From the NCBI RefSeq assembly GCF_014904695.1, contig NZ_JACXXN010000009.1:124001-188000 (forward strand): a stretch of DNA of 64,000 bases, given 5' to 3'. This DNA is from Nostoc sp. MG11. GTDB lineage: Bacteria > Cyanobacteriota > Cyanobacteriia > Cyanobacteriales > Nostocaceae. Position numbers and translations under genes: made by a program. This document shows, one piece after another, positions 1 through 64,000 of the stretch (its first letter is position 1; each line of letters opens with the position of its first letter). The notes under the pieces were generated by a model. It was not told the DNA's origin. It saw only the letters and a list, made by a program, of their open reading frames with translations, and ran no database searches.

Positions 1-45
1 TTGAACTAAAGTTCAAGTTTGTCCCTCTTCGACTCGCAGAGGGAC
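1..45. repeat. Two short inverted repeats at the window edge
   Basis: Bases 1-16 form a perfect 6-bp inverted repeat (TTGAAC, TAAA, GTTCAA). Bases 21-27 (GTCCCTC) pair with 39-45 (GAGGGAC) and are followed by GGTTTT. The second hairpin looks like a weak rightward terminator for a gene outside the window, but the T-run is short. The pair could equally be the end of a dispersed repeat cut by the window edge. Confidence 0.35.
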
Positions 46-174
46 GGTTTTGCTTAGTAAAACTAGGGAGAGGCCTTTTTTCTACGGCTAATTAGATGAA
101 CACAATATGACTCGTCGAACTTACGTTTTACTACGGCAAAACGTCGGTTGATCTAGAGCATTATAATGCCTGAG

Positions 175-348
175 TTATCTACTGGGTGGGCATGGGAGGC
201 TGTAAGACCCTCGACACAATATGCTAGATGTAGATGACAAGTTCACAGATAAAGAAATAATTTCTGCACCAACTAGATGGGTTTCTAGACATTGCTGAAG
301 TTGGGTTAATGCTGTCGTGCGATCGCCAACAGCGGGCGGGTACACCAT
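175..348 (-). pseudogene. Possible 57-codon gene remnant; rest of 1-403 shows nothing clear
   Basis: An open frame on the minus strand starts at ATG 346-348 and ends at TAA 175-177. Its middle reads like real protein (PPAVGDRTTALTQLQQCLE), while its last 20 codons look random. I do not recognise the family. It may be the tail of a lost gene that ran leftward before the glycosyltransferase was placed here. The decamer ACACAATATG occurs at 100-109 and again at 214-223. No convincing promoter, RNA gene or second reading frame was seen in the rest of the 403-base stretch. Confidence 0.2.
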
Positions 349-403
349 CGATTGCTTCTACTTATAATTCAGGCAACTCTGGAACGATAGCAACTTATCT
401 TTT

Positions 404-1591
404 CTATTTTTCTAGAACTTGTATATCCTCCGAAGCTGGATGCTCCCTTAGCTTATCTATAACTGTGGAACTATAAAGAGTTTCATACAGTCTTAGGTTG
501 TCAGCAGTAATGTAATTCCAAGTATAATTCAGTTGCACATTCCTTTGTGCATTCTGAGCCATTGCTACCAACAGTTGAGGGTGACAAATCGCCCAGTTTA
601 GAGAACGAATAAAAGAGTCTAAATTTCCAGCTTCAAAAAACATTCCCTGTCCATCATTAATTAATTGTTTGTGGGGTGGGATGTCACTTGCCAGCACAGG
701 TATACCTTCTCGCATAGCTTCTAGCATTGCTAGAGGTAGTCCCTCTACATCAGAGGGTAAAACAAACAACCCTGCTCCCCGTACTATTTCCCAAAGACGA
801 GTTCCCTGAAGTTCGCCTGCCAAGATAATATCTCGATTCTTTGCAACTCTTTCTAATAGTTTTGCAGTAAAGGATTTGGTATCGCTGACACTTCCAACCA
901 AAAGAAGTTTCCATCCAAGAGGTTTCAGGGCACAGAAGGCTTCAACAAGCAAATCAGGACGCTTTTCTGGTACCAATCTACCTAAAAACATAATATAACG
1001 TTTTCGTTGCAGACTAAGCTGAGTCCCGTAGGTAAAATTTGGGTCTGACTCACCGTAATGGGCAGGAGCGTTAGGAATGTAAACTGTTCTCACACCATAA
1101 GTTTGCCAAAAGTAGGATTGGAGTACATTAGAAACCACGATTAATTTATGAGCAAAACGTACTGCTGTTTTCTCTCCTGTTTGGATTAAACGAGTAGAAA
1201 AACTACCCCATTTTGCACGCTGCCAATCTAACCCGTGACAAGTAACTACAACTTTTGCAGAGGTGGCAATTTTGGGTAAACAAGTAAATAGAGATGGACC
1301 GAGAGCATGAAAATGAACAATATCGTATTTCTTGCCTATGGCGCTGATTGCTCCTAGGGCTGAGGTAACAAAAGCGTCCATCCCTCTCAAATTTCCACCA
1401 GGTAGGGAAATAACTCGAACACCCTGAAAATCGTAATGCTTAAGCCAAGAACCTGCCGTGTAAGAAGATCGGCCAAATAAATCTACAGCGTGTCCTTGGC
1501 CTGCAATGCGAGTATATAGTTCCGCACAATGATGCTCAATACCTCCCTGTTTTGGAGGTAAACCTTTTGCACCAATCACAGCGATTTTCAT
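404..1591 (-). CDS. GT4-family glycosyltransferase
   Basis: A cytoplasmic or membrane-associated GT-B fold glycosyltransferase of about 395 residues, likely transferring a nucleotide-activated sugar onto a lipid or polysaccharide intermediate. The first Rossmann domain begins MKIAVIGAKGLPPKQGGIE, with the glycine-rich loop and the GGIE typical of rhamnosyl/mannosyl transferases of polysaccharide loci. The second domain has MFLGRLVPEKRPDLLVEAF and the nucleotide-sugar motif PSDVEGLPLAMLEAMREG (the E-x7-E-like motif of GT4). I chose ATG at 1589-1591; an in-frame TTG extension to 1642 adds 17 hydrophobic residues that fit the family poorly. The gene stands alone here, so the acceptor cannot be inferred. 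Family call is firm, substrate unknown. Confidence 0.9.
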   Translation of the reverse strand: MKIAVIGAKGLPPKQGGIEHHCAELYTRIAGQGHAVDLFGRSSYTAGSWLKHYDFQGVRVISLPGGNLRGMDAFVTSALGAISAIGKKYDIVHFHALGPSLFTCLPKIATSAKVVVTCHGLDWQRAKWGSFSTRLIQTGEKTAVRFAHKLIVVSNVLQSYFWQTYGVRTVYIPNAPAHYGESDPNFTYGTQLSLQRKRYIMFLGRLVPEKRPDLLVEAFCALKPLGWKLLLVGSVSDTKSFTAKLLERVAKNRDIILAGELQGTRLWEIVRGAGLFVLPSDVEGLPLAMLEAMREGIPVLASDIPPHKQLINDGQGMFFEAGNLDSFIRSLNWAICHPQLLVAMAQNAQRNVQLNYTWNYITADNLRLYETLYSSTVIDKLREHPASEDIQVLEK

Positions 1592-2565
1592 AGTTAGTAG
1601 TAATATTGTGAAAATAGTGTATAAATCAACATCAATCTGCAAAATCTTTTTTGCTAGAATTTACATTTCGTGGGTTTAAATCAGCCTCACAGCTTTTCCC
1701 TACTCACCGATTATTCGAGTTTTGGCATCATTAAATATGTAATGAAATTTAATTTAATTAATCAGTCAAGTCATATAACAGTTTGTTAACAGTTAAGTTT
1801 GACTTAGCTGCTAATGCAATTTTTATTGAAGACCATTGTAAAAATCAATGCGATCAACTCTTTAGTAAAGACATAAATAAGGAAATTATGTCTTGTTTAG
1901 ATTTTTATTTTAAAATTAATAAGTTTTATTTAAGTTAGCAAAAAAAATATAATTAATAAATTAAGTCTGAAGACTTAGAATAAAATAAATCTGAAGGCAC
2001 ATGCCAAAAATCAAATATTCATTTAAATATTATTATTTGTCAATATTTATAGAGTCTAAATGGATAAAATTTTTATCAAATTAGTTTAAGAGAGCTTGAA
2101 TATCAACTAATAAAATGTAAATCAATTCTATTAACTAACAAATTTGATATACGAAAAATGTAGCAAGACTTAATTCCAATTGTTTTGTCCAAGAGATTAA
2201 TAAAAAGTCAATTGCAGTATAGTATATTTGTTCTACTTTGACAGACACCATCAACCAAGGTTGAAAATGAAGTAACAAAAAATTCTGTAGGTTGGCACTT
2301 TGGCTTTGTGTAGATGAGTAGTACAACCTTAAGTTTATAATTTATTTGCGATCGCACACCTAAAAAAGTCAACATACTCAAGAAACTGAAACAAATCAAA
2401 GCAGTTTTGGCTTACAAAGACTCGGAAAATCTAGGCGATTTTGCCATTCTTAAATCTAATCTTTTAGGTGCAAAAGCATATCCTGAAAATTAGGTGAGAA
2501 AATGTTTAGGATTACTACAACTTTCGACAATTCAATAGTCTCAAACTTTTATCCAAATTTAACTA
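1592..2565. other. AT-rich intergenic stretch with decayed coding-like fragments
   Basis: This 970-base stretch is much richer in A+T than its neighbours and has no complete gene. On the plus strand an open frame without a start runs from about 2345 to TAG 2491-2493 and reads like a protein tail (LAYKDSENLGDFAILKSNLLG). On the minus strand, two overlapping frames between 2135 and 2399 share a stretch resembling YYTAIDFLLISWT and look like one sequence split by a frameshift. I cannot name either family. The simplest reading is an eroded gene or transposase graveyard between the glycosyltransferase and the LOG-like gene. Confidence 0.35.
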
Positions 2566-3051
2566 TTATAAAATTGCTTTGACAGTGGCGATCGCATCCA
2601 CTACACTCTCAACAATATAAACATTTTCTGGCAATAGTTTTTTGAAGAAAACTTTGCTTTCTTCATCGTCAGTCAACAAAATTACTTTCTTGTTTCCTTT
2701 CAAAGCTAAAGCAATTTCTGAAGCAGTTCCCGCACCCATACCACAGGCAATTACCACATCACTGGAAAGAACATTAATATTATTTCGAGCATTTCCCATG
2801 TCTGTGAAAATGGCAATATCTAATGCTTCAGAAATACCATTTCGATTATCGCTGGGGAGAATGCCAATAGTTAAACCGTTACTGGATTTTGCACCATTAC
2901 TTGCTGCATCCATTACCCCCACATTCCTACCACCAGTGAGTAAAATCCATCCTTGTTGAGCTATGAGTTTACCTAGTGCGTAGGCATTTTGCAACTCATT
3001 TGCTGTAGCCTTTTCTCTAGGACCCATCACCCCAATAATGATCTTTCTCAT
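2566..3051 (-). CDS. LOG/TIGR00725-like Rossmann nucleotide-binding protein
   Basis: A 161-residue single-domain protein of the SLOG superfamily (TIGR00725-like), related to cytokinin-riboside-monophosphate phosphoribohydrolases (LOG) and the DprA/Smf fold. It opens with the beta strand and loop KIIIGVMGPREKAT, then ALGKLIAQQGWILLTGGRNVGVMDAASNGA, where the GG-x-GVM element is the LOG-like nucleotide site. A later glycine-rich stretch, ACGMGAGTASEIALALKG, takes the place of the PGGxGTxxE motif of true LOG enzymes: the glutamate is kept but the PGG is altered. That makes cytokinin-type phosphoribohydrolase activity plausible but not assured. The gene is alone, with a MITE-like element right upstream. 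The biological role of this subfamily is not known to me. Confidence 0.8.
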   Translation of the reverse strand: MRKIIIGVMGPREKATANELQNAYALGKLIAQQGWILLTGGRNVGVMDAASNGAKSSNGLTIGILPSDNRNGISEALDIAIFTDMGNARNNINVLSSDVVIACGMGAGTASEIALALKGNKKVILLTDDEESKVFFKKLLPENVYIVESVVDAIATVKAIL

Positions 3052-3091
3052 AGCAATTCTTTGTGAACAACTAGATAGATTCCAGACTTTT

Positions 3092-3220
3092 TAGATAACA
3101 GGACTTACGCACTCAGATCCCCCAACCCCCTTAGAAAGGGGGCTTTACACGTTCCCCCCTTAAAAAGGGGAGTTAGGGGGATCAGGGTTTCAGGCTTCAG
3201 TGCGTAAGTCCTAGATAAGT
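3092..3220. mobile_element. MITE-like element with 13-bp TIRs and direct repeats
   Basis: GGACTTACGCACT (3101-3113) is matched in inverse by AGTGCGTAAGTCC (3199-3211). The 9 bases outside each end are TAGATAACA (3092-3100) and TAGATAAGT (3212-3220), identical over the first 7, which fits an aged target duplication. The interior holds a second, GATCCCCC-type palindrome (GATCCCCCAACCCCC paired with GTTAGGGGGATC). There is no transposase, so it would be mobilised in trans. It lies in the 185-base gap between the LOG-like gene and the unknown membrane protein, upstream of the former, and could act as a hairpin in either transcript. Confidence 0.75.
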
Positions 3221-3236
3221 CGGGAATCTGAGTTAT

Positions 3237-3815
3237 CTACCATTGTTCAGTCCAATAGACAATTTCTGAAGCTGAACTATTAATTGCTACACCATAACTA
3301 TCGCCGTGATTCCACTTGAAGCCAGGTCTACCTCTATCGTTTGCTTCTAATACTAATATTTGATATGTAGCAGGAAAAGATTCCGCAGAAGATTCACTAG
3401 TATAAAAGAAAGTTGTCGGTACACCATTAGGTAAGTTGATATGATCGTTGGTGTTACCACCGATATATTCATGTTTAGCGATACTTCTGTATTGTGAAAG
3501 TAATTTTTGAATCTTTTCTGGTGACTGTTTCAGCCTAACTTGAAAATAACTGCCTCCTTGCAAAAATCCTGGGGAGTAGACAATGCGGACGCCTTTAGCA
3601 TCAGCAGGAATCTCGTTAGGAAAATGTCTAACTTGGTTATTACCAGACCAAAGTTGATTACGAACTTCTCCATAACGCGACTTATCAGTAATTAACTCTG
3701 ACTCACTGGTACTGCTAAAAGCTTTTCTCAGAAAAAAACTTCCCCCGATAACGCCAAGACTGCCAATGGAAAATAGAACTATCATAGCTATTTGGACAAG
3801 ATGCGATCGCTTCAT
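3237..3815 (-). CDS. Hypothetical protein with one N-terminal membrane segment
   Basis: A 192-residue protein of unknown function. Residues 8-30 are a single hydrophobic segment following MKRSH, so the protein is either membrane-anchored with the bulk outside or exported with an uncleaved signal. The remaining 160 residues are soluble, with many aromatic residues and no cysteine pair, lipobox or catalytic motif I can recognise. There is no obvious tandem repeat. The ATG at 3813-3815 lies just upstream of the charged N-terminus and a HIP1 octamer overlaps codons 3-5. It stands alone between the MITE-like element and a HAD-methyltransferase pair. It looks like a lineage-restricted cyanobacterial protein. 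Confidence 0.7.
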   Translation of the reverse strand: MKRSHLVQIAMIVLFSIGSLGVIGGSFFLRKAFSSTSESELITDKSRYGEVRNQLWSGNNQVRHFPNEIPADAKGVRIVYSPGFLQGGSYFQVRLKQSPEKIQKLLSQYRSIAKHEYIGGNTNDHINLPNGVPTTFFYTSESSAESFPATYQILVLEANDRGRPGFKWNHGDSYGVAINSSASEIVYWTEQW

Positions 3816-4055
3816 CGAGTTGGGTACGGCTAAATTGTATAGTCATATAACCAACTACTAAACTAAATTGGTAGTATTTCGGATCTGATACTAGAAATAT
3901 TGATGAAAACTTTGCGTGTTACGGAGAAATACGGGACTATTGTAAAATTATTGTAAATAAATTCAAGGATTATCTAGTCAAAAACCGCAACTCATTTGCA
4001 AAGCATATCTAGTAACCAAGGCATTTCACAAGTACATAGACTTAGTTGTGAGATC

Positions 4056-4784
4056 TTAACATTCACTTACTGTGGGCTGAAACTCTTTTTGGGAAAAGAC
4101 TTCTTGCACCCGTTCGAGCTCCAAATCACTCAGATAATCAACTGTCCAGTTACAGTAACGCTGGAGCATGTGAAATGGGTAAGTATTCGCTACACCAACT
4201 ACCTGCATTTGCGCTCGTTTTGCGGCTTCGACACCAGCTGGGGTATCTTCAATTGCTAGACACTCTTGTGGTTGAAGATTCAAAGCAGGAAATTCTTGGT
4301 TGAGGCGTTTCACTGCTAGTAAATAACCGTCGGGTTCTGGTTTACTGGTAGTAATATCATCACCAGCTACGATAATTTGAAAGTACTCAGCTAGATTGGC
4401 ACGATTAAGTACTAGTTCTATTTCTTTGCGAATAGCGCCACTAACTAATCCTAGTTTCAGATTGCGCGATCGCACCTGAAAAATCAAGTCTTCTAAACCT
4501 GGATATAAAGGCAGTTTTTCGATTTTCTCTAGTTCCAACACATAGGTTTGGGCCTTGCGGTATAGCAACTGAGTTAAATAGTTTTCAGTGACTACTCGAC
4601 CGCGATTAGCAAATAGTTGCTGGAAACAAGCGCGATCGCTGCGTCCTAAAGAAGCTTGACGCTCATTGACCCTTTGGGGTTGGAGATTTTCTTGAACGAG
4701 AATCTCATCTATCAGTTGTAAGTGGATTGGCTCATCGTTAATGATGACACCATTAAAATCAAAGAGAACTGCCTTTAAACTCAT
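4056..4784 (-). CDS. HAD-superfamily hydrolase (subfamily IA, beta-PGM-like)
   Basis: A 242-residue HAD hydrolase that probably acts on a small phosphorylated metabolite in the cytoplasm. Motif I is VLFDFNGVI with nucleophile Asp9; the usual second Asp of DxD, the general acid/base, is Asn11 here. Motif II is LGLVSGAIRK, motif III the lysine of TSKPEPDGY, and motif IV LAIEDTPAGVEAA, all standard for the phosphoglycolate-phosphatase/beta-phosphoglucomutase group. A helical cap of about 80 residues sits between motifs I and II. The start overlaps the stop of the upstream methyltransferase by 4 bases (ATGA), so the two are translationally coupled. The substrate is unknown, and the Asn substitution leaves mutase or phosphatase chemistry open. 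Confidence 0.85.
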   Translation of the reverse strand: MSLKAVLFDFNGVIINDEPIHLQLIDEILVQENLQPQRVNERQASLGRSDRACFQQLFANRGRVVTENYLTQLLYRKAQTYVLELEKIEKLPLYPGLEDLIFQVRSRNLKLGLVSGAIRKEIELVLNRANLAEYFQIIVAGDDITTSKPEPDGYLLAVKRLNQEFPALNLQPQECLAIEDTPAGVEAAKRAQMQVVGVANTYPFHMLQRYCNWTVDYLSDLELERVQEVFSQKEFQPTVSEC

Positions 4785-5701
4785 GCCATTACGCCAAATG
4801 CTGGAGACTCAAGTCCCTCCAAATCATTATTATCTATTGTGGTGTCTCTTGATGTCGGAGAGTGTTGTATAACATTTTTTTGAACAGTTGTATCTTCTCC
4901 AGGAATGGGTTTTACTCCACTAGTTACCTGATTTATCCACCATACATCCTGAGTTCGCACTGCTTCAAAGCCTGCTGCACCCATACTCGCATCTATATTA
5001 CCAGCAGCATACTCACGAATATACGGCTCCTCAAAAACATCATTAAGCCAATCTAACTGACGTAGGGTCTTCTGATTACCATCTAAAATCAATACTTGCC
5101 CACCAACTACCAATAACCTGAAGCTTTCCCGCAGAATTGTTTGAGATACTGCATTCGGAGTTTCATGAAATAGCAGAGAAGCTGTCACCAAGTCAAACGA
5201 TGCATCGCTGAACCCGGTTTTCTCAGCATTCCCGTGTCGCCAGACCATATCATCTAAACCAGCAGTTTTAGCTTTGTCTTCTGCCCTTACCAGCATATAA
5301 GGTGATAAGTCTAAACCAATGACTTCTGCTTGAGGGAAAGCTTGCTTTAACATTAAGGTAGTGGAACCTGTACCACAACCTAAATCGAGTATGCGTCGTG
5401 GTTGTACTTTAATGGCATCAATTAAAGCCTGACGTACTACAGTTTCATTAGGCGGTAGAACGTATTGAGTAATTGGGTCATAAGTAACTGCTGCGCTAGA
5501 TTTGAGATATCCGCCTGTAATACCGTGAAAGTTTTGGCTAATGTAGTACGGGGGCATGATCACATCCTCTCGTCGGAAGCGATCGCTCTCTTTCTCCCAG
5601 TCAATACTATCAGCGTAACGCCGCATTCCTTCCTCATCAATCAAAAGACGCACTACAGGCGATAAAAAACGTTCCCAGATTGTATCTTGACGCACTGCCA
5701 T
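4781..5701 (-). CDS. Class I SAM-dependent methyltransferase
   Basis: A 306-residue methyltransferase. The SAM-binding motif I is ILDLGCGTGSTTLML at about residues 145-159, followed by the acidic motif II loop VIGLDLSPYML and a motif III/IV region SFDLVTASLLFHETP. About 130 residues precede the Rossmann core and may form an acceptor-binding cap. The C-terminus is a low-complexity Thr/Asn-rich tail after the core. It is the first gene of a two-gene unit with the HAD hydrolase (4-base overlap), so the two may act on one pathway. The acceptor cannot be read from sequence. It starts at ATG 5699-5701, divergent from the PEP-CTERM-like gene. Confidence 0.85.
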   Translation of the reverse strand: MAVRQDTIWERFLSPVVRLLIDEEGMRRYADSIDWEKESDRFRREDVIMPPYYISQNFHGITGGYLKSSAAVTYDPITQYVLPPNETVVRQALIDAIKVQPRRILDLGCGTGSTTLMLKQAFPQAEVIGLDLSPYMLVRAEDKAKTAGLDDMVWRHGNAEKTGFSDASFDLVTASLLFHETPNAVSQTILRESFRLLVVGGQVLILDGNQKTLRQLDWLNDVFEEPYIREYAAGNIDASMGAAGFEAVRTQDVWWINQVTSGVKPIPGEDTTVQKNVIQHSPTSRDTTIDNNDLEGLESPAFGVMA

Positions 5702-5790
5702 AGGTATTGTGTGGGTACTGTAAGGGGCTATTTAAATCTAAGTTATTTTCTTTACAAATTTTAATGTATCTGGGAAAAAGCAGTAAGATA

Positions 5791-6309
5791 ATGAAAAAAC
5801 TTTTGTTAAAGTTAATCTTGACATTAGGGACAGTTATTACTCTCACCCTGATGGGAATATCTGCCTCTCAAGCTGCTACATTTAACTTTGCTTGGAGTGG
5901 TAGTGGAAGTTATTTAGCTAAAGGTTCATTTAGTTATAACGAAAGAACAGCCCCAGCTATTTTTTCCGAGAATGGGCCTGGGAAAACCCATGTTTTACAA
6001 TCTCTAAAAATTTCTTTTTTTGACCCTTTTAATAATGTTATTGCCTCTTATAATAACGTTGTAAATGGTATCTCTAACACAAATTATTTCAAGTTTAACT
6101 TCAATACAGTTACACAAGAAATCTTTGGCTCAATAGATTTAGGAGGTGAAGTTGCAGGTGAGACTTATTTGTCAGGAACAGTTAATCACAACTTATCACT
6201 CTTTCAGGTTCCTCAATCTGATTCTGATTTCAGATTAGATACTAATTCTGGAGATATTGTTGTCAAAATAGTACCTGAACCAAGTACTTGGTTCTTGAGC
6301 GCTCTATAA
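5791..6309 (+). CDS. PEP-CTERM-like secreted protein with truncated sorting tail
   Basis: A 172-residue exported protein. It starts at ATG 5791 with a classical signal peptide (MKKLLLKLILTLGTV, then a hydrophobic core ending near ASQAATF); a 28-codon upstream in-frame extension starts at a non-ATG codon and lacks this logic. The mature part is rich in Asn, Ser, Gly and Phe, as in many cyanobacterial surface proteins. The C-terminus reaches VPEPST, the PEP-CTERM signature, but the frame stops 6 residues later. The normal 18-20 residue membrane helix and terminal Arg/Lys cluster are absent. It would therefore be secreted but not processed by exosortase, unless a nonsense mutation or frameshift is recent. 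Function unknown. Confidence 0.75.
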   Translation: MKKLLLKLILTLGTVITLTLMGISASQAATFNFAWSGSGSYLAKGSFSYNERTAPAIFSENGPGKTHVLQSLKISFFDPFNNVIASYNNVVNGISNTNYFKFNFNTVTQEIFGSIDLGGEVAGETYLSGTVNHNLSLFQVPQSDSDFRLDTNSGDIVVKIVPEPSTWFLSAL

Positions 6310-6446
6310 ATAACTTTCAAAATCAAGCGGCAACTAAAGCAGCAATCGAGTATTTTTTAGCATTGGAATCACAGGCTGTTAAAAAAAATATAAAGAGTAG
6401 TGCATAACTTTAGACAGTTCCTCTGCTTGTTTGGCTTACCAAAAGA

Positions 6447-6476
6447 GGCGATGTCTATGACAGGCTACGCCTACGC
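6447..6476. repeat. Cyanobacterial dispersed palindromic repeat (GGCTACGCCTACGC type)
   Basis: The stretch GGCGATGTCTATGACAGG followed by CTACGCCTACGC is a copy of the short interspersed repeat common in Nostoc-group genomes. A related copy is at about 13775-13800. It lies in the 267-base gap between the PEP-CTERM-like gene and the S4 gene, where I see no other feature. Confidence 0.6.
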
Positions 6477-6576
6477 ACTTTTAGTTAAGGGCAACATAAA
6501 AGTAATTGCATCTTGCAATATCTGCTTAAGCTTGATAACGCCACTATACAATTAAGTAAGTGTACTTTTATTTACT

Positions 6577-6828
6577 ATGAAACCCAGAGATAACACAATT
6601 AAATTAAGTCAGTTTTTAAAGTTAATGGGTATAGTGCCAACTGGAGGACAAGCCAAGCTATTGATTCAAGGTGGCGATGTACAACTAAACGGTGTGGTGG
6701 AAACCCGACGAGGACGGCGACTAGTAAGGGGTGATCAAGTGACAGTGGAAGGACAAACTTTTGAGGTCAATTTAGACAACAGCCAAGACCAAGAGGTACT
6801 AACAGTGTTTCCAGAACAAACCGGGTAA
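6577..6828 (+). CDS. S4-domain RNA-binding protein (YbcJ/YaaA-like)
   Basis: An 83-residue protein that is essentially one S4 domain. It has LSQFLKLMGIVPTGGQAKLLI, then GGDVQLNGVVETRRGRRLVRGDQV, the positively charged hairpin that contacts RNA in ribosomal S4, tyrosyl-tRNA synthetase and YbcJ-like proteins. The length matches the stand-alone YbcJ/YaaA class. It would act in the cytoplasm, probably on structured RNA or ribosomal particles. The last 15 residues form an acidic tail. No strong Shine-Dalgarno precedes ATG 6577. It is alone, so no partner is implied. The domain call is firm; the RNA target is unknown. Confidence 0.85.
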   Translation: MKPRDNTIKLSQFLKLMGIVPTGGQAKLLIQGGDVQLNGVVETRRGRRLVRGDQVTVEGQTFEVNLDNSQDQEVLTVFPEQTG

Positions 6829-6947
6829 AAGATTTTATTTTGGATTGTTTATTGCACCTACATAAGCATTCTCAGATTTTCGTATAGGTGGCGATCACCT
6901 TGGTGCGATCGTCACTTTATCTACTGTCCATCCAGTATTTGTGCGGC

Positions 6948-7700
6948 TTAAAGTTCTTGAATACGCGGACGAATTAACAGCTCACCAACATTAACGCGAT
7001 CGGGCTGGCTCAGCACGTAAAGAATTGCGCTGGCAATATCCTCAGCTTGAAGAATATTAGCACCTGGGGCATAAAAACCACCTTGTTCAGTAACAGCTTC
7101 TTTCGTTGCCTCGTGCTTGATGGAATCGGCAAGTTCAGTCGCCACTGCTCCTGGTTCAATGTCAGTCACCCGCACTCCGTATTCGATTGCTTCTCGGCGC
7201 AGACTGTCTGAAATGGCGCGTACCGCGAATTTGGTTCCACAGTAGACAGCTGCTCCCTTAAAGGCAAAACGTCCAGCCACGGAGCCAATGTTTACGATAT
7301 GACCGCGCTTGCGTTTAGCCATGCCGGGAAGGACGGCATGAATGGCGTAGAGGAGTCCCTTAATATTTACGTCAATCGTTCGCTCCCACTCATCCACGCG
7401 TCCTTCAAGCATGGGTGAGAGAGGCATTAAACCGGCATTGTTGATTAGGATGTCTACGCCACCCATCGTTTCAAGTTCATCCCCAAGTTGTGCCACTGCT
7501 TCACGATCAGTCACATCCAACGCTTTGATCACAGACTGACCGCCTGCACGCTCAATCTCCTGGGAGAGCAGTTCCAGTTGCTCCGTACGGCGCGCTGATA
7601 AAACTACTTTTGCCCCGTTCTTTGCCAGCATCTTGGCTGTGGCTGCACCAATCCCGCTACTAGCACCAGTAATCCAGGCGCGTCCTGAAATAATTGTCAT
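6948..7700 (-). CDS. Short-chain dehydrogenase/reductase
   Basis: A 250-residue classical SDR using NAD(P)H on a hydroxyl/keto substrate. The cofactor loop is TGASSGIG at about residues 11-18; the arginine after VVLSARR suggests NADP preference. The NNAG motif, the serine of NIGSVAGR and the active-site YCGTK follow in order, so the catalytic tetrad is complete. The C-terminal substrate loop contains GGFYAPGANILQAEDIA, as in YdfG/serine-dehydrogenase-like SDRs. A good ribosome site (AGGAG) lies upstream of ATG 7698-7700. It is not in an operon with a gene of known pathway, so the substrate stays open. Confidence 0.88.
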   Translation of the reverse strand: MTIISGRAWITGASSGIGAATAKMLAKNGAKVVLSARRTEQLELLSQEIERAGGQSVIKALDVTDREAVAQLGDELETMGGVDILINNAGLMPLSPMLEGRVDEWERTIDVNIKGLLYAIHAVLPGMAKRKRGHIVNIGSVAGRFAFKGAAVYCGTKFAVRAISDSLRREAIEYGVRVTDIEPGAVATELADSIKHEATKEAVTEQGGFYAPGANILQAEDIASAILYVLSQPDRVNVGELLIRPRIQEL

Positions 7701-7728
7701 ATTGCTTCTCCTGTAATAATGCCAGTAT

Positions 7729-7944
7729 TCAGTCTATTTGTGAGCTATTGACTCTACTTTGTGGCTCGATGAAATCCGACAGTTTTTCTTCAAAATCAGT
7801 AAAATAAGGGCGTTTAAATCCTCCTAAGTGTTTTAATCCAGCATAAGCAGCTGCTTCTAAGTTCTCATTATTACGTAGTGAACAAGTTTTGTTGGCACTG
7901 AAGCTAAGTAAACAGCTAGTATACTGCTTTGACGAATTCGCCAA
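7729..7944 (-). CDS. Small uncharacterised ORF upstream of the SDR
   Basis: A 71-codon frame whose second half (NLEAAAYAGLKHLGGFKRP, then YFTDFEEKLSDFIEP) has a protein-like composition, while the first third is Ser/Cys-rich and less convincing. It reads toward the SDR with a 28-base gap. I do not recognise a family. It could be a small real gene, or the tail of a gene whose beginning was lost. The rest of the 342-base gap holds the palindrome at 7985-7998 listed separately. Confidence 0.25.
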   Translation of the reverse strand: MANSSKQYTSCLLSFSANKTCSLRNNENLEAAAYAGLKHLGGFKRPYFTDFEEKLSDFIEPQSRVNSSQID

Positions 7945-7984
7945 CGGTATCTTTAACTTGTTACAAATAATTTAGTGGATTAAG

Positions 7985-7998
7985 GGCGAAATTTCGCC
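7985..7998. promoter_or_regulatory. Perfect 14-bp palindrome 45 bases before rtcB
   Basis: GGCGAAATTTCGCC is a perfect two-fold palindrome ending 44 bases upstream of the rtcB start codon, in an otherwise AT-rich leader. Its position would suit an operator for a dimeric regulator. No regulator gene is next to it and it could also be chance, so this is only a candidate site. Confidence 0.3.
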
Positions 7999-8042
7999 TC
8001 AAACTCCAAAACTAAACTAAAAAATCCAAAATAGAAAAAATT

Positions 8043-10190
8043 ATGCCCTACGAAAAGTTAGAAATTACTACACTAGCACCAGTTTTTTCATGGGCGAATC
8101 ATCCCTTGGGATCAGAAGAAACCAAAATGGCAAAGAATGTGGCATCGCTACCCTTTGTGTTTAAACATGTAGCCTTAATGCCAGATGTCCATCTAGGTAA
8201 AGGTGCTTTAGTAGGTTCTGTAATTGCTACAAAAGAGGCAATTATACCTGCGGCTGTCGGCGTGGATATTGGTTGCTTTGTGGGAGATACTTTAGTTCCT
8301 TTAGTGGATGGAAAATCTTATCGTATTCAAGACTTAGCAGCACAGGGTAAAGAATTTATCATCTATTCTTGCACCCCTACAGGAAAAATCGTCGCTGCTC
8401 AAGCAACTGCTAAGCTAACTAGACGAAACACTCCACTCGTAAAAGTTATTTTAGATAACTATGAGGAAATTATTTGTACTCCCGATCATCAATTTATGCT
8501 TCGGGATGGAACCTATAAAGAAGCTGAGTTACTTCAAACAGGAACTTCTTTAATGCCCTTTTACGCCCAGACTGACAAAGATGGCTATACCCTGATTGCT
8601 CAGCCATACTCTAGCAGATGGCAAAAAGCACATTGGATTATAGCGAGATCAGGTTTACTCGGCAAAATTCCTAAATTTGAAGGGCAAAGAACAGTCATTC
8701 ATCATCGCAATTTTCAAGAATTTGATAATCGTCCACAGAATCTTGAGTTTATGGGTGATTGCGATCATTCTGCTTATCACCGTTCTTTAATAGATCGTAA
8801 TCAACACTGGCAATCTCCCGAATTTGAGAAGAAAAGAGTTACTTCCCTCGCTCAAAAGGCACAAACTCCAGAAGGTTATCAGTACTATGCAGAACGAGGA
8901 ACTAAAAATATTCTTCAATATATGCAGCAGCAACCAGAACATTTTAAAAATGCAGTTGCAGATAATGGTCTTCGAGGTAAGCAATATTTAATTGCGTACA
9001 ATCGAAGTGATAAAGGTAAAGCAAGGTCTAAGGAAATTGCCAATAGATACTATACCTGTGAATTTTGTGGGGTAGAAGTCAAAACTCCAATTGGACTTCA
9101 CAACCACCGTAGAAAAGAACATCGATGCAATCACAAAGTTGTAGCAGTGATTCCTCTAGATTATACTGACGACGTTTACTGTCTCACAGTACCGGAATAC
9201 CATAATTTCGCGCTAAAAGCTGGAGTATTTGTACACAACTGCGGAATGTCTGCCATCAAAACGCCATTTACTGCTGAACAACTGGAAGGCAAACTGAAGA
9301 AAATCCGTTTAGATATTGAAGCAGCAATTCCCACTGGATTTAACGAAAACAAAGACGTTGAAAAATCTGTCACTAACTGGCAACGCTGGGATGATTTTCA
9401 AGACTTGCATCGCGGAGTACAGGACTTACAAGGCAAGGCAATGAAACAAATGGGTTCTCTTGGGGGAGGTAATCACTTCATAGAGGTGTGCCTCGATACA
9501 GAGAACCAAGTTTGGCTGATGCTGCATTCTGGTTCACGCAACATCGGCAATAATTTAGCCCAGTGCCACATTCATACAGCAAAAGAATTAGCCAAGATGG
9601 CAGGTAATCAATTGCCTGACCCTGATTTATCTTACTTTGTGGCTGGTACGCCAGAATTCCAGGCATACTGGCACGATTTGCAGTGGGCCCAAGACTATGC
9701 GCGTGTCAACCGCGATGTGATGATGGCTCGGTTTAAGCGCATAGTCGAGAAGCATCTAGCGGGTGGGAAGGCAACTAAACCACTATTACAGGTTAATTGT
9801 CATCACAATTACGCCGAAAAAGAAGTGCATTTTGATGAAGATGTTTATGTGACTCGCAAGGGTGCAGTCCGTGCCCAGACTGAAGACTATGGTATTATCC
9901 CTGGTTCAATGGGGGCAAAATCTTTCATCGTTAAGGGTAAGGGTAATGTTCATAGCTTTTGCTCTTGTAGTCATGGGGCAGGGCGTTTAATGTCTAGAAA
10001 TAAAGCAAAAAATGTCTACACACTTGATGATTTGATTGAGCAAACTCAAGGTGTAGAATGTCGTAAAGATACTGGCGTTTTAGATGAAATTCCCGGCGCT
10101 TACAAACCGATAGACCAAGTAATGGCAAATCAAGCGGATTTAGTTGAGGTTGTAGCAACGCTCAAGCAAGTTGTTTGTGTGAAAGGTTGA
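8043..10190 (+). CDS. rtcB: RtcB-type RNA ligase precursor containing an intein
   Basis: A 715-codon frame encoding RtcB, the GTP- and Mn2+-dependent ligase that joins 2',3'-cyclic phosphate and 5'-OH RNA ends, interrupted by a protein intron. Residues 1-77 and 400-715 make up the extein of 393 residues. They include the metal site PDVHLGKGALVG, GVDIG followed after splicing by CGM, LGGGNHFIEV with its GNHF motif, LHSGSRNIG, VNCHHNYAEKE with metal-binding His, and IPGSMGAKSFIV with the C-terminal HGAGR, which carries the guanylated His. Without intein removal the metal-ligating cysteine region would be split, so splicing is needed for activity. A hairpin terminator follows the stop. A palindrome lies upstream. 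It is not with an RtcA or RtcR gene here. Confidence 0.93.
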   Translation: MPYEKLEITTLAPVFSWANHPLGSEETKMAKNVASLPFVFKHVALMPDVHLGKGALVGSVIATKEAIIPAAVGVDIGCFVGDTLVPLVDGKSYRIQDLAAQGKEFIIYSCTPTGKIVAAQATAKLTRRNTPLVKVILDNYEEIICTPDHQFMLRDGTYKEAELLQTGTSLMPFYAQTDKDGYTLIAQPYSSRWQKAHWIIARSGLLGKIPKFEGQRTVIHHRNFQEFDNRPQNLEFMGDCDHSAYHRSLIDRNQHWQSPEFEKKRVTSLAQKAQTPEGYQYYAERGTKNILQYMQQQPEHFKNAVADNGLRGKQYLIAYNRSDKGKARSKEIANRYYTCEFCGVEVKTPIGLHNHRRKEHRCNHKVVAVIPLDYTDDVYCLTVPEYHNFALKAGVFVHNCGMSAIKTPFTAEQLEGKLKKIRLDIEAAIPTGFNENKDVEKSVTNWQRWDDFQDLHRGVQDLQGKAMKQMGSLGGGNHFIEVCLDTENQVWLMLHSGSRNIGNNLAQCHIHTAKELAKMAGNQLPDPDLSYFVAGTPEFQAYWHDLQWAQDYARVNRDVMMARFKRIVEKHLAGGKATKPLLQVNCHHNYAEKEVHFDEDVYVTRKGAVRAQTEDYGIIPGSMGAKSFIVKGKGNVHSFCSCSHGAGRLMSRNKAKNVYTLDDLIEQTQGVECRKDTGVLDEIPGAYKPIDQVMANQADLVEVVATLKQVVCVKG
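8274..9239 (+). other. Intein with HNH endonuclease and Cys2His2 finger, inside rtcB
   Basis: This 322-residue insertion runs from Cys78 to Asn399 of the frame. The N-terminal block A is CFVGDTLVPLVDG, block B is CTPDHQFMLRDG with the TxxH motif, block F is VYCLTVPEYHNFAL, and block G is VFVHN followed by the extein Cys. It uses a Cys1 / HisAsn / Cys+1 splice set, so class 1 splicing should work. Between the splice blocks there is an HNH-like region (VIHHRNFQEFDNRPQNLEFM, then DHSAYHR) that suggests a homing endonuclease, and a C2H2-type finger (CEFCG, then LHNHRRKEH) that could help bind DNA. Insertion lies exactly in the GVDIG^CGM metal-binding motif, a conserved site of the kind inteins prefer. 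Confidence 0.93.
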
Positions 10191-10197
10191 ATTTAGT

Positions 10198-10218
10198 AGT
10201 GGGCATTGCCCACTTTTT
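10198..10218 (+). terminator. Rho-independent terminator after rtcB
   Basis: AGTGGGC (10198-10204) and GCCCACT (10208-10214) form a 7-bp stem with a 3-base loop, followed by TTTT. It lies 8 bases after the rtcB stop codon and should end that transcript before the ATP-grasp gene. Confidence 0.75.
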
Positions 10219-10244
10219 GAACGCAGAGGTACGCTGAGAAATAG

Positions 10245-11126
10245 ATGATTGCTTTAAGTGAATCGACCGAACAAATAGAGTCATCAGCCAGTGCTAGTGA
10301 AAATAAATTAATGACTGAGGCTGCTCGGATATTGGGGTGCAAAGTCTACTATATGCCGCGAGATTTTCAACGCTGTGGTACAGCAGAAAATGCTTTATGG
10401 CATATTCCTAAGTCTGCTATAGAAACTGCTGGTATCTGGGTAGAATATATCCCAAAATTGGAGCGTTATGAAGCTATATATCAAGCTGCTTTAGCTAAGG
10501 GGATAAGATTACTCAATACTCCATTAGAACATCAGACAGCTTTGGAGTTTAATCTGTTTTATCCACACTTAAAGGGATTAACACCTGAGAGTGTGGTAAT
10601 TACTTCGACAGATGAATGTATTGAAGCTGGTGAATTATTGGGATTTCCTGTGTTTGTTAAAGGCACAGTTCAATCTATAAAAATGCAAGGATGGAAGTTT
10701 TGCATAGCAAATAATCAAGAAGAGTTAATAGAACTAGCCAGATTATTTTTAAAATTAAAAGAGCGATCGCGAGGTCAAGTTATTATTAGAAAGCTGGTAA
10801 AGTTGCGACACCAGCGTCTAGCTCCCAATGGTTTCCCAATGGAAAGAGAATTTAGATGCTTTATTTATAATCAGCAGCTTCTAAAATATGGATATTATTG
10901 GGATGGTCAAGATGATTTGAGTAAGTTATCAACACAACAGGAAAAGCAAGTTTTAAGCTTGGCAATCTTAGCCTCTGAGCGCCTTGGTGTTCCTTATGTG
11001 GCAATTGATATCGGGCAATTAGAAAGTGGAGAATGGATTGTAATAGAGACAGCAGATGCTCAATTTGCTGGTCTATGTCAAATTTCTGCTCTTGAGTTGT
11101 GGAATAAGTTGAAAGACATATATTAA
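10245..11126 (+). CDS. ATP-grasp domain protein
   Basis: A 293-residue protein with an ATP-grasp fold, the class that couples ATP hydrolysis to acyl-phosphate and amide or ester bond formation. After a variable N-terminal domain the core has VFVKGTVQSIKMQGWKFC, with the ATP-binding Lys after a beta strand. It continues with GQVIIRKLVKLRHQR, the strand and Lys pair, then MEREFRCFIYNQQLLKYGYYW, and LGVPYVAIDIGQLESGEW with IVIETADAQFAGL, which supplies the Mg-binding Glu/Asp. The N-terminus lacks a signal peptide. The gene lies 37 bases before a methyltransferase on the same strand, and the two may form a small operon. I cannot name its substrate; a role in modifying an amino acid or peptide is inferred only from the fold. 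Confidence 0.75.
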   Translation: MIALSESTEQIESSASASENKLMTEAARILGCKVYYMPRDFQRCGTAENALWHIPKSAIETAGIWVEYIPKLERYEAIYQAALAKGIRLLNTPLEHQTALEFNLFYPHLKGLTPESVVITSTDECIEAGELLGFPVFVKGTVQSIKMQGWKFCIANNQEELIELARLFLKLKERSRGQVIIRKLVKLRHQRLAPNGFPMEREFRCFIYNQQLLKYGYYWDGQDDLSKLSTQQEKQVLSLAILASERLGVPYVAIDIGQLESGEWIVIETADAQFAGLCQISALELWNKLKDIY

Positions 11127-11162
11127 TATTTTCATGTTTTACCAGCGAAACATAAGCATGTT

Positions 11163-11975
11163 ATGCAAAATAGCCAATACGAGCAACAGTACAAGCAAAA
11201 AGTAATTAATTTTTTTAATAGCAGAACTACTTACGATAATGATTACACTATTCATCGCGCTCTGCCTCTATTAGAACTAATTCAATTACAGAAGGGACAA
11301 AAAGTATTGGATATGGCAACTGGCACAGGTATCATTGCCATTGCTGCTGCACAAATTGTTGGTTTTGAAGGAAAAGTAACTGGCGTAGATTTTTCTTCAG
11401 GGATGCTTGCTCAAGCACGACAGAAAATTGAGGAATTAGGCTTGCAAAATATTGAACTAATTGAAGCAGATGCAGAGTATGTAAACTTCAATGATGAAAG
11501 TTTTGATGTAATTCTTTGTTCCACTGCGATCGCATACTTTAAAGATATTCCTGCTGCTCTAAATAAATGGTATCATTTTCTCAAAAATGGTGGAGTCGTC
11601 GGATTTTCTTGTTGCTCTGAAAAATCTTGTGAAGCACCACTCATAATTGAGGTTTGTGATCAACATGGTATTTTGTTGACAAATATCAATGAGCAAATTG
11701 GTACTCCAGAAAAGTGTCATCAACTGCTAGCAGAAGCTAGTTTTCAAGATATTGAAGTGAAAATTCAACAACTAGGTTTTTACCGCAGTCTTGAGCAAGC
11801 TAGAGACTGGAATGGAGAATGGTTTAATCCTAGAGAAAATCCTTTGTCCCAGGTTTCGGCAGAGCAAATGACAGAATTGAAAGCAGATTATCGTAAAAAA
11901 ATTGAGGCAAAAGCAACTAAACAAGGTGTTTGGTACGAAAATCTGACTTTTTTCGTAACTGCTCGAAAGGTGTGA
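11163..11975 (+). CDS. Class I SAM-dependent methyltransferase (UbiE/Methyltransf_11-like)
   Basis: A 270-residue methyltransferase. The N-terminus (VINFFNSRTTYDN) is followed by motif I, VLDMATGTGIIAIAAAQIVG, then GVDFSSGMLAQARQKI (motif II) and DVILCSTAIAYFKD (motif III/IV), an order typical of UbiE-like small-molecule methyltransferases. The C-terminal 90 residues form the acceptor cap. It is likely co-transcribed with the ATP-grasp gene 36 bases upstream, so the two may modify one compound. It has no membrane segment. The acceptor is not identifiable. It ends convergently with pdhC; the hairpin between them has a T-run suited to the minus strand. Confidence 0.85.
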   Translation: MQNSQYEQQYKQKVINFFNSRTTYDNDYTIHRALPLLELIQLQKGQKVLDMATGTGIIAIAAAQIVGFEGKVTGVDFSSGMLAQARQKIEELGLQNIELIEADAEYVNFNDESFDVILCSTAIAYFKDIPAALNKWYHFLKNGGVVGFSCCSEKSCEAPLIIEVCDQHGILLTNINEQIGTPEKCHQLLAEASFQDIEVKIQQLGFYRSLEQARDWNGEWFNPRENPLSQVSAEQMTELKADYRKKIEAKATKQGVWYENLTFFVTARKV

Positions 11976-12027
11976 AACTATTAGTAATTTAAATCTCTGT
12001 ATATATTAAAATACCATTAAACAAAAA

Positions 12028-12054
12028 GACTTGGAGTTAGATAACTTCCAAGTC
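12028..12054 (-). terminator. Rho-independent terminator after pdhC
   Basis: GACTTGGA and TCCAAGTC make an 8-bp perfect stem with an 11-base loop. Read on the minus strand it is followed by TTTTTGTTT, the classical T-run, and lies about 35 bases after the pdhC stop. On the plus strand it lacks a clear T-run, so it mainly serves the minus-strand gene. Confidence 0.75.
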
Positions 12055-12088
12055 ATGAATTTAACTTTTGTTGAAACCGTACTTTTAA

Positions 12089-13387
12089 TTACAGTGTTAA
12101 AGATTGAGGATTTGTCTCAATCAACTTAGCTAAATCTTGTAAAAATGCGGCAGCATGAGTACCGTAAATAATGCGGTGGTCAGAAGTAATATTCACTTGC
12201 ATTTGTTGCCGCACACCAAATAAACCGTCAGCTGTTGCTACCACTTGCGGACGGGATGCGCCGATCGCTAAAATTGAACCTTGTCCAGGCGGTAAAATTG
12301 CATCAAATTTGTCTACGCCAAACATCCCCAAGTTCGACAGGGTAAAGGTACCGCTATTGTATTCTTCGGGTTGAAGTTGTTTGGCTCTGGCGCGGTCTAC
12401 TAAAGACTTCCAAGTGCGTGAGAGAGAATAAATATCTACTATGTCTGCGTTCTGCAACACGGGCGTAATCAATCCGCCATCATCCATCGCCACAGCTACG
12501 GAAATATTAATGCCAGAATGATATATAGTGCCCTGGTCTGAGTAGCTAGCATTTAGTAGTGGGTGTTTTTGCAAAGTCACCGCTACAGCTTTCGCTAGTA
12601 GCGCTGTCATTGTCACGCCTTTGGATTTAATTTGTTTGTAAAGTTTATCTAGTCCATCCGTGGTAATTGTGTAACCCACATGGAAGATAGGCACGGATAG
12701 GCTAGCTACCATATTCCGTACTACAGCATTTTGCAGTGTAGTTAGGGGCACTACCTGACCAGGAACAGCTGCTACTGTTGGTGCTGGTGCTGGTGTCCGA
12801 GGGGGTGGGGGCGCAACTGGAGTAGTAGTTGGTGTAGGTGCTGGAGCAACTGAGGTGGTAGCGGGTTGCTTGCCTTTATTGATGGTTGCTTCTACATCCT
12901 CGGCAACAATGCGACCGTGGGGGCCACTGCCTTTGAGAGTACTTAAATCAACTTTTAGTTCTTTAGCTAACTTGCGAGCACGGGGTGAAACCACAAGCCG
13001 TCCCTCTCTATGGTTAGACCCATTTTTAGACGCCAAGGTAGGTGTTGCAACTGAAGCTGTCGCTGGGATTGGTTCTGGAGAGGAGGTAGCAGTACTAGCA
13101 GCGCCACCTGAGTTAGCAAGAGATTTTGCGGTTTCTATTTCAGCTTCCGTTTCCGCTATGAAGGCGATCGCAGACCCTACCGGGGCGGTGTCACCAGCTG
13201 GCACTATGATATGGGCAATGTATCCCTCATAAAAGGATTCCACATCCATATCTGCTTTATCTGACTCGACCACCACCACTGTTTCGCCTTTTTCCACTTT
13301 GTCGCCTGGCGATTTCACCCAGGAGACAATTTTGCCTTCGGTCATGGTGGAACTAAGCGCCGGCATAAATACTTCGTGAATGCTCAT
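12089..13387 (-). CDS. pdhC: Dihydrolipoamide acetyltransferase, E2 of pyruvate dehydrogenase
   Basis: A 432-residue E2 that forms the core of the pyruvate dehydrogenase complex and passes the acetyl group from lipoamide to CoA. Residues 1-78 are one lipoyl domain with the modified Lys in VVESDKADMDVESF. A Pro/Ala/Thr-rich flexible linker follows, then the peripheral-subunit-binding domain VSPRARKLAKELKVDLSTLK (about 133-165), a second Pro-rich linker, and the catalytic acyltransferase domain. The active-site stretch is SDHRIIYGTHAAAFLQDL: His is present and the usual DHRxxDG has Tyr where Asp is common, as in plastid E2, which supports a cyanobacterial origin. It is a single gene with its own terminator; E1 and E3 genes are not nearby. 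Confidence 0.93.
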   Translation of the reverse strand: MSIHEVFMPALSSTMTEGKIVSWVKSPGDKVEKGETVVVVESDKADMDVESFYEGYIAHIIVPAGDTAPVGSAIAFIAETEAEIETAKSLANSGGAASTATSSPEPIPATASVATPTLASKNGSNHREGRLVVSPRARKLAKELKVDLSTLKGSGPHGRIVAEDVEATINKGKQPATTSVAPAPTPTTTPVAPPPPRTPAPAPTVAAVPGQVVPLTTLQNAVVRNMVASLSVPIFHVGYTITTDGLDKLYKQIKSKGVTMTALLAKAVAVTLQKHPLLNASYSDQGTIYHSGINISVAVAMDDGGLITPVLQNADIVDIYSLSRTWKSLVDRARAKQLQPEEYNSGTFTLSNLGMFGVDKFDAILPPGQGSILAIGASRPQVVATADGLFGVRQQMQVNITSDHRIIYGTHAAAFLQDLAKLIETNPQSLTL

Positions 13388-13504
13388 AGGGTGGTTTTAG
13401 AAGCAATATTTTATGGACTTTAACAGCTTTTACCAGATCGAATTGTATCTTGACAGGAGAATTTTGGTTGGGAGATTTTATATTTTAGGCTGAAGAGTGG
13501 AGCA

Positions 13505-13762
13505 GGGGGGCAGTCATTGGTGTCAACTTAACTTGAAAGCTTAGTCTGATAAGCATTTCAAAGTTTTTCGATGTACCACCTAGATTTGAGATCCCCCCTA
13601 ACCCACGCCAGTCGCTCCACTTGGGGAGACCCCAAGACCGCGCTGGCTCCCCTTTTTAAGGGGGGAATTAGAATCGAATGCCCCCTTTTGAAGGGGGTTG
13701 GGGGATCTGAAACTACTGGAAATTGAGTGTTTGAGCTTAAGTTGACACCAATGGGGGGCAGT
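13505..13762. mobile_element. MITE-like element with 16-bp TIRs and 10-bp target duplication
   Basis: ATTGGTGTCAACTTAA (13516-13531) is exactly inverted as TTAAGTTGACACCAAT (13737-13752). The element is flanked by the identical 10-mer GGGGGGCAGT at 13505-13514 and 13753-13762, a clean target duplication that implies a fairly recent insertion. It has no gene. The interior (about 13590-13712) carries the same GATCCCCC...GGGGGATC palindrome family as the element at 3.1 kb, with an extra nested hairpin. It sits in the 750-base gap between pdhC and the exported unknown, upstream of pdhC. Confidence 0.85.
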
Positions 13763-13769
13763 GCTTCCC

Positions 13770-13895
13770 TACGGGAGGCTACGCCAACGCCTACGCGGCA
13801 GTTGAGCGAAGTCGAAACTCAGCAACCGGGGCAGGGGGAGAATAAATACTGACTCTTGACTTTTGACCCTTGACCCTTGACCCTTGACTCCTAAC
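13770..13895. repeat. Palindromic repeat plus heptamer tandem repeat (STRR)
   Basis: About 13770-13800 is a copy of the GGCTACGCC-AACGCCTACGCGG dispersed repeat. From about 13850 to 13890 the sequence is a run of CTTGACY-type 7-mers: one CTTGACT, one imperfect unit, three CCTTGAC steps and a final CTTGACTCC. Such short tandem heptamers are a hallmark of Nostoc/Anabaena-type genomes. I see nothing else definable from here to 14160 except AT-rich leader DNA. Confidence 0.7.
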
Positions 13896-14160
13896 CCCAG
13901 GAACCTACATATCGCTTAGAGGTCTATATACAAAGCTATACTCAATGGTTAGTCAATATGCCGCTTTAATCATTGAATGTTGGCTTTCAAAAACCACCAT
14001 GAGTTTCTCACAATTCAACTAGGATTGTCATATATATTTATATTCTTCATAATTACTGTTCAAAATACAGAAGCTTCCTAACAGTAGAGGATGTGGGGTA
14101 GAAGTTAAATCTAGAATTCAAGATTGCTAATTAAACTTTTTGAAATTCCTGTTTAATTTT

Positions 14161-14682
14161 ATGTCGGTAAAGTTGAAGTTGTTTTTGATTTTGATACTAA
14201 GTGTCTTTGCTACTGCTGGCGCTGGAGTTTATCTTACCCAGCACCAGCTATCTGCACCGATTTTTGAGACTAGTGAGCAATCCCAGCAGATGGAAGCAAT
14301 TCCTCAGTCTCAGGAAGTTGTGGCATACTCAGAGCGTTCCGATTATAAAACTATACCTTTAGAAAATATCAACTCAGGTTTACAAGGTAGTGATCCTGCT
14401 ACTCTCGCCTTGAATGCTTTTGATGACATGGCATCAGTCAAAGGAACGCGAAAGGTAGAGGTAGTTTATCCGCAACGAAATCATGCTTCAGTGACGATTA
14501 CGCAAATCAAGCAGAGTGATGATTCAGTTGGTGCGATTAAATATCGGGTTGAGATGACAACCTTTGGGCGATCGCTTTTTATTAGCTCACCCCCAGTTTG
14601 GCAAATTGTCTGGGTTGGCTCCCAGGAGCAATGTTTGCCTGGGAGCCGCGCCTACAAAAAAGTAACGCAAAGCTGTAATTAG
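14161..14682 (+). CDS. Exported or membrane-anchored hypothetical protein
   Basis: A 173-residue protein of unknown function. It starts at ATG 14161; a TTG seven codons upstream is in frame but less likely. MSVKLKLFLILILSVFATAGAGVYL is a single hydrophobic segment with a basic N-terminus, an export signal or anchor. The mature part is soluble, with two cysteines close to the C-terminus (EQCLPG and QSCN) that could form a disulfide outside the cytoplasm. The composition is typical of lineage-specific cyanobacterial periplasmic proteins. It is alone, transcribed away from pdhC, and ends convergently with ylqD at a palindromic repeat. Confidence 0.7.
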   Translation: MSVKLKLFLILILSVFATAGAGVYLTQHQLSAPIFETSEQSQQMEAIPQSQEVVAYSERSDYKTIPLENINSGLQGSDPATLALNAFDDMASVKGTRKVEVVYPQRNHASVTITQIKQSDDSVGAIKYRVEMTTFGRSLFISSPPVWQIVWVGSQEQCLPGSRAYKKVTQSCN

Positions 14683-14729
14683 TCATCTGTCATTGGTTAT
14701 AGAATAACGAACAAATGACAAAGCGCAAA

Positions 14730-14805
14730 GTCTGAGCGCCGGCTTCCGGCGAACAGACGGCAGTTCCTTTAAGCGGGGGAACCCCGCCAACGGACTGCCT
14801 CAACT
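14730..14805. repeat. Compound palindromic repeat between convergent genes
   Basis: This REP-like unit has a CGCCGG-CTT-CCGGCG hairpin (14737-14751), then GGCAGT (14759-14764) pairing with ACTGCC (14794-14799) around an inner GCGGGG-GAA-CCCCGC hairpin (14773-14787). It lies between two convergent genes and probably folds in both transcripts, serving as a transcript end although it has no T-run. Confidence 0.65.
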
Positions 14806-14823
14806 TTGTAAGAGATGACAAAT

Positions 14824-15273
14824 TTAAATATCGCCGCGAATTTCTTCTACAATGCCATCGCGCAGAACGATTTCGACCTGCATTTTGCTAATCAAGTTAT
14901 CACCCGGTTCTACCCGGAAAAAGCCTTCCATTTGGAATTGATTGACTTCCTGATCCTGCTGGAGAAACTGAACTTGCTGAAGGTTTTGTAGTAATTGATT
15001 CTTCTGCTCTAGCAGTTCACTTTTCTTTTGATTGACTTGGAGTTGGATATTGTCAATTTGTTGGAGGGTCTGGGGGCCAGGTGGTTGCAGACTTTGCTTT
15101 TGAATTGCGGCGATCGCTCTTTGTCCTTCAACGTCTAGCTGTTGCAATTGCTGATCACTTTGATTGATCTGCGCTTGTAGTTGCTGTTGAACTTCCTCTT
15201 TCCAGAGGGGAGTGACGATGACTTTGACATTAACGACGCGTTTCAGAAGCAATTGAGGTTTGGAGACATCCAT
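14824..15273 (-). CDS. ylqD: YlqD-family protein
   Basis: A 149-residue protein of the YlqD family, known from Firmicutes and cyanobacteria and of unresolved function. Residues 1-30 (KPQLLLKRVVNVKVIVTPLW) form a beta strand pair. Residues about 30-105 are a long Gln-rich coiled coil (QQQLQAQINQSDQQLQQL and following), and the last 35 residues return to beta structure around GFFRVEPGDNLISKMQVEI. It has no signal peptide or membrane segment. The length and layout match the family. It is just downstream (41 bases) of the acyl-activating enzyme, so the two may share a transcript. No function should be assigned beyond the family name. Confidence 0.85.
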   Translation of the reverse strand: MDVSKPQLLLKRVVNVKVIVTPLWKEEVQQQLQAQINQSDQQLQQLDVEGQRAIAAIQKQSLQPPGPQTLQQIDNIQLQVNQKKSELLEQKNQLLQNLQQVQFLQQDQEVNQFQMEGFFRVEPGDNLISKMQVEIVLRDGIVEEIRGDI

Positions 15274-15313
15274 AAAAGTTTCACGTTCACTCTATAGTTT
15301 GCAGGTGGAATTA

Positions 15314-17287
15314 TCAGGCAAACATGCCGTCAATAATACCGCGATAGCGTTCGGTGACGACATGTCGCCGAGTTTTCAGTGTTTGTGTCATCATGCCATT
15401 TTCAATGGAAAATGGCTCTAGAATGAGTCTGAACGGCCCAATGCGGTCATCAGGTCGATAGCCTGGACGGTTTTGCACTTCCCGATTCAATTCTCGGCGA
15501 AACAAATCCTGGATTATTTTACTCTCCAGATCAACGACAGTGGTGGATTCTGAGGAAGTTGCTTCGGGTAGACGCAGTTGCAGATTTTGACTTTGTGCCC
15601 ATTTTTCTAAGGCTTCGAGATTGGGGACAATTAAAGCTCCGATGCTGCGTTGATCTTGTCCAACCAGCATAATTTGATCGATGTAGGGCGATCGCAAACA
15701 CGCATCTTCAATCGGCTGCGGCTCGATGTTCTCCCCATTACTCAATACAATCGTATCTTTTGCTCTGCCAGTCAGCACCAATTCGTTTTGTGGTGTCACC
15801 AAACCCAAGTCGCCACTATCAAACCAACCTTCAGCGTCTATTGCTTTGGCTGTCGCTTCTGGATTTTGGTAATAACCTTGCATGATTTGGGGCCCCCTCA
15901 GCAGCACCAATCCCCGCTTACCCAATGGTAAAGGCGCTTTTGTTTCAGGATCTACAATTTTAGCCTCTGTAACAGGGAGTGGTTGTCCTGATGTACCAAT
16001 CATATTTCGCCAAGGACGACGCACATGGGTGACAGGAGAAGTTTCTGTCAAGCCATAACCTTGCAAAATTTGCACACCAATAATTTCAAAAAAGTTATCT
16101 ATGTGTTTTGGAAGCGCACCACCGCCACTAATTACTTGCTTGATTCGTGCTCCTGTTGCTTCTCGTACCTTGGCATAAACCAGTCGTTCTCCCAAAGCAT
16201 GCAGGGGAAATAAAGCAGATGCCAGTATCTTAGCTGCTAATCGCTCGACAGATGAGGCATGAAGATTATCTAAACTCAACCCTTGGGCAATTCGCCGCGC
16301 TTTGATATATTTCTCACTAATACCCAGTAAAAAGTTAATTAAACGTTGCTTGTTTGCCGGTTGTTCGCGGAATTGTTTCTGCACTCCTTCATAAATTGAT
16401 TCCCACAAGCGGGGTACAGCCACCATATAGTGGGGTTTAAATTCTTTTAAATCTCCTTTGAAAGAGCGTAAGTTAGTATAAACTTGCGTACAACCTTGAG
16501 ATAGTAAATAATACTCAACTGTCCGTTCGTAGACGTGCCAAGACGGGAGAATACTGAGAACAATGTCTCCCTGTTGCGGTTGCACTACTGTGCCAAAAGT
16601 TGTCACTTGGTGCATCAAATTGTTATAAGACAGCATTACGCCTTTAGGTTTACCCGTAGTGCCAGAGGTATAAATTAGAGTTGCCAAAGCATCACGTTTT
16701 TGCCTGACTGGTACAAAAGTATCATTTCCCCCAACTTCTATCAACTGTGAAAAATTCAGCACCTTTATGGTTTCCTGTGTTGGTGGTGCTTCATCCGAAA
16801 GTAAAACTATTAGTTGAATGGATAAATCGTTGAGGCGGTCTTGCAGTTTATTTAATGTTTTTAAATCCTCAAGTACCAGGGCCGTACTGCCACTATTGGC
16901 TATGATAAACAGCAGTTCTTCTCGTTCTGCTTGGGAGCTACGCACCGCATCAACTCCTCCAGCCGTCATTATACCTTGATCTGCAATAAACCACCGAGGA
17001 CTGTTGTCAGCAATCAGGGAAATGCGATCGCCAACTTTTACCCCTAATGCTTGCAACCCAGCAGCAAATTTTTGAATTTGCTCTGCTAACTGAGTATAAG
17101 TAATTGTTACTTCTGGTTTCGCATGGGGGTTGTGGAGAACAACAGTATCACCAAATCGCTTTGCTGCTAAAGGCCAAATTTCTGGTAGCGACTCCACATT
17201 TGTATAATCTACCAAACGCTCTAAGGCCTGGCGTTCTCGTTGAGTAATGTTAGATAAAAAAGAATATGCAGGTTGATTTTTTGACAT
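15314..17287 (-). CDS. aas: Long-chain acyl-ACP/acyl-CoA synthetase (AMP-forming)
   Basis: A 657-residue ANL-superfamily enzyme that adenylates free fatty acids and transfers them to ACP or CoA. In cyanobacteria the single enzyme of this class (Synechocystis slr1609 type) recycles fatty acids released from membranes. The AMP-binding P-loop is TLIYTSGTTGKPKGVMLSY; the acyl-site element QGYGLTETSPV and the core hinge WFDSGDLGLVTPQNEL with LTGRAKDTIVLSNGENIEP follow, and the C-terminal catalytic Lys region ends the protein. There is no carrier domain, so it is not part of the NRPS cluster by fusion. The ylqD gene follows. The choice between ACP and CoA as acceptor cannot be made from sequence here. 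Confidence 0.88.
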   Translation of the reverse strand: MSKNQPAYSFLSNITQRERQALERLVDYTNVESLPEIWPLAAKRFGDTVVLHNPHAKPEVTITYTQLAEQIQKFAAGLQALGVKVGDRISLIADNSPRWFIADQGIMTAGGVDAVRSSQAEREELLFIIANSGSTALVLEDLKTLNKLQDRLNDLSIQLIVLLSDEAPPTQETIKVLNFSQLIEVGGNDTFVPVRQKRDALATLIYTSGTTGKPKGVMLSYNNLMHQVTTFGTVVQPQQGDIVLSILPSWHVYERTVEYYLLSQGCTQVYTNLRSFKGDLKEFKPHYMVAVPRLWESIYEGVQKQFREQPANKQRLINFLLGISEKYIKARRIAQGLSLDNLHASSVERLAAKILASALFPLHALGERLVYAKVREATGARIKQVISGGGALPKHIDNFFEIIGVQILQGYGLTETSPVTHVRRPWRNMIGTSGQPLPVTEAKIVDPETKAPLPLGKRGLVLLRGPQIMQGYYQNPEATAKAIDAEGWFDSGDLGLVTPQNELVLTGRAKDTIVLSNGENIEPQPIEDACLRSPYIDQIMLVGQDQRSIGALIVPNLEALEKWAQSQNLQLRLPEATSSESTTVVDLESKIIQDLFRRELNREVQNRPGYRPDDRIGPFRLILEPFSIENGMMTQTLKTRRHVVTERYRGIIDGMFA

Positions 17288-17542
17288 AACACCGTACCAA
17301 AATCTACTATTTTGCTAGTTTTCTAGCTAATTTTGTTATTACGCTACAATATACTTCTTCATTATCCACATTGCCTTTTGTGTTTAATAATTTCAGAAAT
17401 TCATTCGTTATATTCACAAAAATTTATGTTAAGATTCATTTATATAGATTGCAAGCAATAAATTGCCAAAAAATCAATTGCACACAGCTTTGCTTGCAGC
17501 TGATCACAGCTGCCGCCTATTTCTCGCAGGGGGTGATTACCT

Positions 17543-17788
17543 ATGAACTTAATGAATGCGATATTGTTAACACTGGTCAATACTGCCGCTTGTTTAGCAT
17601 TACCTAAGCTCTTAGCTATTCTTCTAGCTCCTAAAGCCAAATCTACTGAACTATCACCGAAGCGTCTCAAACTACAGACAGTTAGAGTAGAACTTACCAG
17701 CTTTCCATATTGTACAGTTTACACATTGACGGGTAGACAATTTTGTAAGTTTAGTCCTCGTTTCTGTGACAAGTGTTCTCCAAACTGA
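17543..17788 (+). CDS. Micro-gene A: 81-residue small hydrophobic-leader protein
   Basis: An 81-residue small protein with a clear ribosome site (AGGGGGTG, 7 bases before ATG 17543). Residues 1-30 are a hydrophobic helix (MNLMNAILLTLVNTAACLAL followed by PKLL) and residues 31-45 a Lys-rich hinge. The last 30 residues contain three cysteines (YCTVY, QFCKF, RFCDKC gives four in all). It is a paralogue of the 55-residue gene 280 bases downstream; the first 31 residues agree at 21 positions although most codons differ. That pattern shows selection on the peptide, not chance. Function unknown; a small membrane or secreted peptide is inferred. A longer overlapping frame from 17371 is judged spurious. 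Confidence 0.7.
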   Translation: MNLMNAILLTLVNTAACLALPKLLAILLAPKAKSTELSPKRLKLQTVRVELTSFPYCTVYTLTGRQFCKFSPRFCDKCSPN

Positions 17789-17791
17789 ATG

Positions 17792-17840
17792 GATAGTTGA
17801 TAGGTAAAGTCTCTCTACTTCTGACTAGTTTTCAACTATC
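17792..17840. repeat. Inverted repeat after micro-gene A
   Basis: GATAGTTGA (17792-17800) is matched by TCAACTATC (17832-17840), a 9-bp perfect stem with a 31-base loop, just after the stop of micro-gene A. It may protect or end that transcript. The rest of 17841-18068 is AT-rich with no gene. Confidence 0.45.
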
Positions 17841-18068
17841 TCTTCAATACGGATTCATTTTTGTTGTTTAAATTCAGTGAAGTATAGAGTCAAAGAGTTT
17901 TTTAGAGAGTTACTATATAAAACTTATGATTACTATAGATAAAAAGATATATTTGGTTAGCTTATATCTAATAAAAGAAATATAAAATATTGCCTTGAAG
18001 CAAGTGTACTATTTATGCCTCAAACTAATAAATAGTACATACTGAACTTTTTTCAAGGTGCATTAGCT

Positions 18069-18236
18069 ATGAATTTGATGGATGGTATATTTCTGACTCT
18101 ACTAAATACTGTTGCCTGCCTTGCGTTACCAAAGTTACTATCTATAATTTCGTCTGCCAAAAGCCAAGGTAATAAGCGATCGCAGTCTATCATGACTTCA
18201 CAGGATTCTAACTCTGAAATTCCCAGTTTTTCATAA
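18069..18236 (+). CDS. Micro-gene B: 55-residue paralogue of micro-gene A
   Basis: A 55-residue small protein, too short for standard gene calls. ATG 18069 is preceded by AAGGTG at the right distance (8-base spacer). The hydrophobic leader MNLMDGIFLTLLNTVACLAL, then PKLL, mirrors micro-gene A position by position, with synonymous changes such as TTA/CTG, TGT/TGC and CCT/CCA. After residue 31 the two diverge: this one ends in a Ser/Asn-rich soluble tail without the cysteines. A HIP1 octamer overlaps codons 36-38. The conserved part is therefore the membrane-type helix and its PKLL border, and the tail is the variable part. Function unknown. Confidence 0.65.
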   Translation: MNLMDGIFLTLLNTVACLALPKLLSIISSAKSQGNKRSQSIMTSQDSNSEIPSFS

Positions 18237-18356
18237 TATTAAGGAGATGCGATCGCTTAGTTGATAGCTTAGTAGTTAATAGTCATGCCAAGAACCTAAC
18301 ATGCGTACAAGTGTGTATGGTTCTTTGTTGTACACAGGAAACCGCAAAAAATAGCA

Positions 18357-19244
18357 CTATTTGGCTACTAGAACCTCATCAAACGCAGTATTTACAGATA
18401 CTTCCCTCCAAGCATCAAGTTCTGCTTTAACCGATTCTAGCTTGGCATTAATCGCATAAATTGCATCTTCTCCAAGGATTAATCTCAGTGGCGGTTGATC
18501 ACTATTAACTGCTTGAATCATTGCCAGAGCTGCTTTTTTTGGATTACCTGGTTCCTCAAAATCTAATTTCATATCCAAGATATCCCGCGCACCTTTACGC
18601 ATCTCACCAATTACTGTTTCATAGTCATTGATTTGGATATCAGCTATGACAAGAGAACGCGTAACAAAATTTGTACGAAATGCACCAGGTTCAACTATTG
18701 TAATTTTGATACCAAGAGGTGTAACTTCTTGAGCTAATGCTTCGGAAATTCCTTCTAGCGCAAATTTAGCACCATTATAGATTCCCGTACCAGGATATGA
18801 CACAAACCCACCTACTGATGAAATATTAAGAATGTGTCCACTGCGTTGTTGTCGCATGTGAGGTAATACTGTCCGTAGTACTTCCAAGGCACCAAAAAAG
18901 TTTGTTTCAAACTGACGGCGAACTCCTTCATCGCTGACTTCTTCTATTGCCCCTAAAATTCCATATCCAGCATTATTAACAAGTACATCAATACGTCCAA
19001 ATTTGGCAATTGCCTGTTTCACTGCTTCTCGTATTTCTTCGGGTTTAGTGACATCAAGTTGCAGCGCTAATGCACGATTCGGCGGAAAGCTTGCCACTAA
19101 ATCTTCTATATGCTGTGGGTTCCTTGCCGTTAACACCACAGTCTCACCCTGCTCAAGCACTGTTTCTGCTAATGCTCGACCTAAGCCTTTCGAGCTACCA
19201 GTAATAAACCATATCCGTGTTTGAGAAACTGAGGATATTGCCAT
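18357..19244 (-). CDS. Short-chain dehydrogenase, left edge of the biosynthetic cluster
   Basis: A 295-residue SDR with all classical motifs: TGSSKGLG cofactor loop, an Arg after VVLTARN favouring NADP, NNAG, the serine in NISSVGGF and the active-site YNGAK. The C-terminal 60 residues extend beyond the minimal fold, as in the DHRS/retinol-dehydrogenase-like group. A strong GGAGAA site precedes ATG 19242-19244. It is 129 bases from the MbtH gene on the same strand and may be the last gene of the cluster, where it could reduce a ketone or oxidise an alcohol of the product. It could also be an unrelated neighbour. Confidence 0.85.
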   Translation of the reverse strand: MAISSVSQTRIWFITGSSKGLGRALAETVLEQGETVVLTARNPQHIEDLVASFPPNRALALQLDVTKPEEIREAVKQAIAKFGRIDVLVNNAGYGILGAIEEVSDEGVRRQFETNFFGALEVLRTVLPHMRQQRSGHILNISSVGGFVSYPGTGIYNGAKFALEGISEALAQEVTPLGIKITIVEPGAFRTNFVTRSLVIADIQINDYETVIGEMRKGARDILDMKLDFEEPGNPKKAALAMIQAVNSDQPPLRLILGEDAIYAINAKLESVKAELDAWREVSVNTAFDEVLVAK

Positions 19245-19373
19245 AGAAATTCTCCATTTTTAACAAGCGTTACTAAGCTAAAAAACTTGACATTGCAGCA
19301 GCAGAAAAATGCTTATATCTTGTGAGTGAGCATACAAAACCCATCCAGATAAGTGATTTCAACGTGCATCTAC

Positions 19374-19601
19374 TTACTGGATGTTGCCAGATGTGTCCTG
19401 CATCTGCTTCCGAAGACTAAGCGGCCTCATATCAGTCCAGACTTCTTTGATGTAATCTAGACATTCTTGCTTTAAACCATTTTTTCCGACATCCTTCCAA
19501 CCAAGAGGGCTTTCGCGCTCAGATGGCCAAATGGAATACTGTTCTTCGTGATTAATTACAACTTTGTAAATTGTTGTGTCTTCTTTGTCATTTTGATACA
19601 T
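19374..19601 (-). CDS. MbtH-family NRPS partner protein
   Basis: A 75-residue MbtH-like protein, the small chaperone that binds adenylation domains and is often required for their activity. The signature runs [13 protein letters not shown], then a Gly-Trp ([10 protein letters not shown]), [19 protein letters not shown], with the invariant Trp residues of the family. The length fits. It serves the NRPS genes upstream in the same direction; being one copy near the end of a long unit it could assist all the A domains, at least three of which are seen in this window. A ribosome site AAAGG precedes the ATG. It is separated from the MATE gene by 101 bases. Confidence 0.93.
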
Positions 19602-19702
19602 AATTAACCTTTTGGTATTTAATTAAACATGCCTTGTAATCTGGCGCTAACTTTAATAATTGGTGCGGAAAAATTTAATTATTATATTAGTTTTATATCT
19701 AA

Positions 19703-21076
19703 CTATTTACTCTCTTGAACTTTAAGCAAATTCAAATACTTAAATTCCAAAACTGTTAGTACCAATATAATTAACATAAATAAAATATCTGCTAAAAACA
19801 TTCCATAATATATGCCTCTGACACCTGAGATTCGAGAAAAGAATAGTATCATCGGCACAGTTAAGATTATACTTCTTAGCAAAATTACTACTAATACAGT
19901 TTTACCTTTGCCTATGGATAGAAAAAGAGTATTGCTAAAGAATGCTACAGACCATATTGGCATTAGTATACTGAGAATTCTAAAATTTAGCAGGTCATCT
20001 TGTGTAAAATTTACGCTTGGCAGAATTAGACCCAAAAATGTCCTTGGAGATAATTGTAAAGGCAACCAAATTAATATTAATAAAATAGTTCCAATAATTG
20101 CAAAAGTCAAGTATGCTTTTTTGATCCTTTCATAATTTTTTGCGCCGTAATTCATTCCAATTATAGGTTGTAATGCTTGTGCAAAACCAATAATGGGAAT
20201 AAATACAATTGATGTCAGTTTTCCCGTTGCTCCAAAGAAAGCAATATCACTGTTTGTTCCGTAGTAAGAAATTAAATTAAAAATTACAAAATCTTGAATC
20301 AATATGGTTACTGGATAAAATAATTCTGATATTCCAACGGATAGAATTGCACGTAGTAAGTCTATGGCGATCGCTAAATTTTTAAAATTAACTGAAATAG
20401 AACTTTTACCAGAAACAAAATAACCTAAGTTGGCAATACTATAAACAACCATCGCCATAACTGTCGCCAGAGCGATCCCTTGAATTCCCCAATGAAATAC
20501 ACTGATGAATATATAATTTAATATAATATTAATAACGACAAAAAGCCAGTCAAATATTGTGCTTAACCGAATCTTTCCTTCTGATTTTATAACTTGATTA
20601 CAAGCTTCCGCTATGATCAAAAATACTGATCCTAGTATATAGATCTTAAAATATTTTGTACCTTCTAAAGCAACTTCACCACTTCCTCCAATGAATACAA
20701 TTAATTCTTCACTAAAGCTGTAACCAATAATTGTGATGAAAAATGAGATGACAACACTCATCACAATTAAGTTGCTAAGTATTTTGGACTGAGTTTTGAT
20801 ATCTCCAGAACCAATAGCTCGACTAATAACAGAAGCAGAACCTACCCCAACTAACAGGGCAAATCCGTTTACTATACTTGTAAATGGCAGTGCAAGTGAA
20901 ATCCCAGCTAAAGCAGTTTCACCAATGAATCTTCCTGCAAACAAAGCATCAATAAAAGTGTTTAAACTAAGCATCAATATCCCCAAAGTACTGGGAATAG
21001 ATAACTTAAACATCAGCTTAATAAGATTACCTTGAAGGATTTCATTTGTAATTTGAGATTGTTTTTGTGAAGTCAT
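19703..21076 (-). CDS. MATE-family multidrug/metabolite exporter
   Basis: A 457-residue integral membrane transporter with 12 predicted hydrophobic helices in two halves, as in MATE (NorM/DinF) proteins that expel cationic or amphipathic compounds against Na+ or H+. The N-terminal half contains STLGILMLSLNTFIDALFAGR, the helix-1 MATE signature with its Asp, and the second half ELFYPVTILIQDFVIFNL. Its place inside the cluster, 25 bases downstream of the sucrase-ferredoxin-like gene, suggests it exports the product. The product is predicted to carry free amines from diaminobutyrate, which would suit a cation exporter. The family is clear; the cargo is inferred. Confidence 0.9.
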   Translation of the reverse strand: MTSQKQSQITNEILQGNLIKLMFKLSIPSTLGILMLSLNTFIDALFAGRFIGETALAGISLALPFTSIVNGFALLVGVGSASVISRAIGSGDIKTQSKILSNLIVMSVVISFFITIIGYSFSEELIVFIGGSGEVALEGTKYFKIYILGSVFLIIAEACNQVIKSEGKIRLSTIFDWLFVVINIILNYIFISVFHWGIQGIALATVMAMVVYSIANLGYFVSGKSSISVNFKNLAIAIDLLRAILSVGISELFYPVTILIQDFVIFNLISYYGTNSDIAFFGATGKLTSIVFIPIIGFAQALQPIIGMNYGAKNYERIKKAYLTFAIIGTILLILIWLPLQLSPRTFLGLILPSVNFTQDDLLNFRILSILMPIWSVAFFSNTLFLSIGKGKTVLVVILLRSIILTVPMILFFSRISGVRGIYYGMFLADILFMLIILVLTVLEFKYLNLLKVQESK

Positions 21077-21101
21077 TTTTTAGTTTTTGGATCATTTCTG
21101 T

Positions 21102-22133
21102 TTACTCAACTTTAATCAAACGGCTAACGTGATACTGCCTCACTACTTCTAACTCCATCTCTTTTGCTGAGTTAAATGCACTCATGACGTCACCACAGAC
21201 TTCTACTCTGGCTTCATAAGCACCTGATGTACTACCATCTGGAACTGCAAAATCAATACGAACTTCTGCCCAGTCAGCATCCTGTCCTTGGGCAACATTT
21301 TCCATCGCCAGCACTTTGCCTGCTTTCAAGTAATCTAGCCAACTCCAACTAGACTGCATCCAAATTTCGCGTTCAGCATTTTGCTCAAATTCACTTAAAC
21401 CAGTCCATCCTCGATAGTATTGACGCAAGCCAAAAACTGAACCATTTCGCTGCACCAATAAATCCAATACATCTGGCTCTAAATGTCCCCATAAATGACC
21501 TTGGGGTAAATCAACTAAGGTAGGAGCAAATTGATGACCACCAAAATGAGTTGTTTGCCAAATTCTTAACTTTCCATTAGAAGCAGGAGCATATTCTTTA
21601 CGTAATCGTCGATAGATAAGAGTCCCAAATCTGCCACAAGCAAGGTCAACTTGAGCATGGGTACAAACCATAAGTTCACGAATGTGACTCGTTTTGTGTT
21701 GATATTGCTGAAATTCCGATAAATCGTTAGGTTGGTGCATTAACTGCTTAAATATTGCTGTCACCAAAGCAACGGTTTCGCTTTCTGGAACAATAAACTC
21801 CTGTTTCTCAAACTGAGAAAACAGCTTTGCAGGACGGTAGTAGTAGAACAGGCGGGTAAAACCAGGATAAGAATACTCGCCATCAGGAGCAATTAGCATC
21901 GGTTTCAACTTAACCCCATGCTTAAAAATTAACTCTTCAAATAAACCCATCAATGATTTAATAGTTGGATTTTTTTGAAATATTTCTTGCGGCCAAGGTT
22001 GGGCAACTTCCACAATCAACCAATAATCGTAAGTACCTGCTGTCCCAATTAGATCTTCTCCATTAGCTTTAGAAACCAAGGAACAAAAACGACAGTCACT
22101 TATGAGAAATTGGTGAGTATGTTGAGTTGGCAT
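21102..22133 (-). CDS. Sucrase/ferredoxin-like Fe-S protein (Apd1/Aim32-like)
   Basis: A 343-residue protein of the sucrase-ferredoxin-like family, with thioredoxin-fold domains that in Apd1/Aim32 carry a [2Fe-2S] cluster held by two Cys and two His. The likely ligands are visible: CTHAQVDLACGRFG offers two cysteines and THFGGHQFAPTLVDLP offers the HxxxH pair; CRFC near the N-terminus is a further pair. The C-terminal 90 residues form an extra domain. In cyanobacteria these proteins are usually uncharacterised. Its place between a P450/SDR block and the MATE gene makes a redox-donor role for the P450 an attractive inference, but ferredoxins elsewhere in the genome could do that too. Confidence 0.82.
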   Translation of the reverse strand: MPTQHTHQFLISDCRFCSLVSKANGEDLIGTAGTYDYWLIVEVAQPWPQEIFQKNPTIKSLMGLFEELIFKHGVKLKPMLIAPDGEYSYPGFTRLFYYYRPAKLFSQFEKQEFIVPESETVALVTAIFKQLMHQPNDLSEFQQYQHKTSHIRELMVCTHAQVDLACGRFGTLIYRRLRKEYAPASNGKLRIWQTTHFGGHQFAPTLVDLPQGHLWGHLEPDVLDLLVQRNGSVFGLRQYYRGWTGLSEFEQNAEREIWMQSSWSWLDYLKAGKVLAMENVAQGQDADWAEVRIDFAVPDGSTSGAYEARVEVCGDVMSAFNSAKEMELEVVRQYHVSRLIKVE

Positions 22134-22188
22134 ATTTACTATCTCTGCTCTAGCTGTTTTTCAAAAATAATGAAATAGCGATAAATTA

Positions 22189-23076
22189 CTAATCAAATCC
22201 CATTCCTTTTTGCATATCCTTGTATAAGTTGTCATAAAAATATTGATGCGGTACCAATCTTTTATACAAGGCATATAGCCTAAGTTCCCATGATGATTGT
22301 GTGACAAAATATTGTCTTTTAGGTTTTCTAGCTTCCAGAGCCTCCAAAATTGTATTTGCCACTTTTTCAGGTGGTAAACCTGTGCTGCGATTGTCCTCTA
22401 CTGCTCCTTGCATATATATTTTGTAATTTTTGCCATATATAGCTTTAGTTTCGGGTAACATATTAGCTAATGTTTCCTGGTAACTAGCTTCTACTTTGTT
22501 AGCCTGTTCTGGGGTTACTATTCCCCCTGGTAAGATAGAAATAACCTCAATTCCACTAGAGGATAATTCCATTCGTAAAGAATCTGTAATTGCCTCGATC
22601 GCAAATTTTGAAGCAGATAAGAGACTTCTATAAGGTAGAGCTAATCTGCCACAAATCGCGCTGATATTAATGATTCGACCTTTAGCTTGTCGGATCATTG
22701 GCAAGAATGCTTGGGTAACTGCAATTTGACCGATAACATTTACTTCAAAATTCCATCGGATGTCATCTATCGGAATACATTCGAGTGGCCCATCTACTGC
22801 TACAACTGCATTATTAATTAAGGCAAATAATCCTTCATCGCCAACTGCTAATGAGACAAATTCGCTAGCAGATTTAATTTCTTCTGCTTTTGTGATGTCC
22901 ATAATAATTGGTGTTAAATTACCAGATGCAGCCTGCTTTAGTGAATGTGCATCTTTCTCTGTGCGAACTCCAGCAAAAACGCGATATCCTTGTTTGGCTA
23001 GTAAAAGTGCGGTTACTCGACCTAAACCTGTAGATGTTCCTGTGATGACGACTGTGCCTTTATTAGTGTTATTCAT
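22189..23076 (-). CDS. SDR-fold protein with missing catalytic tyrosine
   Basis: A 295-residue SDR-like protein. The cofactor loop is TGTSTGLG and the NNAV motif replaces NNAG. The active-site YxxxK is LSASK: Lys157 is kept, but the Tyr four residues before it is Leu153, encoded by TTA. The serine before it (NISAICGR) is present. A classical SDR without this Tyr cannot do normal acid-base catalysis, so it may have a structural or non-reductase role, or use the nearby Tyr of PYRSL. It lies 68 bases from the P450 and 55 from the Fe-S gene, clearly in the operon. The length and C-terminal extension match the 11beta-HSD/retinol-dehydrogenase-like branch. Confidence 0.85.
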   Translation of the reverse strand: MNNTNKGTVVITGTSTGLGRVTALLLAKQGYRVFAGVRTEKDAHSLKQAASGNLTPIIMDITKAEEIKSASEFVSLAVGDEGLFALINNAVVAVDGPLECIPIDDIRWNFEVNVIGQIAVTQAFLPMIRQAKGRIINISAICGRLALPYRSLLSASKFAIEAITDSLRMELSSSGIEVISILPGGIVTPEQANKVEASYQETLANMLPETKAIYGKNYKIYMQGAVEDNRSTGLPPEKVANTILEALEARKPKRQYFVTQSSWELRLYALYKRLVPHQYFYDNLYKDMQKGMGFD

Positions 23077-23144
23077 GTCTTTTTATGTCTAGAAAGGGTA
23101 AATTTAGAAATATAAGTAACGAAATGAAAAATCAAATTCACTGG

Positions 23145-24530
23145 CTAAACTAAACCAGCAGTTAATGGTTGCGATTGTCCTTGATCTTGACGGCGATCGC
23201 GCATGACCATTTTCACACCACTTGCAGGAGAACAAATCAAACCTGCGAATTTGGGACGTTCTGGGCGCTTACTAACTAACTCTAATTGATAGCCTGAAAG
23301 AATCGTTGCTAATACAAGTTTCATTTCAAATAGGGCAAAAGTTCCGCCAATACACACACGATAACCGCCACCAAATGGCAGAAATTCGTAAGGAGAAAAT
23401 TGTTTTTCTAAAAAGCGCTCTGGTCGAAATTCCTTTGGATTTGGATATAAATCATTACGCTGATGCGTCGAATAAATATTACCAATAAGTATCGTACCCG
23501 GATGCAGTTCGTACCCCATGATTTCAACGGTCGATTCTACCAACCTGGGAAATGTAAACAACTGAGTTGGATAAATTCGCAAAACTTCATTACATACAGC
23601 ACTGAGGTAGGGGAGTGCAATAATGCTCATGGGGTCTGGATTTTGACCAAGACTATCAAGTTCTTTTAGTAGTTTTTCTCGAATATCTTTTAAACGGTGA
23701 ATCCAGTATAAAGACCAACTAATAGCAGTCCCAGAAGCATCAGCAGCGGCAAATATAGGTGATAACAAAAGGTCACGCACCTCTTCATTGCTTAATAATT
23801 CACCTGTTTCATCACGAGCAAATATCAAATCACAAAGTATATCAGTGCGTGAAAAATCTGCTTGTTTGCGACGTTCTTCGACTTCAGTAGATAGTAACTG
23901 AAAAAGTTCTCGTTGTAGGTGAAGAAGATATCCATGTGGACTCCATCTACCTAAATCTTTTTCTGGAAAAATATTGCTAAGAATTTTAACTATAAGAGAT
24001 TGTCTATCGAGTTTAAGCAAAGATGCAAATAAATGCTTGATTTTGTCATAGCGTTCTCCTTTATATAAACCGATTACCCGCTCTATACCTACTTGAAAGG
24101 TAATATCTTCAATGACCGAGTATGCAACAAAAGGTTTTCCAACCACTTGTTTACTCATCATCTTTTCTGTGAGTTCACAGATACCTCGCCCACAGGCTTG
24201 CATCCGCGTTCCATGAAAAGCCTGCATTAGAAGCTTACGCCGATTTTTATGAATTAAACCATCAAGTTGCAGAACTCCTTGATTTCCAGTTATAAATGCG
24301 AAATCTTGATTCAACGCACCTGTAGCGGAAATTTCCTTGGTATTTGTGAAAATCTCTTTTATTCCTGAAGGATTGCTGATGTAAACAATTGGTGTAGAGC
24401 CAGACATTACAGTCACGATATCACCATAATGTTTGGAAATAGCATCCAGATAACTAAAGGGATTAACCTCAAATTGCAAACCTAGTAGCCATAAGGGTGT
24501 TTTCGGCCCTGGGGGTGGGGGTAGTTTCAT
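23145..24530 (-). CDS. Cytochrome P450, CYP110-like
   Basis: A 461-residue soluble P450 monooxygenase. The opening MKLPPPPGPKTPLWLLGLQ is typical of cyanobacterial CYP110 proteins, which act on fatty acids, terpenes and related chains. The haem-binding loop is FLPFGGGYRVCIGG with the axial Cys; the ExxR motif is NEVLRIYP; PERF is at RPERFLEKQF. The I-helix reads AAADASGTAISW: the usual AGx(D/E)TT has Asp kept, Ala for the first Thr and Ser for the second. It shares its ATG with the stop of the terminal NRPS (TGATG), so it is translated with that enzyme and very likely oxidises its product or intermediate. The Fe-S protein two genes on may donate electrons. Confidence 0.92.
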   Translation of the reverse strand: MKLPPPPGPKTPLWLLGLQFEVNPFSYLDAISKHYGDIVTVMSGSTPIVYISNPSGIKEIFTNTKEISATGALNQDFAFITGNQGVLQLDGLIHKNRRKLLMQAFHGTRMQACGRGICELTEKMMSKQVVGKPFVAYSVIEDITFQVGIERVIGLYKGERYDKIKHLFASLLKLDRQSLIVKILSNIFPEKDLGRWSPHGYLLHLQRELFQLLSTEVEERRKQADFSRTDILCDLIFARDETGELLSNEEVRDLLLSPIFAAADASGTAISWSLYWIHRLKDIREKLLKELDSLGQNPDPMSIIALPYLSAVCNEVLRIYPTQLFTFPRLVESTVEIMGYELHPGTILIGNIYSTHQRNDLYPNPKEFRPERFLEKQFSPYEFLPFGGGYRVCIGGTFALFEMKLVLATILSGYQLELVSKRPERPKFAGLICSPASGVKMVMRDRRQDQGQSQPLTAGLV

Positions 24531-27500
24531 CAGTCTTTTTTACTCCCATTACTTATTACATTGCACACAGCATGATCAATACAATTTCTCAGATGTTTAG
24601 CTAATTCCTGAATATGAGGCTCAACGAAAATTGAGAAATGATCGCCAGGAACTTCAATTACTTGAATAGGTTGACTAGAATATTTACCCCAACCTAATAA
24701 GGGATCATCAGTATTCCATTCTGGATTGTCAAAGTCATGAATAATTTCCTCCTTCGCTCGAAATAGAGTTATGGGTTGAGGATAAAGTAGCGGAACATAA
24801 TCTCGCATGGCTTGAACATCAGCTTTAAAAAGTTTGTAATAGCTAATAAAATCTTTAATCTCTGTATCGCTAAAGATGAAGTTTGCTTTCTTATTAATCA
24901 AATCTATTTGCTCATTTAGGGGCAAATATCGAAGTTCTTCAAAGGGAATTGAAAAATCTATATTATTATCGGTTTTTATCGATTCAGCCATGCGGAGTAA
25001 AAATTTTGCATCGTCATCTTTTGTAGATTCAATGCGTGTTTCTGAGAGTATGGCATCAATAACAACTAGCAAATCTACCGTTTCACCCTGTCTTTGTAAT
25101 TGCTGCGCCATTTCAAAAGCAAGTACACCGCCGTAACAATGTCCACCTAAAAGATAAGGGCCATTTGGCTGTACTTTACGAATTTCTTGGAGGTAGTTAT
25201 TTGCTGTTTGTTCTAGTGAGATAATTTCAGGTTTTTCTTGGTTAGGGGTATGCTCCAAGGCATAAAATGGATAATCTTCACCAAGTCTTCTGGATAAGTT
25301 AAAGTAATGATTAATACCTCCACCAGCACCATGCATACAAAAGAAAGGTGTCTTTGAACCAGAAGAGTTAATTGCTACAATAGGTGAATTAGAAATTTCG
25401 TGCGATCGCTGACTTACAATGAGAGCGAGTTTCTCAATTGTAGGACTTTCAAAAAGAGTAGATAAGGTAAGATTATGCCCGAATTTATCTTGAATTTGAG
25501 CCATTAAGCGTACAGCTAAAAATGAGTGACCACCTAAGTTAAAGAAGTTGTCTGTTACGCCGACAGGGCTAATATTCAGCAGCTTTTCCCAAAGTTTTAC
25601 TAATGATAATTCTGTAAAATTGCGAGGAGCAATGAGAGATTTAGTAGTATTTGGTCGAATAAGTTCATCTGTGGGAAGAAAACGCTTATCTACTTTGCCA
25701 TTAGGCGTAAGTGGGAGTTCATCTAATACAACAATGGCAGATGGTAGCATATAATTAGGCAATTTTTGTTGCAAAGATAGCAATAATTGTGTAGCTATAT
25801 CATGTTTTTCTGTGACAACATAAGCAATCAAAGATTGATTTTCTTGAACATCATTCACAGCAATTACAATAGATTCTTGTACATCTGGATATTGGGTAAT
25901 AACTGTAGCAATTTCATGCAGTTCTACTCGAAAACCTCTGATTTTTACTTGTTCGTCATTACGACCTAAATATTCCAGATTACCATCGTTGAGATAACGA
26001 ACCAAATCGCCTGTTTTATAAAGCTTTGTTTGGGGAATAAGGGGGTTATCGATAAATCTTTTCTGGGTTAATTCAAGACGATGTAAATATCCCCTTGCTA
26101 ACCCATCACCACCAATATAAAGTTCGCCAACAACTCCTACAGGTGTTGGTTGTAAATTGCGATTCAACACATAGACTTGAGTATTATCAATAGGACGACC
26201 GATAGGGACACTGTTTGCTTGGTTTTGTAATAAACTGGTGTCGTAATAAGTAGCGTTAGCGGAAACTTCCGATGAGCCATAAAGGTTGATTAGTTTTGCA
26301 AATGGGATCAATTTTTGGAAAGTTTTAGCTAACTTAACAGACAGTGCTTCTCCGCTAGTTATCCAGAGTTTTAGGTGCAATAATTTCTTGACCAGATGAT
26401 GGTAATTATCTAAAAGTAAGCGTAGTAATGAGGGTACAAGGATAATACGGGTAACTTTGTGATGCGCTAAAGCTTCTATAAATAACTGCGGGTCTAGTAT
26501 AGTTGCATTGCTGATAATTACTGTAGGAATTCCCTGAAGTAAAGGAGCAAAAATTTCCCAAATAGAATCTACAAAGCTAATAGCTGTTTTCTGACAACAA
26601 ACTTCTCCTGGGGTAAAAGGATAAGTTTTCCATAGCCAGTGTAAGCCATTCACTGTACCGCGATGAGTGCCAAGAACGCCTTTAGGAGTTCCAGTTGAGC
26701 CAGAAGTATAGATAATATAGGCAAGATTATCAGATGAAGAGATGTTAATGGGATTTTCTGGACTTTCTTGAGCAATTTCGTCTTTATGGATATCTAAGCA
26801 AACGATTTTAGCTGAAGATAATGATAGTTTTTCTAATATTACTTGGTGGCTAATTAATACCGATGCTTGAGAATCAGAGAGCATAAAATTTAGACGCTCA
26901 ACTGGATAACTAGGATCAAGGGGAATGTATGCACCGCCAGCTTTCAGGATAGCTAAAATTCCCACTACCATGTTTACAGAACGTTCAAGACATAGAGCAA
27001 CAAGTGTTTCTTTTGTTACGCCTTGTTTTTGTAAATAATGTGCAAGCTGATTAACTTGATGATTAAGTTGACGATAAGTAATTTTTTCTGATTGGCTAAT
27101 TAATGCTAAAAAGTCAGGCGTTAATTCAACTTGCTGCTCGAATAATTGATGCAGAGATACATCTTGATAATCTACACGAGTTTGATTAAATTTGAATAAT
27201 AATTGCTCTTGTTCAGATGTAGTTAGTAGTGATAATTCACAGATGCATTGCTCTGGATTAGCAACTATATTTTCTAATAAAGTCTGGTAATTATTAATAA
27301 ATCGGGTAATGGTTATTGAATCAAAAATATCTGTATTGTACTCCAAACACCCTGTTAGTCCCTCTTGAGATTCAAACATCGACAGGAAAACATCAAGTTG
27401 GGCTGTACCGCTATCAAACTCTAAAGCCCGCAAGGTTAATCCAGATACTTCCTGCACAGATTTTGGAGTATTTTGCAGGACAAACATGACTTCATAAAGG

Positions 27501-28642
27501 GGATTACGGCTTAAGTCTCGTTCAGGTTGCAACTTTTCTACAAGTATCTCAAAAGGCAAATCTTGGTGTGCATAAGCATCGAGAGTCACCTCACGAACTC
27601 GATGTAAAATTTCACGGAAACTGGGATTACCACTGAGGTTATTACGCAATACTAAAGTATTAACAAATAGACCCAGCATCCCTTCTAATTCGGCTCGGTT
27701 GCGGTTGGCAATTGGAGAACCAATTAAGATATCTTCTTGGTCTGTGTAGCGGTATAATAAAATGTTAAACGCTGCCAGCAAACTCATAAATAAAGTGGCA
27801 TCTTCTCGCTGGCTTAATTGTCTGAGTGCATCAGTTAAGGCTGTTGATAATGTAAAGTATTGCTTAGCACCAGCAAAAGTTGTGACAGTAGGTCGCGGAC
27901 GGTCTGTGGGTAACTGTAGTACAGAAAGATCACCGCTTAGTTGTTGCTTCCAATAATTTAAGTTGGTTGCGAGGAATTCACCTTGGATGCGATCGCGTTG
28001 CCAAATGGTAAAATCTGCATACTGAATCGGGATTTCGGGTAAGGGAGAAAGCTGATTTGTTGAGAAAGCCGCATACAGCGTTGACAACTCCCGCAGGAAC
28101 ACACCACAAGACCATCCATCTGTGATGATGTGGTGCATGGTTAAAAGCAAAATGTATTCTTCTGCGCTCAAACGTAGTAAAGTTGCTCTGACTAAAAGTT
28201 CTTTAGCTAAATTAAAGGATTTTGTTGCTTCTTCTGCTACAAGTTGTTTTACTTCTCCTTCCCAATCTTTACCAGACAAATGCTCAAGATTAATGATAGG
28301 TAAATCCCAAGTTAGTTGTGGTGCAATTTCTTGTATTGGCTCTCCATTTACAAGTCTAAAGTTTGTGCGCCAAATTTCATGACGCTTGAGGATTTCATTG
28401 AGGCTTTGTTGAAGCGCCGTAATATTTAGTTGTCCTTTTATATGAAAAGCAATGGGAATATTGTAGAAAGAACTCCCGTGGTAGAGTTGGTCTATAAACC
28501 ATAGTCTTTGTTGGGAGAAAGATAAGGGAATATTCTGAGATGTTTGGCGTTTGGGAATAGTATTAGCTTGGAATTTTCCCCCCTTCCATTTTTCTAAAAG
28601 GGCTTTTTTTGCGGGGGATAAGTTAGAGTGCTGTTTGTCCAT
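24530..28642 (-). CDS. Terminal NRPS module C-A-PCP-TE, beta-alanine-like A code
   Basis: A 1370-residue NRPS that would add the last residue and release the chain. The LCL-type C domain covers about 38-480 with HHIITDG at 170-176. The A domain (about 500-1000) has the P-loop YTSGSTGTPKG. At the Stachelhaus positions, aligned by eye to GrsA-PheA, it reads V691 D692 W695 I I S L A N (K). This resembles the beta-alanine code VDWVISLADK: Asp235 is replaced by Val and the next residue is Asp, the beta-amino-acid signature. The PCP has LGGHSF at about 1055, and the TE (about 1110-1350) has GHCYGG, with Cys1169 in place of Ser, and GDHFSIF for the catalytic His. The upstream gene is a methyltransferase. 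Confidence 0.9.
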   Translation of the reverse strand: MDKQHSNLSPAKKALLEKWKGGKFQANTIPKRQTSQNIPLSFSQQRLWFIDQLYHGSSFYNIPIAFHIKGQLNITALQQSLNEILKRHEIWRTNFRLVNGEPIQEIAPQLTWDLPIINLEHLSGKDWEGEVKQLVAEEATKSFNLAKELLVRATLLRLSAEEYILLLTMHHIITDGWSCGVFLRELSTLYAAFSTNQLSPLPEIPIQYADFTIWQRDRIQGEFLATNLNYWKQQLSGDLSVLQLPTDRPRPTVTTFAGAKQYFTLSTALTDALRQLSQREDATLFMSLLAAFNILLYRYTDQEDILIGSPIANRNRAELEGMLGLFVNTLVLRNNLSGNPSFREILHRVREVTLDAYAHQDLPFEILVEKLQPERDLSRNPLYEVMFVLQNTPKSVQEVSGLTLRALEFDSGTAQLDVFLSMFESQEGLTGCLEYNTDIFDSITITRFINNYQTLLENIVANPEQCICELSLLTTSEQEQLLFKFNQTRVDYQDVSLHQLFEQQVELTPDFLALISQSEKITYRQLNHQVNQLAHYLQKQGVTKETLVALCLERSVNMVVGILAILKAGGAYIPLDPSYPVERLNFMLSDSQASVLISHQVILEKLSLSSAKIVCLDIHKDEIAQESPENPINISSSDNLAYIIYTSGSTGTPKGVLGTHRGTVNGLHWLWKTYPFTPGEVCCQKTAISFVDSIWEIFAPLLQGIPTVIISNATILDPQLFIEALAHHKVTRIILVPSLLRLLLDNYHHLVKKLLHLKLWITSGEALSVKLAKTFQKLIPFAKLINLYGSSEVSANATYYDTSLLQNQANSVPIGRPIDNTQVYVLNRNLQPTPVGVVGELYIGGDGLARGYLHRLELTQKRFIDNPLIPQTKLYKTGDLVRYLNDGNLEYLGRNDEQVKIRGFRVELHEIATVITQYPDVQESIVIAVNDVQENQSLIAYVVTEKHDIATQLLLSLQQKLPNYMLPSAIVVLDELPLTPNGKVDKRFLPTDELIRPNTTKSLIAPRNFTELSLVKLWEKLLNISPVGVTDNFFNLGGHSFLAVRLMAQIQDKFGHNLTLSTLFESPTIEKLALIVSQRSHEISNSPIVAINSSGSKTPFFCMHGAGGGINHYFNLSRRLGEDYPFYALEHTPNQEKPEIISLEQTANNYLQEIRKVQPNGPYLLGGHCYGGVLAFEMAQQLQRQGETVDLLVVIDAILSETRIESTKDDDAKFLLRMAESIKTDNNIDFSIPFEELRYLPLNEQIDLINKKANFIFSDTEIKDFISYYKLFKADVQAMRDYVPLLYPQPITLFRAKEEIIHDFDNPEWNTDDPLLGWGKYSSQPIQVIEVPGDHFSIFVEPHIQELAKHLRNCIDHAVCNVISNGSKKD

Positions 28643-28851
28643 TGCTAATATGTAATTATAAGGTTATTGATTGCGATCACAGTCTTATTTAGTTTATGAA
28701 GTTATTTGCAAATGTAGGTGACAAGAAGCTCTTACAAAAGTCATGATTTTAAACTCTTTATCTGCGTGAGGTGAAAAAATATTTTATTTCACGCAGAGAC
28801 ACAGAGATAAGAGAAATCTTGAGTGAGCACAAACAATTTAGGATTGCTGTA
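28643..28851. repeat. Hairpin with dispersed CACGCAGAGACACAGAGA repeat
   Basis: TCTGCGTGA (28761-28769) pairs perfectly with TCACGCAGA (28789-28797) around an AT-rich loop, followed by GACACAGAGA, a dispersed cyanobacterial repeat. It lies in the 209-base gap between the methyltransferase and the terminal NRPS, in a run of otherwise tightly packed genes, so it could reduce or punctuate read-through, or be the site of an internal promoter. Confidence 0.55.
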
Positions 28852-29610
28852 TTACTTAAGGGAGGTTTTCTGACAAACAAAGCAAGCTATGTCTTCGCTT
28901 TCTCCAAAGTCCCTGGTATTATAGTAGTTAAATTCTGTGAAGCCCGCTTCTTTTAAAGCTGACTCAACTTCTTCTAAAAAGTGGTCTTTTCTTAACCAAA
29001 TGGTGTCTGAACGCTGCCAATTTTTTTCGATCAATTCAAATCCTGTAACTTTGATTTCCCACATCCTTTCTTCGGGTTTGTAGTAGAATAATTCCATTAA
29101 TGAGCATTCATCATTAACATAGACAATATTAAAGTTGTTTTTCTGAGCAGCTTCGTGTAGCCAATCTGTTATTGGTATGTTGAACACAAACATACCATCA
29201 TTTTTAAGTGCGGTATATACGTTTTTGAATACTATTTTCAAATCTTCTTTGTTTTGGATAAAATGGATAACATCATTTGCCAAAACAGCATCAAAGATAG
29301 GTGGTAGCTCAAAATTACGTATATCACTTAGGATAAATTCGCTTTCGGGTGCATTTTTTCGAGCGTAGTCCAGTATCCTTTCAGAAGCATCGATTCCAGT
29401 AACTTTAAATCCTCTAATGTTAAGTTGTTGTGCTAAATGTCCGCAACCACAGCCAAGTTCGAGAATGTGTGATCCCGCAGGAAGTTGTGATAATAATATT
29501 TGCTCTAAAGCAGGTATTATACCTTTTAGCAAATCTTCGGCTGTATTCTTGAATTCGTTCTGTAATCGAGCGATGGGTTCATAGTTGGGAAGATCACTTA
29601 GCATAGACAT
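28852..29610 (-). CDS. Cluster methyltransferase (class I, SAM)
   Basis: A 252-residue methyltransferase in the assembly-line operon. Motif I is ILELGCGCGHLAQQL, then VTGIDASERILDYARK (motif II) and PIFDAVLANDVIHFI (motif III/IV); the order and spacing fit the Methyltransf_11/25 class, acting on O or N of small molecules. The C-terminus (CFVCQKTSL) is short, with no extra domain. A good ribosome site (AGGAGAAAT) precedes ATG 29608-29610; a second ATG at 29602-29604 is also possible. It lies between the last PKS and the terminal NRPS, so it may methylate a hydroxyl or amine of the chain. It is stand-alone, not embedded in a module. Confidence 0.88.
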   Translation of the reverse strand: MSMLSDLPNYEPIARLQNEFKNTAEDLLKGIIPALEQILLSQLPAGSHILELGCGCGHLAQQLNIRGFKVTGIDASERILDYARKNAPESEFILSDIRNFELPPIFDAVLANDVIHFIQNKEDLKIVFKNVYTALKNDGMFVFNIPITDWLHEAAQKNNFNIVYVNDECSLMELFYYKPEERMWEIKVTGFELIEKNWQRSDTIWLRKDHFLEEVESALKEAGFTEFNYYNTRDFGESEDIACFVCQKTSLK

Positions 29611-29750
29611 AGAATATTTCTCCTGTTGTCAAATGAAGATTTTCAATGAAATAGTTGAATTACTATTAATTGAGTGTATTGTAAGTTGTGTAGAAGCTAT
29701 ATCATGTTATGTTTTGATATCATCTAATCCCTAATGTTCTAAAAATTAGG

Positions 29751-32700
29751 TTAATATTTATTAGCTAAAAGAGCTTCTACCTCTTCTTCAGATAGTTCTT
29801 CAATTTTTTCCAATAAAAGTTGCTCAATCATTTCTGCTTGTTTAACTGGTATCATTGCTTGCAATAAAAGGTCACGCAGTGGTAAGTCTATAGGAAATTT
29901 TGCTCGCAATCGAGAAACTAGTTGAGTTGCAATCAGAGAATCTCCTCCTAACTCATAGAAGTTGTCATAAATACCAACTTCTGCAATTCCAAGTACCTCT
30001 TGCCATATTTCTGTAATTTGTTTTTCTAACTCATTTGTCGGAGCAAGATATGAATTAATAAGTTGAGGTCGGGAATAGCGGGGGGATAAATCTGATTGAT
30101 TGGGTCTTTTTGCCTTTGCTGGATCAAGGTTAAATGCATATTTATATCTGGCGTTTAAATCTATTGTAGAAACAATAATTTGAGTTCCTTCATCAAGATA
30201 AAATATTCGTTTAAATACTTCTAGGATTTCTACTGGAGTAATTGCTAACTCAACTCCAGATGCTTGTTCTAACGTTTTTTCTGGGCTGATATTTAGCTGT
30301 AATTTATCCCAATTTATAATATACCAAGGCAAAGAATTGTTTTGGTTATGTTGGTTAGTAAAGCTGTCTATTAAATGATTAGCTGCTGAATACAAACCTA
30401 AACCAAATCCACCTAAAACAGAAGATAAAGAAGAAAAAATGATACAAAAATCTAACTTTTTATTATGTAATACTTGTTCTAATATAATAATCTTATGAAG
30501 TTGCAAATTAAATAATTTTTCTACTTCTATTTTACTAATTTCTGGAATCGAACCAAATAGTTTTTCCCTATTGATTCCAGTTGAATAAATAACTCCGTTA
30601 ATTTGTCCAATATTTTCATCAGAAAAGCTTTGCTGCATTTGTTCATAATTTGTTAAATCTGCACGCATGACTAAAACTTTTGCACCTAATTTTTCTAAGG
30701 CTAGCAATTGTTTAATTTTGCAACTTACTTCATCTTCTTGAGTATGAGTTTCAAGCCATTGTGAAAAGTAATTCTTTTCTGGAAAAGCTACATTCTCGAT
30801 AAATATGAGTTTTGCTTGGAAAGTTTTCGCTAAATATTCTGCAAGTATAATTTCAATACTTTCTAACCCACCAGCAAACAGGTAAACACCTTGTTTGATT
30901 AACGGGATTTTTTCTTCAACTACTGACTCTAAGCAAACTGGCTCAAATGTTTGTACCCAACGGTAGGAACCACGATAAGCAACAACTAAGTCTGAGGATG
31001 CAGATGTTAACTCACTTAAAAGCTTGTTAGTAATATTAATTTTGTAATATTCTTTCTCTACATCTAGGTGATTAGTTAAAGCGATATCAATACTCCGACA
31101 GGTTATATTAGGATATTCTTGAGGAATTACCTGACATAAACCTAACACTGCTGCTTTCTCTGGGTCTATAATCTCGTTTCCGCTAACTTCTTGAATATGA
31201 TTAGACACAACCCAGAGTTGCAAGCTTTCGTTAGTTTTCAGTTTTCTGAGGCTTTGTGATAAAAACAACAGACTATTGAACTCTAAATAATTCCCTATTT
31301 GATGATTTTCAAGTTGGCTTATGCTCCATAGGTAAACTATATTTTGCGGTGTTTTACCGAATGAAATTAAGTCTTCAAATAATATATTATAATCTTCGCT
31401 TATGCATGGATTAATTGTATAAATGCCTTCAGCTAGTTTATCAAAACATTTTCCATGCTTAACTATAATGATATTTTCACCTTGGATTTTCAATGTACTA
31501 ATTAGTTTTTCACCTAATCCAAAATCATCAACAAAAAATAACCATTGTTTTTGAGTATATTCTGTTTTAACAGAGGATGAATGAGTTAGGAAAGAGCGTT
31601 TCCATGAAGGAACATAGAACCAGTCGGCAATATCTTGTTTATTATCTAATGTTGCTGGCTTACTCTTTAAAGAAGGTGATGGAGTTGCATCAATCCAATA
31701 CCTTTGTCGCTCAAAAGGATAGGTAGGTAAAGGTAGACGATGACGCTGTTCGTGGGTATAAAATCCTGACCAATCTATATCGACACCAAAAAGCCATAAC
31801 CTACCTAATGTCTGCAACAAAAAGCTCACATCTGATTGTTGCTCTTTAATATGGCGTAAGGAGGTTAGTACGTGTTGTTTAGTATTGATATCTAAATGCT
31901 GTGTGGTGAATGTGCTTAAAGTTCGTCCTGGGCCCACCTCTAGAAAAACGCCTTCAAACTGCTCTAAAAGTTGAGATATACCATCGAAAAATTTTACAGT
32001 TTGTCGTAAATGTTGGCTCCAGTAATCGGGATTTGTGGCTTGTGCATCTGTAATCCAACTACCAGTTACATTGGAAATAAAGTTGATGCGTGGTGAATTG
32101 AGTTGAACTTTTTTGAGCAACTGCACAAACTCATTTAATATTGGTGACATCATTTGAGAATGAAACCCATGAGATGTATGCAACAGCCGACATTCAACAC
32201 CTTGAGAGGATAATTGGTTTTGTAGGGTTGCGATCGCCTCAACTGTCCCAGACACTACGCATGAAGTTCGAGTGTTAATCGCTGCGATTTCTAAAGAGTT
32301 TTGAGTTAGCGATCGCACATCTTTTTCTGGAAGCGGAATCGCCAGCATACTCCCTGGAGGTAACTGCTGCATTAGTTGCCCCCTTTTTGCCACAATAAAT
32401 AGGGCATCTTCGAGAGTAAATACACCTGCGATCGCAGCTGCAACATATTCCCCGATACTATGACCAATCATCGCTTGTGGACGTACTCCCCATGACATCA
32501 ATAACTTAGCCAAGGCGTACTCAATCACAAATAATGCTGGTTGGGTGAGCGCTGTTTGTTGTAGCTGTTGGCTAGCCGCTGCAATTTCTGCTGATGGAAA
32601 GAGTAGATGACGAATATCAAGACCGAGGTGAGGTTGCAAAATTTCAGCGCAAGTATCTATATGTCTGCGATAGGTTGGTTCAACTTCGTATAGTTCCCGA

Positions 32701-34337
32701 CCCATGTTTACATATTGTGACCCCTGTCCTGAAAACATGAAAATGACAGGCTGTTCTCTATGCTCCTGACATACAGTAACAATTCGTTGTGGCTCATGTG
32801 TCTCTAAAACGCTAACAGCATCTTGAACACTCTGACACACTAACATTCGACGATGATTAAAAGCTCTACGACCAACTTTTAAAGTATGAGCAACGTTAGC
32901 TAAATTTATATCTGGTTGTTGTTTTAAATACGTAACTAAATTTGTAGTCGCAGTTTCTAAGGCTGTATTAGTTTTTGCTGAAAGTAACAACAATTGCCAA
33001 GGTCTAGAATCATCACAATATTTGATTTCAGGAGCTTCTTCTAGAATCACATGAGCATTAGTTCCCCCAAAGCCTAACGAACTAATTCCTGCTCTCCGGG
33101 GAGTATTATTAGTTTTCCAATCAGTTAGTTTAGTATTAACATAAAAGGGACTCTTTGCAAAATTAATCTCAGGATTGGGAACTTTAAAATTGATGCTCGG
33201 AGGTATTTTTTTAGATTTTAATGCTTGTACAGTTTTGATTAAACTTGCTATACCCGCTGCTATATCTAGATGTCCGATATTCGGTTTGACTGAACCAATA
33301 GCGCAGAAACCATTTCTTTGTGTAAAAGCACGAAAAGCTTTAGTTAGCGCAGCAATTTCTACTGGGTCGCCAGCAGCAGTTCCAGTTCCATGAGTTTCTA
33401 TATAGGAAATATCATCAGCATCTATTCCAGCATTTGCCAGAGCTTCTACAATAACTTCCGCCTGACCATTTACACTAGGTGCTGTATAGCTAACTTTTAA
33501 TGAACCATCATTATTAATTGCTGAACCTTTAATAACTGCATGAATGTAATCTTTATCTGCGATCGCATCTTCTAATCTTTTTAAAACGACTATTCCCAGT
33601 CCACTACCGAAAACAGTACCCTGTGCTTTAGCATCGAAGGCTCGACAATGACCATCAGGTGATAAAATTCCGTCTTCTTGATATAAATAACCTGATTTTT
33701 GGGGAACTATAATCGTTACCCCGCCTGCCAAAGCAATATCACATTCTTGATCTAGTAGACTTTTGCAAGCTAAGTGTAAAGCAACTAATGAAGTAGAACA
33801 ATAAGTTTGAATTCCTACACTTGGCCCTTTTAAATTTAATTTATATGAAATATTTGTGGTTAAAAAGTCTTTATTAAAAGTATAGTTATTAGAAATATCT
33901 CTTGAACTCACATTTTTATATACATTGTTAAAAAAGTAAGTATTTGTGCTAACACCAGCATAAACCCCAATCAAACCATTGTATGTTTCTGGGTCATATC
34001 CAGCATTTTCAAGAGCTTCCCAGGCACATTCTATAAATAGGCGATGTTGGGGGTCAATTAGTTCAGCTTCTCTAGGAGTATAACCAAAGAACCTAGCATC
34101 AAAATGCTCAATATCTTCTAATATCGGTGCTGCTTTAACATAGTTTGGATCGTGTAAAATCTCCTCTTCCAGATTTAAATCTGCTAACTCATCGTCGGAG
34201 AAGAATGAGATAGACTCAACTTGGTTTTCGAGATTATGCCAAAACTCATCGATATTCTTTGCACCAGGAAAACGACCAGACATCCCCACTATTGCAATAT
34301 CTGGATTTGCTATTTGTTTTTGTACTTCGGTACTCAT
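29751..34337 (-). CDS. PKS protein KS-AT-KR(degenerate)-ACP
   Basis: A 1528-residue type I PKS module. KS (about 10-435) has active Cys180 in TYCSTSLVALH, IETHGTGT and NIGHLDIAAG. AT (about 535-835) has Ser627 in GHSIG and HTSHGFHS in the place of the HAFH motif, so malonyl-CoA is likely. KR (about 1150-1340) keeps the Tyr of LYSAANHLID, but its cofactor loop TGGLGGIG has become AGGLESIE (residues 1155-1162), with two bulky acidic changes that should stop NADPH binding. ACP is at the end (LGGDSLIATQL). Docking helices flank the protein. It would extend the chain by two carbons and leave a beta-keto group, unless reduced in trans. It follows two homologous PKS genes and precedes the methyltransferase. 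Confidence 0.93.
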   Translation of the reverse strand: MSTEVQKQIANPDIAIVGMSGRFPGAKNIDEFWHNLENQVESISFFSDDELADLNLEEEILHDPNYVKAAPILEDIEHFDARFFGYTPREAELIDPQHRLFIECAWEALENAGYDPETYNGLIGVYAGVSTNTYFFNNVYKNVSSRDISNNYTFNKDFLTTNISYKLNLKGPSVGIQTYCSTSLVALHLACKSLLDQECDIALAGGVTIIVPQKSGYLYQEDGILSPDGHCRAFDAKAQGTVFGSGLGIVVLKRLEDAIADKDYIHAVIKGSAINNDGSLKVSYTAPSVNGQAEVIVEALANAGIDADDISYIETHGTGTAAGDPVEIAALTKAFRAFTQRNGFCAIGSVKPNIGHLDIAAGIASLIKTVQALKSKKIPPSINFKVPNPEINFAKSPFYVNTKLTDWKTNNTPRRAGISSLGFGGTNAHVILEEAPEIKYCDDSRPWQLLLLSAKTNTALETATTNLVTYLKQQPDINLANVAHTLKVGRRAFNHRRMLVCQSVQDAVSVLETHEPQRIVTVCQEHREQPVIFMFSGQGSQYVNMGRELYEVEPTYRRHIDTCAEILQPHLGLDIRHLLFPSAEIAAASQQLQQTALTQPALFVIEYALAKLLMSWGVRPQAMIGHSIGEYVAAAIAGVFTLEDALFIVAKRGQLMQQLPPGSMLAIPLPEKDVRSLTQNSLEIAAINTRTSCVVSGTVEAIATLQNQLSSQGVECRLLHTSHGFHSQMMSPILNEFVQLLKKVQLNSPRINFISNVTGSWITDAQATNPDYWSQHLRQTVKFFDGISQLLEQFEGVFLEVGPGRTLSTFTTQHLDINTKQHVLTSLRHIKEQQSDVSFLLQTLGRLWLFGVDIDWSGFYTHEQRHRLPLPTYPFERQRYWIDATPSPSLKSKPATLDNKQDIADWFYVPSWKRSFLTHSSSVKTEYTQKQWLFFVDDFGLGEKLISTLKIQGENIIIVKHGKCFDKLAEGIYTINPCISEDYNILFEDLISFGKTPQNIVYLWSISQLENHQIGNYLEFNSLLFLSQSLRKLKTNESLQLWVVSNHIQEVSGNEIIDPEKAAVLGLCQVIPQEYPNITCRSIDIALTNHLDVEKEYYKINITNKLLSELTSASSDLVVAYRGSYRWVQTFEPVCLESVVEEKIPLIKQGVYLFAGGLESIEIILAEYLAKTFQAKLIFIENVAFPEKNYFSQWLETHTQEDEVSCKIKQLLALEKLGAKVLVMRADLTNYEQMQQSFSDENIGQINGVIYSTGINREKLFGSIPEISKIEVEKLFNLQLHKIIILEQVLHNKKLDFCIIFSSLSSVLGGFGLGLYSAANHLIDSFTNQHNQNNSLPWYIINWDKLQLNISPEKTLEQASGVELAITPVEILEVFKRIFYLDEGTQIIVSTIDLNARYKYAFNLDPAKAKRPNQSDLSPRYSRPQLINSYLAPTNELEKQITEIWQEVLGIAEVGIYDNFYELGGDSLIATQLVSRLRAKFPIDLPLRDLLLQAMIPVKQAEMIEQLLLEKIEELSEEEVEALLANKY

Positions 34338-34370
34338 GATTTTATTAACCAGATAAATTAATTTTGGATT

Positions 34371-37300
34371 TTAGTTAGTTTGCATTTTCATCTGTCTTCT
34401 TTTTTGTCCTCGATTTAGCCTTTGTTCAAAAGTCTTTTCTTGAGAGTCTTCAGGAGTAAAAATCTTCGCCATAGAACTAATATTTGGGCATTCATAAAGT
34501 TTGGCGATCGCCAGATTTGAATTAAATGCCTTATTTACAATAGTAATCAGTTGAATACCTATAAGAGAATCACCACCAAGCTCAAAGAAGTTATCATAAA
34601 TTCCTATCCGTTCAATCCCAATAACTTCTTGCCAAATGTCAACTAACTTTTGTTCAATTTTATTTCGAGCAGCAATATAATCGTTATTTAGTTCAGGTCG
34701 AGGATATTTAAATTTGGATGAATTGACAGTTTCTAAAAATTCTAGTGATTGTGTTTTGTTGTCAGAATTGTACTGCTTTAATCCCTCTAATAAATCAGAG
34801 GTGGATATTACAACTTGAGGCATTGTATTTGCCAAAGTACGAAGAAAAACATCTATACCTTCGTTAGGTAATATACCTTGTTTAAGATTTTCTTTTCGCA
34901 ATTCTTGGAGTCGTTGCGGCAATTCTGTGTTTACTGCCATTCCAACTTCTTGCCAAGTATCCCAGTTGATACTTGTAGTAAATCGACCTTTCGTAGCATT
35001 ATAGTGAGCAAAAGCATCGAGAAAAGCATTGGCTGCACAATAGTCTACCTGTCCAAATTCCGCGATAATTGAACTATTTGATGATACTAGAATAAAGAAA
35101 TCTAACTCAATATCTTTGACAATTGCATCAATAACTATTGTCCCTTTTACCTTTGGAGCTAGAATACTTTCTGCTTCTTCTGAAGTTTTTCGCTGTATTA
35201 CACCACCTCCAGGAATTCCAGCGGCGTGGATAACGCCATTTAGTTTACCAAATCGTTGTTGAGCTTGAGCGATCGCACTTTGCATCTGTTCTGTATTGCT
35301 AACATCTGCACTAATCACCAAAACTTCTGCACCCAAGTCTTCAAGTTCTTGAACTTTGCGAATCTTGCAGCTAATACTATCAGTTTCATCATGAGTGATA
35401 AGCCATTGACACCACTCATCTTTTTTAGGCAAAGCAGAACGTCCTACTAACAGTAGTTTTGCTTGTACAGTTCGAGCTAAATATTCTGCTAAAACAAGTC
35501 CAATACCTCCGAGTCCACCTGTAATTAAATAGACTCCTCTGTCTCGTAGCCGCGGCTTTTCAATTTTAGCTTCATCAAAGCGCACTGGCTCAAAACTCTG
35601 CACCCAACGATTCAAACCTCGATAAGCAATTAACTTTTCAGAATTATCAAGCGTTAGTTCTGCCAGTAATTTTTCTATAAGTTTCTCTTCTTGCAAACTG
35701 CCTTTAGTAGGAAGGATAACATCAATACTACGACAATTTATATTTGCATATTCTTGAGAAATAACTTTAATTGGCCCAAGCAAAGTGGCTTTTTCTGGAC
35801 AAAGTACTTCAGTTCCGGTCACTGGCTGTAAGTTATTAGAAATAACTGTGATTTGAAAATTATCAGTAGTTTCTCGCCTTCCCAAAGCTTGGGCAATATA
35901 TAGTAAACTATAAAATCCAGTTTCTTGGGCTTGGTCAAGTTTTTCAATTTCTAATTCTTGGTTACATATAGGTGTGACATTCCATAAATGAACTATTTTT
36001 TTTGGCAACTTGTGCCTGAAAATTTCTTGGAATAAAATATCATAATCCTGATGATTCTTAGGATTAATAGTATATTCATTGCCTAGTATGGTAAAGTTTT
36101 CACCGACTTTTACGGTAATTACATTGTGGTTGAGTTTTTCTAGTTGTTTAACCAAGTTAATACCCAAGCCACACTCATCGATAAATACTATGTAAGATTT
36201 GTTAGTTGCTAAGTCTTGACTATCGACTTGTGCTGGAGGTAAAGAAGGCTTCCAAAAAGGAATGTAAAACCAGTCAGCAATATCAGGTTTTTTACTCAAT
36301 AATACTGGAGTCTGATTATCATCTTTGCTTTGTTTTTTAGCATCAATCCAATACCTTTGTCGTTCAAAAGGATAGGTAGGTAAAGGTAGACGATGGCGCT
36401 GTTCGTGGGTGAAAAATCCTGACCAATCTATATCGACACCAAAAAGCCACAACTGCCCCAATGTTTCCAACAAAAAGCTCACATCTGATTGCTCTTTAAC
36501 ATCGGGTAAGGAAGTCAGTATATGTTGTTCAGCATTGATATCTAAATGTTGTTTGGTTAATGTGCTTAAATTTTGTCCTGGCCCCACCTCTAGAAAAACG
36601 CCTGCAAACTGCTCTAACAGGTGAGAAATACTATCATAAAATTTCACAGTTTGTTGTAAATTTTTACTCCAATAGTTGGGATTTGTAGCTTGTGCATCTG
36701 TAATCCACTTACCAGTTTCATTGGAAATAAAGCTGATGCGTGGTGGATTGAGTTGAACTTTTTTGAGCGATCGCAGTCCCTTGTTTGCTACGATTGCTAA
36801 AGCATCTTCGAGAGTAAATACACCTGCGATCGCAGCTGCAACATATTCACCGATACCGTCACCAATCATCGCTTCTGGAAGTACTCCCCATGACATCAAT
36901 AACTCAGCCAAGGCGTACTCAATCACAAATAACGCTGTTTGTTGTAGTTGTTGGCTAGCCGCTGCAATTTCTGCTGAGGGAAAGAGTAGATGACGAATAT
37001 CAAGACCGAGGTGAGGTTGCAAAATTTCAGCGCAATTATCTATATGTCTGCGATACGTCGGTTCGACTTCGTATAGTTCCCGACCCATATTTACATATTG
37101 TGATCCTTGTCCTGAAAACATGAAAATGATAGGGCAACGGCTTGGTTTCCAATGGTAACTAAAAACACGTTGTGGGTCTTTATTTTCAAGTAATTTAACA
37201 GCATCATTCCAGTCTTGACAAACTACTAGCCGCCGATGATCAAAAACTCGACGACCAACTTGTAAGGTATAAGCAACATCAGGCAAGTTGATATCGGGAT

Positions 37301-38741
37301 GTTGCTGGAGGTAAGCCGCTAAATTTGCAGTTGCGCTTTCTAAAGCTGTGCTGGTTTTGGCTGAAAGTAACAGTAATTGCCAAGGCCGAGAGGTACTGGA
37401 TGCTTCTATTACTGGAGCTTCTTCCAAAATTACGTGAGCATTAGTCCCGCCAACCCCAAAAGAACTTACACCTGCTCTACGAGGTAAACCGTTAGTTTTC
37501 CATTCTGATAATTTGGTGTTGACGTAGAAGGGACTGTTAGCAAAGTCTATCTCTGAATTGGGTTTTTCAAAGTGTAAGCTAGGGGGTATTTGTTGATGTT
37601 TTAATGCTTGCACAGTTTTAATTAAACCTGTCACACCCGCTGCTGTATCTAGATGCCCAATATTGCTTTTTACTGAACCGATAGCGCAGAAGTTTTTTTG
37701 ATTTGTGCTAGCACGAAAAGCTTGTGTAAGAGCCTTGATTTCAATCGGATCTCCCAAGGGAGTTGCAGTACCATGAGCTTCAATATAAGAAATAGTATCG
37801 GGTTCAACATTAGCTAAGGCAAGAGCTTCTAAAATTACTTCTCTTTGACCATTAACACTGGGCGCTGTATAACCAACCTTCAAAGAACCGTCGTTATTGA
37901 TAGCTGAACCTTTAATTACAGCATGAATAAAGTCTCCATCAGCAACAGCATCATCTAATCTTTTTAATACAACAATTCCCAAGCCATCGCCAAACACTGT
38001 TCCTTTAGCTTTAGCATCAAAAGTTTTACAATGTCCGTCAGGCGAACAAAGAACTCCCTCTTGATACTGATAACCAGATTTTTGGGGTAACTTGGCGATG
38101 GAAACACCACCAGCCAAAGCTATATCACTTTCACCATTTAGTAAACTTTGACAGGCTAAATGTACAGCTATTAATGATGTAGAGCAGTTATTCTGAACAT
38201 TTATACTTGGCCCGGTAAGATTTAACTTGTAAGAAGTTTGTGTGCTTAAATTGTCTTTTTCATTACCAATAAAAATATTTAAAGCATCTACCGACTGCAT
38301 TAAGTCTTGATTTGAATATAAGTTTGTAAATAAATAATTACTATTAGTTACACCAGCGTAAACCCCAATTTTACCGTTATAAGATTCGGAATCATAGCCC
38401 GCCGATTCTAAAGCTTCCCAGGCAGATTCTAAAAAGATGCGATGTTGTGGGTCTGTGATTTCAGCCTCTCTAGGAGTAAATCCAAAAAATGCAGCATCAA
38501 ATAACTCAATACCTTCCATTATGCTGCCTGCTTTCACATAATTTGGGTCATTCAGCAAAGTTGGCTCTATACCCGCAGCTAACAGTTCTTCATCTGTAAA
38601 ATGAGAAATTGATTCTACTCCATCTCGCAAATTTTCCCAAAACTTGTCAACATTGTTTGCGCCTGGGAAGCGGCCATTTATGCCAATGATGGCTATTTCA
38701 TCGTTATCATCAAAGTTATTAAATTCCTGAGAATTATTCAT
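34371..38741 (-). CDS. PKS protein KS-AT(dead)-KR-ACP
   Basis: A 1456-residue PKS. KS has Cys186 in NNCSTSLIAVH, IEAHGTAT and NIGHLDTAAG. The AT has lost its active site: GHSIG is GDGIG, with Asp628 and Gly629 in place of His and Ser. A stretch of about 86 residues is missing between ALAIVANKG and LRSLKKVQL, including the HAFH specificity loop, and 4 further residues are lost before LFVIEYAL. The KR keeps TGGLGGIG and the active Tyr of VDYCAANAFLD, so reduction should still occur. ACP has LGGDSLIGIQL. The module can work only if malonate is loaded in trans, by a neighbour's AT or a free one. Close to the next PKS in sequence. Ends in a Lys/Arg-rich tail like the other proteins. Confidence 0.93.
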   Translation of the reverse strand: MNNSQEFNNFDDNDEIAIIGINGRFPGANNVDKFWENLRDGVESISHFTDEELLAAGIEPTLLNDPNYVKAGSIMEGIELFDAAFFGFTPREAEITDPQHRIFLESAWEALESAGYDSESYNGKIGVYAGVTNSNYLFTNLYSNQDLMQSVDALNIFIGNEKDNLSTQTSYKLNLTGPSINVQNNCSTSLIAVHLACQSLLNGESDIALAGGVSIAKLPQKSGYQYQEGVLCSPDGHCKTFDAKAKGTVFGDGLGIVVLKRLDDAVADGDFIHAVIKGSAINNDGSLKVGYTAPSVNGQREVILEALALANVEPDTISYIEAHGTATPLGDPIEIKALTQAFRASTNQKNFCAIGSVKSNIGHLDTAAGVTGLIKTVQALKHQQIPPSLHFEKPNSEIDFANSPFYVNTKLSEWKTNGLPRRAGVSSFGVGGTNAHVILEEAPVIEASSTSRPWQLLLLSAKTSTALESATANLAAYLQQHPDINLPDVAYTLQVGRRVFDHRRLVVCQDWNDAVKLLENKDPQRVFSYHWKPSRCPIIFMFSGQGSQYVNMGRELYEVEPTYRRHIDNCAEILQPHLGLDIRHLLFPSAEIAAASQQLQQTALFVIEYALAELLMSWGVLPEAMIGDGIGEYVAAAIAGVFTLEDALAIVANKGLRSLKKVQLNPPRISFISNETGKWITDAQATNPNYWSKNLQQTVKFYDSISHLLEQFAGVFLEVGPGQNLSTLTKQHLDINAEQHILTSLPDVKEQSDVSFLLETLGQLWLFGVDIDWSGFFTHEQRHRLPLPTYPFERQRYWIDAKKQSKDDNQTPVLLSKKPDIADWFYIPFWKPSLPPAQVDSQDLATNKSYIVFIDECGLGINLVKQLEKLNHNVITVKVGENFTILGNEYTINPKNHQDYDILFQEIFRHKLPKKIVHLWNVTPICNQELEIEKLDQAQETGFYSLLYIAQALGRRETTDNFQITVISNNLQPVTGTEVLCPEKATLLGPIKVISQEYANINCRSIDVILPTKGSLQEEKLIEKLLAELTLDNSEKLIAYRGLNRWVQSFEPVRFDEAKIEKPRLRDRGVYLITGGLGGIGLVLAEYLARTVQAKLLLVGRSALPKKDEWCQWLITHDETDSISCKIRKVQELEDLGAEVLVISADVSNTEQMQSAIAQAQQRFGKLNGVIHAAGIPGGGVIQRKTSEEAESILAPKVKGTIVIDAIVKDIELDFFILVSSNSSIIAEFGQVDYCAANAFLDAFAHYNATKGRFTTSINWDTWQEVGMAVNTELPQRLQELRKENLKQGILPNEGIDVFLRTLANTMPQVVISTSDLLEGLKQYNSDNKTQSLEFLETVNSSKFKYPRPELNNDYIAARNKIEQKLVDIWQEVIGIERIGIYDNFFELGGDSLIGIQLITIVNKAFNSNLAIAKLYECPNISSMAKIFTPEDSQEKTFEQRLNRGQKRRQMKMQTN

Positions 38742-38775
38742 AGGAAAAATACCTAAATACAGTTATTTACAGCAA

Positions 38776-40452
38776 TTATGCTAGGCTCTGAGTAGCTTCT
38801 AAAGAATCTGATATTGATAAATCTAAAGCAATCTGAATTTGGTCATTCAGTACTGCATCAATATCATCTTTAGTCGTGAGCGGATTGGCGATTACTGCAC
38901 GCAGCGCCGTAACTGAAATTTCTTTTTCTAAACAGGTAATTGTTTTTGTCGTCCGTGAGATAAAAGTACGACCAGCTTGACGTTGAGTTTTTTGCAGACG
39001 CTCATTGAATATATTGATTTGTTGATTATCAGTTTCGGTTAACTGCTTTTTAACTGCAAGTTCTCTGAAAGATTCCGGGATGTAGCGATAAAGAAGGAGA
39101 TTTATATCTGGTTGAGATAGTAATTCAAATTCGGACATGGTAGTGATTTGAGCAGCCATATATTGTGTCTTTTCAATACCTGCATCAATCAAAAATTCAT
39201 AACCTTTAAGTCCTATCAGATGTAGCCCAGCATGTAAAAATAATGCCATACCAGATCGAGAACCTTCTAAAGCGCGTTTACCTAAATCGAATGAACCCTT
39301 ACGCATGGTGTAGCTAGCGTTTTTTTCAATGGATGAAGCTAAGTACGGTTCGCGCATGAATACCATACCAATACCCATAGGTAAATACAGCTGTTTATGT
39401 CCATCAATGGTGACTGAATCAGCGTGTTCAATACCAACAAGCTTTTGTCGATGTTGTTCGGAAAATATTAATGGCCCACCCCAAGCTGCATCTACGTGAA
39501 AATGGACATTTGCAGCTTGGGCAATCTCTGCTATGTCTGAAAGTGAGTCTATATTACCAGAATCCGTAGTACCAGCAACGCCTGCGATCGCAATAATATG
39601 CAGATTTTTGGCATGACAATCTGCAACAGTCTGACGTAAAGCTGGTAAGTCCACTTGGTTATTACCATTAGTAGGAATTTTTATTAAACCATTTGTACCT
39701 ATACCTAATAAATCTGCGGCTTTATCAAAAGAATAATGCATCAATTCAGAGCCAATTACCACCGCTCCTTGATAACCATAGTAATCTAAAGCTGCTGCTA
39801 AACCTTCTTTCTCTACACCAGCAAAATTATTTTTTGCACCCAAGGACTTGTTACGGGCGCACCATAGTGCGATAATGTTTGCTGCTGTACCTCCAGAAAC
39901 CAATATACCTAAAGTGCTTTGGCTATTTTGGATATGTTCGCTATAAAATTCATCAGAAAAGTCATAAATCAATCTATGCATCATTGCCAAAGCCTGACGT
40001 TCATAAGGGCTAAAAGCTTTGGCTGTTTCTATTTTGACAACATTTTGGTTCATTGCTGTCATTAGTTTAGCGATCGGTCGCACAAAACAAGGCAGTGCAG
40101 AGGTCATGTGACCGATAAATCGTGGTGAAGATGTATGTATTGAATGATTAATAACATTATTTGCTAAATAATCAAGGTAGCTATCAAAATTAGCAGGATT
40201 AATGGGAACTTGACTATCACCAAAGGTTTCTACCAAGTCATTAAAATTAATATCCGAGTTAGTGTTAATTGCACTTAAGAAATCATCAACCAAAGTGTCA
40301 GTTTTAACACCCATCTTCGACTCTACAGATAAGTTATTAGATGGTGCAAATAATTGCATAACTTCATTTGCAACTGCATACTGTGGTGTTAGCTCATTCT
40401 CAAAGAAGAAATTTTGCTTATTTTTTTCTTGTCTTTGCTGACTTAATGCCAT
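38776..40452 (-). CDS. PLP-dependent group II decarboxylase (PanP-like aspartate 1-decarboxylase)
   Basis: A 558-residue pyridoxal-phosphate decarboxylase of the group II family. The PLP lysine is in TIDGHKQLYLPMG, preceded by VHFHVDAAWGGPL, the strand that carries the Asp against the pyridine nitrogen, and GGTAANIIALWCAR earlier in the fold. The length, the HKQLYLPMG loop and the C-terminus resemble the PanP/TIGR03799 aspartate 1-decarboxylases that make beta-alanine in some Gammaproteobacteria. A glutamate or tyrosine decarboxylase of the same family is the main alternative. It sits between two PKS genes in the operon, and the terminal NRPS has a beta-alanine-like code, so supply of beta-alanine is the best reading. 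It acts in the cytoplasm as a dimer. Confidence 0.85.
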   Translation of the reverse strand: MALSQQRQEKNKQNFFFENELTPQYAVANEVMQLFAPSNNLSVESKMGVKTDTLVDDFLSAINTNSDINFNDLVETFGDSQVPINPANFDSYLDYLANNVINHSIHTSSPRFIGHMTSALPCFVRPIAKLMTAMNQNVVKIETAKAFSPYERQALAMMHRLIYDFSDEFYSEHIQNSQSTLGILVSGGTAANIIALWCARNKSLGAKNNFAGVEKEGLAAALDYYGYQGAVVIGSELMHYSFDKAADLLGIGTNGLIKIPTNGNNQVDLPALRQTVADCHAKNLHIIAIAGVAGTTDSGNIDSLSDIAEIAQAANVHFHVDAAWGGPLIFSEQHRQKLVGIEHADSVTIDGHKQLYLPMGIGMVFMREPYLASSIEKNASYTMRKGSFDLGKRALEGSRSGMALFLHAGLHLIGLKGYEFLIDAGIEKTQYMAAQITTMSEFELLSQPDINLLLYRYIPESFRELAVKKQLTETDNQQINIFNERLQKTQRQAGRTFISRTTKTITCLEKEISVTALRAVIANPLTTKDDIDAVLNDQIQIALDLSISDSLEATQSLA

Positions 40453-40604
40453 TTTATACTCCCGAATATATCTTAGCTATTAATTGCCTTGCTGCTAATT
40501 ACCACCAACAATACTAGATTTAAGCAAGTTTGTAGTAATGACTTTATTCATTATTTTCTAAGCCCTAAAGTGCTTACTACAAACCCTTCACTAGCTTTGA
40601 AAAG

Positions 40605-43600
40605 TTATGATGTTCTTCGATGATTTTGCCTAGCTTGTTTACGGCGCTTAATTGAGGCAGATCTCGTCTGAGTCCGGTAAGAATCTTTTTGCAAATAAGC
40701 TTGTTCATCGCTACTTAAAAATTCAGACAACGAACTGATAGTTGGTCTTTCGTAAATACTGATTATCGGAATATGGGCATTTAGTTCTTTTTGAAGCTGT
40801 GAGATTATCTCAATACCAATTAGAGAACTACCTCCCAAATCAAAAAAGTTATCATAAATACCAATCTTTTCAATTCCCAGAACTTTTTGCCAAGTTTTAG
40901 CAACTATTTGCTCTACATTGTTGCTAGCTGGGACATACTCACTTTGTAGGTTTGCTCTTGAATGGAGCGATAAACTATCTCGATTATTTGATAATTCCTT
41001 GTTTCGTAAAAAGTTTCGTTTTATCCATTGCTCAATTCTTGGTTGTAATTCTCCCGCAGAAACAACAATTTGAGGAGTTTTAGTTATGGATAATACACGG
41101 CTAAAGACTTCTATCCCTTCTTGCCATGTCATGCGTAATTTTTCTAACGCTACTCCCACGGTCAGATCTTCCATGTCGTTTTCTTGAGATTGCCAGGTAT
41201 CCCAGTTCACACTAATACAAGGAAAGTTTATCTGGTTGTGCTTGTGAGCGTAAGCATCCATAAAAATGTTAGCAGCAGAATAGGAAGTTAATCCTAAACC
41301 TCCTAAAACAGATGATGAGGAAGATGTGAATAAACAAAAATCTAACTTTTGACCTTGCAAAACTTTTTCTAATACAAATAGTCCATCTACTTTGGGATGA
41401 AATTGTGATTGACTTTGAGTTTTAGAACTTTCTTCAATAGTGTAATAGGCATCGTCATTAATTCCCGCTGCGTGAATTACACCATGAATTTCACCAAAGC
41501 GTTCATTCACTAATGCTATAGCTTGTTGCATTTGTTGTTCATTAGCTACATCAGCTGCGATCGCCTGAACTTCAGCACCCAATTCCTCAAGTATCATCAC
41601 TTTTTTAAGCTTCTGGCTAACTTCATCAGATTCATCATGAGTGAGTAGCCATTCAAACCATTTATGTCTTTCTGGTATGCCTTTTCTGCCGATCAAAATT
41701 AACTTAGCCTGCATTGTTTTTGCTAAGTATTCTGACATTGCTAAACCAATGCGACCAAGCCCACCAGTAATTAAATAAACACCTCCTTTTCTTAACTTAG
41801 TTTTGTTGGTAATGCCTTCATCTAAATGTACGGCTTCATAAGTTTTAACCCAGCGATGATTGCCACGATAAGCAATTAAGTTATCAGTTATTGGTGCTGT
41901 AAATTCTGTAAGCAGTGAGTCTATGAGTGTTTGTGATGGCTTAGTTCCATTTAGCAGAACGATATCAAAGCAACAGCAAGTTATGTTGAGATATTCTTGT
42001 GGAATTACATTGCATGCGCCTAATATAGTTGCTTTCTCAGGACATAAATTCTCGCTACCAGTTATATCATGTAAATTACTAGTAACAACCATCAGCTTCA
42101 TTGGCTCAATTATATTCTGTTTTGCCAATGCTTGTGTCAAAAATAGCAGACTATAAAAACCAAGATTTTGACAATCTTCAAAAAACTGATGTTGTGTTTG
42201 TGGTTCTAGCTGTTGACTAGGTAAGATATCGTCAGGGGTAACGCTCCAAAAATGTGCAAGATGCCATCCAGTACAATTCTGTTCTTGTAGTGCTCGCAGC
42301 AAGGCATCATAGTTATCCCTTTGTTGGGGATTAATTGTATATGTGTAGTCACTAAGTTTTGCAAATCTATCTGCAACTCTAACGACAATCAAATCATGAC
42401 CTTGTTGTTTGAGTCGTTCGATAATTTCTGATCCAACTCCATAGTTATCGACAAACACTAACCAGCGTGATTGTTCTACCAATTTGTCTTGTTGGAAAAA
42501 CTCAAGTGGTGTAGATTCTTTCCAACGAGGAACGTAGAACCAGTCAGCAATATCTGGCTTTTTATCTAAAGTTTTTGCCGACATCATGGCCAAGGTCGCA
42601 TTTCGATTTACCTCAATCCAGTAACGCTGGCGCTCAAAAGGATAAGTAGGTAAGGGTATGCGATGACGCCTTTCGTCTACATAAAAACCCGACCAATCAA
42701 TTTGAATTCCTACTAACCAAAGTCTACCCAAGGTGTTAAGTAAAAATTCTACATCTGATTGTTGCTCTTGAGGATGTCGTATGGAGGTTAGTGCTATGAG
42801 TTTATCTGTTTGATGTTGTTTAGCCAAACTACTTAGTGTGCGTCCTGGCCCAACTTCCAACAGTATTGGTTCTGGCTGGAGGAGTAATTCAGCGATTCCT
42901 AAACTGAAGCGTACTGGTTCCCTTAAATGTCTAGCCCAATAGTTAGGATCTGTTGCTTCGGCTGCGGTAATCCAAGTTCCGCTGACATTAGAAATAAACG
43001 GAATTTTTGGGCAATTGAGTTTTACTTTTTGTAATGACTGGATGAATGTCTCAATGATGGGTTCCATCATTAGAGAATGAAAGGCATGAGAAGTATGCAA
43101 ACGCCTACAATTTACACCGATTTGTTGTAGCTTCTGTTGCGATTTCTCTATTGCTTCTTTTGAACCAGACACCACACAGGAAGAAGGTGCATTACTCGCA
43201 GCTAGAGATATTTCCTTTTCTAGTAGTTGTTGTACCTCTTGTTCTGGAAGCTGAACTGAGAGCATAGCACCACTAGGTAACTGCTGCATGAGTTTTCCTC
43301 GCATTGCAACGATCGCCAGGGCATCTTCTAAAGAAAAAACTCCAGCTATAGTTGCAGCTACATACTCCCCTATACTGTGACCAATCATCATTTCAGGGTA
43401 CACACCCCATGCCATCCACAACTGAGTTAGAGCATATTCAATCACAAATAATGCTGGTTGAGTAATTGCTGTTTGCTGTAACTTTTGTGTTGCTGTTAAA
43501 GCTGTTTCGGCGCTGGGATAGAGAACTGTATGTAGGTCTAATTCTAAGTAAGGTTTGAGTAGTTCGCAGCAGTAATCAACTTGCTTTCTAAATACGCTTT

Positions 43601-45257
43601 CACTCTCGTATAATTCTCGACCCATATTTACATATTGCGAACCTTGTCCAGAAAACATAAATACAATCGGGCGATTACAAGGTTCTTGGTAATGGGTGAA
43701 AGCTCTTTGAGGGTCTTGCAATGCATTAATTGCATCTTCTTGGTTTTGGCAAACTACCATTCGGCGATGGTTTAAAGTCCACCGACCTAATTGTAAGGTA
43801 TGAGCAACATCAGCAAGGTTTAAATCTGGATTTTTTTGTAGGTAATTAACTAGATTTTCTGTAGCAGTTTCTAGTGCTGTATTCGTCTTTGTCGAAAGTA
43901 ATAATAATTGCCAAGTTCGAGAAGGGCTAGAGGATTTAATTACCAGAGCTTCTTCTAAAATCACATGGGCATTTGTCCCACCAAAGCCAAAGGAACTAAC
44001 ACCCGCACGGCGAGGAGTGCCGTTAGTTTTCCACTCAGATAGTGTGTTGTTGACATAAAACGGACTATTAGCGAAATCAATTTGGGGCGATGGTTCTTCA
44101 AAGTTCAAACTAGGGGGAATTTGTTGATGTTTTAGGGCTAGTACGGTTTTAATCAAACCTGCGACACCAGCAGTTGAATCTAAATGCCCAATGTTGGTTT
44201 TTACAGAACCAATGCCACAAAATCCCTTGTTTTGAGTTTTAGTACGAAAAGCTTGTGTTAAGGCAGCAATTTCGACGGGATCACCTAAAGAAGTCCCGGT
44301 TCCATGCGCTTCAATGTAGCTAATGGTATCAGGTTCGACCTCAGCCATAACCTGAGCGGCTCTAATTACTTTGGCTTGACCATCGACGCTGGGTGCTGTG
44401 TAGCTAACTTTGTTTGACCCATCGTTATTAATCGCAGAGCCCTTGATAATAGCATGGATGCAGTCTCCATCTGCGATCGCTTCTTCTAAACGCTTTAAAA
44501 CTACAAGACCTAAACCCCTTCCTTTTACTGTTCCCGCAGCCTTAGCATCAAAAGCACGGCAATGTCCATCAGGAGATTCAATACCTCCCTCTTGATACAA
44601 ATAACCATCTGCTGTGGATATTGAAACTCCTCCTGCTAAAGCAATATCACACTCACCACTGAGCAGACTTTGGCAGGCTAAATGTACAGCAACTAATGAG
44701 CTTGAGCAAGTAGTTTGAACCGCATAACTTGGCCCTTGCAAATTTAATTTGTAAGAAGCAAGTGTCGTAACATAATCTGGAGAAGTTCCCTTTTCTATCT
44801 GCTTATCACCCACAGAGGCTATCAGATCATAATTAGAATAAATGTTAAGTAGATAACTGCCAAAACTTGTTCCAGCGTAGACCCCAATAGGTTTTCTATA
44901 GATATCTGAACTATAGCCAGCATCCTCAAGTGCTTTCCATGAATACTCTAAGAAAAAACGGAGTGAAGGATCCATCACTTCAGCTTCTCTGGGGCTGATG
45001 TCAAAAAATGAAGCATCAAATAAGTCTATATCTGCGACTACACCCTCTGCTTTAACATAATTGATATCGCTCAATAAAGCCGCATCTACACCTAAATCTT
45101 TTAATTCTTGGTCACTAAATCTATGTATTGATTCTACCCCGTCTCGGATATTTTGCCAAAACTGCTCAATATTATCAGCATCAGGAAAACAGCCACTCAT
45201 GCCAATAATAGCTATTTCCAAACCATTTTTATTACTTAAATATTCTGAGTCTTCCAT
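40605..45257 (-). CDS. PKS protein KS-AT-KR-ACP
   Basis: A 1550-residue PKS with all domains intact. KS has Cys184 in TTCSSSLVAVH, IEAHGTGT and NIGHLDSTAG. AT has the Ser of GHSIGEYVAA and HTSHAFHS, which reads as malonyl-CoA. KR has TGGLGRIG, where one Gly of the loop is Arg, and the Tyr of SYSAANIFMDAY; it should give a beta-hydroxyl. ACP has LGGSSLIGIE with the phosphopantetheine Ser. A basic tail (KRRKQARQNHRR) follows the ACP. There is no DH, ER or MT. It lies just after the diaminobutyrate-type NRPS, so it would be the first of three ketide extensions after that residue. It begins at ATG 45255-45257, 24 bases from the stop of that NRPS. Confidence 0.93.
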   Translation of the reverse strand: MEDSEYLSNKNGLEIAIIGMSGCFPDADNIEQFWQNIRDGVESIHRFSDQELKDLGVDAALLSDINYVKAEGVVADIDLFDASFFDISPREAEVMDPSLRFFLEYSWKALEDAGYSSDIYRKPIGVYAGTSFGSYLLNIYSNYDLIASVGDKQIEKGTSPDYVTTLASYKLNLQGPSYAVQTTCSSSLVAVHLACQSLLSGECDIALAGGVSISTADGYLYQEGGIESPDGHCRAFDAKAAGTVKGRGLGLVVLKRLEEAIADGDCIHAIIKGSAINNDGSNKVSYTAPSVDGQAKVIRAAQVMAEVEPDTISYIEAHGTGTSLGDPVEIAALTQAFRTKTQNKGFCGIGSVKTNIGHLDSTAGVAGLIKTVLALKHQQIPPSLNFEEPSPQIDFANSPFYVNNTLSEWKTNGTPRRAGVSSFGFGGTNAHVILEEALVIKSSSPSRTWQLLLLSTKTNTALETATENLVNYLQKNPDLNLADVAHTLQLGRWTLNHRRMVVCQNQEDAINALQDPQRAFTHYQEPCNRPIVFMFSGQGSQYVNMGRELYESESVFRKQVDYCCELLKPYLELDLHTVLYPSAETALTATQKLQQTAITQPALFVIEYALTQLWMAWGVYPEMMIGHSIGEYVAATIAGVFSLEDALAIVAMRGKLMQQLPSGAMLSVQLPEQEVQQLLEKEISLAASNAPSSCVVSGSKEAIEKSQQKLQQIGVNCRRLHTSHAFHSLMMEPIIETFIQSLQKVKLNCPKIPFISNVSGTWITAAEATDPNYWARHLREPVRFSLGIAELLLQPEPILLEVGPGRTLSSLAKQHQTDKLIALTSIRHPQEQQSDVEFLLNTLGRLWLVGIQIDWSGFYVDERRHRIPLPTYPFERQRYWIEVNRNATLAMMSAKTLDKKPDIADWFYVPRWKESTPLEFFQQDKLVEQSRWLVFVDNYGVGSEIIERLKQQGHDLIVVRVADRFAKLSDYTYTINPQQRDNYDALLRALQEQNCTGWHLAHFWSVTPDDILPSQQLEPQTQHQFFEDCQNLGFYSLLFLTQALAKQNIIEPMKLMVVTSNLHDITGSENLCPEKATILGACNVIPQEYLNITCCCFDIVLLNGTKPSQTLIDSLLTEFTAPITDNLIAYRGNHRWVKTYEAVHLDEGITNKTKLRKGGVYLITGGLGRIGLAMSEYLAKTMQAKLILIGRKGIPERHKWFEWLLTHDESDEVSQKLKKVMILEELGAEVQAIAADVANEQQMQQAIALVNERFGEIHGVIHAAGINDDAYYTIEESSKTQSQSQFHPKVDGLFVLEKVLQGQKLDFCLFTSSSSSVLGGLGLTSYSAANIFMDAYAHKHNQINFPCISVNWDTWQSQENDMEDLTVGVALEKLRMTWQEGIEVFSRVLSITKTPQIVVSAGELQPRIEQWIKRNFLRNKELSNNRDSLSLHSRANLQSEYVPASNNVEQIVAKTWQKVLGIEKIGIYDNFFDLGGSSLIGIEIISQLQKELNAHIPIISIYERPTISSLSEFLSSDEQAYLQKDSYRTQTRSASIKRRKQARQNHRRTS

Positions 45258-45281
45258 AAGTAATTTTAACTCTTGAAACTG

Positions 45282-48044
45282 TTAAACATTCTGTTGTCTT
45301 TTTTGTAAAAAGCGTTGTTTTAATCGTGCTTTACCAGCTTCTAACTGTTCATTTAATTCATTGCTTTGATTTGCAAAGCTATCATCATCCTCTTGATTTA
45401 AATACCGTGATATTGAACTAATTGTTGGATATTTAAATAGGTCAGTTATTACTAAGTCCGATTTAAAGAGTTCCCGCAATTTGCTGTAAACCTGAAGCAC
45501 ATTTAGCGAATGACCACCAAGGTCAAAAAAGTTATCTTGAATGCCGACTTTATCCACCTTAAGTATTTTTTGCCAAATGTCAGCAATTGCATGTTCCATC
45601 TCATTTCGCGGTAATACGTAAGTTGTTTCTAATTTCGGGCGAAGATTATCTGGTTTGGGCAGAGCTTTACGGTCTACCTTACCGCTAGGTGCTAGTGGTA
45701 AATTTTCTAGCATCACAAATGCAGAAGGTAACATGTGGTCAGGTAACTTTTCTTTTAAGAAGCTACGCAATTCACTAATAGTAGGAACTGCTTGTGTCTT
45801 AGCAACAACATAGGCAACTAATTGTAAGTTACCTGGTTCATCCTGATGAACCACGACTACATTTTCACGTACATTCGGATGCTGACCCAGAAATGTTTCA
45901 ATTTCCCCAAGTTCAACCCGGAAGCCACGAATCTTCACTTGATGGTCAATACGTCCGAGAAATTCCATATTTCCATCAGGAAGCCATCTTCCTAAATCTC
46001 CAGTTTTATAAATTAAATCTTCACGATTTTCTGGTAAATTCTGACTAACATCTGTGAACAGATTGGGAACAAAGCTTAAATTAGTTTTTTCGGGATTTTT
46101 CCAATATCCATCACCTACACCAATTCCTGATACACAAATTTCTCCAGGAACACCAATAGGTAATAGTTGCATTTCCTCATCTAGAATATAGAGATTTAAG
46201 TTGGCTAATGGTTTACCAATTGGAACTGCTCGCTGATTTTCTGGCAAAGGCTTGTTAACAATAAACTGGGTAATATCATCAGCAGCCTCGGTAGGGCCAT
46301 AAGCGTTAACAATTTTGATTTCGGGATATATCTGGAGCCACTTATTTACCCAATTTACCGATACTGGTTCCCCTACAACCATCATCCATTTTAAATCAGG
46401 CAATTCTCTTTCATGAATCGCTAGCTGAGAAGTATATTCCAGTAAGCCGCCAAATAATGCTGGTACTAATTCAACAACTGTAATTTTTTGTGATTTCAGT
46501 GCCTTAAATAGTTTATCAGGAATAGCAACAGTTTCTATATCTACAATTACTGTTTTTCCACCTATTAAAAGTGGTGCTAAAAATTGCCATACAGAAATAT
46601 CCGTTGAAGAAGGAGCGCTTTGGAGAAAACAAAACTCCTGCGTTAACTCCAACTCATCAAATTGGGCATAAATATGATTAATTGCACCATCATGCCTGAC
46701 AATTGCCCCCTTTGGTAGCCCTGTAGACCCGGAAGTATAAAGCATATAAGCTGGGTCAACAGCATCATTAATATGTTCTAAGTTCTCATTAGGCAACTGT
46801 TCAAAATCAAATCGACTATATATTTTTAATTTTGTTTGTTTGGCAAGTAGTGTATTCTCATGAGCAATGCGATCTAAACAAATAACAAATGATAGCTGTG
46901 AACAGCCTTCTACTAATTCGGATAAAACATTAAATAGCGAAAAATCTGTTAATAGAAATCTAACTTCGCTATTAGATAGCATATATTTAATTCGATTTGG
47001 TGGGTAAGTACTATCAATAGGTACATAAGCACCACCTGCTTTATATATAGCAAGAATAGCAATCAAAAAATTAATATCGCGGTCTTTAAAAATACCTACA
47101 AATTCTCCTTTAACGACTCCTAACTTACGCAAGATTCCAGCTAGCTGGTTAGCTTTTTGATTGAGTTCCTGATACGTCAGTTTAGTTTGTTGATGAATGA
47201 CAGCAATATTATTTGGAGTTTGAGATACTTGCTTTTCAAATAAACTATTTATTGTTTGTTCAACTGGATAATTTTTAATATTGTTATTAAATTGTTTTAA
47301 TAACTGTTGTTTATCAAACTCTTTTAAGAAAATAGTATCTAATATTTTAGTATTGACGTTATTTATAACATTTTCAATAACATTAGTATAATATCTACCC
47401 ATCAACTTTATATTTTCACATTGAAATAAATCTTGTTTATAGTCTATATCAGCACTAATATTTTCACCGTTAACTGTAAAAGAAATTGTGATGTCATTAT
47501 TGAGTTGATTTAAATCACTTTTGAGATGAATATTTTCTAAACAAACTACTATGTCAAAAATTTGATGGCGATTGGGACTTGTTGGTAACTCCAATAAATC
47601 AATTAGTTCATCAAAATTGTAATTCTGATGGGTATAAGCTGCGATCGCGGCATCTTTGACTTGAAGAAGAAAATCTTTGAATGAAAGTTGAGGTGTGACT
47701 TGAGTACGCAAAGGAATAACTTTAGTATTTACGCAATCTATACCAATATCCTCATATACTGGTATTCCGACAATAACATCATTATTTCTAGTATATTTTT
47801 GTAGCAATATATTCAATGCAGATACAAGTATCAAGTAAATCGAAAAATCAGAACCTTTAGCTAGCTTAATGATTGCTTGAGATAAATCATTTGATAAATC
47901 AAAACTCAGAGATTTGTTTTTACCACTAGATAACGAAGGTCTGACATAATCCAGCATCAGATTTGTTTCTGGTAGTTCTCCCGATAGTTTATTTATCCAA
48001 TAAATTTTTTGAGAAAATAAATCATTCGATAGATATATACCCAT
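45282..48044 (-). CDS. NRPS protein: C-lobe only, A (diaminobutyrate-like code), PCP
   Basis: A 920-residue NRPS. It begins inside a condensation fold: residues 1-250 match only the second lobe (from about YWINKLSGELP), without the HHxxxDG lobe. AAGGAGAG directly before ATG 48042-48044 supports a real start. The A domain has YTSGSTGLPKG and, at the GrsA-aligned specificity positions, D I W E M V A D D (K). The E and two D lining the pocket suit a basic side chain, and the pattern resembles codes I associate with 2,4-diaminobutyrate. PCP has LGGHSLNVLQV, followed by a basic tail (AGKARLKQRFLQKRQQ). The EctB-type aminotransferase 54 bases upstream would make that substrate. The missing C lobe may be supplied by the stand-alone C protein three genes upstream. 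Confidence 0.9.
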   Translation of the reverse strand: MGIYLSNDLFSQKIYWINKLSGELPETNLMLDYVRPSLSSGKNKSLSFDLSNDLSQAIIKLAKGSDFSIYLILVSALNILLQKYTRNNDVIVGIPVYEDIGIDCVNTKVIPLRTQVTPQLSFKDFLLQVKDAAIAAYTHQNYNFDELIDLLELPTSPNRHQIFDIVVCLENIHLKSDLNQLNNDITISFTVNGENISADIDYKQDLFQCENIKLMGRYYTNVIENVINNVNTKILDTIFLKEFDKQQLLKQFNNNIKNYPVEQTINSLFEKQVSQTPNNIAVIHQQTKLTYQELNQKANQLAGILRKLGVVKGEFVGIFKDRDINFLIAILAIYKAGGAYVPIDSTYPPNRIKYMLSNSEVRFLLTDFSLFNVLSELVEGCSQLSFVICLDRIAHENTLLAKQTKLKIYSRFDFEQLPNENLEHINDAVDPAYMLYTSGSTGLPKGAIVRHDGAINHIYAQFDELELTQEFCFLQSAPSSTDISVWQFLAPLLIGGKTVIVDIETVAIPDKLFKALKSQKITVVELVPALFGGLLEYTSQLAIHERELPDLKWMMVVGEPVSVNWVNKWLQIYPEIKIVNAYGPTEAADDITQFIVNKPLPENQRAVPIGKPLANLNLYILDEEMQLLPIGVPGEICVSGIGVGDGYWKNPEKTNLSFVPNLFTDVSQNLPENREDLIYKTGDLGRWLPDGNMEFLGRIDHQVKIRGFRVELGEIETFLGQHPNVRENVVVVHQDEPGNLQLVAYVVAKTQAVPTISELRSFLKEKLPDHMLPSAFVMLENLPLAPSGKVDRKALPKPDNLRPKLETTYVLPRNEMEHAIADIWQKILKVDKVGIQDNFFDLGGHSLNVLQVYSKLRELFKSDLVITDLFKYPTISSISRYLNQEDDDSFANQSNELNEQLEAGKARLKQRFLQKRQQNV

Positions 48045-48098
48045 AGTTCTCTCCTTATGACCAATTGCTTACCGAGTTATCAATACTAGTATGTCAAT

Positions 48099-49355
48099 CT
48101 ACTTTGATATGCAATCTTTAAAAGCTTCTTTGATAATTGAACATCCTTTTTCTAAAGTGAGCATATCAATTATTAAAGGTGGCAAAATTTTAATCACAGT
48201 ATCATTTCTGCCGGCTCGTTCAACTATTAACCCCAGTTCAAAGCAACGTGATGTAATACTTTTAGCTAAACTGCTACCGCCAAAGTTTTTAACATCAATC
48301 CCCCAAATCATCCCAATTCCACGAATTGCTATTTTTTCACTAATTGGTAATATTTGTTGATTTAGAAAATTTTTCAGGAAAATCTCTTTAGCTTTAACAT
48401 CTTGTTCAAAATTACAACTTTCTCTATACTCTAAAGCAGCTGTAGCCCCTACAAATGCTAATTGATTACCCCTAAAAGTACCATTATGTTCGCCTGGTTC
48501 CCATATATCCAATTCTGGCTTGATTAATAATAGTGACATTGGAAAACCATACCCACTAATAGATTTAGAGAGTACTACCATATCAGGAACAATGTCTGCT
48601 CTTTCAAAAGAAAAGAAAGGCCCTGTTCGACCACAGCCAACTTGAATATCATCACAAATTAATAAAATATCATTCTCTTCACATAAATTCTTTAGTCTTT
48701 GCATCCACTCAATAGGAGCTATAACAACTCCACCTTCAGCTTGCACTGTTTCAAAAATTATTGCTGCTGGTTTTTCAATTCCAGAATTGATATCATTTAA
48801 AACCGATTTTATATATTGTATTGTGTCAAAACTTTCCATAAAGCCATAGGGATAAGGCATAAATGTTACATTATTTGATGTCCCAATTGCCCCGGCTCGA
48901 ATTCCAACATTACCACTAATCGATAGGCTACCCAAAGTCATGCCGTGATATGCTCCCATGAAGGAGAATATACCTGATCTTTGTTTGACTTTTCTGGCTA
49001 ACTTTAAAGCTGCTTCAACTGCATTTGTTCCTGTTGGCCCGCAAAACTGAATCCGATAATCTAGTTTTCTTGAACTTAGCACTACCTCATCAAACTTAGC
49101 TAAAAACTTCTCTTTAGCCGAAGTATACATATCTAAACCATGTGCAATCCCATCGGCATCTAAATATGACATAACCTTTTGTTTTATATAGTCATGGTTA
49201 TGTCCATAATTTAAAGCACCTGCCCCTGCAAAAAAATCAATATATTCTTTGCCTGAGTCTGAATAAATTATAGAACCTTTGGCTCTATGAAATATATCAG
49301 GAAAATTACGGCAATAGCTTCTGACATTGGATTCACACTTTTCAAATATATTCAT
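48099..49355 (-). CDS. Diaminobutyrate-2-oxoglutarate aminotransferase (EctB-type)
   Basis: A 418-residue class III PLP aminotransferase that closely follows EctB: ESNVRSYCRNFPDIFHRAKG at the start, IDFFAGAGALNYGHNH, FCGPTGTNAVEAALKLARK, LLICDDIQVGCGRTG with the PLP Asp, VVLSKSISGYGFPMSLLLI with the PLP Lys, and DIWEPGEHNGTFRGNQLA. EctB moves an amino group from glutamate to aspartate-4-semialdehyde to give L-2,4-diaminobutyrate. There are no EctA or EctC genes, so ectoine is not the goal. In this operon it lies next to an A domain with an acidic pocket, so it most likely supplies diaminobutyrate as a building block. Length is right for the family. It begins at ATG 49353-49355. Confidence 0.93.
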   Translation of the reverse strand: MNIFEKCESNVRSYCRNFPDIFHRAKGSIIYSDSGKEYIDFFAGAGALNYGHNHDYIKQKVMSYLDADGIAHGLDMYTSAKEKFLAKFDEVVLSSRKLDYRIQFCGPTGTNAVEAALKLARKVKQRSGIFSFMGAYHGMTLGSLSISGNVGIRAGAIGTSNNVTFMPYPYGFMESFDTIQYIKSVLNDINSGIEKPAAIIFETVQAEGGVVIAPIEWMQRLKNLCEENDILLICDDIQVGCGRTGPFFSFERADIVPDMVVLSKSISGYGFPMSLLLIKPELDIWEPGEHNGTFRGNQLAFVGATAALEYRESCNFEQDVKAKEIFLKNFLNQQILPISEKIAIRGIGMIWGIDVKNFGGSSLAKSITSRCFELGLIVERAGRNDTVIKILPPLIIDMLTLEKGCSIIKEAFKDCISK

Positions 49356-49405
49356 GAGATGCTTTTATTTGAATTACAAACTGAATTATGGACGCTGCAT
49401 ATTTT

Positions 49406-50287
49406 CTAAGAAACATAATTTAGATAAGACTTATAGAATTTAAAAATTACTTGAGGAGGTATTTTTAATACTAAACCCATAGCTAATAAAAAGTTATAGT
49501 ATAAATTTTGAACTGGCATACCTTTTCTAATAGCTGCTATAGCATTCAGTGAACTTTTTTGAGTATGCCAATCGATATTAAATGAAATTGACTTATCTAA
49601 ACTCCGAACATGATGCAGCGTTCCGGGAGGCATATAGACAATATCCCCAGGATTTACAATAAATTTAATTGGTTTAGCATTTTTGTATTCAGGATATTTA
49701 TTTAAATCTGGATTTTCTGGATTAACAAGAAACCATCGCCAGCCTTTGCGATAACAATATTTAGCATCTTCACGCAGTAAAATAGTAAATTGTTTACGTC
49801 CAACAACTTGAAAAAAAATATTATTAGTCAGAAGACAATCAAAATGTAGTGGTGTAATACTATTAGAAGAACCTAAGAAAAACTGGCAGTAACGCCACCA
49901 TTTATACCAATACCATTCTGGCAAATAATCAAAAGGAAATGGTTGAGCATCTTCCACTAAAGAAGGTATTAAGCTAAATAAAGGTAGGTCATGGCAATAT
50001 GGCGGTCGAGCATTATTTTGAGGATATTCTTCATAATTTTCTATTAATTCTATATATCTCTCCATTGTTAAACTACATACTTCAATTCCCTGATCGCTAA
50101 ATTTCTTTGCGTAAATATTTAGAGAAGGGGATAAATCTTTAAAGCACTCTAAAGACCATTTATCGAAACCATTCCAGCTTGAAATTACTCCAGAAATTAT
50201 GACTGGTTTTCCTAACGCAACATAATCTTTCTTGAATTCGTCACTTGAAAGTTTATATCTTCTTTCTATTGCAGATGAAACAATCAT
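49406..50287 (-). CDS. Cupin/JmjC-like Fe(II) 2-oxoglutarate dioxygenase
   Basis: A 293-residue cupin_8/JmjC-domain protein, related to FIH-like hydroxylases. The iron motif is visible: PLHFDCL gives HxD, and PPGTLHHVRSL gives the distal His. VVGRKQF offers the Lys that often binds 2-oxoglutarate, and NPGDIVYMPPG is the cupin turn. The first 70 residues (DYVALGKPVIISGVISSWNG) are the usual beta entrance. It would hydroxylate an amino acid or a carrier-bound chain; being next to the aminotransferase, the diaminobutyrate unit is one candidate. A good ribosome site (AAGGATAA) precedes ATG 50285-50287. It is the second predicted Fe/2-oxoglutarate oxygenase of the cluster, of a different family from the TauD domain. 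Confidence 0.88.
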   Translation of the reverse strand: MIVSSAIERRYKLSSDEFKKDYVALGKPVIISGVISSWNGFDKWSLECFKDLSPSLNIYAKKFSDQGIEVCSLTMERYIELIENYEEYPQNNARPPYCHDLPLFSLIPSLVEDAQPFPFDYLPEWYWYKWWRYCQFFLGSSNSITPLHFDCLLTNNIFFQVVGRKQFTILLREDAKYCYRKGWRWFLVNPENPDLNKYPEYKNAKPIKFIVNPGDIVYMPPGTLHHVRSLDKSISFNIDWHTQKSSLNAIAAIRKGMPVQNLYYNFLLAMGLVLKIPPQVIFKFYKSYLNYVS

Positions 50288-50421
50288 AGTTTTATCCTTT
50301 TAATTATTGTCAATTCTTATAAAGGTGATAAATACTTTTACGCATTAGCATTGAATTCCTCTAAAAATCGAATCACTAAATCATTATTTTCATGAGATGA
50401 ATGTGGCGTGTTATCAGTTAC

Positions 50422-51825
50422 TTACAACATTGGAGCTAATTCCAAATCAAATGATGCTGCTTTTTCTAAAGTTATTGATATTTGCTGTTGTTGTGGTGTC
50501 AAAAATGATAAGTCCTTAATTTGAACAGAAGGATTAATCATTATTTCTTGTAACAAAATTTGAAAATCTCTAATTATCCCAGTAATTGTAGTAATATCAA
50601 ATCTCCGAGAATCGTAAGAAATTGCTACTATAATTTCGGCTTCTGGATATATAACTAAATTCAAAGGGTAGTTGTTTCTGTAATAAGTTCCAGTTTGTTT
50701 GAATTTTATATTTCCTTTCCAGTTTTGCACAAATTGACTGACTGGAAGGTTTTCAACTACAACAATGGTTTCAAATATGGGGAAATTTCGAGGTATTTCA
50801 CTCCAACCTTGAATTTGCGTAAGGGGAGTATATTCATGGTGACGAGCTTCTACTAATTGAGTCTGAAAATCTTGTAACCATGACAACAATTGTTGCTCAG
50901 GATTTAACTTGACATTAATTGGTAAGGTATTTATAAACATACCAACTATTGAATCTACTTCGGCTAAGTCAACTGGTCTTCCTGTGACAGTACATCCATA
51001 GATTATATTGTTACGACAAGTGTAACGACCTAGAAGAATAGACCAGATTCCATGAACTAATGTGGCAAGAGTTAGACGATTTTTTGTTGCGAAAGCTAGC
51101 AGTGCTTTGGTAGTTGCTTCTGATAGCTGAATTCTTTCTTCATCGTACCTTTCTCCTTGATTAGATAATTGATTATTTTCTATATAAGTTAGGGGAGTTG
51201 GTGTTTTAACTCCTTGTAATGCTTGACGCCAAAAATTTTCGGTCTTAGCTATATTCTGTTGCTGCAACCAGTCAATGTAATCCCTAAAAGGACGTGCTGG
51301 CGCTAAGGTCACTTCTTTGCATTCACACAGTGCTTTGTAAATTTGTAAGCATTCTTCTAGTATGATCGGGCCAGACCATCCGTCTGTGGTTATATGGTGG
51401 TTACTCCAAATAAATTCATAGCGTTCGTCAGCAAGACGAATTAAAGTTAGACGCATTAGACATGGTTGGGAAAAGTCAAAACATAATTTGCGATCGCTCT
51501 CTAAAAATGATTTGAATCGCTGTCGTTGTTCTGCTTCTTCAACATCACGCCAATCGTATTGATTTAAGTTAATTTTGACTTTTTTATAGACAACTTGTAA
51601 CGGATTATCAATGTCTTCCCAATAAAATCCTGTCCGCAAAACTGTGTGTCTATCTACTACTTGTTGCCATGCTTGTTCAAAAGCCTCTACATTTGGATTA
51701 CCATACAAAGTTAAGGTATGGTGAAAAAAGTATAATGCTGACTCGCTGGCATACAAACAATGAAAGAGCATACCCTTTTGTACGGGTGTAAGTTCATAAA
51801 TGTCCTCGACATTTTCTGCTTTCAT
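50422..51825 (-). CDS. Stand-alone NRPS condensation domain (DCL-type)
   Basis: A 467-residue protein that is a single condensation domain. It starts DIYELTPVQKGMLFH, the sequence typical of DCL domains that follow epimerases, has HHITTDGWS with both His, and ends shortly after FLTPQQQQ. There is no A domain or carrier. The gene starts on the stop codon of the KS-AT-KR-carrier-E protein (TAATG, 1-base overlap), so it is made with it, and its DCL character matches an E domain right before it. It would join the D-configured chain to the next residue carried by the NRPS with the incomplete C domain. The split between genes is unusual; in most clusters the C leads its own module. Confidence 0.9.
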   Translation of the reverse strand: MKAENVEDIYELTPVQKGMLFHCLYASESALYFFHHTLTLYGNPNVEAFEQAWQQVVDRHTVLRTGFYWEDIDNPLQVVYKKVKINLNQYDWRDVEEAEQRQRFKSFLESDRKLCFDFSQPCLMRLTLIRLADERYEFIWSNHHITTDGWSGPIILEECLQIYKALCECKEVTLAPARPFRDYIDWLQQQNIAKTENFWRQALQGVKTPTPLTYIENNQLSNQGERYDEERIQLSEATTKALLAFATKNRLTLATLVHGIWSILLGRYTCRNNIIYGCTVTGRPVDLAEVDSIVGMFINTLPINVKLNPEQQLLSWLQDFQTQLVEARHHEYTPLTQIQGWSEIPRNFPIFETIVVVENLPVSQFVQNWKGNIKFKQTGTYYRNNYPLNLVIYPEAEIIVAISYDSRRFDITTITGIIRDFQILLQEIMINPSVQIKDLSFLTPQQQQISITLEKAASFDLELAPML

Positions 51826-54800
51826 TATGCTTTTTTCTCACTTGCTCGATTAATTTTTGACAGGAATTTATCTAAGTCTTGTTGGCTCAAGTTAGCTCTA
51901 GGAAAATCAGAAGGTGTATATTTTTCTGTTTCAAGAGACTGACAGTGAGCAATAATATTTCGCAGACATTTAATAAAGCTTATGGCTAAAGTCTTAATTG
52001 TTTCTCGACGATGAACCGCTGCATTATAAGTCCAATTCAATTGCAGTTGTTCTTGAGCAATAATTCCAATTATTTCCACCAGGTAAAATCGATTGACGCC
52101 GGGACTTTGACTAAATTTAATAGGCTGGCTGGTTAAATTAAATAAAGATGAGTGCGATTTAACACGGTCAAAATCACCTAAGTATTTAAAACTTACTTGA
52201 GGCTGTGGAAAAGATTTTAGCTTTGAATTGATTTCGGGATTGCTAGTTATGTAACGCAGTATATCGTACCCAATTCCTTTATTTGGAATGCTTCGTAAAT
52301 ACTCTTTGACTGCTATCAATGCACTTCCTTGCTCGGAAGCCTCTGTGATATCTAAAATGGCTGGGAAGCAAGTTGTAAATAAACCAACTGTACGGGATAG
52401 GGATATATCATTTACATCCTTGAAAATTGCCTCTCGGCTATTATCTTCTATATCTACCCATAGTTGTTTTTCTCCCGTCCATTTAGCAAAAGATTGGACT
52501 AATGCTGTTAGTAGAACATCGGTTATCTGCGTATTATAAGCCTTATTGATGTTTTTTAATAAAGCTTGCGTTTCCTTTTTATCTAGAGAAATTGATATTA
52601 CTTCGGCGTTAGCTACTGTATTTGCCTTTGTAGAATAGTCAACAGGTAGACTGCGGAAAGGTTTTTGGGCTTTTGCTAACCAGTAATCTTGCTCATGAAT
52701 TCTTTCTGAAGTCTGAGCGTACTCTTGGACATACTGTGTCCACCGCTGGAATGAAGTGCTTTTCTCAGATAAATATATCGCTTTACCTTGGCTGAGTTGC
52801 TGATAAGCTGTTTGTAAATCTTCTAGCAAAATCTGCCAGGAAATAGCATCTATTAAAAGATGATGAATAGTAATTACTAGATAGCTATTTTGTTGCGATC
52901 GCAATTCTAAAAAAGCAACTTTTACAAGCGGCCCTTCACTTAAGTTTAAGTCACTTTGTAGTTCTGCGATCGCAGACTCAAAAGCAGATTTTTGCTTATT
53001 CTCTGAAAGTGAAGACAAATCTAAATGCTTGTATACCATTATATCATTGGTATTAGCTTTAATTTGCTGCCAGCCAGATTCTTTTTGAAGAAAACGTAGA
53101 CGGAATACATCGTGATGGTCTATCACATATTCTACAGCCTGCTTTAATACTTTGGGATTGCATATTTGTTGCATTTCTAGTACTAAAGATTGGTTTAAAG
53201 AATGTTCATCTGATTGATTTTGGTCAAAGAAACGATGCTGAATAGGTGTCAGATATACTTCTTTAGTTATTGAACTATTCTCAGCCTGGTTAGTTTCAAT
53301 CATACCTGTTGCTGTTGCTAATTCAGCAATAGTCTGATGCAAAAACATTTGTTGAGAAGTTAACTTTAAACCTAATTGGTTAGCTTTGGCAACAATTTGA
53401 ATCGTAACAATTGAATCTCCCGCCAACTCAAAAAAGTTGTCATGAATACCAACTTTCTCAATTCCCAAGAATTGTTGCCAAATGTCAGTAAGAGTCTGCT
53501 CAACTTCGTTACGAGGAGCAACATAAGCATTTGCCAAGTTTGGACGTGGATGGCTTAGCTGGGAATTGGTTTTTGATGTCTCTGACAAAAGCGCTAATTC
53601 TTGTTCTAAATAATTGAAAGAATTGTTCTGCTCAATTACCGTTTGGAAATCTTGCGGGGAGACAACAACATGAGGCAAGCTACTTAGCAAAATGCGATTA
53701 AAAGCTTCAGCACCTTCATGAGATAATATTCCTTTTTTGATATCTTCTTCACGTTGGAGCTTTAATTGTTCTGGTAGTGCTGTCTCTACTGCCATCCCTA
53801 CCTCTTGCCAAGTACCCCAGTTGATTGCCACTGTAAATTGTTCAGATTTCAAAGTGCGATAATGTGCATAAACATCCAGAAATGCATTAGCTGCACAATA
53901 ATCAACCTGTCCAAATTCACTCAATATAGAACTTTGCGATGAACAAAGTACTAAGAAATCTAAATTAATATTTTGTAAGTTTAAAATTTCCTCTAATACT
54001 AATGTGCCTTTTACTTTTGGTGCTAATACGCTGTTTGCTATATCCTGTGTTTTTAGTTGAACAATACCACCACCAGCAATACCTGCTGCGTGGATGACAC
54101 CATTGATTTGACCAAATTTTTCTACGGCTTCAGCAACAGCTACCTGCATTTCTTCGTAACTGGCTACATCGGCACTTTTAACCTCAACCTCTGACCCCAA
54201 CTCTTCAAGCGCTAGTATTTTTTGGATTTTGCGGCTAACATTATCTTGACTATCATGAGTTTCTAGCCATTGCTCCCACTGCGATCGCTCCGGTAATCCC
54301 TTTCTTCCAATTAAAATTAACTTGGCTTGTACTGTCTTCGCTAAATATTCCGCCAGCACCAAACCTATACCACCAAGTCCACCAGTAATTAAGTAAACTC
54401 CTCCTGGTTTTAACTTAGTTTTACCGGGGGTACTTTCATCCAAGCGGACAGTTTCAAAGGTTTGAATCCAGCGATGATATCCACGGTAAGCAACTATATT
54501 ATCAGTTTGCTGTGTTGTCAGTTCCGTAATCAGATAGTCGATAAACTTTTGTGTTGGCGCAATGTTAGAAGCAGGAATTACTACATCGATAATACAAGAA
54601 TTAATGTTTGGATATTCCTTGGGAATTATCTTACACGGTCCTAATATCGTTGCCTTTTCTGGGTATAAATTTTCATCGCCGATAACATGATATAGATTAT
54701 TAGTTACAACCCTCAGCTTCAGAGAATCGCTAATATTTTGCCTTCCTAATGCCTGTGTTAAATATAACAGACTCCAAAAGCCAAGATTCTGACAATCTTC

Positions 54801-57800
54801 AAAAGTTTGTTCTTTTAACTCCTTGCAAGGTAACGTATCATTGGGCGTAATACTCCAAAAGTGAGCTAATGCATTTGGAATCAAACTATGTTTTCGGAGT
54901 TCTTGAAGCAAGGCATCGTAGTCATCGCTTTGCCGGGGATTAATGGTATATGTATACTCGTTCAGCTTAGTAAATTTATCTGCAACCCTAACTGTAACAA
55001 CATCATGGCTTTGCTGTTTCAGTCGTTTAGCAACTTCGCTTCCAACTCCATATTCATCGATAAAAACTAACCAACAAGTATTTTGCTCAGTTGCTAATTC
55101 CTTCCCTTGGAAAAACTCAAGTGGTGTAGATTGTTTCCAGATTGGGATATAAAACCAATCTGCAATATCTGACTTTTTACCTAATGATTTTTGCCATGCT
55201 TCTGATAACGCAGTTTCGGGGTCAGCTTCAATCCAGTAACGCTGACGCTCAAAAGGATAGGTAGGCAAAGGAATATGTCTGCGTTGCTCTTTTGCATAAA
55301 AACCTGCCCAATTTATTTGCAATCCTGATAGCCAAAGCCGGGAGAGAGTATTAAGCAAAAATGCTACATCAGAAATTTGCTCTTGGGGATGTCGCAACGA
55401 AGTTAAAACTACAGTCTGTGAAACTAACTGTCGTTTAGCTAAGGTAGTTAATGTTCGTCCTGGCCCAACTTCCAATAGTATTCGCTCTGACTGTTGCAGT
55501 TCGGCGATGCCCTCGTTAAACAATACGGGTTGTCGTAAATGTCTAGCCCAGTAGTCAGGATTAGTCGCCTCCTCTGCCGTAATCCAAGTTCCCGTAACGT
55601 TGGAAACAAAAGGAATTTGAGGTGATTGCAGATTGACTTCTTTAAGATGCCGTACAAATGGCTCTAAAATCGGCTCCATCATCTGGGAATGAAAAGCATG
55701 AGATGTATGCAGACAGCGACAATCAACACCTTGCTCTGTCAATCGATTCTGTAATAGTTCTATTGCATTAGTTGCACCAGAAACCACACACAGGGATGGT
55801 GCATTGCTAGCTGCTAAAGAAAGTTCTGAACCCAACATAGGTTGTATTTCTTTGGCAGAAAGAGAAACGGAAAGCATCGCCCCTGATTCGACTTGTTGCA
55901 TCAGTCGTCCGCGAATTACCACTAAAGTCAATGCTTCTTCTAAAGAAAAGACACCTGAAATACAAGCGGCTACATACTCACCAATGCTGTGACCAATCAT
56001 TGCTTGCAGATGCACACCCCACGCCATCCAAAGTTTAGCAAGAGCATATTCAATCACAAATAATGCAACTTGCGTTAAGGAAGTTTGTTTAAGTTGTTCT
56101 TGTGTGGTTTCTCCCGTCGAGGGATAAAGTATATCTCTGAGGTCTAATTTTAAATATGGTTTAAGTAATTCACAACACTCATCAACTTGTTGTCGAAAAA
56201 TCGGTTCTATTTCATATAATTCCCGTCCCATGTTTACATACTGTGCTCCTTGTCCGGGAAACATAAACACAATTGAATGGTTACGGATTTCTGAAAAATT
56301 ACTCAAAACCCTTTGTTGGTTTGGCGCTGTTAGTGCCTCGATAGCATCTTGAATATCCTGACATAGCAACACTCGACGATGGCTAAAATTTCGGCGACCA
56401 ACTTGCAAAGTATGAGCTACATCAGCAAGATTGGTATTAGGATGCTGTGTTAAATAATTAACAAGGTTAGTTGTCGCAGATTCTAGAGCCGTTTGAGTTT
56501 TTGCAGAAATAACTAACAACTGCCAAGGGCGAGAAATACTCTCTTTGGTTGTAAAAACTGGAGCTTCTTCTAAAATCACATGAGCATTCGTACCACCAAT
56601 TCCAAAAGAACTGACGCCTGCCCGTCTAGGATATTTGTCTGCTTTCCATTCGGAAAGTTTGTTGTTGACATAAAAGGGACTGTTAGCGAAATCAATTTGA
56701 GGATTTGGTTGCTCAAAGTGCAGGCTAGGGGGAATTTGTTTGTGTTTAAGAGCTAACACTGTTTTAATTAAACCTGCAACACCAGCAGCCGCATCTAAAT
56801 GCCCAATATTTGTTTTTAAGGAACCAATTGCACAGAAACCTTTCTTTTTTGTACTGCTTTGAAATGCTTGCGTCAGTGCCGCAATTTCAATCGGATCTCC
56901 TAAAGATGTCCCTGTCCCGTGAGCTTCAATATAAGTTATTGTTTCTGGTTCTAACTCTGCAACAACTTGAGCCGTTTTGATAACTTTTGCTTGACCTTCT
57001 ATGCGCGGTGCTGTGTAACTAACTTTGTTTGAACCATCATTATTAATAGCCGAACCTTTAATAACAGCATGAATAAAATCTCTATCATTTAAAGTATCTT
57101 CTAATCTTTTTAAAACAACGATTCCTACACCTTCTCCACACACAGTACCCCGCGCTTTCGCATCAAAGGCACGGCAATGTCCATCAGGAGAATTGATACC
57201 TCCTTCTTGATAAAGATAGCCAGTTTTTCTTGATGCACTGATCGAAACACCGCCAACCAAAGCTATATCACACTCACCGTTTAGTAAACTTTGGCAGGCT
57301 AAATGTACAGCTACTAATGAGGTTGAGCAAGCTGTTTGAACTGTATAGCTAGGCCCCGTCAAATTAAGTTTGTAAGAAGTACGTGTAGCAAGGTAATCTT
57401 TATCGCCAGCGATCGCTATTTGCCGTTCGTCTACTGAGTTTCTAATATTTTGATTAAAATAAATGTTTAATAAATAGCCGCTCAAGTTAGAACCAGCAAA
57501 AACACCTATGGAACCATTGTATGTTTCGGAATCATACCCTGCTTTTTCCAGCGCTTCCCAAGCACACTCTAAAAAAATCCGGTGTTGCGGATCAGTCATT
57601 TCTGCATCTCTGGGATTAAAACCAAAAAAGTTAGCATCAAAAAGTTCTGCATCTTCTATTACAGCATTAGCTTTCACATAATTTGGTTTACTTAGAAGTT
57701 CTGCATCTACTCCTGCTTTCAGTAGTTCTTCATCACTGAAAAAAGATACTGATTCTATGCCATTTTTGAGATTATGCCAAAATTCGTCAACATTTTTAGC

Positions 57801-57878
57801 CCCAGGAAATTTTCCTGCTAATCCAATAATTGCTATTTCTGAACCGTTAGTAGGATATGCACCAGTTGGAATATTCAT
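51825..57878 (-). CDS. PKS-E hybrid: KS-AT-KR-carrier-epimerase-like domain
   Basis: A 2017-residue protein. KS has Cys184 in TACSTSLVAVH; AT has GHSIGEYVAA and HTSHAFHS (malonyl); KR has TGGLGGIG and the Tyr of VDYCAANAFLD. The carrier is not a normal ACP: LAGDSIVTIQIVAKANQLGL is the PCP form found before epimerases. It is followed by an E-type domain (about 1500-2017): HHLLIDAISW with His1672-1673 and Asp1677, EDNSRE in place of EGHGRE (the Glu kept, the His Asn), SRTVGLFTTCFPAIL, then GIGYDILRY and FKYLGDFD. An epimerase on a PKS module has no obvious alpha-amino carbon to act on, which suggests that it was joined by recombination or that it acts on the residue before or after it. Confidence 0.92.
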   Translation of the reverse strand: MNIPTGAYPTNGSEIAIIGLAGKFPGAKNVDEFWHNLKNGIESVSFFSDEELLKAGVDAELLSKPNYVKANAVIEDAELFDANFFGFNPRDAEMTDPQHRIFLECAWEALEKAGYDSETYNGSIGVFAGSNLSGYLLNIYFNQNIRNSVDERQIAIAGDKDYLATRTSYKLNLTGPSYTVQTACSTSLVAVHLACQSLLNGECDIALVGGVSISASRKTGYLYQEGGINSPDGHCRAFDAKARGTVCGEGVGIVVLKRLEDTLNDRDFIHAVIKGSAINNDGSNKVSYTAPRIEGQAKVIKTAQVVAELEPETITYIEAHGTGTSLGDPIEIAALTQAFQSSTKKKGFCAIGSLKTNIGHLDAAAGVAGLIKTVLALKHKQIPPSLHFEQPNPQIDFANSPFYVNNKLSEWKADKYPRRAGVSSFGIGGTNAHVILEEAPVFTTKESISRPWQLLVISAKTQTALESATTNLVNYLTQHPNTNLADVAHTLQVGRRNFSHRRVLLCQDIQDAIEALTAPNQQRVLSNFSEIRNHSIVFMFPGQGAQYVNMGRELYEIEPIFRQQVDECCELLKPYLKLDLRDILYPSTGETTQEQLKQTSLTQVALFVIEYALAKLWMAWGVHLQAMIGHSIGEYVAACISGVFSLEEALTLVVIRGRLMQQVESGAMLSVSLSAKEIQPMLGSELSLAASNAPSLCVVSGATNAIELLQNRLTEQGVDCRCLHTSHAFHSQMMEPILEPFVRHLKEVNLQSPQIPFVSNVTGTWITAEEATNPDYWARHLRQPVLFNEGIAELQQSERILLEVGPGRTLTTLAKRQLVSQTVVLTSLRHPQEQISDVAFLLNTLSRLWLSGLQINWAGFYAKEQRRHIPLPTYPFERQRYWIEADPETALSEAWQKSLGKKSDIADWFYIPIWKQSTPLEFFQGKELATEQNTCWLVFIDEYGVGSEVAKRLKQQSHDVVTVRVADKFTKLNEYTYTINPRQSDDYDALLQELRKHSLIPNALAHFWSITPNDTLPCKELKEQTFEDCQNLGFWSLLYLTQALGRQNISDSLKLRVVTNNLYHVIGDENLYPEKATILGPCKIIPKEYPNINSCIIDVVIPASNIAPTQKFIDYLITELTTQQTDNIVAYRGYHRWIQTFETVRLDESTPGKTKLKPGGVYLITGGLGGIGLVLAEYLAKTVQAKLILIGRKGLPERSQWEQWLETHDSQDNVSRKIQKILALEELGSEVEVKSADVASYEEMQVAVAEAVEKFGQINGVIHAAGIAGGGIVQLKTQDIANSVLAPKVKGTLVLEEILNLQNINLDFLVLCSSQSSILSEFGQVDYCAANAFLDVYAHYRTLKSEQFTVAINWGTWQEVGMAVETALPEQLKLQREEDIKKGILSHEGAEAFNRILLSSLPHVVVSPQDFQTVIEQNNSFNYLEQELALLSETSKTNSQLSHPRPNLANAYVAPRNEVEQTLTDIWQQFLGIEKVGIHDNFFELAGDSIVTIQIVAKANQLGLKLTSQQMFLHQTIAELATATGMIETNQAENSSITKEVYLTPIQHRFFDQNQSDEHSLNQSLVLEMQQICNPKVLKQAVEYVIDHHDVFRLRFLQKESGWQQIKANTNDIMVYKHLDLSSLSENKQKSAFESAIAELQSDLNLSEGPLVKVAFLELRSQQNSYLVITIHHLLIDAISWQILLEDLQTAYQQLSQGKAIYLSEKSTSFQRWTQYVQEYAQTSERIHEQDYWLAKAQKPFRSLPVDYSTKANTVANAEVISISLDKKETQALLKNINKAYNTQITDVLLTALVQSFAKWTGEKQLWVDIEDNSREAIFKDVNDISLSRTVGLFTTCFPAILDITEASEQGSALIAVKEYLRSIPNKGIGYDILRYITSNPEINSKLKSFPQPQVSFKYLGDFDRVKSHSSLFNLTSQPIKFSQSPGVNRFYLVEIIGIIAQEQLQLNWTYNAAVHRRETIKTLAISFIKCLRNIIAHCQSLETEKYTPSDFPRANLSQQDLDKFLSKINRASEKKA

Positions 57879-57892
57879 TGTTTATTAATTCC

Positions 57893-60800
57893 TTAATTAT
57901 TTTCAACTGATTTCATTTTTTGTAGGCGTTTTCTTTGTTGCGCTTTACCAGCTGAAATTTTCTCTGTTTGAGTATTATTCTCCTGTAAGAATTCTGTGGT
58001 ATTTGGAGATGTTAAATACTCTGCTAAAGAATTGATGGTAGGATATCTAAACAAATCAAGAGTTGACAGTTCTGCTTTTAATATTTCCTGCAATTGGCTG
58101 TGAACTGTAACTAAAAGTAATGAATGACCGCCAATTTCAAAGAAATTATCGTGAATGCCTATCTTTTCAAGATTTAAAGCTTTTTGCCAAACTGAGGCTA
58201 TTGTCTTTTCCACCTCAGTTTGCGGTACTACATAAGCAACTTCTAATTCTGGGCGCAGGGCATCGGGCATCGGTAATGCTTGACGGTCTACTTTGCCATT
58301 AGATGTTAATGGTAATACTTCTAATATCATAAAAGCATTTGGTAGCATATAGTCAAGCAATTTATTTTGCAAAAAGCGGCGTAGTTCAGGAATTGTTAGT
58401 GTTTTATCTGGGTGGAGAGTTGTGTAGGCTATTAAAGTTTGATTTCCAGATTTGTCCTCCCGAAGGATAACTACACTTGTCGATATTGATGGATGTTCAT
58501 TAATAACTGCTTCAATTTCTCCTAGTTCAACACGGAAACCTCGTATTTTAACTTGGTTGTCAATGCGGCCTATATACTCAATATCTCCACTCGCTAAAAA
58601 GCGAACTAAATCACCTGTTTTGTAAAGGCGATCGCCTGCTTTTTTACTAAAGGGATTGGGGATAAATTTAAGGGCTGTTAATTCCGGTTGATTTAGATAA
58701 CCCCTAGCTAATCCAAGTCCGCCAATGTGCAATTCACCTGCTACTCCCATTGGTACTGGTTGCAAATATTGGTCTAAAATGTACAACTGGGTATTAGCGA
58801 TCGGCTTACCAATTGGTATAGAACCTGTAGAATGTTTCCCGACTGGAACCTGATAAATACAACAGCCTACCACTGTCTCTGTAGGGCCGTATTCGTTTAC
58901 TAATATCGTATCTGGAGCTACATCTTGCCAGAAAGTAATGCTTTGGGCTAATAAATTTTCTCCACCAATAATAAAAGCTCTAGTTTTATTTGCAATCTCT
59001 TCTTTGGATAACTGTTGTTTAAGTAAATCCAAGTGAGCGGGGGTAATTTTCACTAAACTTAAATTCGAGCTTTTACTTAAAGCTTGAGAAAGGGTTTCAA
59101 TACCTTGTTCTTCTGATAGTAATTCTACTGTACGACCAACTAATAAAGGTGGAAAAAGACTAGTGATTGTTAAGTCAAAACCCAAAGGTGAATGAACTAA
59201 AGTTCCTACTCCTTGTTCTACTGGATAGGTTTTAGTACACCACCTTAAGTAGTTAACTAATCCTTGATGGGGAATTAGAGTTCCTTTAGGTTTACCAGTG
59301 GAACCGGAGGTGTAAAGAACATAGGCTAGATTTAGCGCGGTTGTTTTAGTAATTAGATTTTCAATTTCTTGTTGGTTGATCGCTTGCCAATCACTATCTA
59401 TACAAATTACTTTAATTCCATTTGTAGCTAAATTTGCAATTAAATGCTGTTGAGTCAGCAGCACTGGCATTTGAGAATCGTTTAGTATAAAAGCTTTTCT
59501 TTCTAAGGGATAGCTAGGGTCAATGGGTATGTATGCACCACCTGCTTTTAAGATACCTAAAAGTCCAATCAGCATTAAAGGCGATCGCTCAACACAAAGT
59601 CCTACCATTACATCGGGTTTCACACCAAATTGTTGTAAATAATGAGCTAGTTGGTTAGCACGGGTGTTTAATTCTCGGTAGGTAAATTGCTGATTCTTAT
59701 AAATAATAGCAATGTTGTCTGGCGTGCGATCTACCTGTTCTGCAAAAAGTTGATGAAAACATTTATTTCTTGGAAAAATAGTTTGTGTCTGATTCAATTC
59801 AACTAACAGTTCTTGTCGTTCAATATCGCTGAGTATTTCTAATTCACTTAGCAATGCATCTGGATGATTAATTGCGCTTTGTAAGAGAGTAAAAAATTGT
59901 CCAGATAAACGTTCAATATCTTCTGGTAAAAATAATTCTGAATCATAGTACCACTCGGCGTTAAGAAAGCTTTCTGTACGTCTAAGTGATAATTTTACTT
60001 TGAACTTATCGAAACAAATATATTGCTGTGAGAGAGAAAATATGACTGCGTTTGTAGTCAAAAATTTACAATTTTGCTCTATAAAGTCAAAACAGAAGGG
60101 GAAGAAAGGTACTTCGTTGATAACTTTATCTAGTCTTGAACTTAATTCCCAATTAAAACAATCTTGCCATTCATCTGCTTGATTTTGAGTAAAAGTAATT
60201 TGTTCTAAAACTTCACTCAACTTTAAGCTACCTTGGAGATGGCAATCCACTGGTACATATTTAGCAAGAAGTCCTAGCATTTCTTGAAGTTCTTCTTCTG
60301 ATCTACCATCGCGACTACTACCAACAACCATATTTGATATATTGGTCAACCGCCATAGTAATATTTGCCAACATGTTAGTAAAAATGTTGATTCTGTAGT
60401 ATTAAAATTTTTGGCGATCGCGGTTATTTCTGCTGCTAATCGAGGTGGAATTATCTGAGTAAAAATTTGAGGTTGAAATTGAGTTTTTTTAGGAAATAGA
60501 TTTTCATTTGGCAGTTTCAAGTTGAAAATATGAGTGATATCTTTTTTTCGCCAATATTTTCTACCAATTTCCGCTTCTTCTGATGCCAATAATTCATTTT
60601 GCCAATTTGAAAAAACACTATATTGTACTGGTTCCTTTTTGATACTAATATTATGCAAATCTTCAGTGTAAGCACGACTTATTTCTAGCACTAAGTTACT
60701 AAGTGAAGTTGCATCTGCGTATAAAGCAGGTAAGTTTAATAGTAAAACATACTGAGATACGGATAGAGTAATTAGAGATACCTGTAATGAAGACGATTTC

Positions 60801-61153
60801 TCAAAATCAAAAACTTGCTGTTTAGCTGATTCAATAGCTAATTCAACAGCATTTTTTTGTTCTTCAGATTTAAGTGCGCTCAAGTCGTATTCTTTTATTA
60901 ATAGATTGCTATCACTTTCAATCGTTTGCAGTGGAATATTCATCCCTGGCAAACAACGAAAACTGGTGCAAAGAATTTGATGTCTATTTACAACACTTTG
61001 TAAAGCAATTTTTAATGCTTCGATATTTAGATTACCTGTAATTTCCACTAGACAAAATGAACGATAGGCAAGACTATGTTTATTTTGTTGTAGTAGCCAT
61101 AAATGTTTTTGTTGTGGCGAAAGTTGAAAACCGTAAATTGATGTATTATTCAT
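57893..61153 (-). CDS. NRPS protein: C-like domain without HHxxxDG, A (Asn-like), PCP
   Basis: A 1086-residue NRPS. Residues 10-440 are a condensation-type fold in which the HHxxxDG motif reads LPALYADA: both His are gone and only Asp remains. Such domains occur as 'interface' domains that recruit SyrP-type beta-hydroxylases in siderophore NRPS. The A domain (about 470-970) has YTSGSTGKPKG and reads, at GrsA-aligned positions, D L T K I G E V G (K), close to the asparagine code DLTKLGEVGK (Asp codes have His instead of Glu). PCP is IGGHSLLLVTV, followed by the basic tail AGKAQQRKRLQKMK. The upstream protein ends in a hydroxylase domain, so Asn or Asp here is a candidate for beta-hydroxylation on the carrier. 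Confidence 0.9.
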   Translation of the reverse strand: MNNTSIYGFQLSPQQKHLWLLQQNKHSLAYRSFCLVEITGNLNIEALKIALQSVVNRHQILCTSFRCLPGMNIPLQTIESDSNLLIKEYDLSALKSEEQKNAVELAIESAKQQVFDFEKSSSLQVSLITLSVSQYVLLLNLPALYADATSLSNLVLEISRAYTEDLHNISIKKEPVQYSVFSNWQNELLASEEAEIGRKYWRKKDITHIFNLKLPNENLFPKKTQFQPQIFTQIIPPRLAAEITAIAKNFNTTESTFLLTCWQILLWRLTNISNMVVGSSRDGRSEEELQEMLGLLAKYVPVDCHLQGSLKLSEVLEQITFTQNQADEWQDCFNWELSSRLDKVINEVPFFPFCFDFIEQNCKFLTTNAVIFSLSQQYICFDKFKVKLSLRRTESFLNAEWYYDSELFLPEDIERLSGQFFTLLQSAINHPDALLSELEILSDIERQELLVELNQTQTIFPRNKCFHQLFAEQVDRTPDNIAIIYKNQQFTYRELNTRANQLAHYLQQFGVKPDVMVGLCVERSPLMLIGLLGILKAGGAYIPIDPSYPLERKAFILNDSQMPVLLTQQHLIANLATNGIKVICIDSDWQAINQQEIENLITKTTALNLAYVLYTSGSTGKPKGTLIPHQGLVNYLRWCTKTYPVEQGVGTLVHSPLGFDLTITSLFPPLLVGRTVELLSEEQGIETLSQALSKSSNLSLVKITPAHLDLLKQQLSKEEIANKTRAFIIGGENLLAQSITFWQDVAPDTILVNEYGPTETVVGCCIYQVPVGKHSTGSIPIGKPIANTQLYILDQYLQPVPMGVAGELHIGGLGLARGYLNQPELTALKFIPNPFSKKAGDRLYKTGDLVRFLASGDIEYIGRIDNQVKIRGFRVELGEIEAVINEHPSISTSVVILREDKSGNQTLIAYTTLHPDKTLTIPELRRFLQNKLLDYMLPNAFMILEVLPLTSNGKVDRQALPMPDALRPELEVAYVVPQTEVEKTIASVWQKALNLEKIGIHDNFFEIGGHSLLLVTVHSQLQEILKAELSTLDLFRYPTINSLAEYLTSPNTTEFLQENNTQTEKISAGKAQQRKRLQKMKSVENN

Positions 61154-61211
61154 GATATGTAATTTGAAGAGTATTAATTATTTAATAATTATTTGTCCTA
61201 CCTATAATTAT

Positions 61212-64000
61212 TTAACAATAATGCTGAGGCTCACCCATTGCAGTTAAAATTTTTCTAGAACCAGAGTAAGGATTACGTCCGTGAGCGGTCAACATATTAT
61301 CCAGCATTAATATATCCCCTTTCTGCCAAGGATAAATAATAATTTCTTGTTGATAAGCCTCACGAATTTCTGCAATAACCGAATTTTCAATTGGAGAACC
61401 ATCACCATAAAAAGTGTTGTAGGGTAAATCTTCTTCTGTAAACTCGTTGAAAAATTTTTCTCGAAATTGTGTTTGTAAACTCGACACATGCCAAAAAACA
61501 ACGTGATTAAACCAAACCATTTCACCTGTTTTTGGATGTTGCGCTATGGCTGGGCGAACTTGACGAGTTCTTAAACAGTTGTTATCTCTCCACTCAACCT
61601 GAATGCAAGCGTTACGACAATATTTTTCCATCACAGCTTTATCTGTTGTGTGAAAAGCTTTTTGCCAAGGCAAACCAAATCCATGACCATAGTTGCGAAC
61701 TAACATCCACCCTCTTTCTTGAAAGCGTTCTCTAATCTGAGGGTGAATACGTTGAAATACTTTTCTCACATCAGCAATTGGAGTTTCTCCTCCTTGATTT
61801 GCAGGTTCAATGCAGCAAAACCATATCTTCATTGGATAGGTACTGGCATAGGATGATTCATTATGTAAAGCAATGGTTTGGTCAGCGGGAAATTCGGTAG
61901 ACGTATAAACTTTTTCGCTTAACTTAGTACGAGGTGTAGAAGATTCTGTATAAGGCATTAATTGAGGACATACGGCACTAACGAATTGTTCAAAATCTTC
62001 TTTTTGATTAATAGCAAAACCTCTAAATAAAATTCCTCCAGATTTCGACAAGTTATTGATAATGAATGCTTGATTGTTCTCAGCCCAAATTGGTAAATTC
62101 AAATCACTAAATTTAGGCGTAATAACCAAAGGTACATTTCCTTCTAATTGCAAAAAAGATTCTGTTATTAATTCTTGTTGGGATAAGTTAATTACTGTAG
62201 GTTTTGGTTGTGACTTAAATGCTTTAAATTTTTGGCGCCGGGCTTGTTGAAATTCCTGTTGCTTTGCATCTTGTCTTTGCTTATCTGCTGTTGTCAATAT
62301 TTCTTTTATGGTTATAAATTTAATCTGAGGTTGAGCAATAACGGCACGTAAAATTATTTCATAATCTGTAATAAATTTAGCGATCGCAGAAGCATTAAAT
62401 AAGTCTGTGCTATATTCCAAACTACCACTCAAACCTTGTTTGCTTTCCCACATAGTAAGCAATAAATCAAATTTAGCTCTACCATTATCAATATCTTCGA
62501 TAATTTTCAACTTCAAACCTTCTAATTCCAGTGGAAGTGTTGGGGCATTTTGTAGAACAAATTTGGATTGAAACAGAGGTGTACGGCTCAAATCCCGTTC
62601 TGGTTTCAGAGCTAATACCAACTGATCAAATGGCATATCCTGATGTTCATAAGCAGCCAATGTCACTTCACAAATACGCTTCAAAAACTCTTGAAAAGTT
62701 GGATTACCTCCAAGGTAGGTACGTAATACTAACTGATTAACAAAAAAACCAATAATATTTTCTGTTTCTGGAACATTACGGTTAGCAACATCAGTACCTA
62801 TAACGATGTCATCCTGCTTTGTGTGGTAATGCATTAAGATTTTAAATGCTGCCACTAAAGTCATAAATAGAGTGACTCCTTCCCTGTGGCTAAGTGTTTT
62901 AATTTCTTCACAAAGTTCTTTTGGCAGTTCTAGATGTTGTTTAGTACCACGAAAAGTTTGGATTTCAGGACGCGGATAGTCGGTAGGTAATTCTAGTACA
63001 GGTAAGTTAGCAAGTTGCTGTTTCCAATAAGACAAGTGTTTCTCCATAACTTCTTTTTGTAGCCACTGATTTTGCCAATAGGCGAAGTCTGCATATTGAA
63101 TTGGCAATTCTGGTAAAGGTAAAGGTACTCCTTTGCTGAAAGCTGTATAAAGCGCAGAAAATTCACGAATAAGTATACCAATTGACCAGCCATCAGAAAT
63201 AATATGATGCATCACTAACAGCAATACGTAAGTTTCTTCATCTAAGCGCAATAAACTAACTCGCAGCAATGGATCATTAGCTAAGTCAAAAGGTTTTTGA
63301 GCTTCTTTTTGGATTGACTCCTGTACCTTAACAAACTGTTTTTCTTTTGAAATTTCACTTAAATTTATTATTGGCAGAGACATTGAAGTAAATGGAGCAA
63401 TTATTTGTACAGGAACTCCATTTACTTTCCTAAAATTAGTACGTAATGCTTCTTGACGCTGCAAAAGTTCTTTGAAACTTTGCTCTAAAGCATTTATGTC
63501 TAAATCTCCGTTCAGGTAAACGGCAGCTGGCATATTATATGTAGAATTTTCCTTTTCCAATTGATCTAGAATCCACAATCTTTTTTGGGCAAAAGATAGG
63601 GGTAATTCCATCTCTCGTGAAACTCGTTCAATTGGTGGAATTGACTTAGTGATTTGCTGTTTATTCTCAAAAACTTTGGCTAATTTTGCTATCGTCGGTA
63701 ATTCAAAAATTCGGCGCAATGGTAATTCAACATCAAATATCTTATTAATGCGGGATATAACTTGGGTGGCTAACAGTGAGTGTCCACCCAATTCAAAAAA
63801 GTTATCGTTTATTCCTATTTTTTCTAAGCCAAGTACTTGCATCCAGATCATCGCCATCTGTTTTTCAACAAGCGTTTGAGGAGCAACAAAGGTTTCTTCA
63901 AATTCTGGACTTACTCTATCAGGTGCAGGTAATGCTTTGCGGTCAACCTTGCCATTGGGTGTAAGTGGGAGTGCCTCTAATATTACAAAACTTGTTGGCA
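61212..64000 (-). CDS. NRPS (partial): A-PCP-C with fused SyrP/TauD-type hydroxylase
   Basis: The left end of an NRPS cut by the window edge; the frame is open to the last base. It ends an A domain (ALPLTPNGKVDRKALPAPD is the A8-A10 core), then PCP (LGGHSLLATQV), then an LCL C domain with HHIISDGWS. A basic linker (RQDAKQQEFQQARRQKFKAF) leads to a TauD-like domain of about 300 residues. Its iron site is HNESSY (HxE) and AHGRNPYSGSRK, with the distal His and the Arg that binds 2-oxoglutarate. The HxE rather than HxD is typical of SyrP/AsnO-like amino-acid beta-hydroxylases. The specificity of the A domain lies outside the window. The next gene has the matching C-like domain without His. ATG 63857 is only internal. 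Confidence 0.93.
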   Translation of the reverse strand, partial: PTSFVILEALPLTPNGKVDRKALPAPDRVSPEFEETFVAPQTLVEKQMAMIWMQVLGLEKIGINDNFFELGGHSLLATQVISRINKIFDVELPLRRIFELPTIAKLAKVFENKQQITKSIPPIERVSREMELPLSFAQKRLWILDQLEKENSTYNMPAAVYLNGDLDINALEQSFKELLQRQEALRTNFRKVNGVPVQIIAPFTSMSLPIINLSEISKEKQFVKVQESIQKEAQKPFDLANDPLLRVSLLRLDEETYVLLLVMHHIISDGWSIGILIREFSALYTAFSKGVPLPLPELPIQYADFAYWQNQWLQKEVMEKHLSYWKQQLANLPVLELPTDYPRPEIQTFRGTKQHLELPKELCEEIKTLSHREGVTLFMTLVAAFKILMHYHTKQDDIVIGTDVANRNVPETENIIGFFVNQLVLRTYLGGNPTFQEFLKRICEVTLAAYEHQDMPFDQLVLALKPERDLSRTPLFQSKFVLQNAPTLPLELEGLKLKIIEDIDNGRAKFDLLLTMWESKQGLSGSLEYSTDLFNASAIAKFITDYEIILRAVIAQPQIKFITIKEILTTADKQRQDAKQQEFQQARRQKFKAFKSQPKPTVINLSQQELITESFLQLEGNVPLVITPKFSDLNLPIWAENNQAFIINNLSKSGGILFRGFAINQKEDFEQFVSAVCPQLMPYTESSTPRTKLSEKVYTSTEFPADQTIALHNESSYASTYPMKIWFCCIEPANQGGETPIADVRKVFQRIHPQIRERFQERGWMLVRNYGHGFGLPWQKAFHTTDKAVMEKYCRNACIQVEWRDNNCLRTRQVRPAIAQHPKTGEMVWFNHVVFWHVSSLQTQFREKFFNEFTEEDLPYNTFYGDGSPIENSVIAEIREAYQQEIIIYPWQKGDILMLDNMLTAHGRNPYSGSRKILTAMGEPQHYC

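Follow-up and report, generated by a model that had tools for sequence, protein, structure and literature searches.

The window (the whole 64,000-nucleotide stretch analysed) carries, on the minus strand, a hybrid NRPS/PKS cluster that starts at ~18357 and continues past the window end for ~15.5 kb, after which transport genes follow (Table 1). All parts named in a sequence-only reading of this DNA are found in the window. Beyond it, upstream, lie a fatty-acyl-AMP ligase (FAAL), two Gly modules and one more ketide module, and also a TonB receptor and Fec-type transport genes; since the FAAL start and the TonB/Fec genes fall outside the window, that reading missed the likely function. Close relatives of the cluster are found in dozens of further cyanobacteria.

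Table 1. Genes and domains of the cluster in the window; substrates in brackets are predictions from pocket codes.
Feature	Position	Strand	Basis and remarks
Second SDR oxidoreductase	18357..19244	-	Pfam; retained at edge of many relatives
MATE-family exporter	19703..21076	-	Pfam
Sucrase/ferredoxin-like protein (PF06999)	21102..22133	-	Pfam
SDR oxidoreductase	22189..23076	-	Pfam
Cytochrome P450	23145..24530	-	Pfam; homologue in 52/52 sequence sets searched
C-A(beta-Ala)-T-TE	24530..28642	-	Pfam; code VDWIISLAN; TE motif GGHCYGG (Cys nucleophile)
SAM-dependent methyltransferase	28852..29610	-	Pfam; no NCBIfam model above its cut-off
PKS KS-AT-(KR)-ACP	29751..34337	-	KR without NADPH motif: FAGGLESIE
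PKS KS-(AT remnant)-KR-ACP	34371..38741	-	AT short by ~100 residues, reads GDGIG
PanP, PLP-dependent aspartate 1-decarboxylase (putative beta-Ala supply)	38776..40452	-	TIGR03799
PKS KS-AT-KR-ACP, AT malonyl-type	40605..45257	-	Pfam; motifs
Half C-A(Dab)-T, A domain ~45675-47240	45282..48044	-	Pfam; code DIWEMVADD
EctB-type diaminobutyrate-2-oxoglutarate transaminase (putative Dab supply)	48099..49355	-	TIGR02407, NF006733
Cupin_8/JmjC oxygenase	49406..50287	-	Pfam; JMJD5 structures are nearest solved relatives
Stand-alone C domain with HHxxxDG (HHITTDG)	50422..51825	-	Pfam and motif
PKS KS-AT(malonyl-type)-KR-ACP, then E-like domain (~51888-53264)	51825..57878	-	Pfam; GHSIG, HAFH; TIGR01720
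Interface-type C (without HHxxxDG)-A(Asn)-T	57893..61153	-	Pfam; code DLTKIGEVG
3' part of C-A(Gly)-T-C-TauD gene	61212..64000	-	Pfam; whole gene L009:1212-6839; TauD ~61245-62105

The cyanochelin B cluster of Leptolyngbya sp. NIES-3755 (plasmid 2, AP017310.1) served as positive control for pocket reading, and its codes gave Cys, Phe, Gly, Asp, Ser, Asp and Gly, the published residue order (PMC12628792). In the MG11 line, the Gly-module A domain, outside the window, has the code DILQLGMIW, and the module that follows reads as Asn, as the sequence-only reading had it. The SyrP-like oxygenase proposed there is present in the form of a TauD domain, C-terminal in a gene whose start falls outside the window. 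The domain contains HxE and HGRxPY and shares 51-52% identity with each of the two cyanochelin TauDs; the accessible part of one source describes two models for such hydroxylases, CyanoBH_Asp1 and CyanoBH_Asp2 (PMC12971057).

Curated family scores, pocket codes and the joint occurrence of the parts in relatives all support self-supply of Dab and beta-Ala by the line. The EctB-type aminotransferase, claimed earlier to share an operon with an A domain of acidic pocket, scores above the curated equivalog cut-off (TIGR02407, 577.7 bits against 552.2; NF006733, 614.3 against 438). Among solved chains, the pocket region of that A domain is nearest to the pyoverdine synthetase PvdL, whose code DIWELTADD is two positions away and whose matched module we take to accept Dab; the remaining line and product of PvdL are unrelated. 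Thirteen clusters were read, all chosen from relatives whose contig carries a receptor; in these, EctB and a DIWEM[VT]ADD module always occur together or are both missing (10 with, 3 without). Only one EctB homologue was found in the genome; the search of the genome for the ectoine synthase EctC gave no match, and control genomes were equally silent. Homologues of the neighbouring cupin occur in 6/6 read clusters with DIWEMVADD and 0/4 with DIWEMTADD. This pattern suggested that the cupin may act on Dab, which is kept only as a lead, as the four T-type clusters form one clade in the A-domain tree and the pattern thus counts as one event. The half-C domain was considered as a docking partner of the cupin and rejected, being present also in the four clusters that lack that cupin.

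The decarboxylase, called PanP-like in the same reading and paired there with an A domain resembling those for beta-Ala, passes the TIGR03799 cut-off by a narrow margin (612.2 bits, cut-off 606.1). It is the only protein in the genome to do so, and PanD is encoded by a separate gene elsewhere; the separate PanD, the single PanP above cut-off and the single EctB homologue fit dedicated supply genes. Both PanP with a beta-Ala-type module and a TE with Cys occur in 13/13 of the clusters read.

The best reading of the codes and domains predicts the product acyl-Gly-ketide-Gly-(OH)Asn-ketide-Dab-ketide(s)-beta-Ala. The core deduced earlier, X-(beta-OH)Asn-ketide-Dab-ketide(s)-beta-Ala, is correct so far, with Gly as X, but represents only the 3' part of this longer line. 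The fatty-acyl-AMP ligase would load a fatty acid, to which Gly, a reduced malonyl unit, Gly and Asn would be added in turn, the Asn being hydroxylated by the TauD domain in concert with the interface-type module. Next would come a reduced malonyl unit, Dab, at least one malonyl unit (the last as beta-ketone) and beta-Ala. Aspartate semialdehyde would be converted to Dab by the EctB-type enzyme and aspartate to beta-Ala by PanP, the genes of both adjoining their user modules. The Cys-type TE would then release the chain, and the P450, SDR and methyltransferase may tailor it.

Beside the line lie a TonB receptor (PF00593), a periplasmic binding protein (PF01497), two FecCD permeases (PF01032) and an ATPase, the neighbourhood by which metallophore clusters are recognised. 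The receptor, FecB and FecCD/ATPase would re-import the metal complex. In 39/50 relatives (37/48 genomes, 6.0 expected) the cluster P450 has a TonB receptor no more than 80 kb away; these counts come from related genomes and are not independent. From this evidence, together with the supply genes and pocket codes, the FAAL start and the cyanochelin-like pairing of interface and TauD domains, it is likely that a colinear NRPS/PKS line with self-supply of Dab and beta-Ala makes a lipopeptide metallophore, probably a siderophore. Counting against a metallophore, the predicted residue at the hydroxylated position is Asn, not Asp, and to our knowledge beta-OH-Asn is no usual siderophore ligand. Two relatives (G129 and G399) have no receptor near the cluster despite sufficient room on the contig. 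A search for a Fur box in the divergent region gave 13/19 matches to the classical 19-mer, a value reached by 45% of shuffles; as the cyanochelin B cluster, used as control, fared no better, this search does not discriminate.

The same Asn code would suit a bioactive lipopeptide, defensive or membrane-active, next to which the TonB/Fec genes are mere neighbours or serve other import. Cyanobacterial FAAL-started lipopeptides are often antifungal, and in G129 the contig carries no receptor at all. However, the proximity of receptors in relatives, and the placing of the receptor (inside the cluster in Gloeocapsopsis, in divergent orientation to the first biosynthetic gene here), make the bioactive lipopeptide an unlikely product.

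A different use of the supply genes, in which EctB and the decarboxylase jointly act as Dab transaminase and Dab decarboxylase to give 1,3-diaminopropane of the schizokinen type in place of two monomers, would account for a transaminase and a PLP decarboxylase in one operon. The decarboxylase also matches the Dab decarboxylase model NF052646, but at 154.2 bits, far below the cut-off of 900, whereas TIGR03799 is passed; three clusters without EctB still have PanP, and the A domains separately fit Dab and beta-Ala. This route is very improbable and was rejected as the main reading.

The three PKS modules of the sequence-only reading are present as genes, but 34371-38741 is without a working AT and the KR of 29751-34337 has a broken NADPH motif. 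That these lesions mark a decaying, silent pseudo-line is scarcely credible, as every reading frame of the cluster is open, the AT deletion is common to Nostoc sp. B (with a similar form in Westiellopsis) and the KR motif is lost in 12/12 clusters having that KR (the 13th has none), so that both look inherited and tolerated.

The PKS-E hybrid gene noted earlier is also confirmed, its E call being backed by TIGR01720 (141.3 bits, cut-off 74.2). Judged by their motifs, the PKS-borne E domains are a variant group: in this cluster they fall in the E class (TIGR01720) and keep HHxxxD (as HHLLID and HHLAVD), but EGHGR, altered in 9/9 PKS-borne E domains, is replaced by EDNSR (in 51825-57878) and EGNSR. 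Here their host modules are malonyl-type and offer no obvious carbon for epimerisation; the host modules in four relatives are of the alkoxymalonyl type.

The constant end of the cluster family may, in a speculative extension of the metallophore reading, build a new metal-binding or reactive head group. In 13/13 clusters the last ketide is expected to remain a beta-ketone, and beta-Ala, the Cys-type TE and the P450 follow. The acidic CH2 between the carbonyls could attack the beta-Ala thioester in a Dieckmann closure on the TE, giving a 3-acyl-piperidine-2,4-dione. This would be a six-membered homologue of the 3-acyl tetramic acids, which bind metals; the P450 would then oxidise it, and the fit to the receptor would be tuned by the exchangeable front half. 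Equally tentatively, the E-like domains could be a new class that inverts an alpha-oxygenated ketide at its alpha carbon in those four relatives, a task that would be gone on the malonyl-type modules here. The nearest solved TE by sequence is that of AB3403 (4zxh, 7e-27); the accessible part of one source gives it a Cys nucleophile and an Asp at the usual position, calls its product uncharacterised, hence offering no release chemistry, and ties beta-lactone or beta-lactam release (ObiF, SulM) to a moved Asp (PMC11298585). As the Asp of the MG11 TE appears at the usual place, release of the ObiF/SulM type is not favoured. Among solved structures, none is related to the P450 at 1e-30.

Cyanobacterial metallophores are termed understudied in the accessible part of one source (PMC12971057). 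If the metallophore reading is true, there would be a widespread Nostocales metallophore family recognisable from sequence by its fixed beta-keto/beta-Ala/Cys-TE/P450 end, a Dab module accompanied by an EctB gene of its own and, adjoining a TonB receptor, an exchangeable front half, and the PKS-borne E domains would offer a natural experiment on an epimerization-type domain acting on a polyketide.

Clusters on a Gloeocapsopsis dulcis AAB1 plasmid (NZ_CP119970.1) and on pn1 of Nostoc sp. UHCC 0926 (NZ_CP117772.1), for neither of which a product was found, belong to the same family: they end in the same block of PanP, PKS, P450 and a beta-Ala module with Cys TE, and a TonB receptor is located in or beside each. 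Their front halves differ, both have an alkoxymalonyl-type cassette absent here, and the G. dulcis cluster lacks EctB and the Dab module. Cyanochelin B differs in having two beta-OH-Asp modules (both DLTKIGHVG, Asp, against DLTKIGEVG, Asn), a Cys heterocycle and reductive release, and its cluster lacks EctB, PanP and a beta-Ala module, all three of which are present here; its TonB receptor is distant (72 bits). However, the two systems share a FAAL-started NRPS/PKS line, a divergent TonB receptor and Fec-type genes, a sucrase/ferredoxin-like gene, which in cyanochelin B lies among the transport genes, and a TauD-type beta-hydroxylase with an interface domain before the Asx module, HHxxxDG being missing from this domain as it is from both beta-OH-Asp modules of cyanochelin B.

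The hybrid NRPS/PKS cluster recognised in the sequence-only reading is real, and its listed domain orders were recovered with Pfam, but it is larger than claimed: in this 8.4-Mb genome of 238 contigs it extends on the minus strand from ~18357 to beyond the window's end (see table; L001, DNA past that end). In PMC12971057, the transporter families PF00593, PF01032 and PF01497 serve as siderophore markers. A PF06999 sucrase/ferredoxin-like gene occurs in the window and among the cyanochelin B transport genes of Leptolyngbya sp. NIES-3755 (L010, ~37500-38760; 375 bits), and is perhaps a general metallophore accessory. The second JmjC/cupin_8 oxygenase has JMJD5 and FIH structures as relatives and is also found in Nostoc sp. 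B(2019) (G386) and twice in G400. The genome contains 50 condensation-domain matches (on C184, C227, C22, C4, C179 and other contigs), and thus several further NRPS clusters.

Features of the Nostoc sp. MG11 cluster and of relatives
Feature	Position	Remark
PF06999 gene	window 21102-22133	
PKS with damaged AT	window 34371-38741	
PKS-borne E-like domains	window 51888-53264; C-terminus of L001:2871-8813	malonyl-type AT modules
Remainder of C-A(Gly)-T-C-TauD gene		upstream, past window's end
KS-AT-KR-ACP-E gene		upstream, past window's end
FAAL-ACP-C-A(Gly)-T gene		upstream, past window's end
Second JmjC/cupin_8 gene	L001:14488-15480	cluster's start, upstream past window's end
TonB-dependent receptor, periplasmic binding protein, DUF1636 gene		divergent from upstream biosynthetic genes
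ABC exporter, O-methyltransferase, ABC ATPase, two FecCD permeases		minus strand, beyond divergent receptor genes
Free-standing GYSIG-type AT genes	G352:C1:4029046; G407:C18:37124; G400:C133:20530	starts

The enzymes proposed to supply the two unusual monomers held up, EctB and PanP both scoring above NCBI equivalog cut-offs, PanP by a narrow margin. The genome has one EctB homologue at 1e-100 and one PanP match above cut-off, with two weak ones (67.8 and 20.5 bits); PanD sits on another contig. Pocket codes, extracted by comparison with a GrsA fragment, are DLTKIGEVG, DIWEMVADD and VDWIISLAN in the window; codes of these types we take to denote Asn, Gly or beta-Ala. For the DIWEMVADD pocket region, PvdL is nearest among solved chains (4.2e-22; 25 sequences matched at 1e-5). 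Its aligned code, DIWELTADD, from a module presumably accepting Dab, differs at two positions from DIWEMVADD and at one from DIWEMTADD, the code found in four relatives. The control codes from cyanochelin B (DLYNLSLIW, DAWTIAAVC, DILQLGLIW, DLTKIGHVG, DVWHFSLID, DLTKIGHVG, DILQLGLIW) agree with the residue order given in PMC12628792 (Cys, Phe, Gly, Asp, Ser, Asp, Gly).

Thirteen clusters were compared: those of MG11, G386, Westiellopsis (G421), the relative genomes G392, G423, G402, G427 (5' end missing), G352, G340 (front part incomplete), G407 and G400, Gloeocapsopsis dulcis AAB1 (W01) and Nostoc sp. UHCC 0926 (W02). The 12 relatives were all picked from clusters whose contig also carries a receptor and so provide no test of receptor proximity. 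All 13 clusters have PanP, a terminal A domain of beta-Ala type, the TE motif GG[HW]CYGG and, following the TE, a P450. The KR of the last PKS deviates from GGxGxxG in 12 of 12, G340 having no KR at that place; two other KRs deviate, both in W01. Because PanP, the beta-Ala-type A domain, the Cys TE motif and a broken or absent last KR recur throughout, the constant end is predicted to be a beta-ketoacyl-beta-Ala thioester bound to a Cys-type TE, preceded by a peptide that varies. Cys TEs are less common, and ring closure by ObiF and SulM is tied to a moved Asp (PMC11298585). EctB and the half-C/A/T module with DIWEM[VT]ADD are both present in ten clusters and both absent in three (G392, G423, W01), a 13/13 concordance with a chance of 1 in 286 under random dealing, lineage apart. 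A second, tandem P450 (~55-61% identical to the window's) adjoins the first in many relatives (e.g. G387:C66:135141, G412:C34:276535, W02:409761) and is missing from the MG11 cluster. In W02, ~16 kb past the terminal NRPS, 120 bases (NZ_CP117772.1:423853-423972) are labelled Erm(K) at 100% identity in PLSDB, too short for a gene.

Between ~10.2 kb and 59844, a position immediately ahead of the Asn A domain, the DNA of MG11 and Nostoc sp. B is 94-96% identical; from 59844 to ~76.35 kb (joined coordinates) only pieces of 65-78% match, and beyond, the FAAL region is 92% identical and the receptor region 86%. For Westiellopsis the match stops at 59764. By these alignments 59764-59844, at the C-A boundary, looks like the point of an exchange: the 3' half on one side is conserved, and the middle block on the other is variable and apparently exchanged.

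The damaged AT has lost ~100 residues and has no GHSxG; its N-terminal portion closely resembles the next PKS's AT. MG11 and G386 share the lesion, and G421 has a similar form; such a module may rely on an AT acting in trans or be bypassed. In G352, G407 and G400 a different module, the Dab-side PKS module, has the cut AT, and these three relatives carry free-standing AT genes, possibly trans-acting.

Eight of the 13 clusters have PKS-borne E-like domains, nine in total; these retain HHxxxD, and their E4 reads EDNSR, EDNGR, EEDGR, EGNGR, EENGR, DENGR or EGNSR; the seven amino-acid-borne E domains have EGHGR (five), ESHGR (one) or EGQGR (one). The PKS-borne domains lie on GHSIG/HAFH malonyl-type AT modules in MG11 (twice), G386, G421 and G402, where the substrate carbon would lack a stereocentre, and on GYS[IL]G-type AT modules in G392, G352, G407 and G400 (in two of these no KR was found). 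A cassette of four genes (dehydrogenase, ACP, acyl-CoA dehydrogenase, HAD-IIIC phosphatase), which we take to be of the alkoxymalonyl-ACP type, is present in every one of the seven clusters that have GYS[IL]G-type ATs, and absent from the remaining six; the MG11 genome's top match to its phosphatase is 32%. We hypothesise that the PKS-borne domains formerly served alpha-oxygenated ketides and that this substrate was lost in the MG11 cluster.

Among 386 phylum genomes searched, MG11 included, the terminal NRPS is matched at >=65% identity in MG11 and at least eight others, and Nostoc sp. B(2019) has its nearest named relative (97%). Scanning named genomes left 77 loci, 49 of which (L031-L079, some from the same genome) match at >=75%. 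P450 homologues were found in all 52 genome handles searched, and EctB and the MG11 TonB receptor were sought in 53, MG11 included. With identical places (G278/G416, G300/G404) counted once, a receptor lies 3-80 kb from the P450 on the same contig in 39 of 50 relatives. None was found on the P450's contig in G129 or in G399, whose contig extends ~66 kb further upstream. In nine others (G389, G401, G405, G410, G412, G414, G418, G424, G428) the contig stops 8-41 kb upstream; for all but G412 and G424, absence near the P450 refers to the matches listed, and G401 has EctB and a receptor together on a different contig. A receptor occurs within 85 kb of the P450 in 37 of 48 genomes, against 6.0 expected from random placement of the same receptor numbers (possibly low for G352 and G340, taken from a homologue search with the MG11 receptor; G129, G336 and G172 counted separately), related genomes being non-independent cases. 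Of the 53 handles, 33 have an EctB homologue at >=78% (with duplicates merged, 31 of 51), and in 28 of these 31 it is on the P450's contig.

The MG11 cluster is probably a metallophore line. A search of open-access papers on feature combinations found no description of the family, and an earlier mention is possible; the open-access papers found with Nostoc sp. UHCC 0926 concern mycosporine sunscreens. The lusichelin and fatuamide clusters each include a salicylate synthase, and the texts searched on them gave no match to beta-alanine or diaminobut. The own TauD has HxE and HGRxPY, and the Asn residue is expected to become beta-OH-Asn, whose unclear ligand role argues against reading the product simply as a siderophore. 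In W02 there are two modules behind a TauD, one for Asn and one for Asp. HHxxxDG is absent from the C domain preceding A(Asn) and from its counterparts in all TauD-bearing clusters compared. Both beta-OH-Asp modules of cyanochelin B likewise lack the motif, and the TauD of MG11 shares 51-52% identity with each of the two cyanochelin TauDs.
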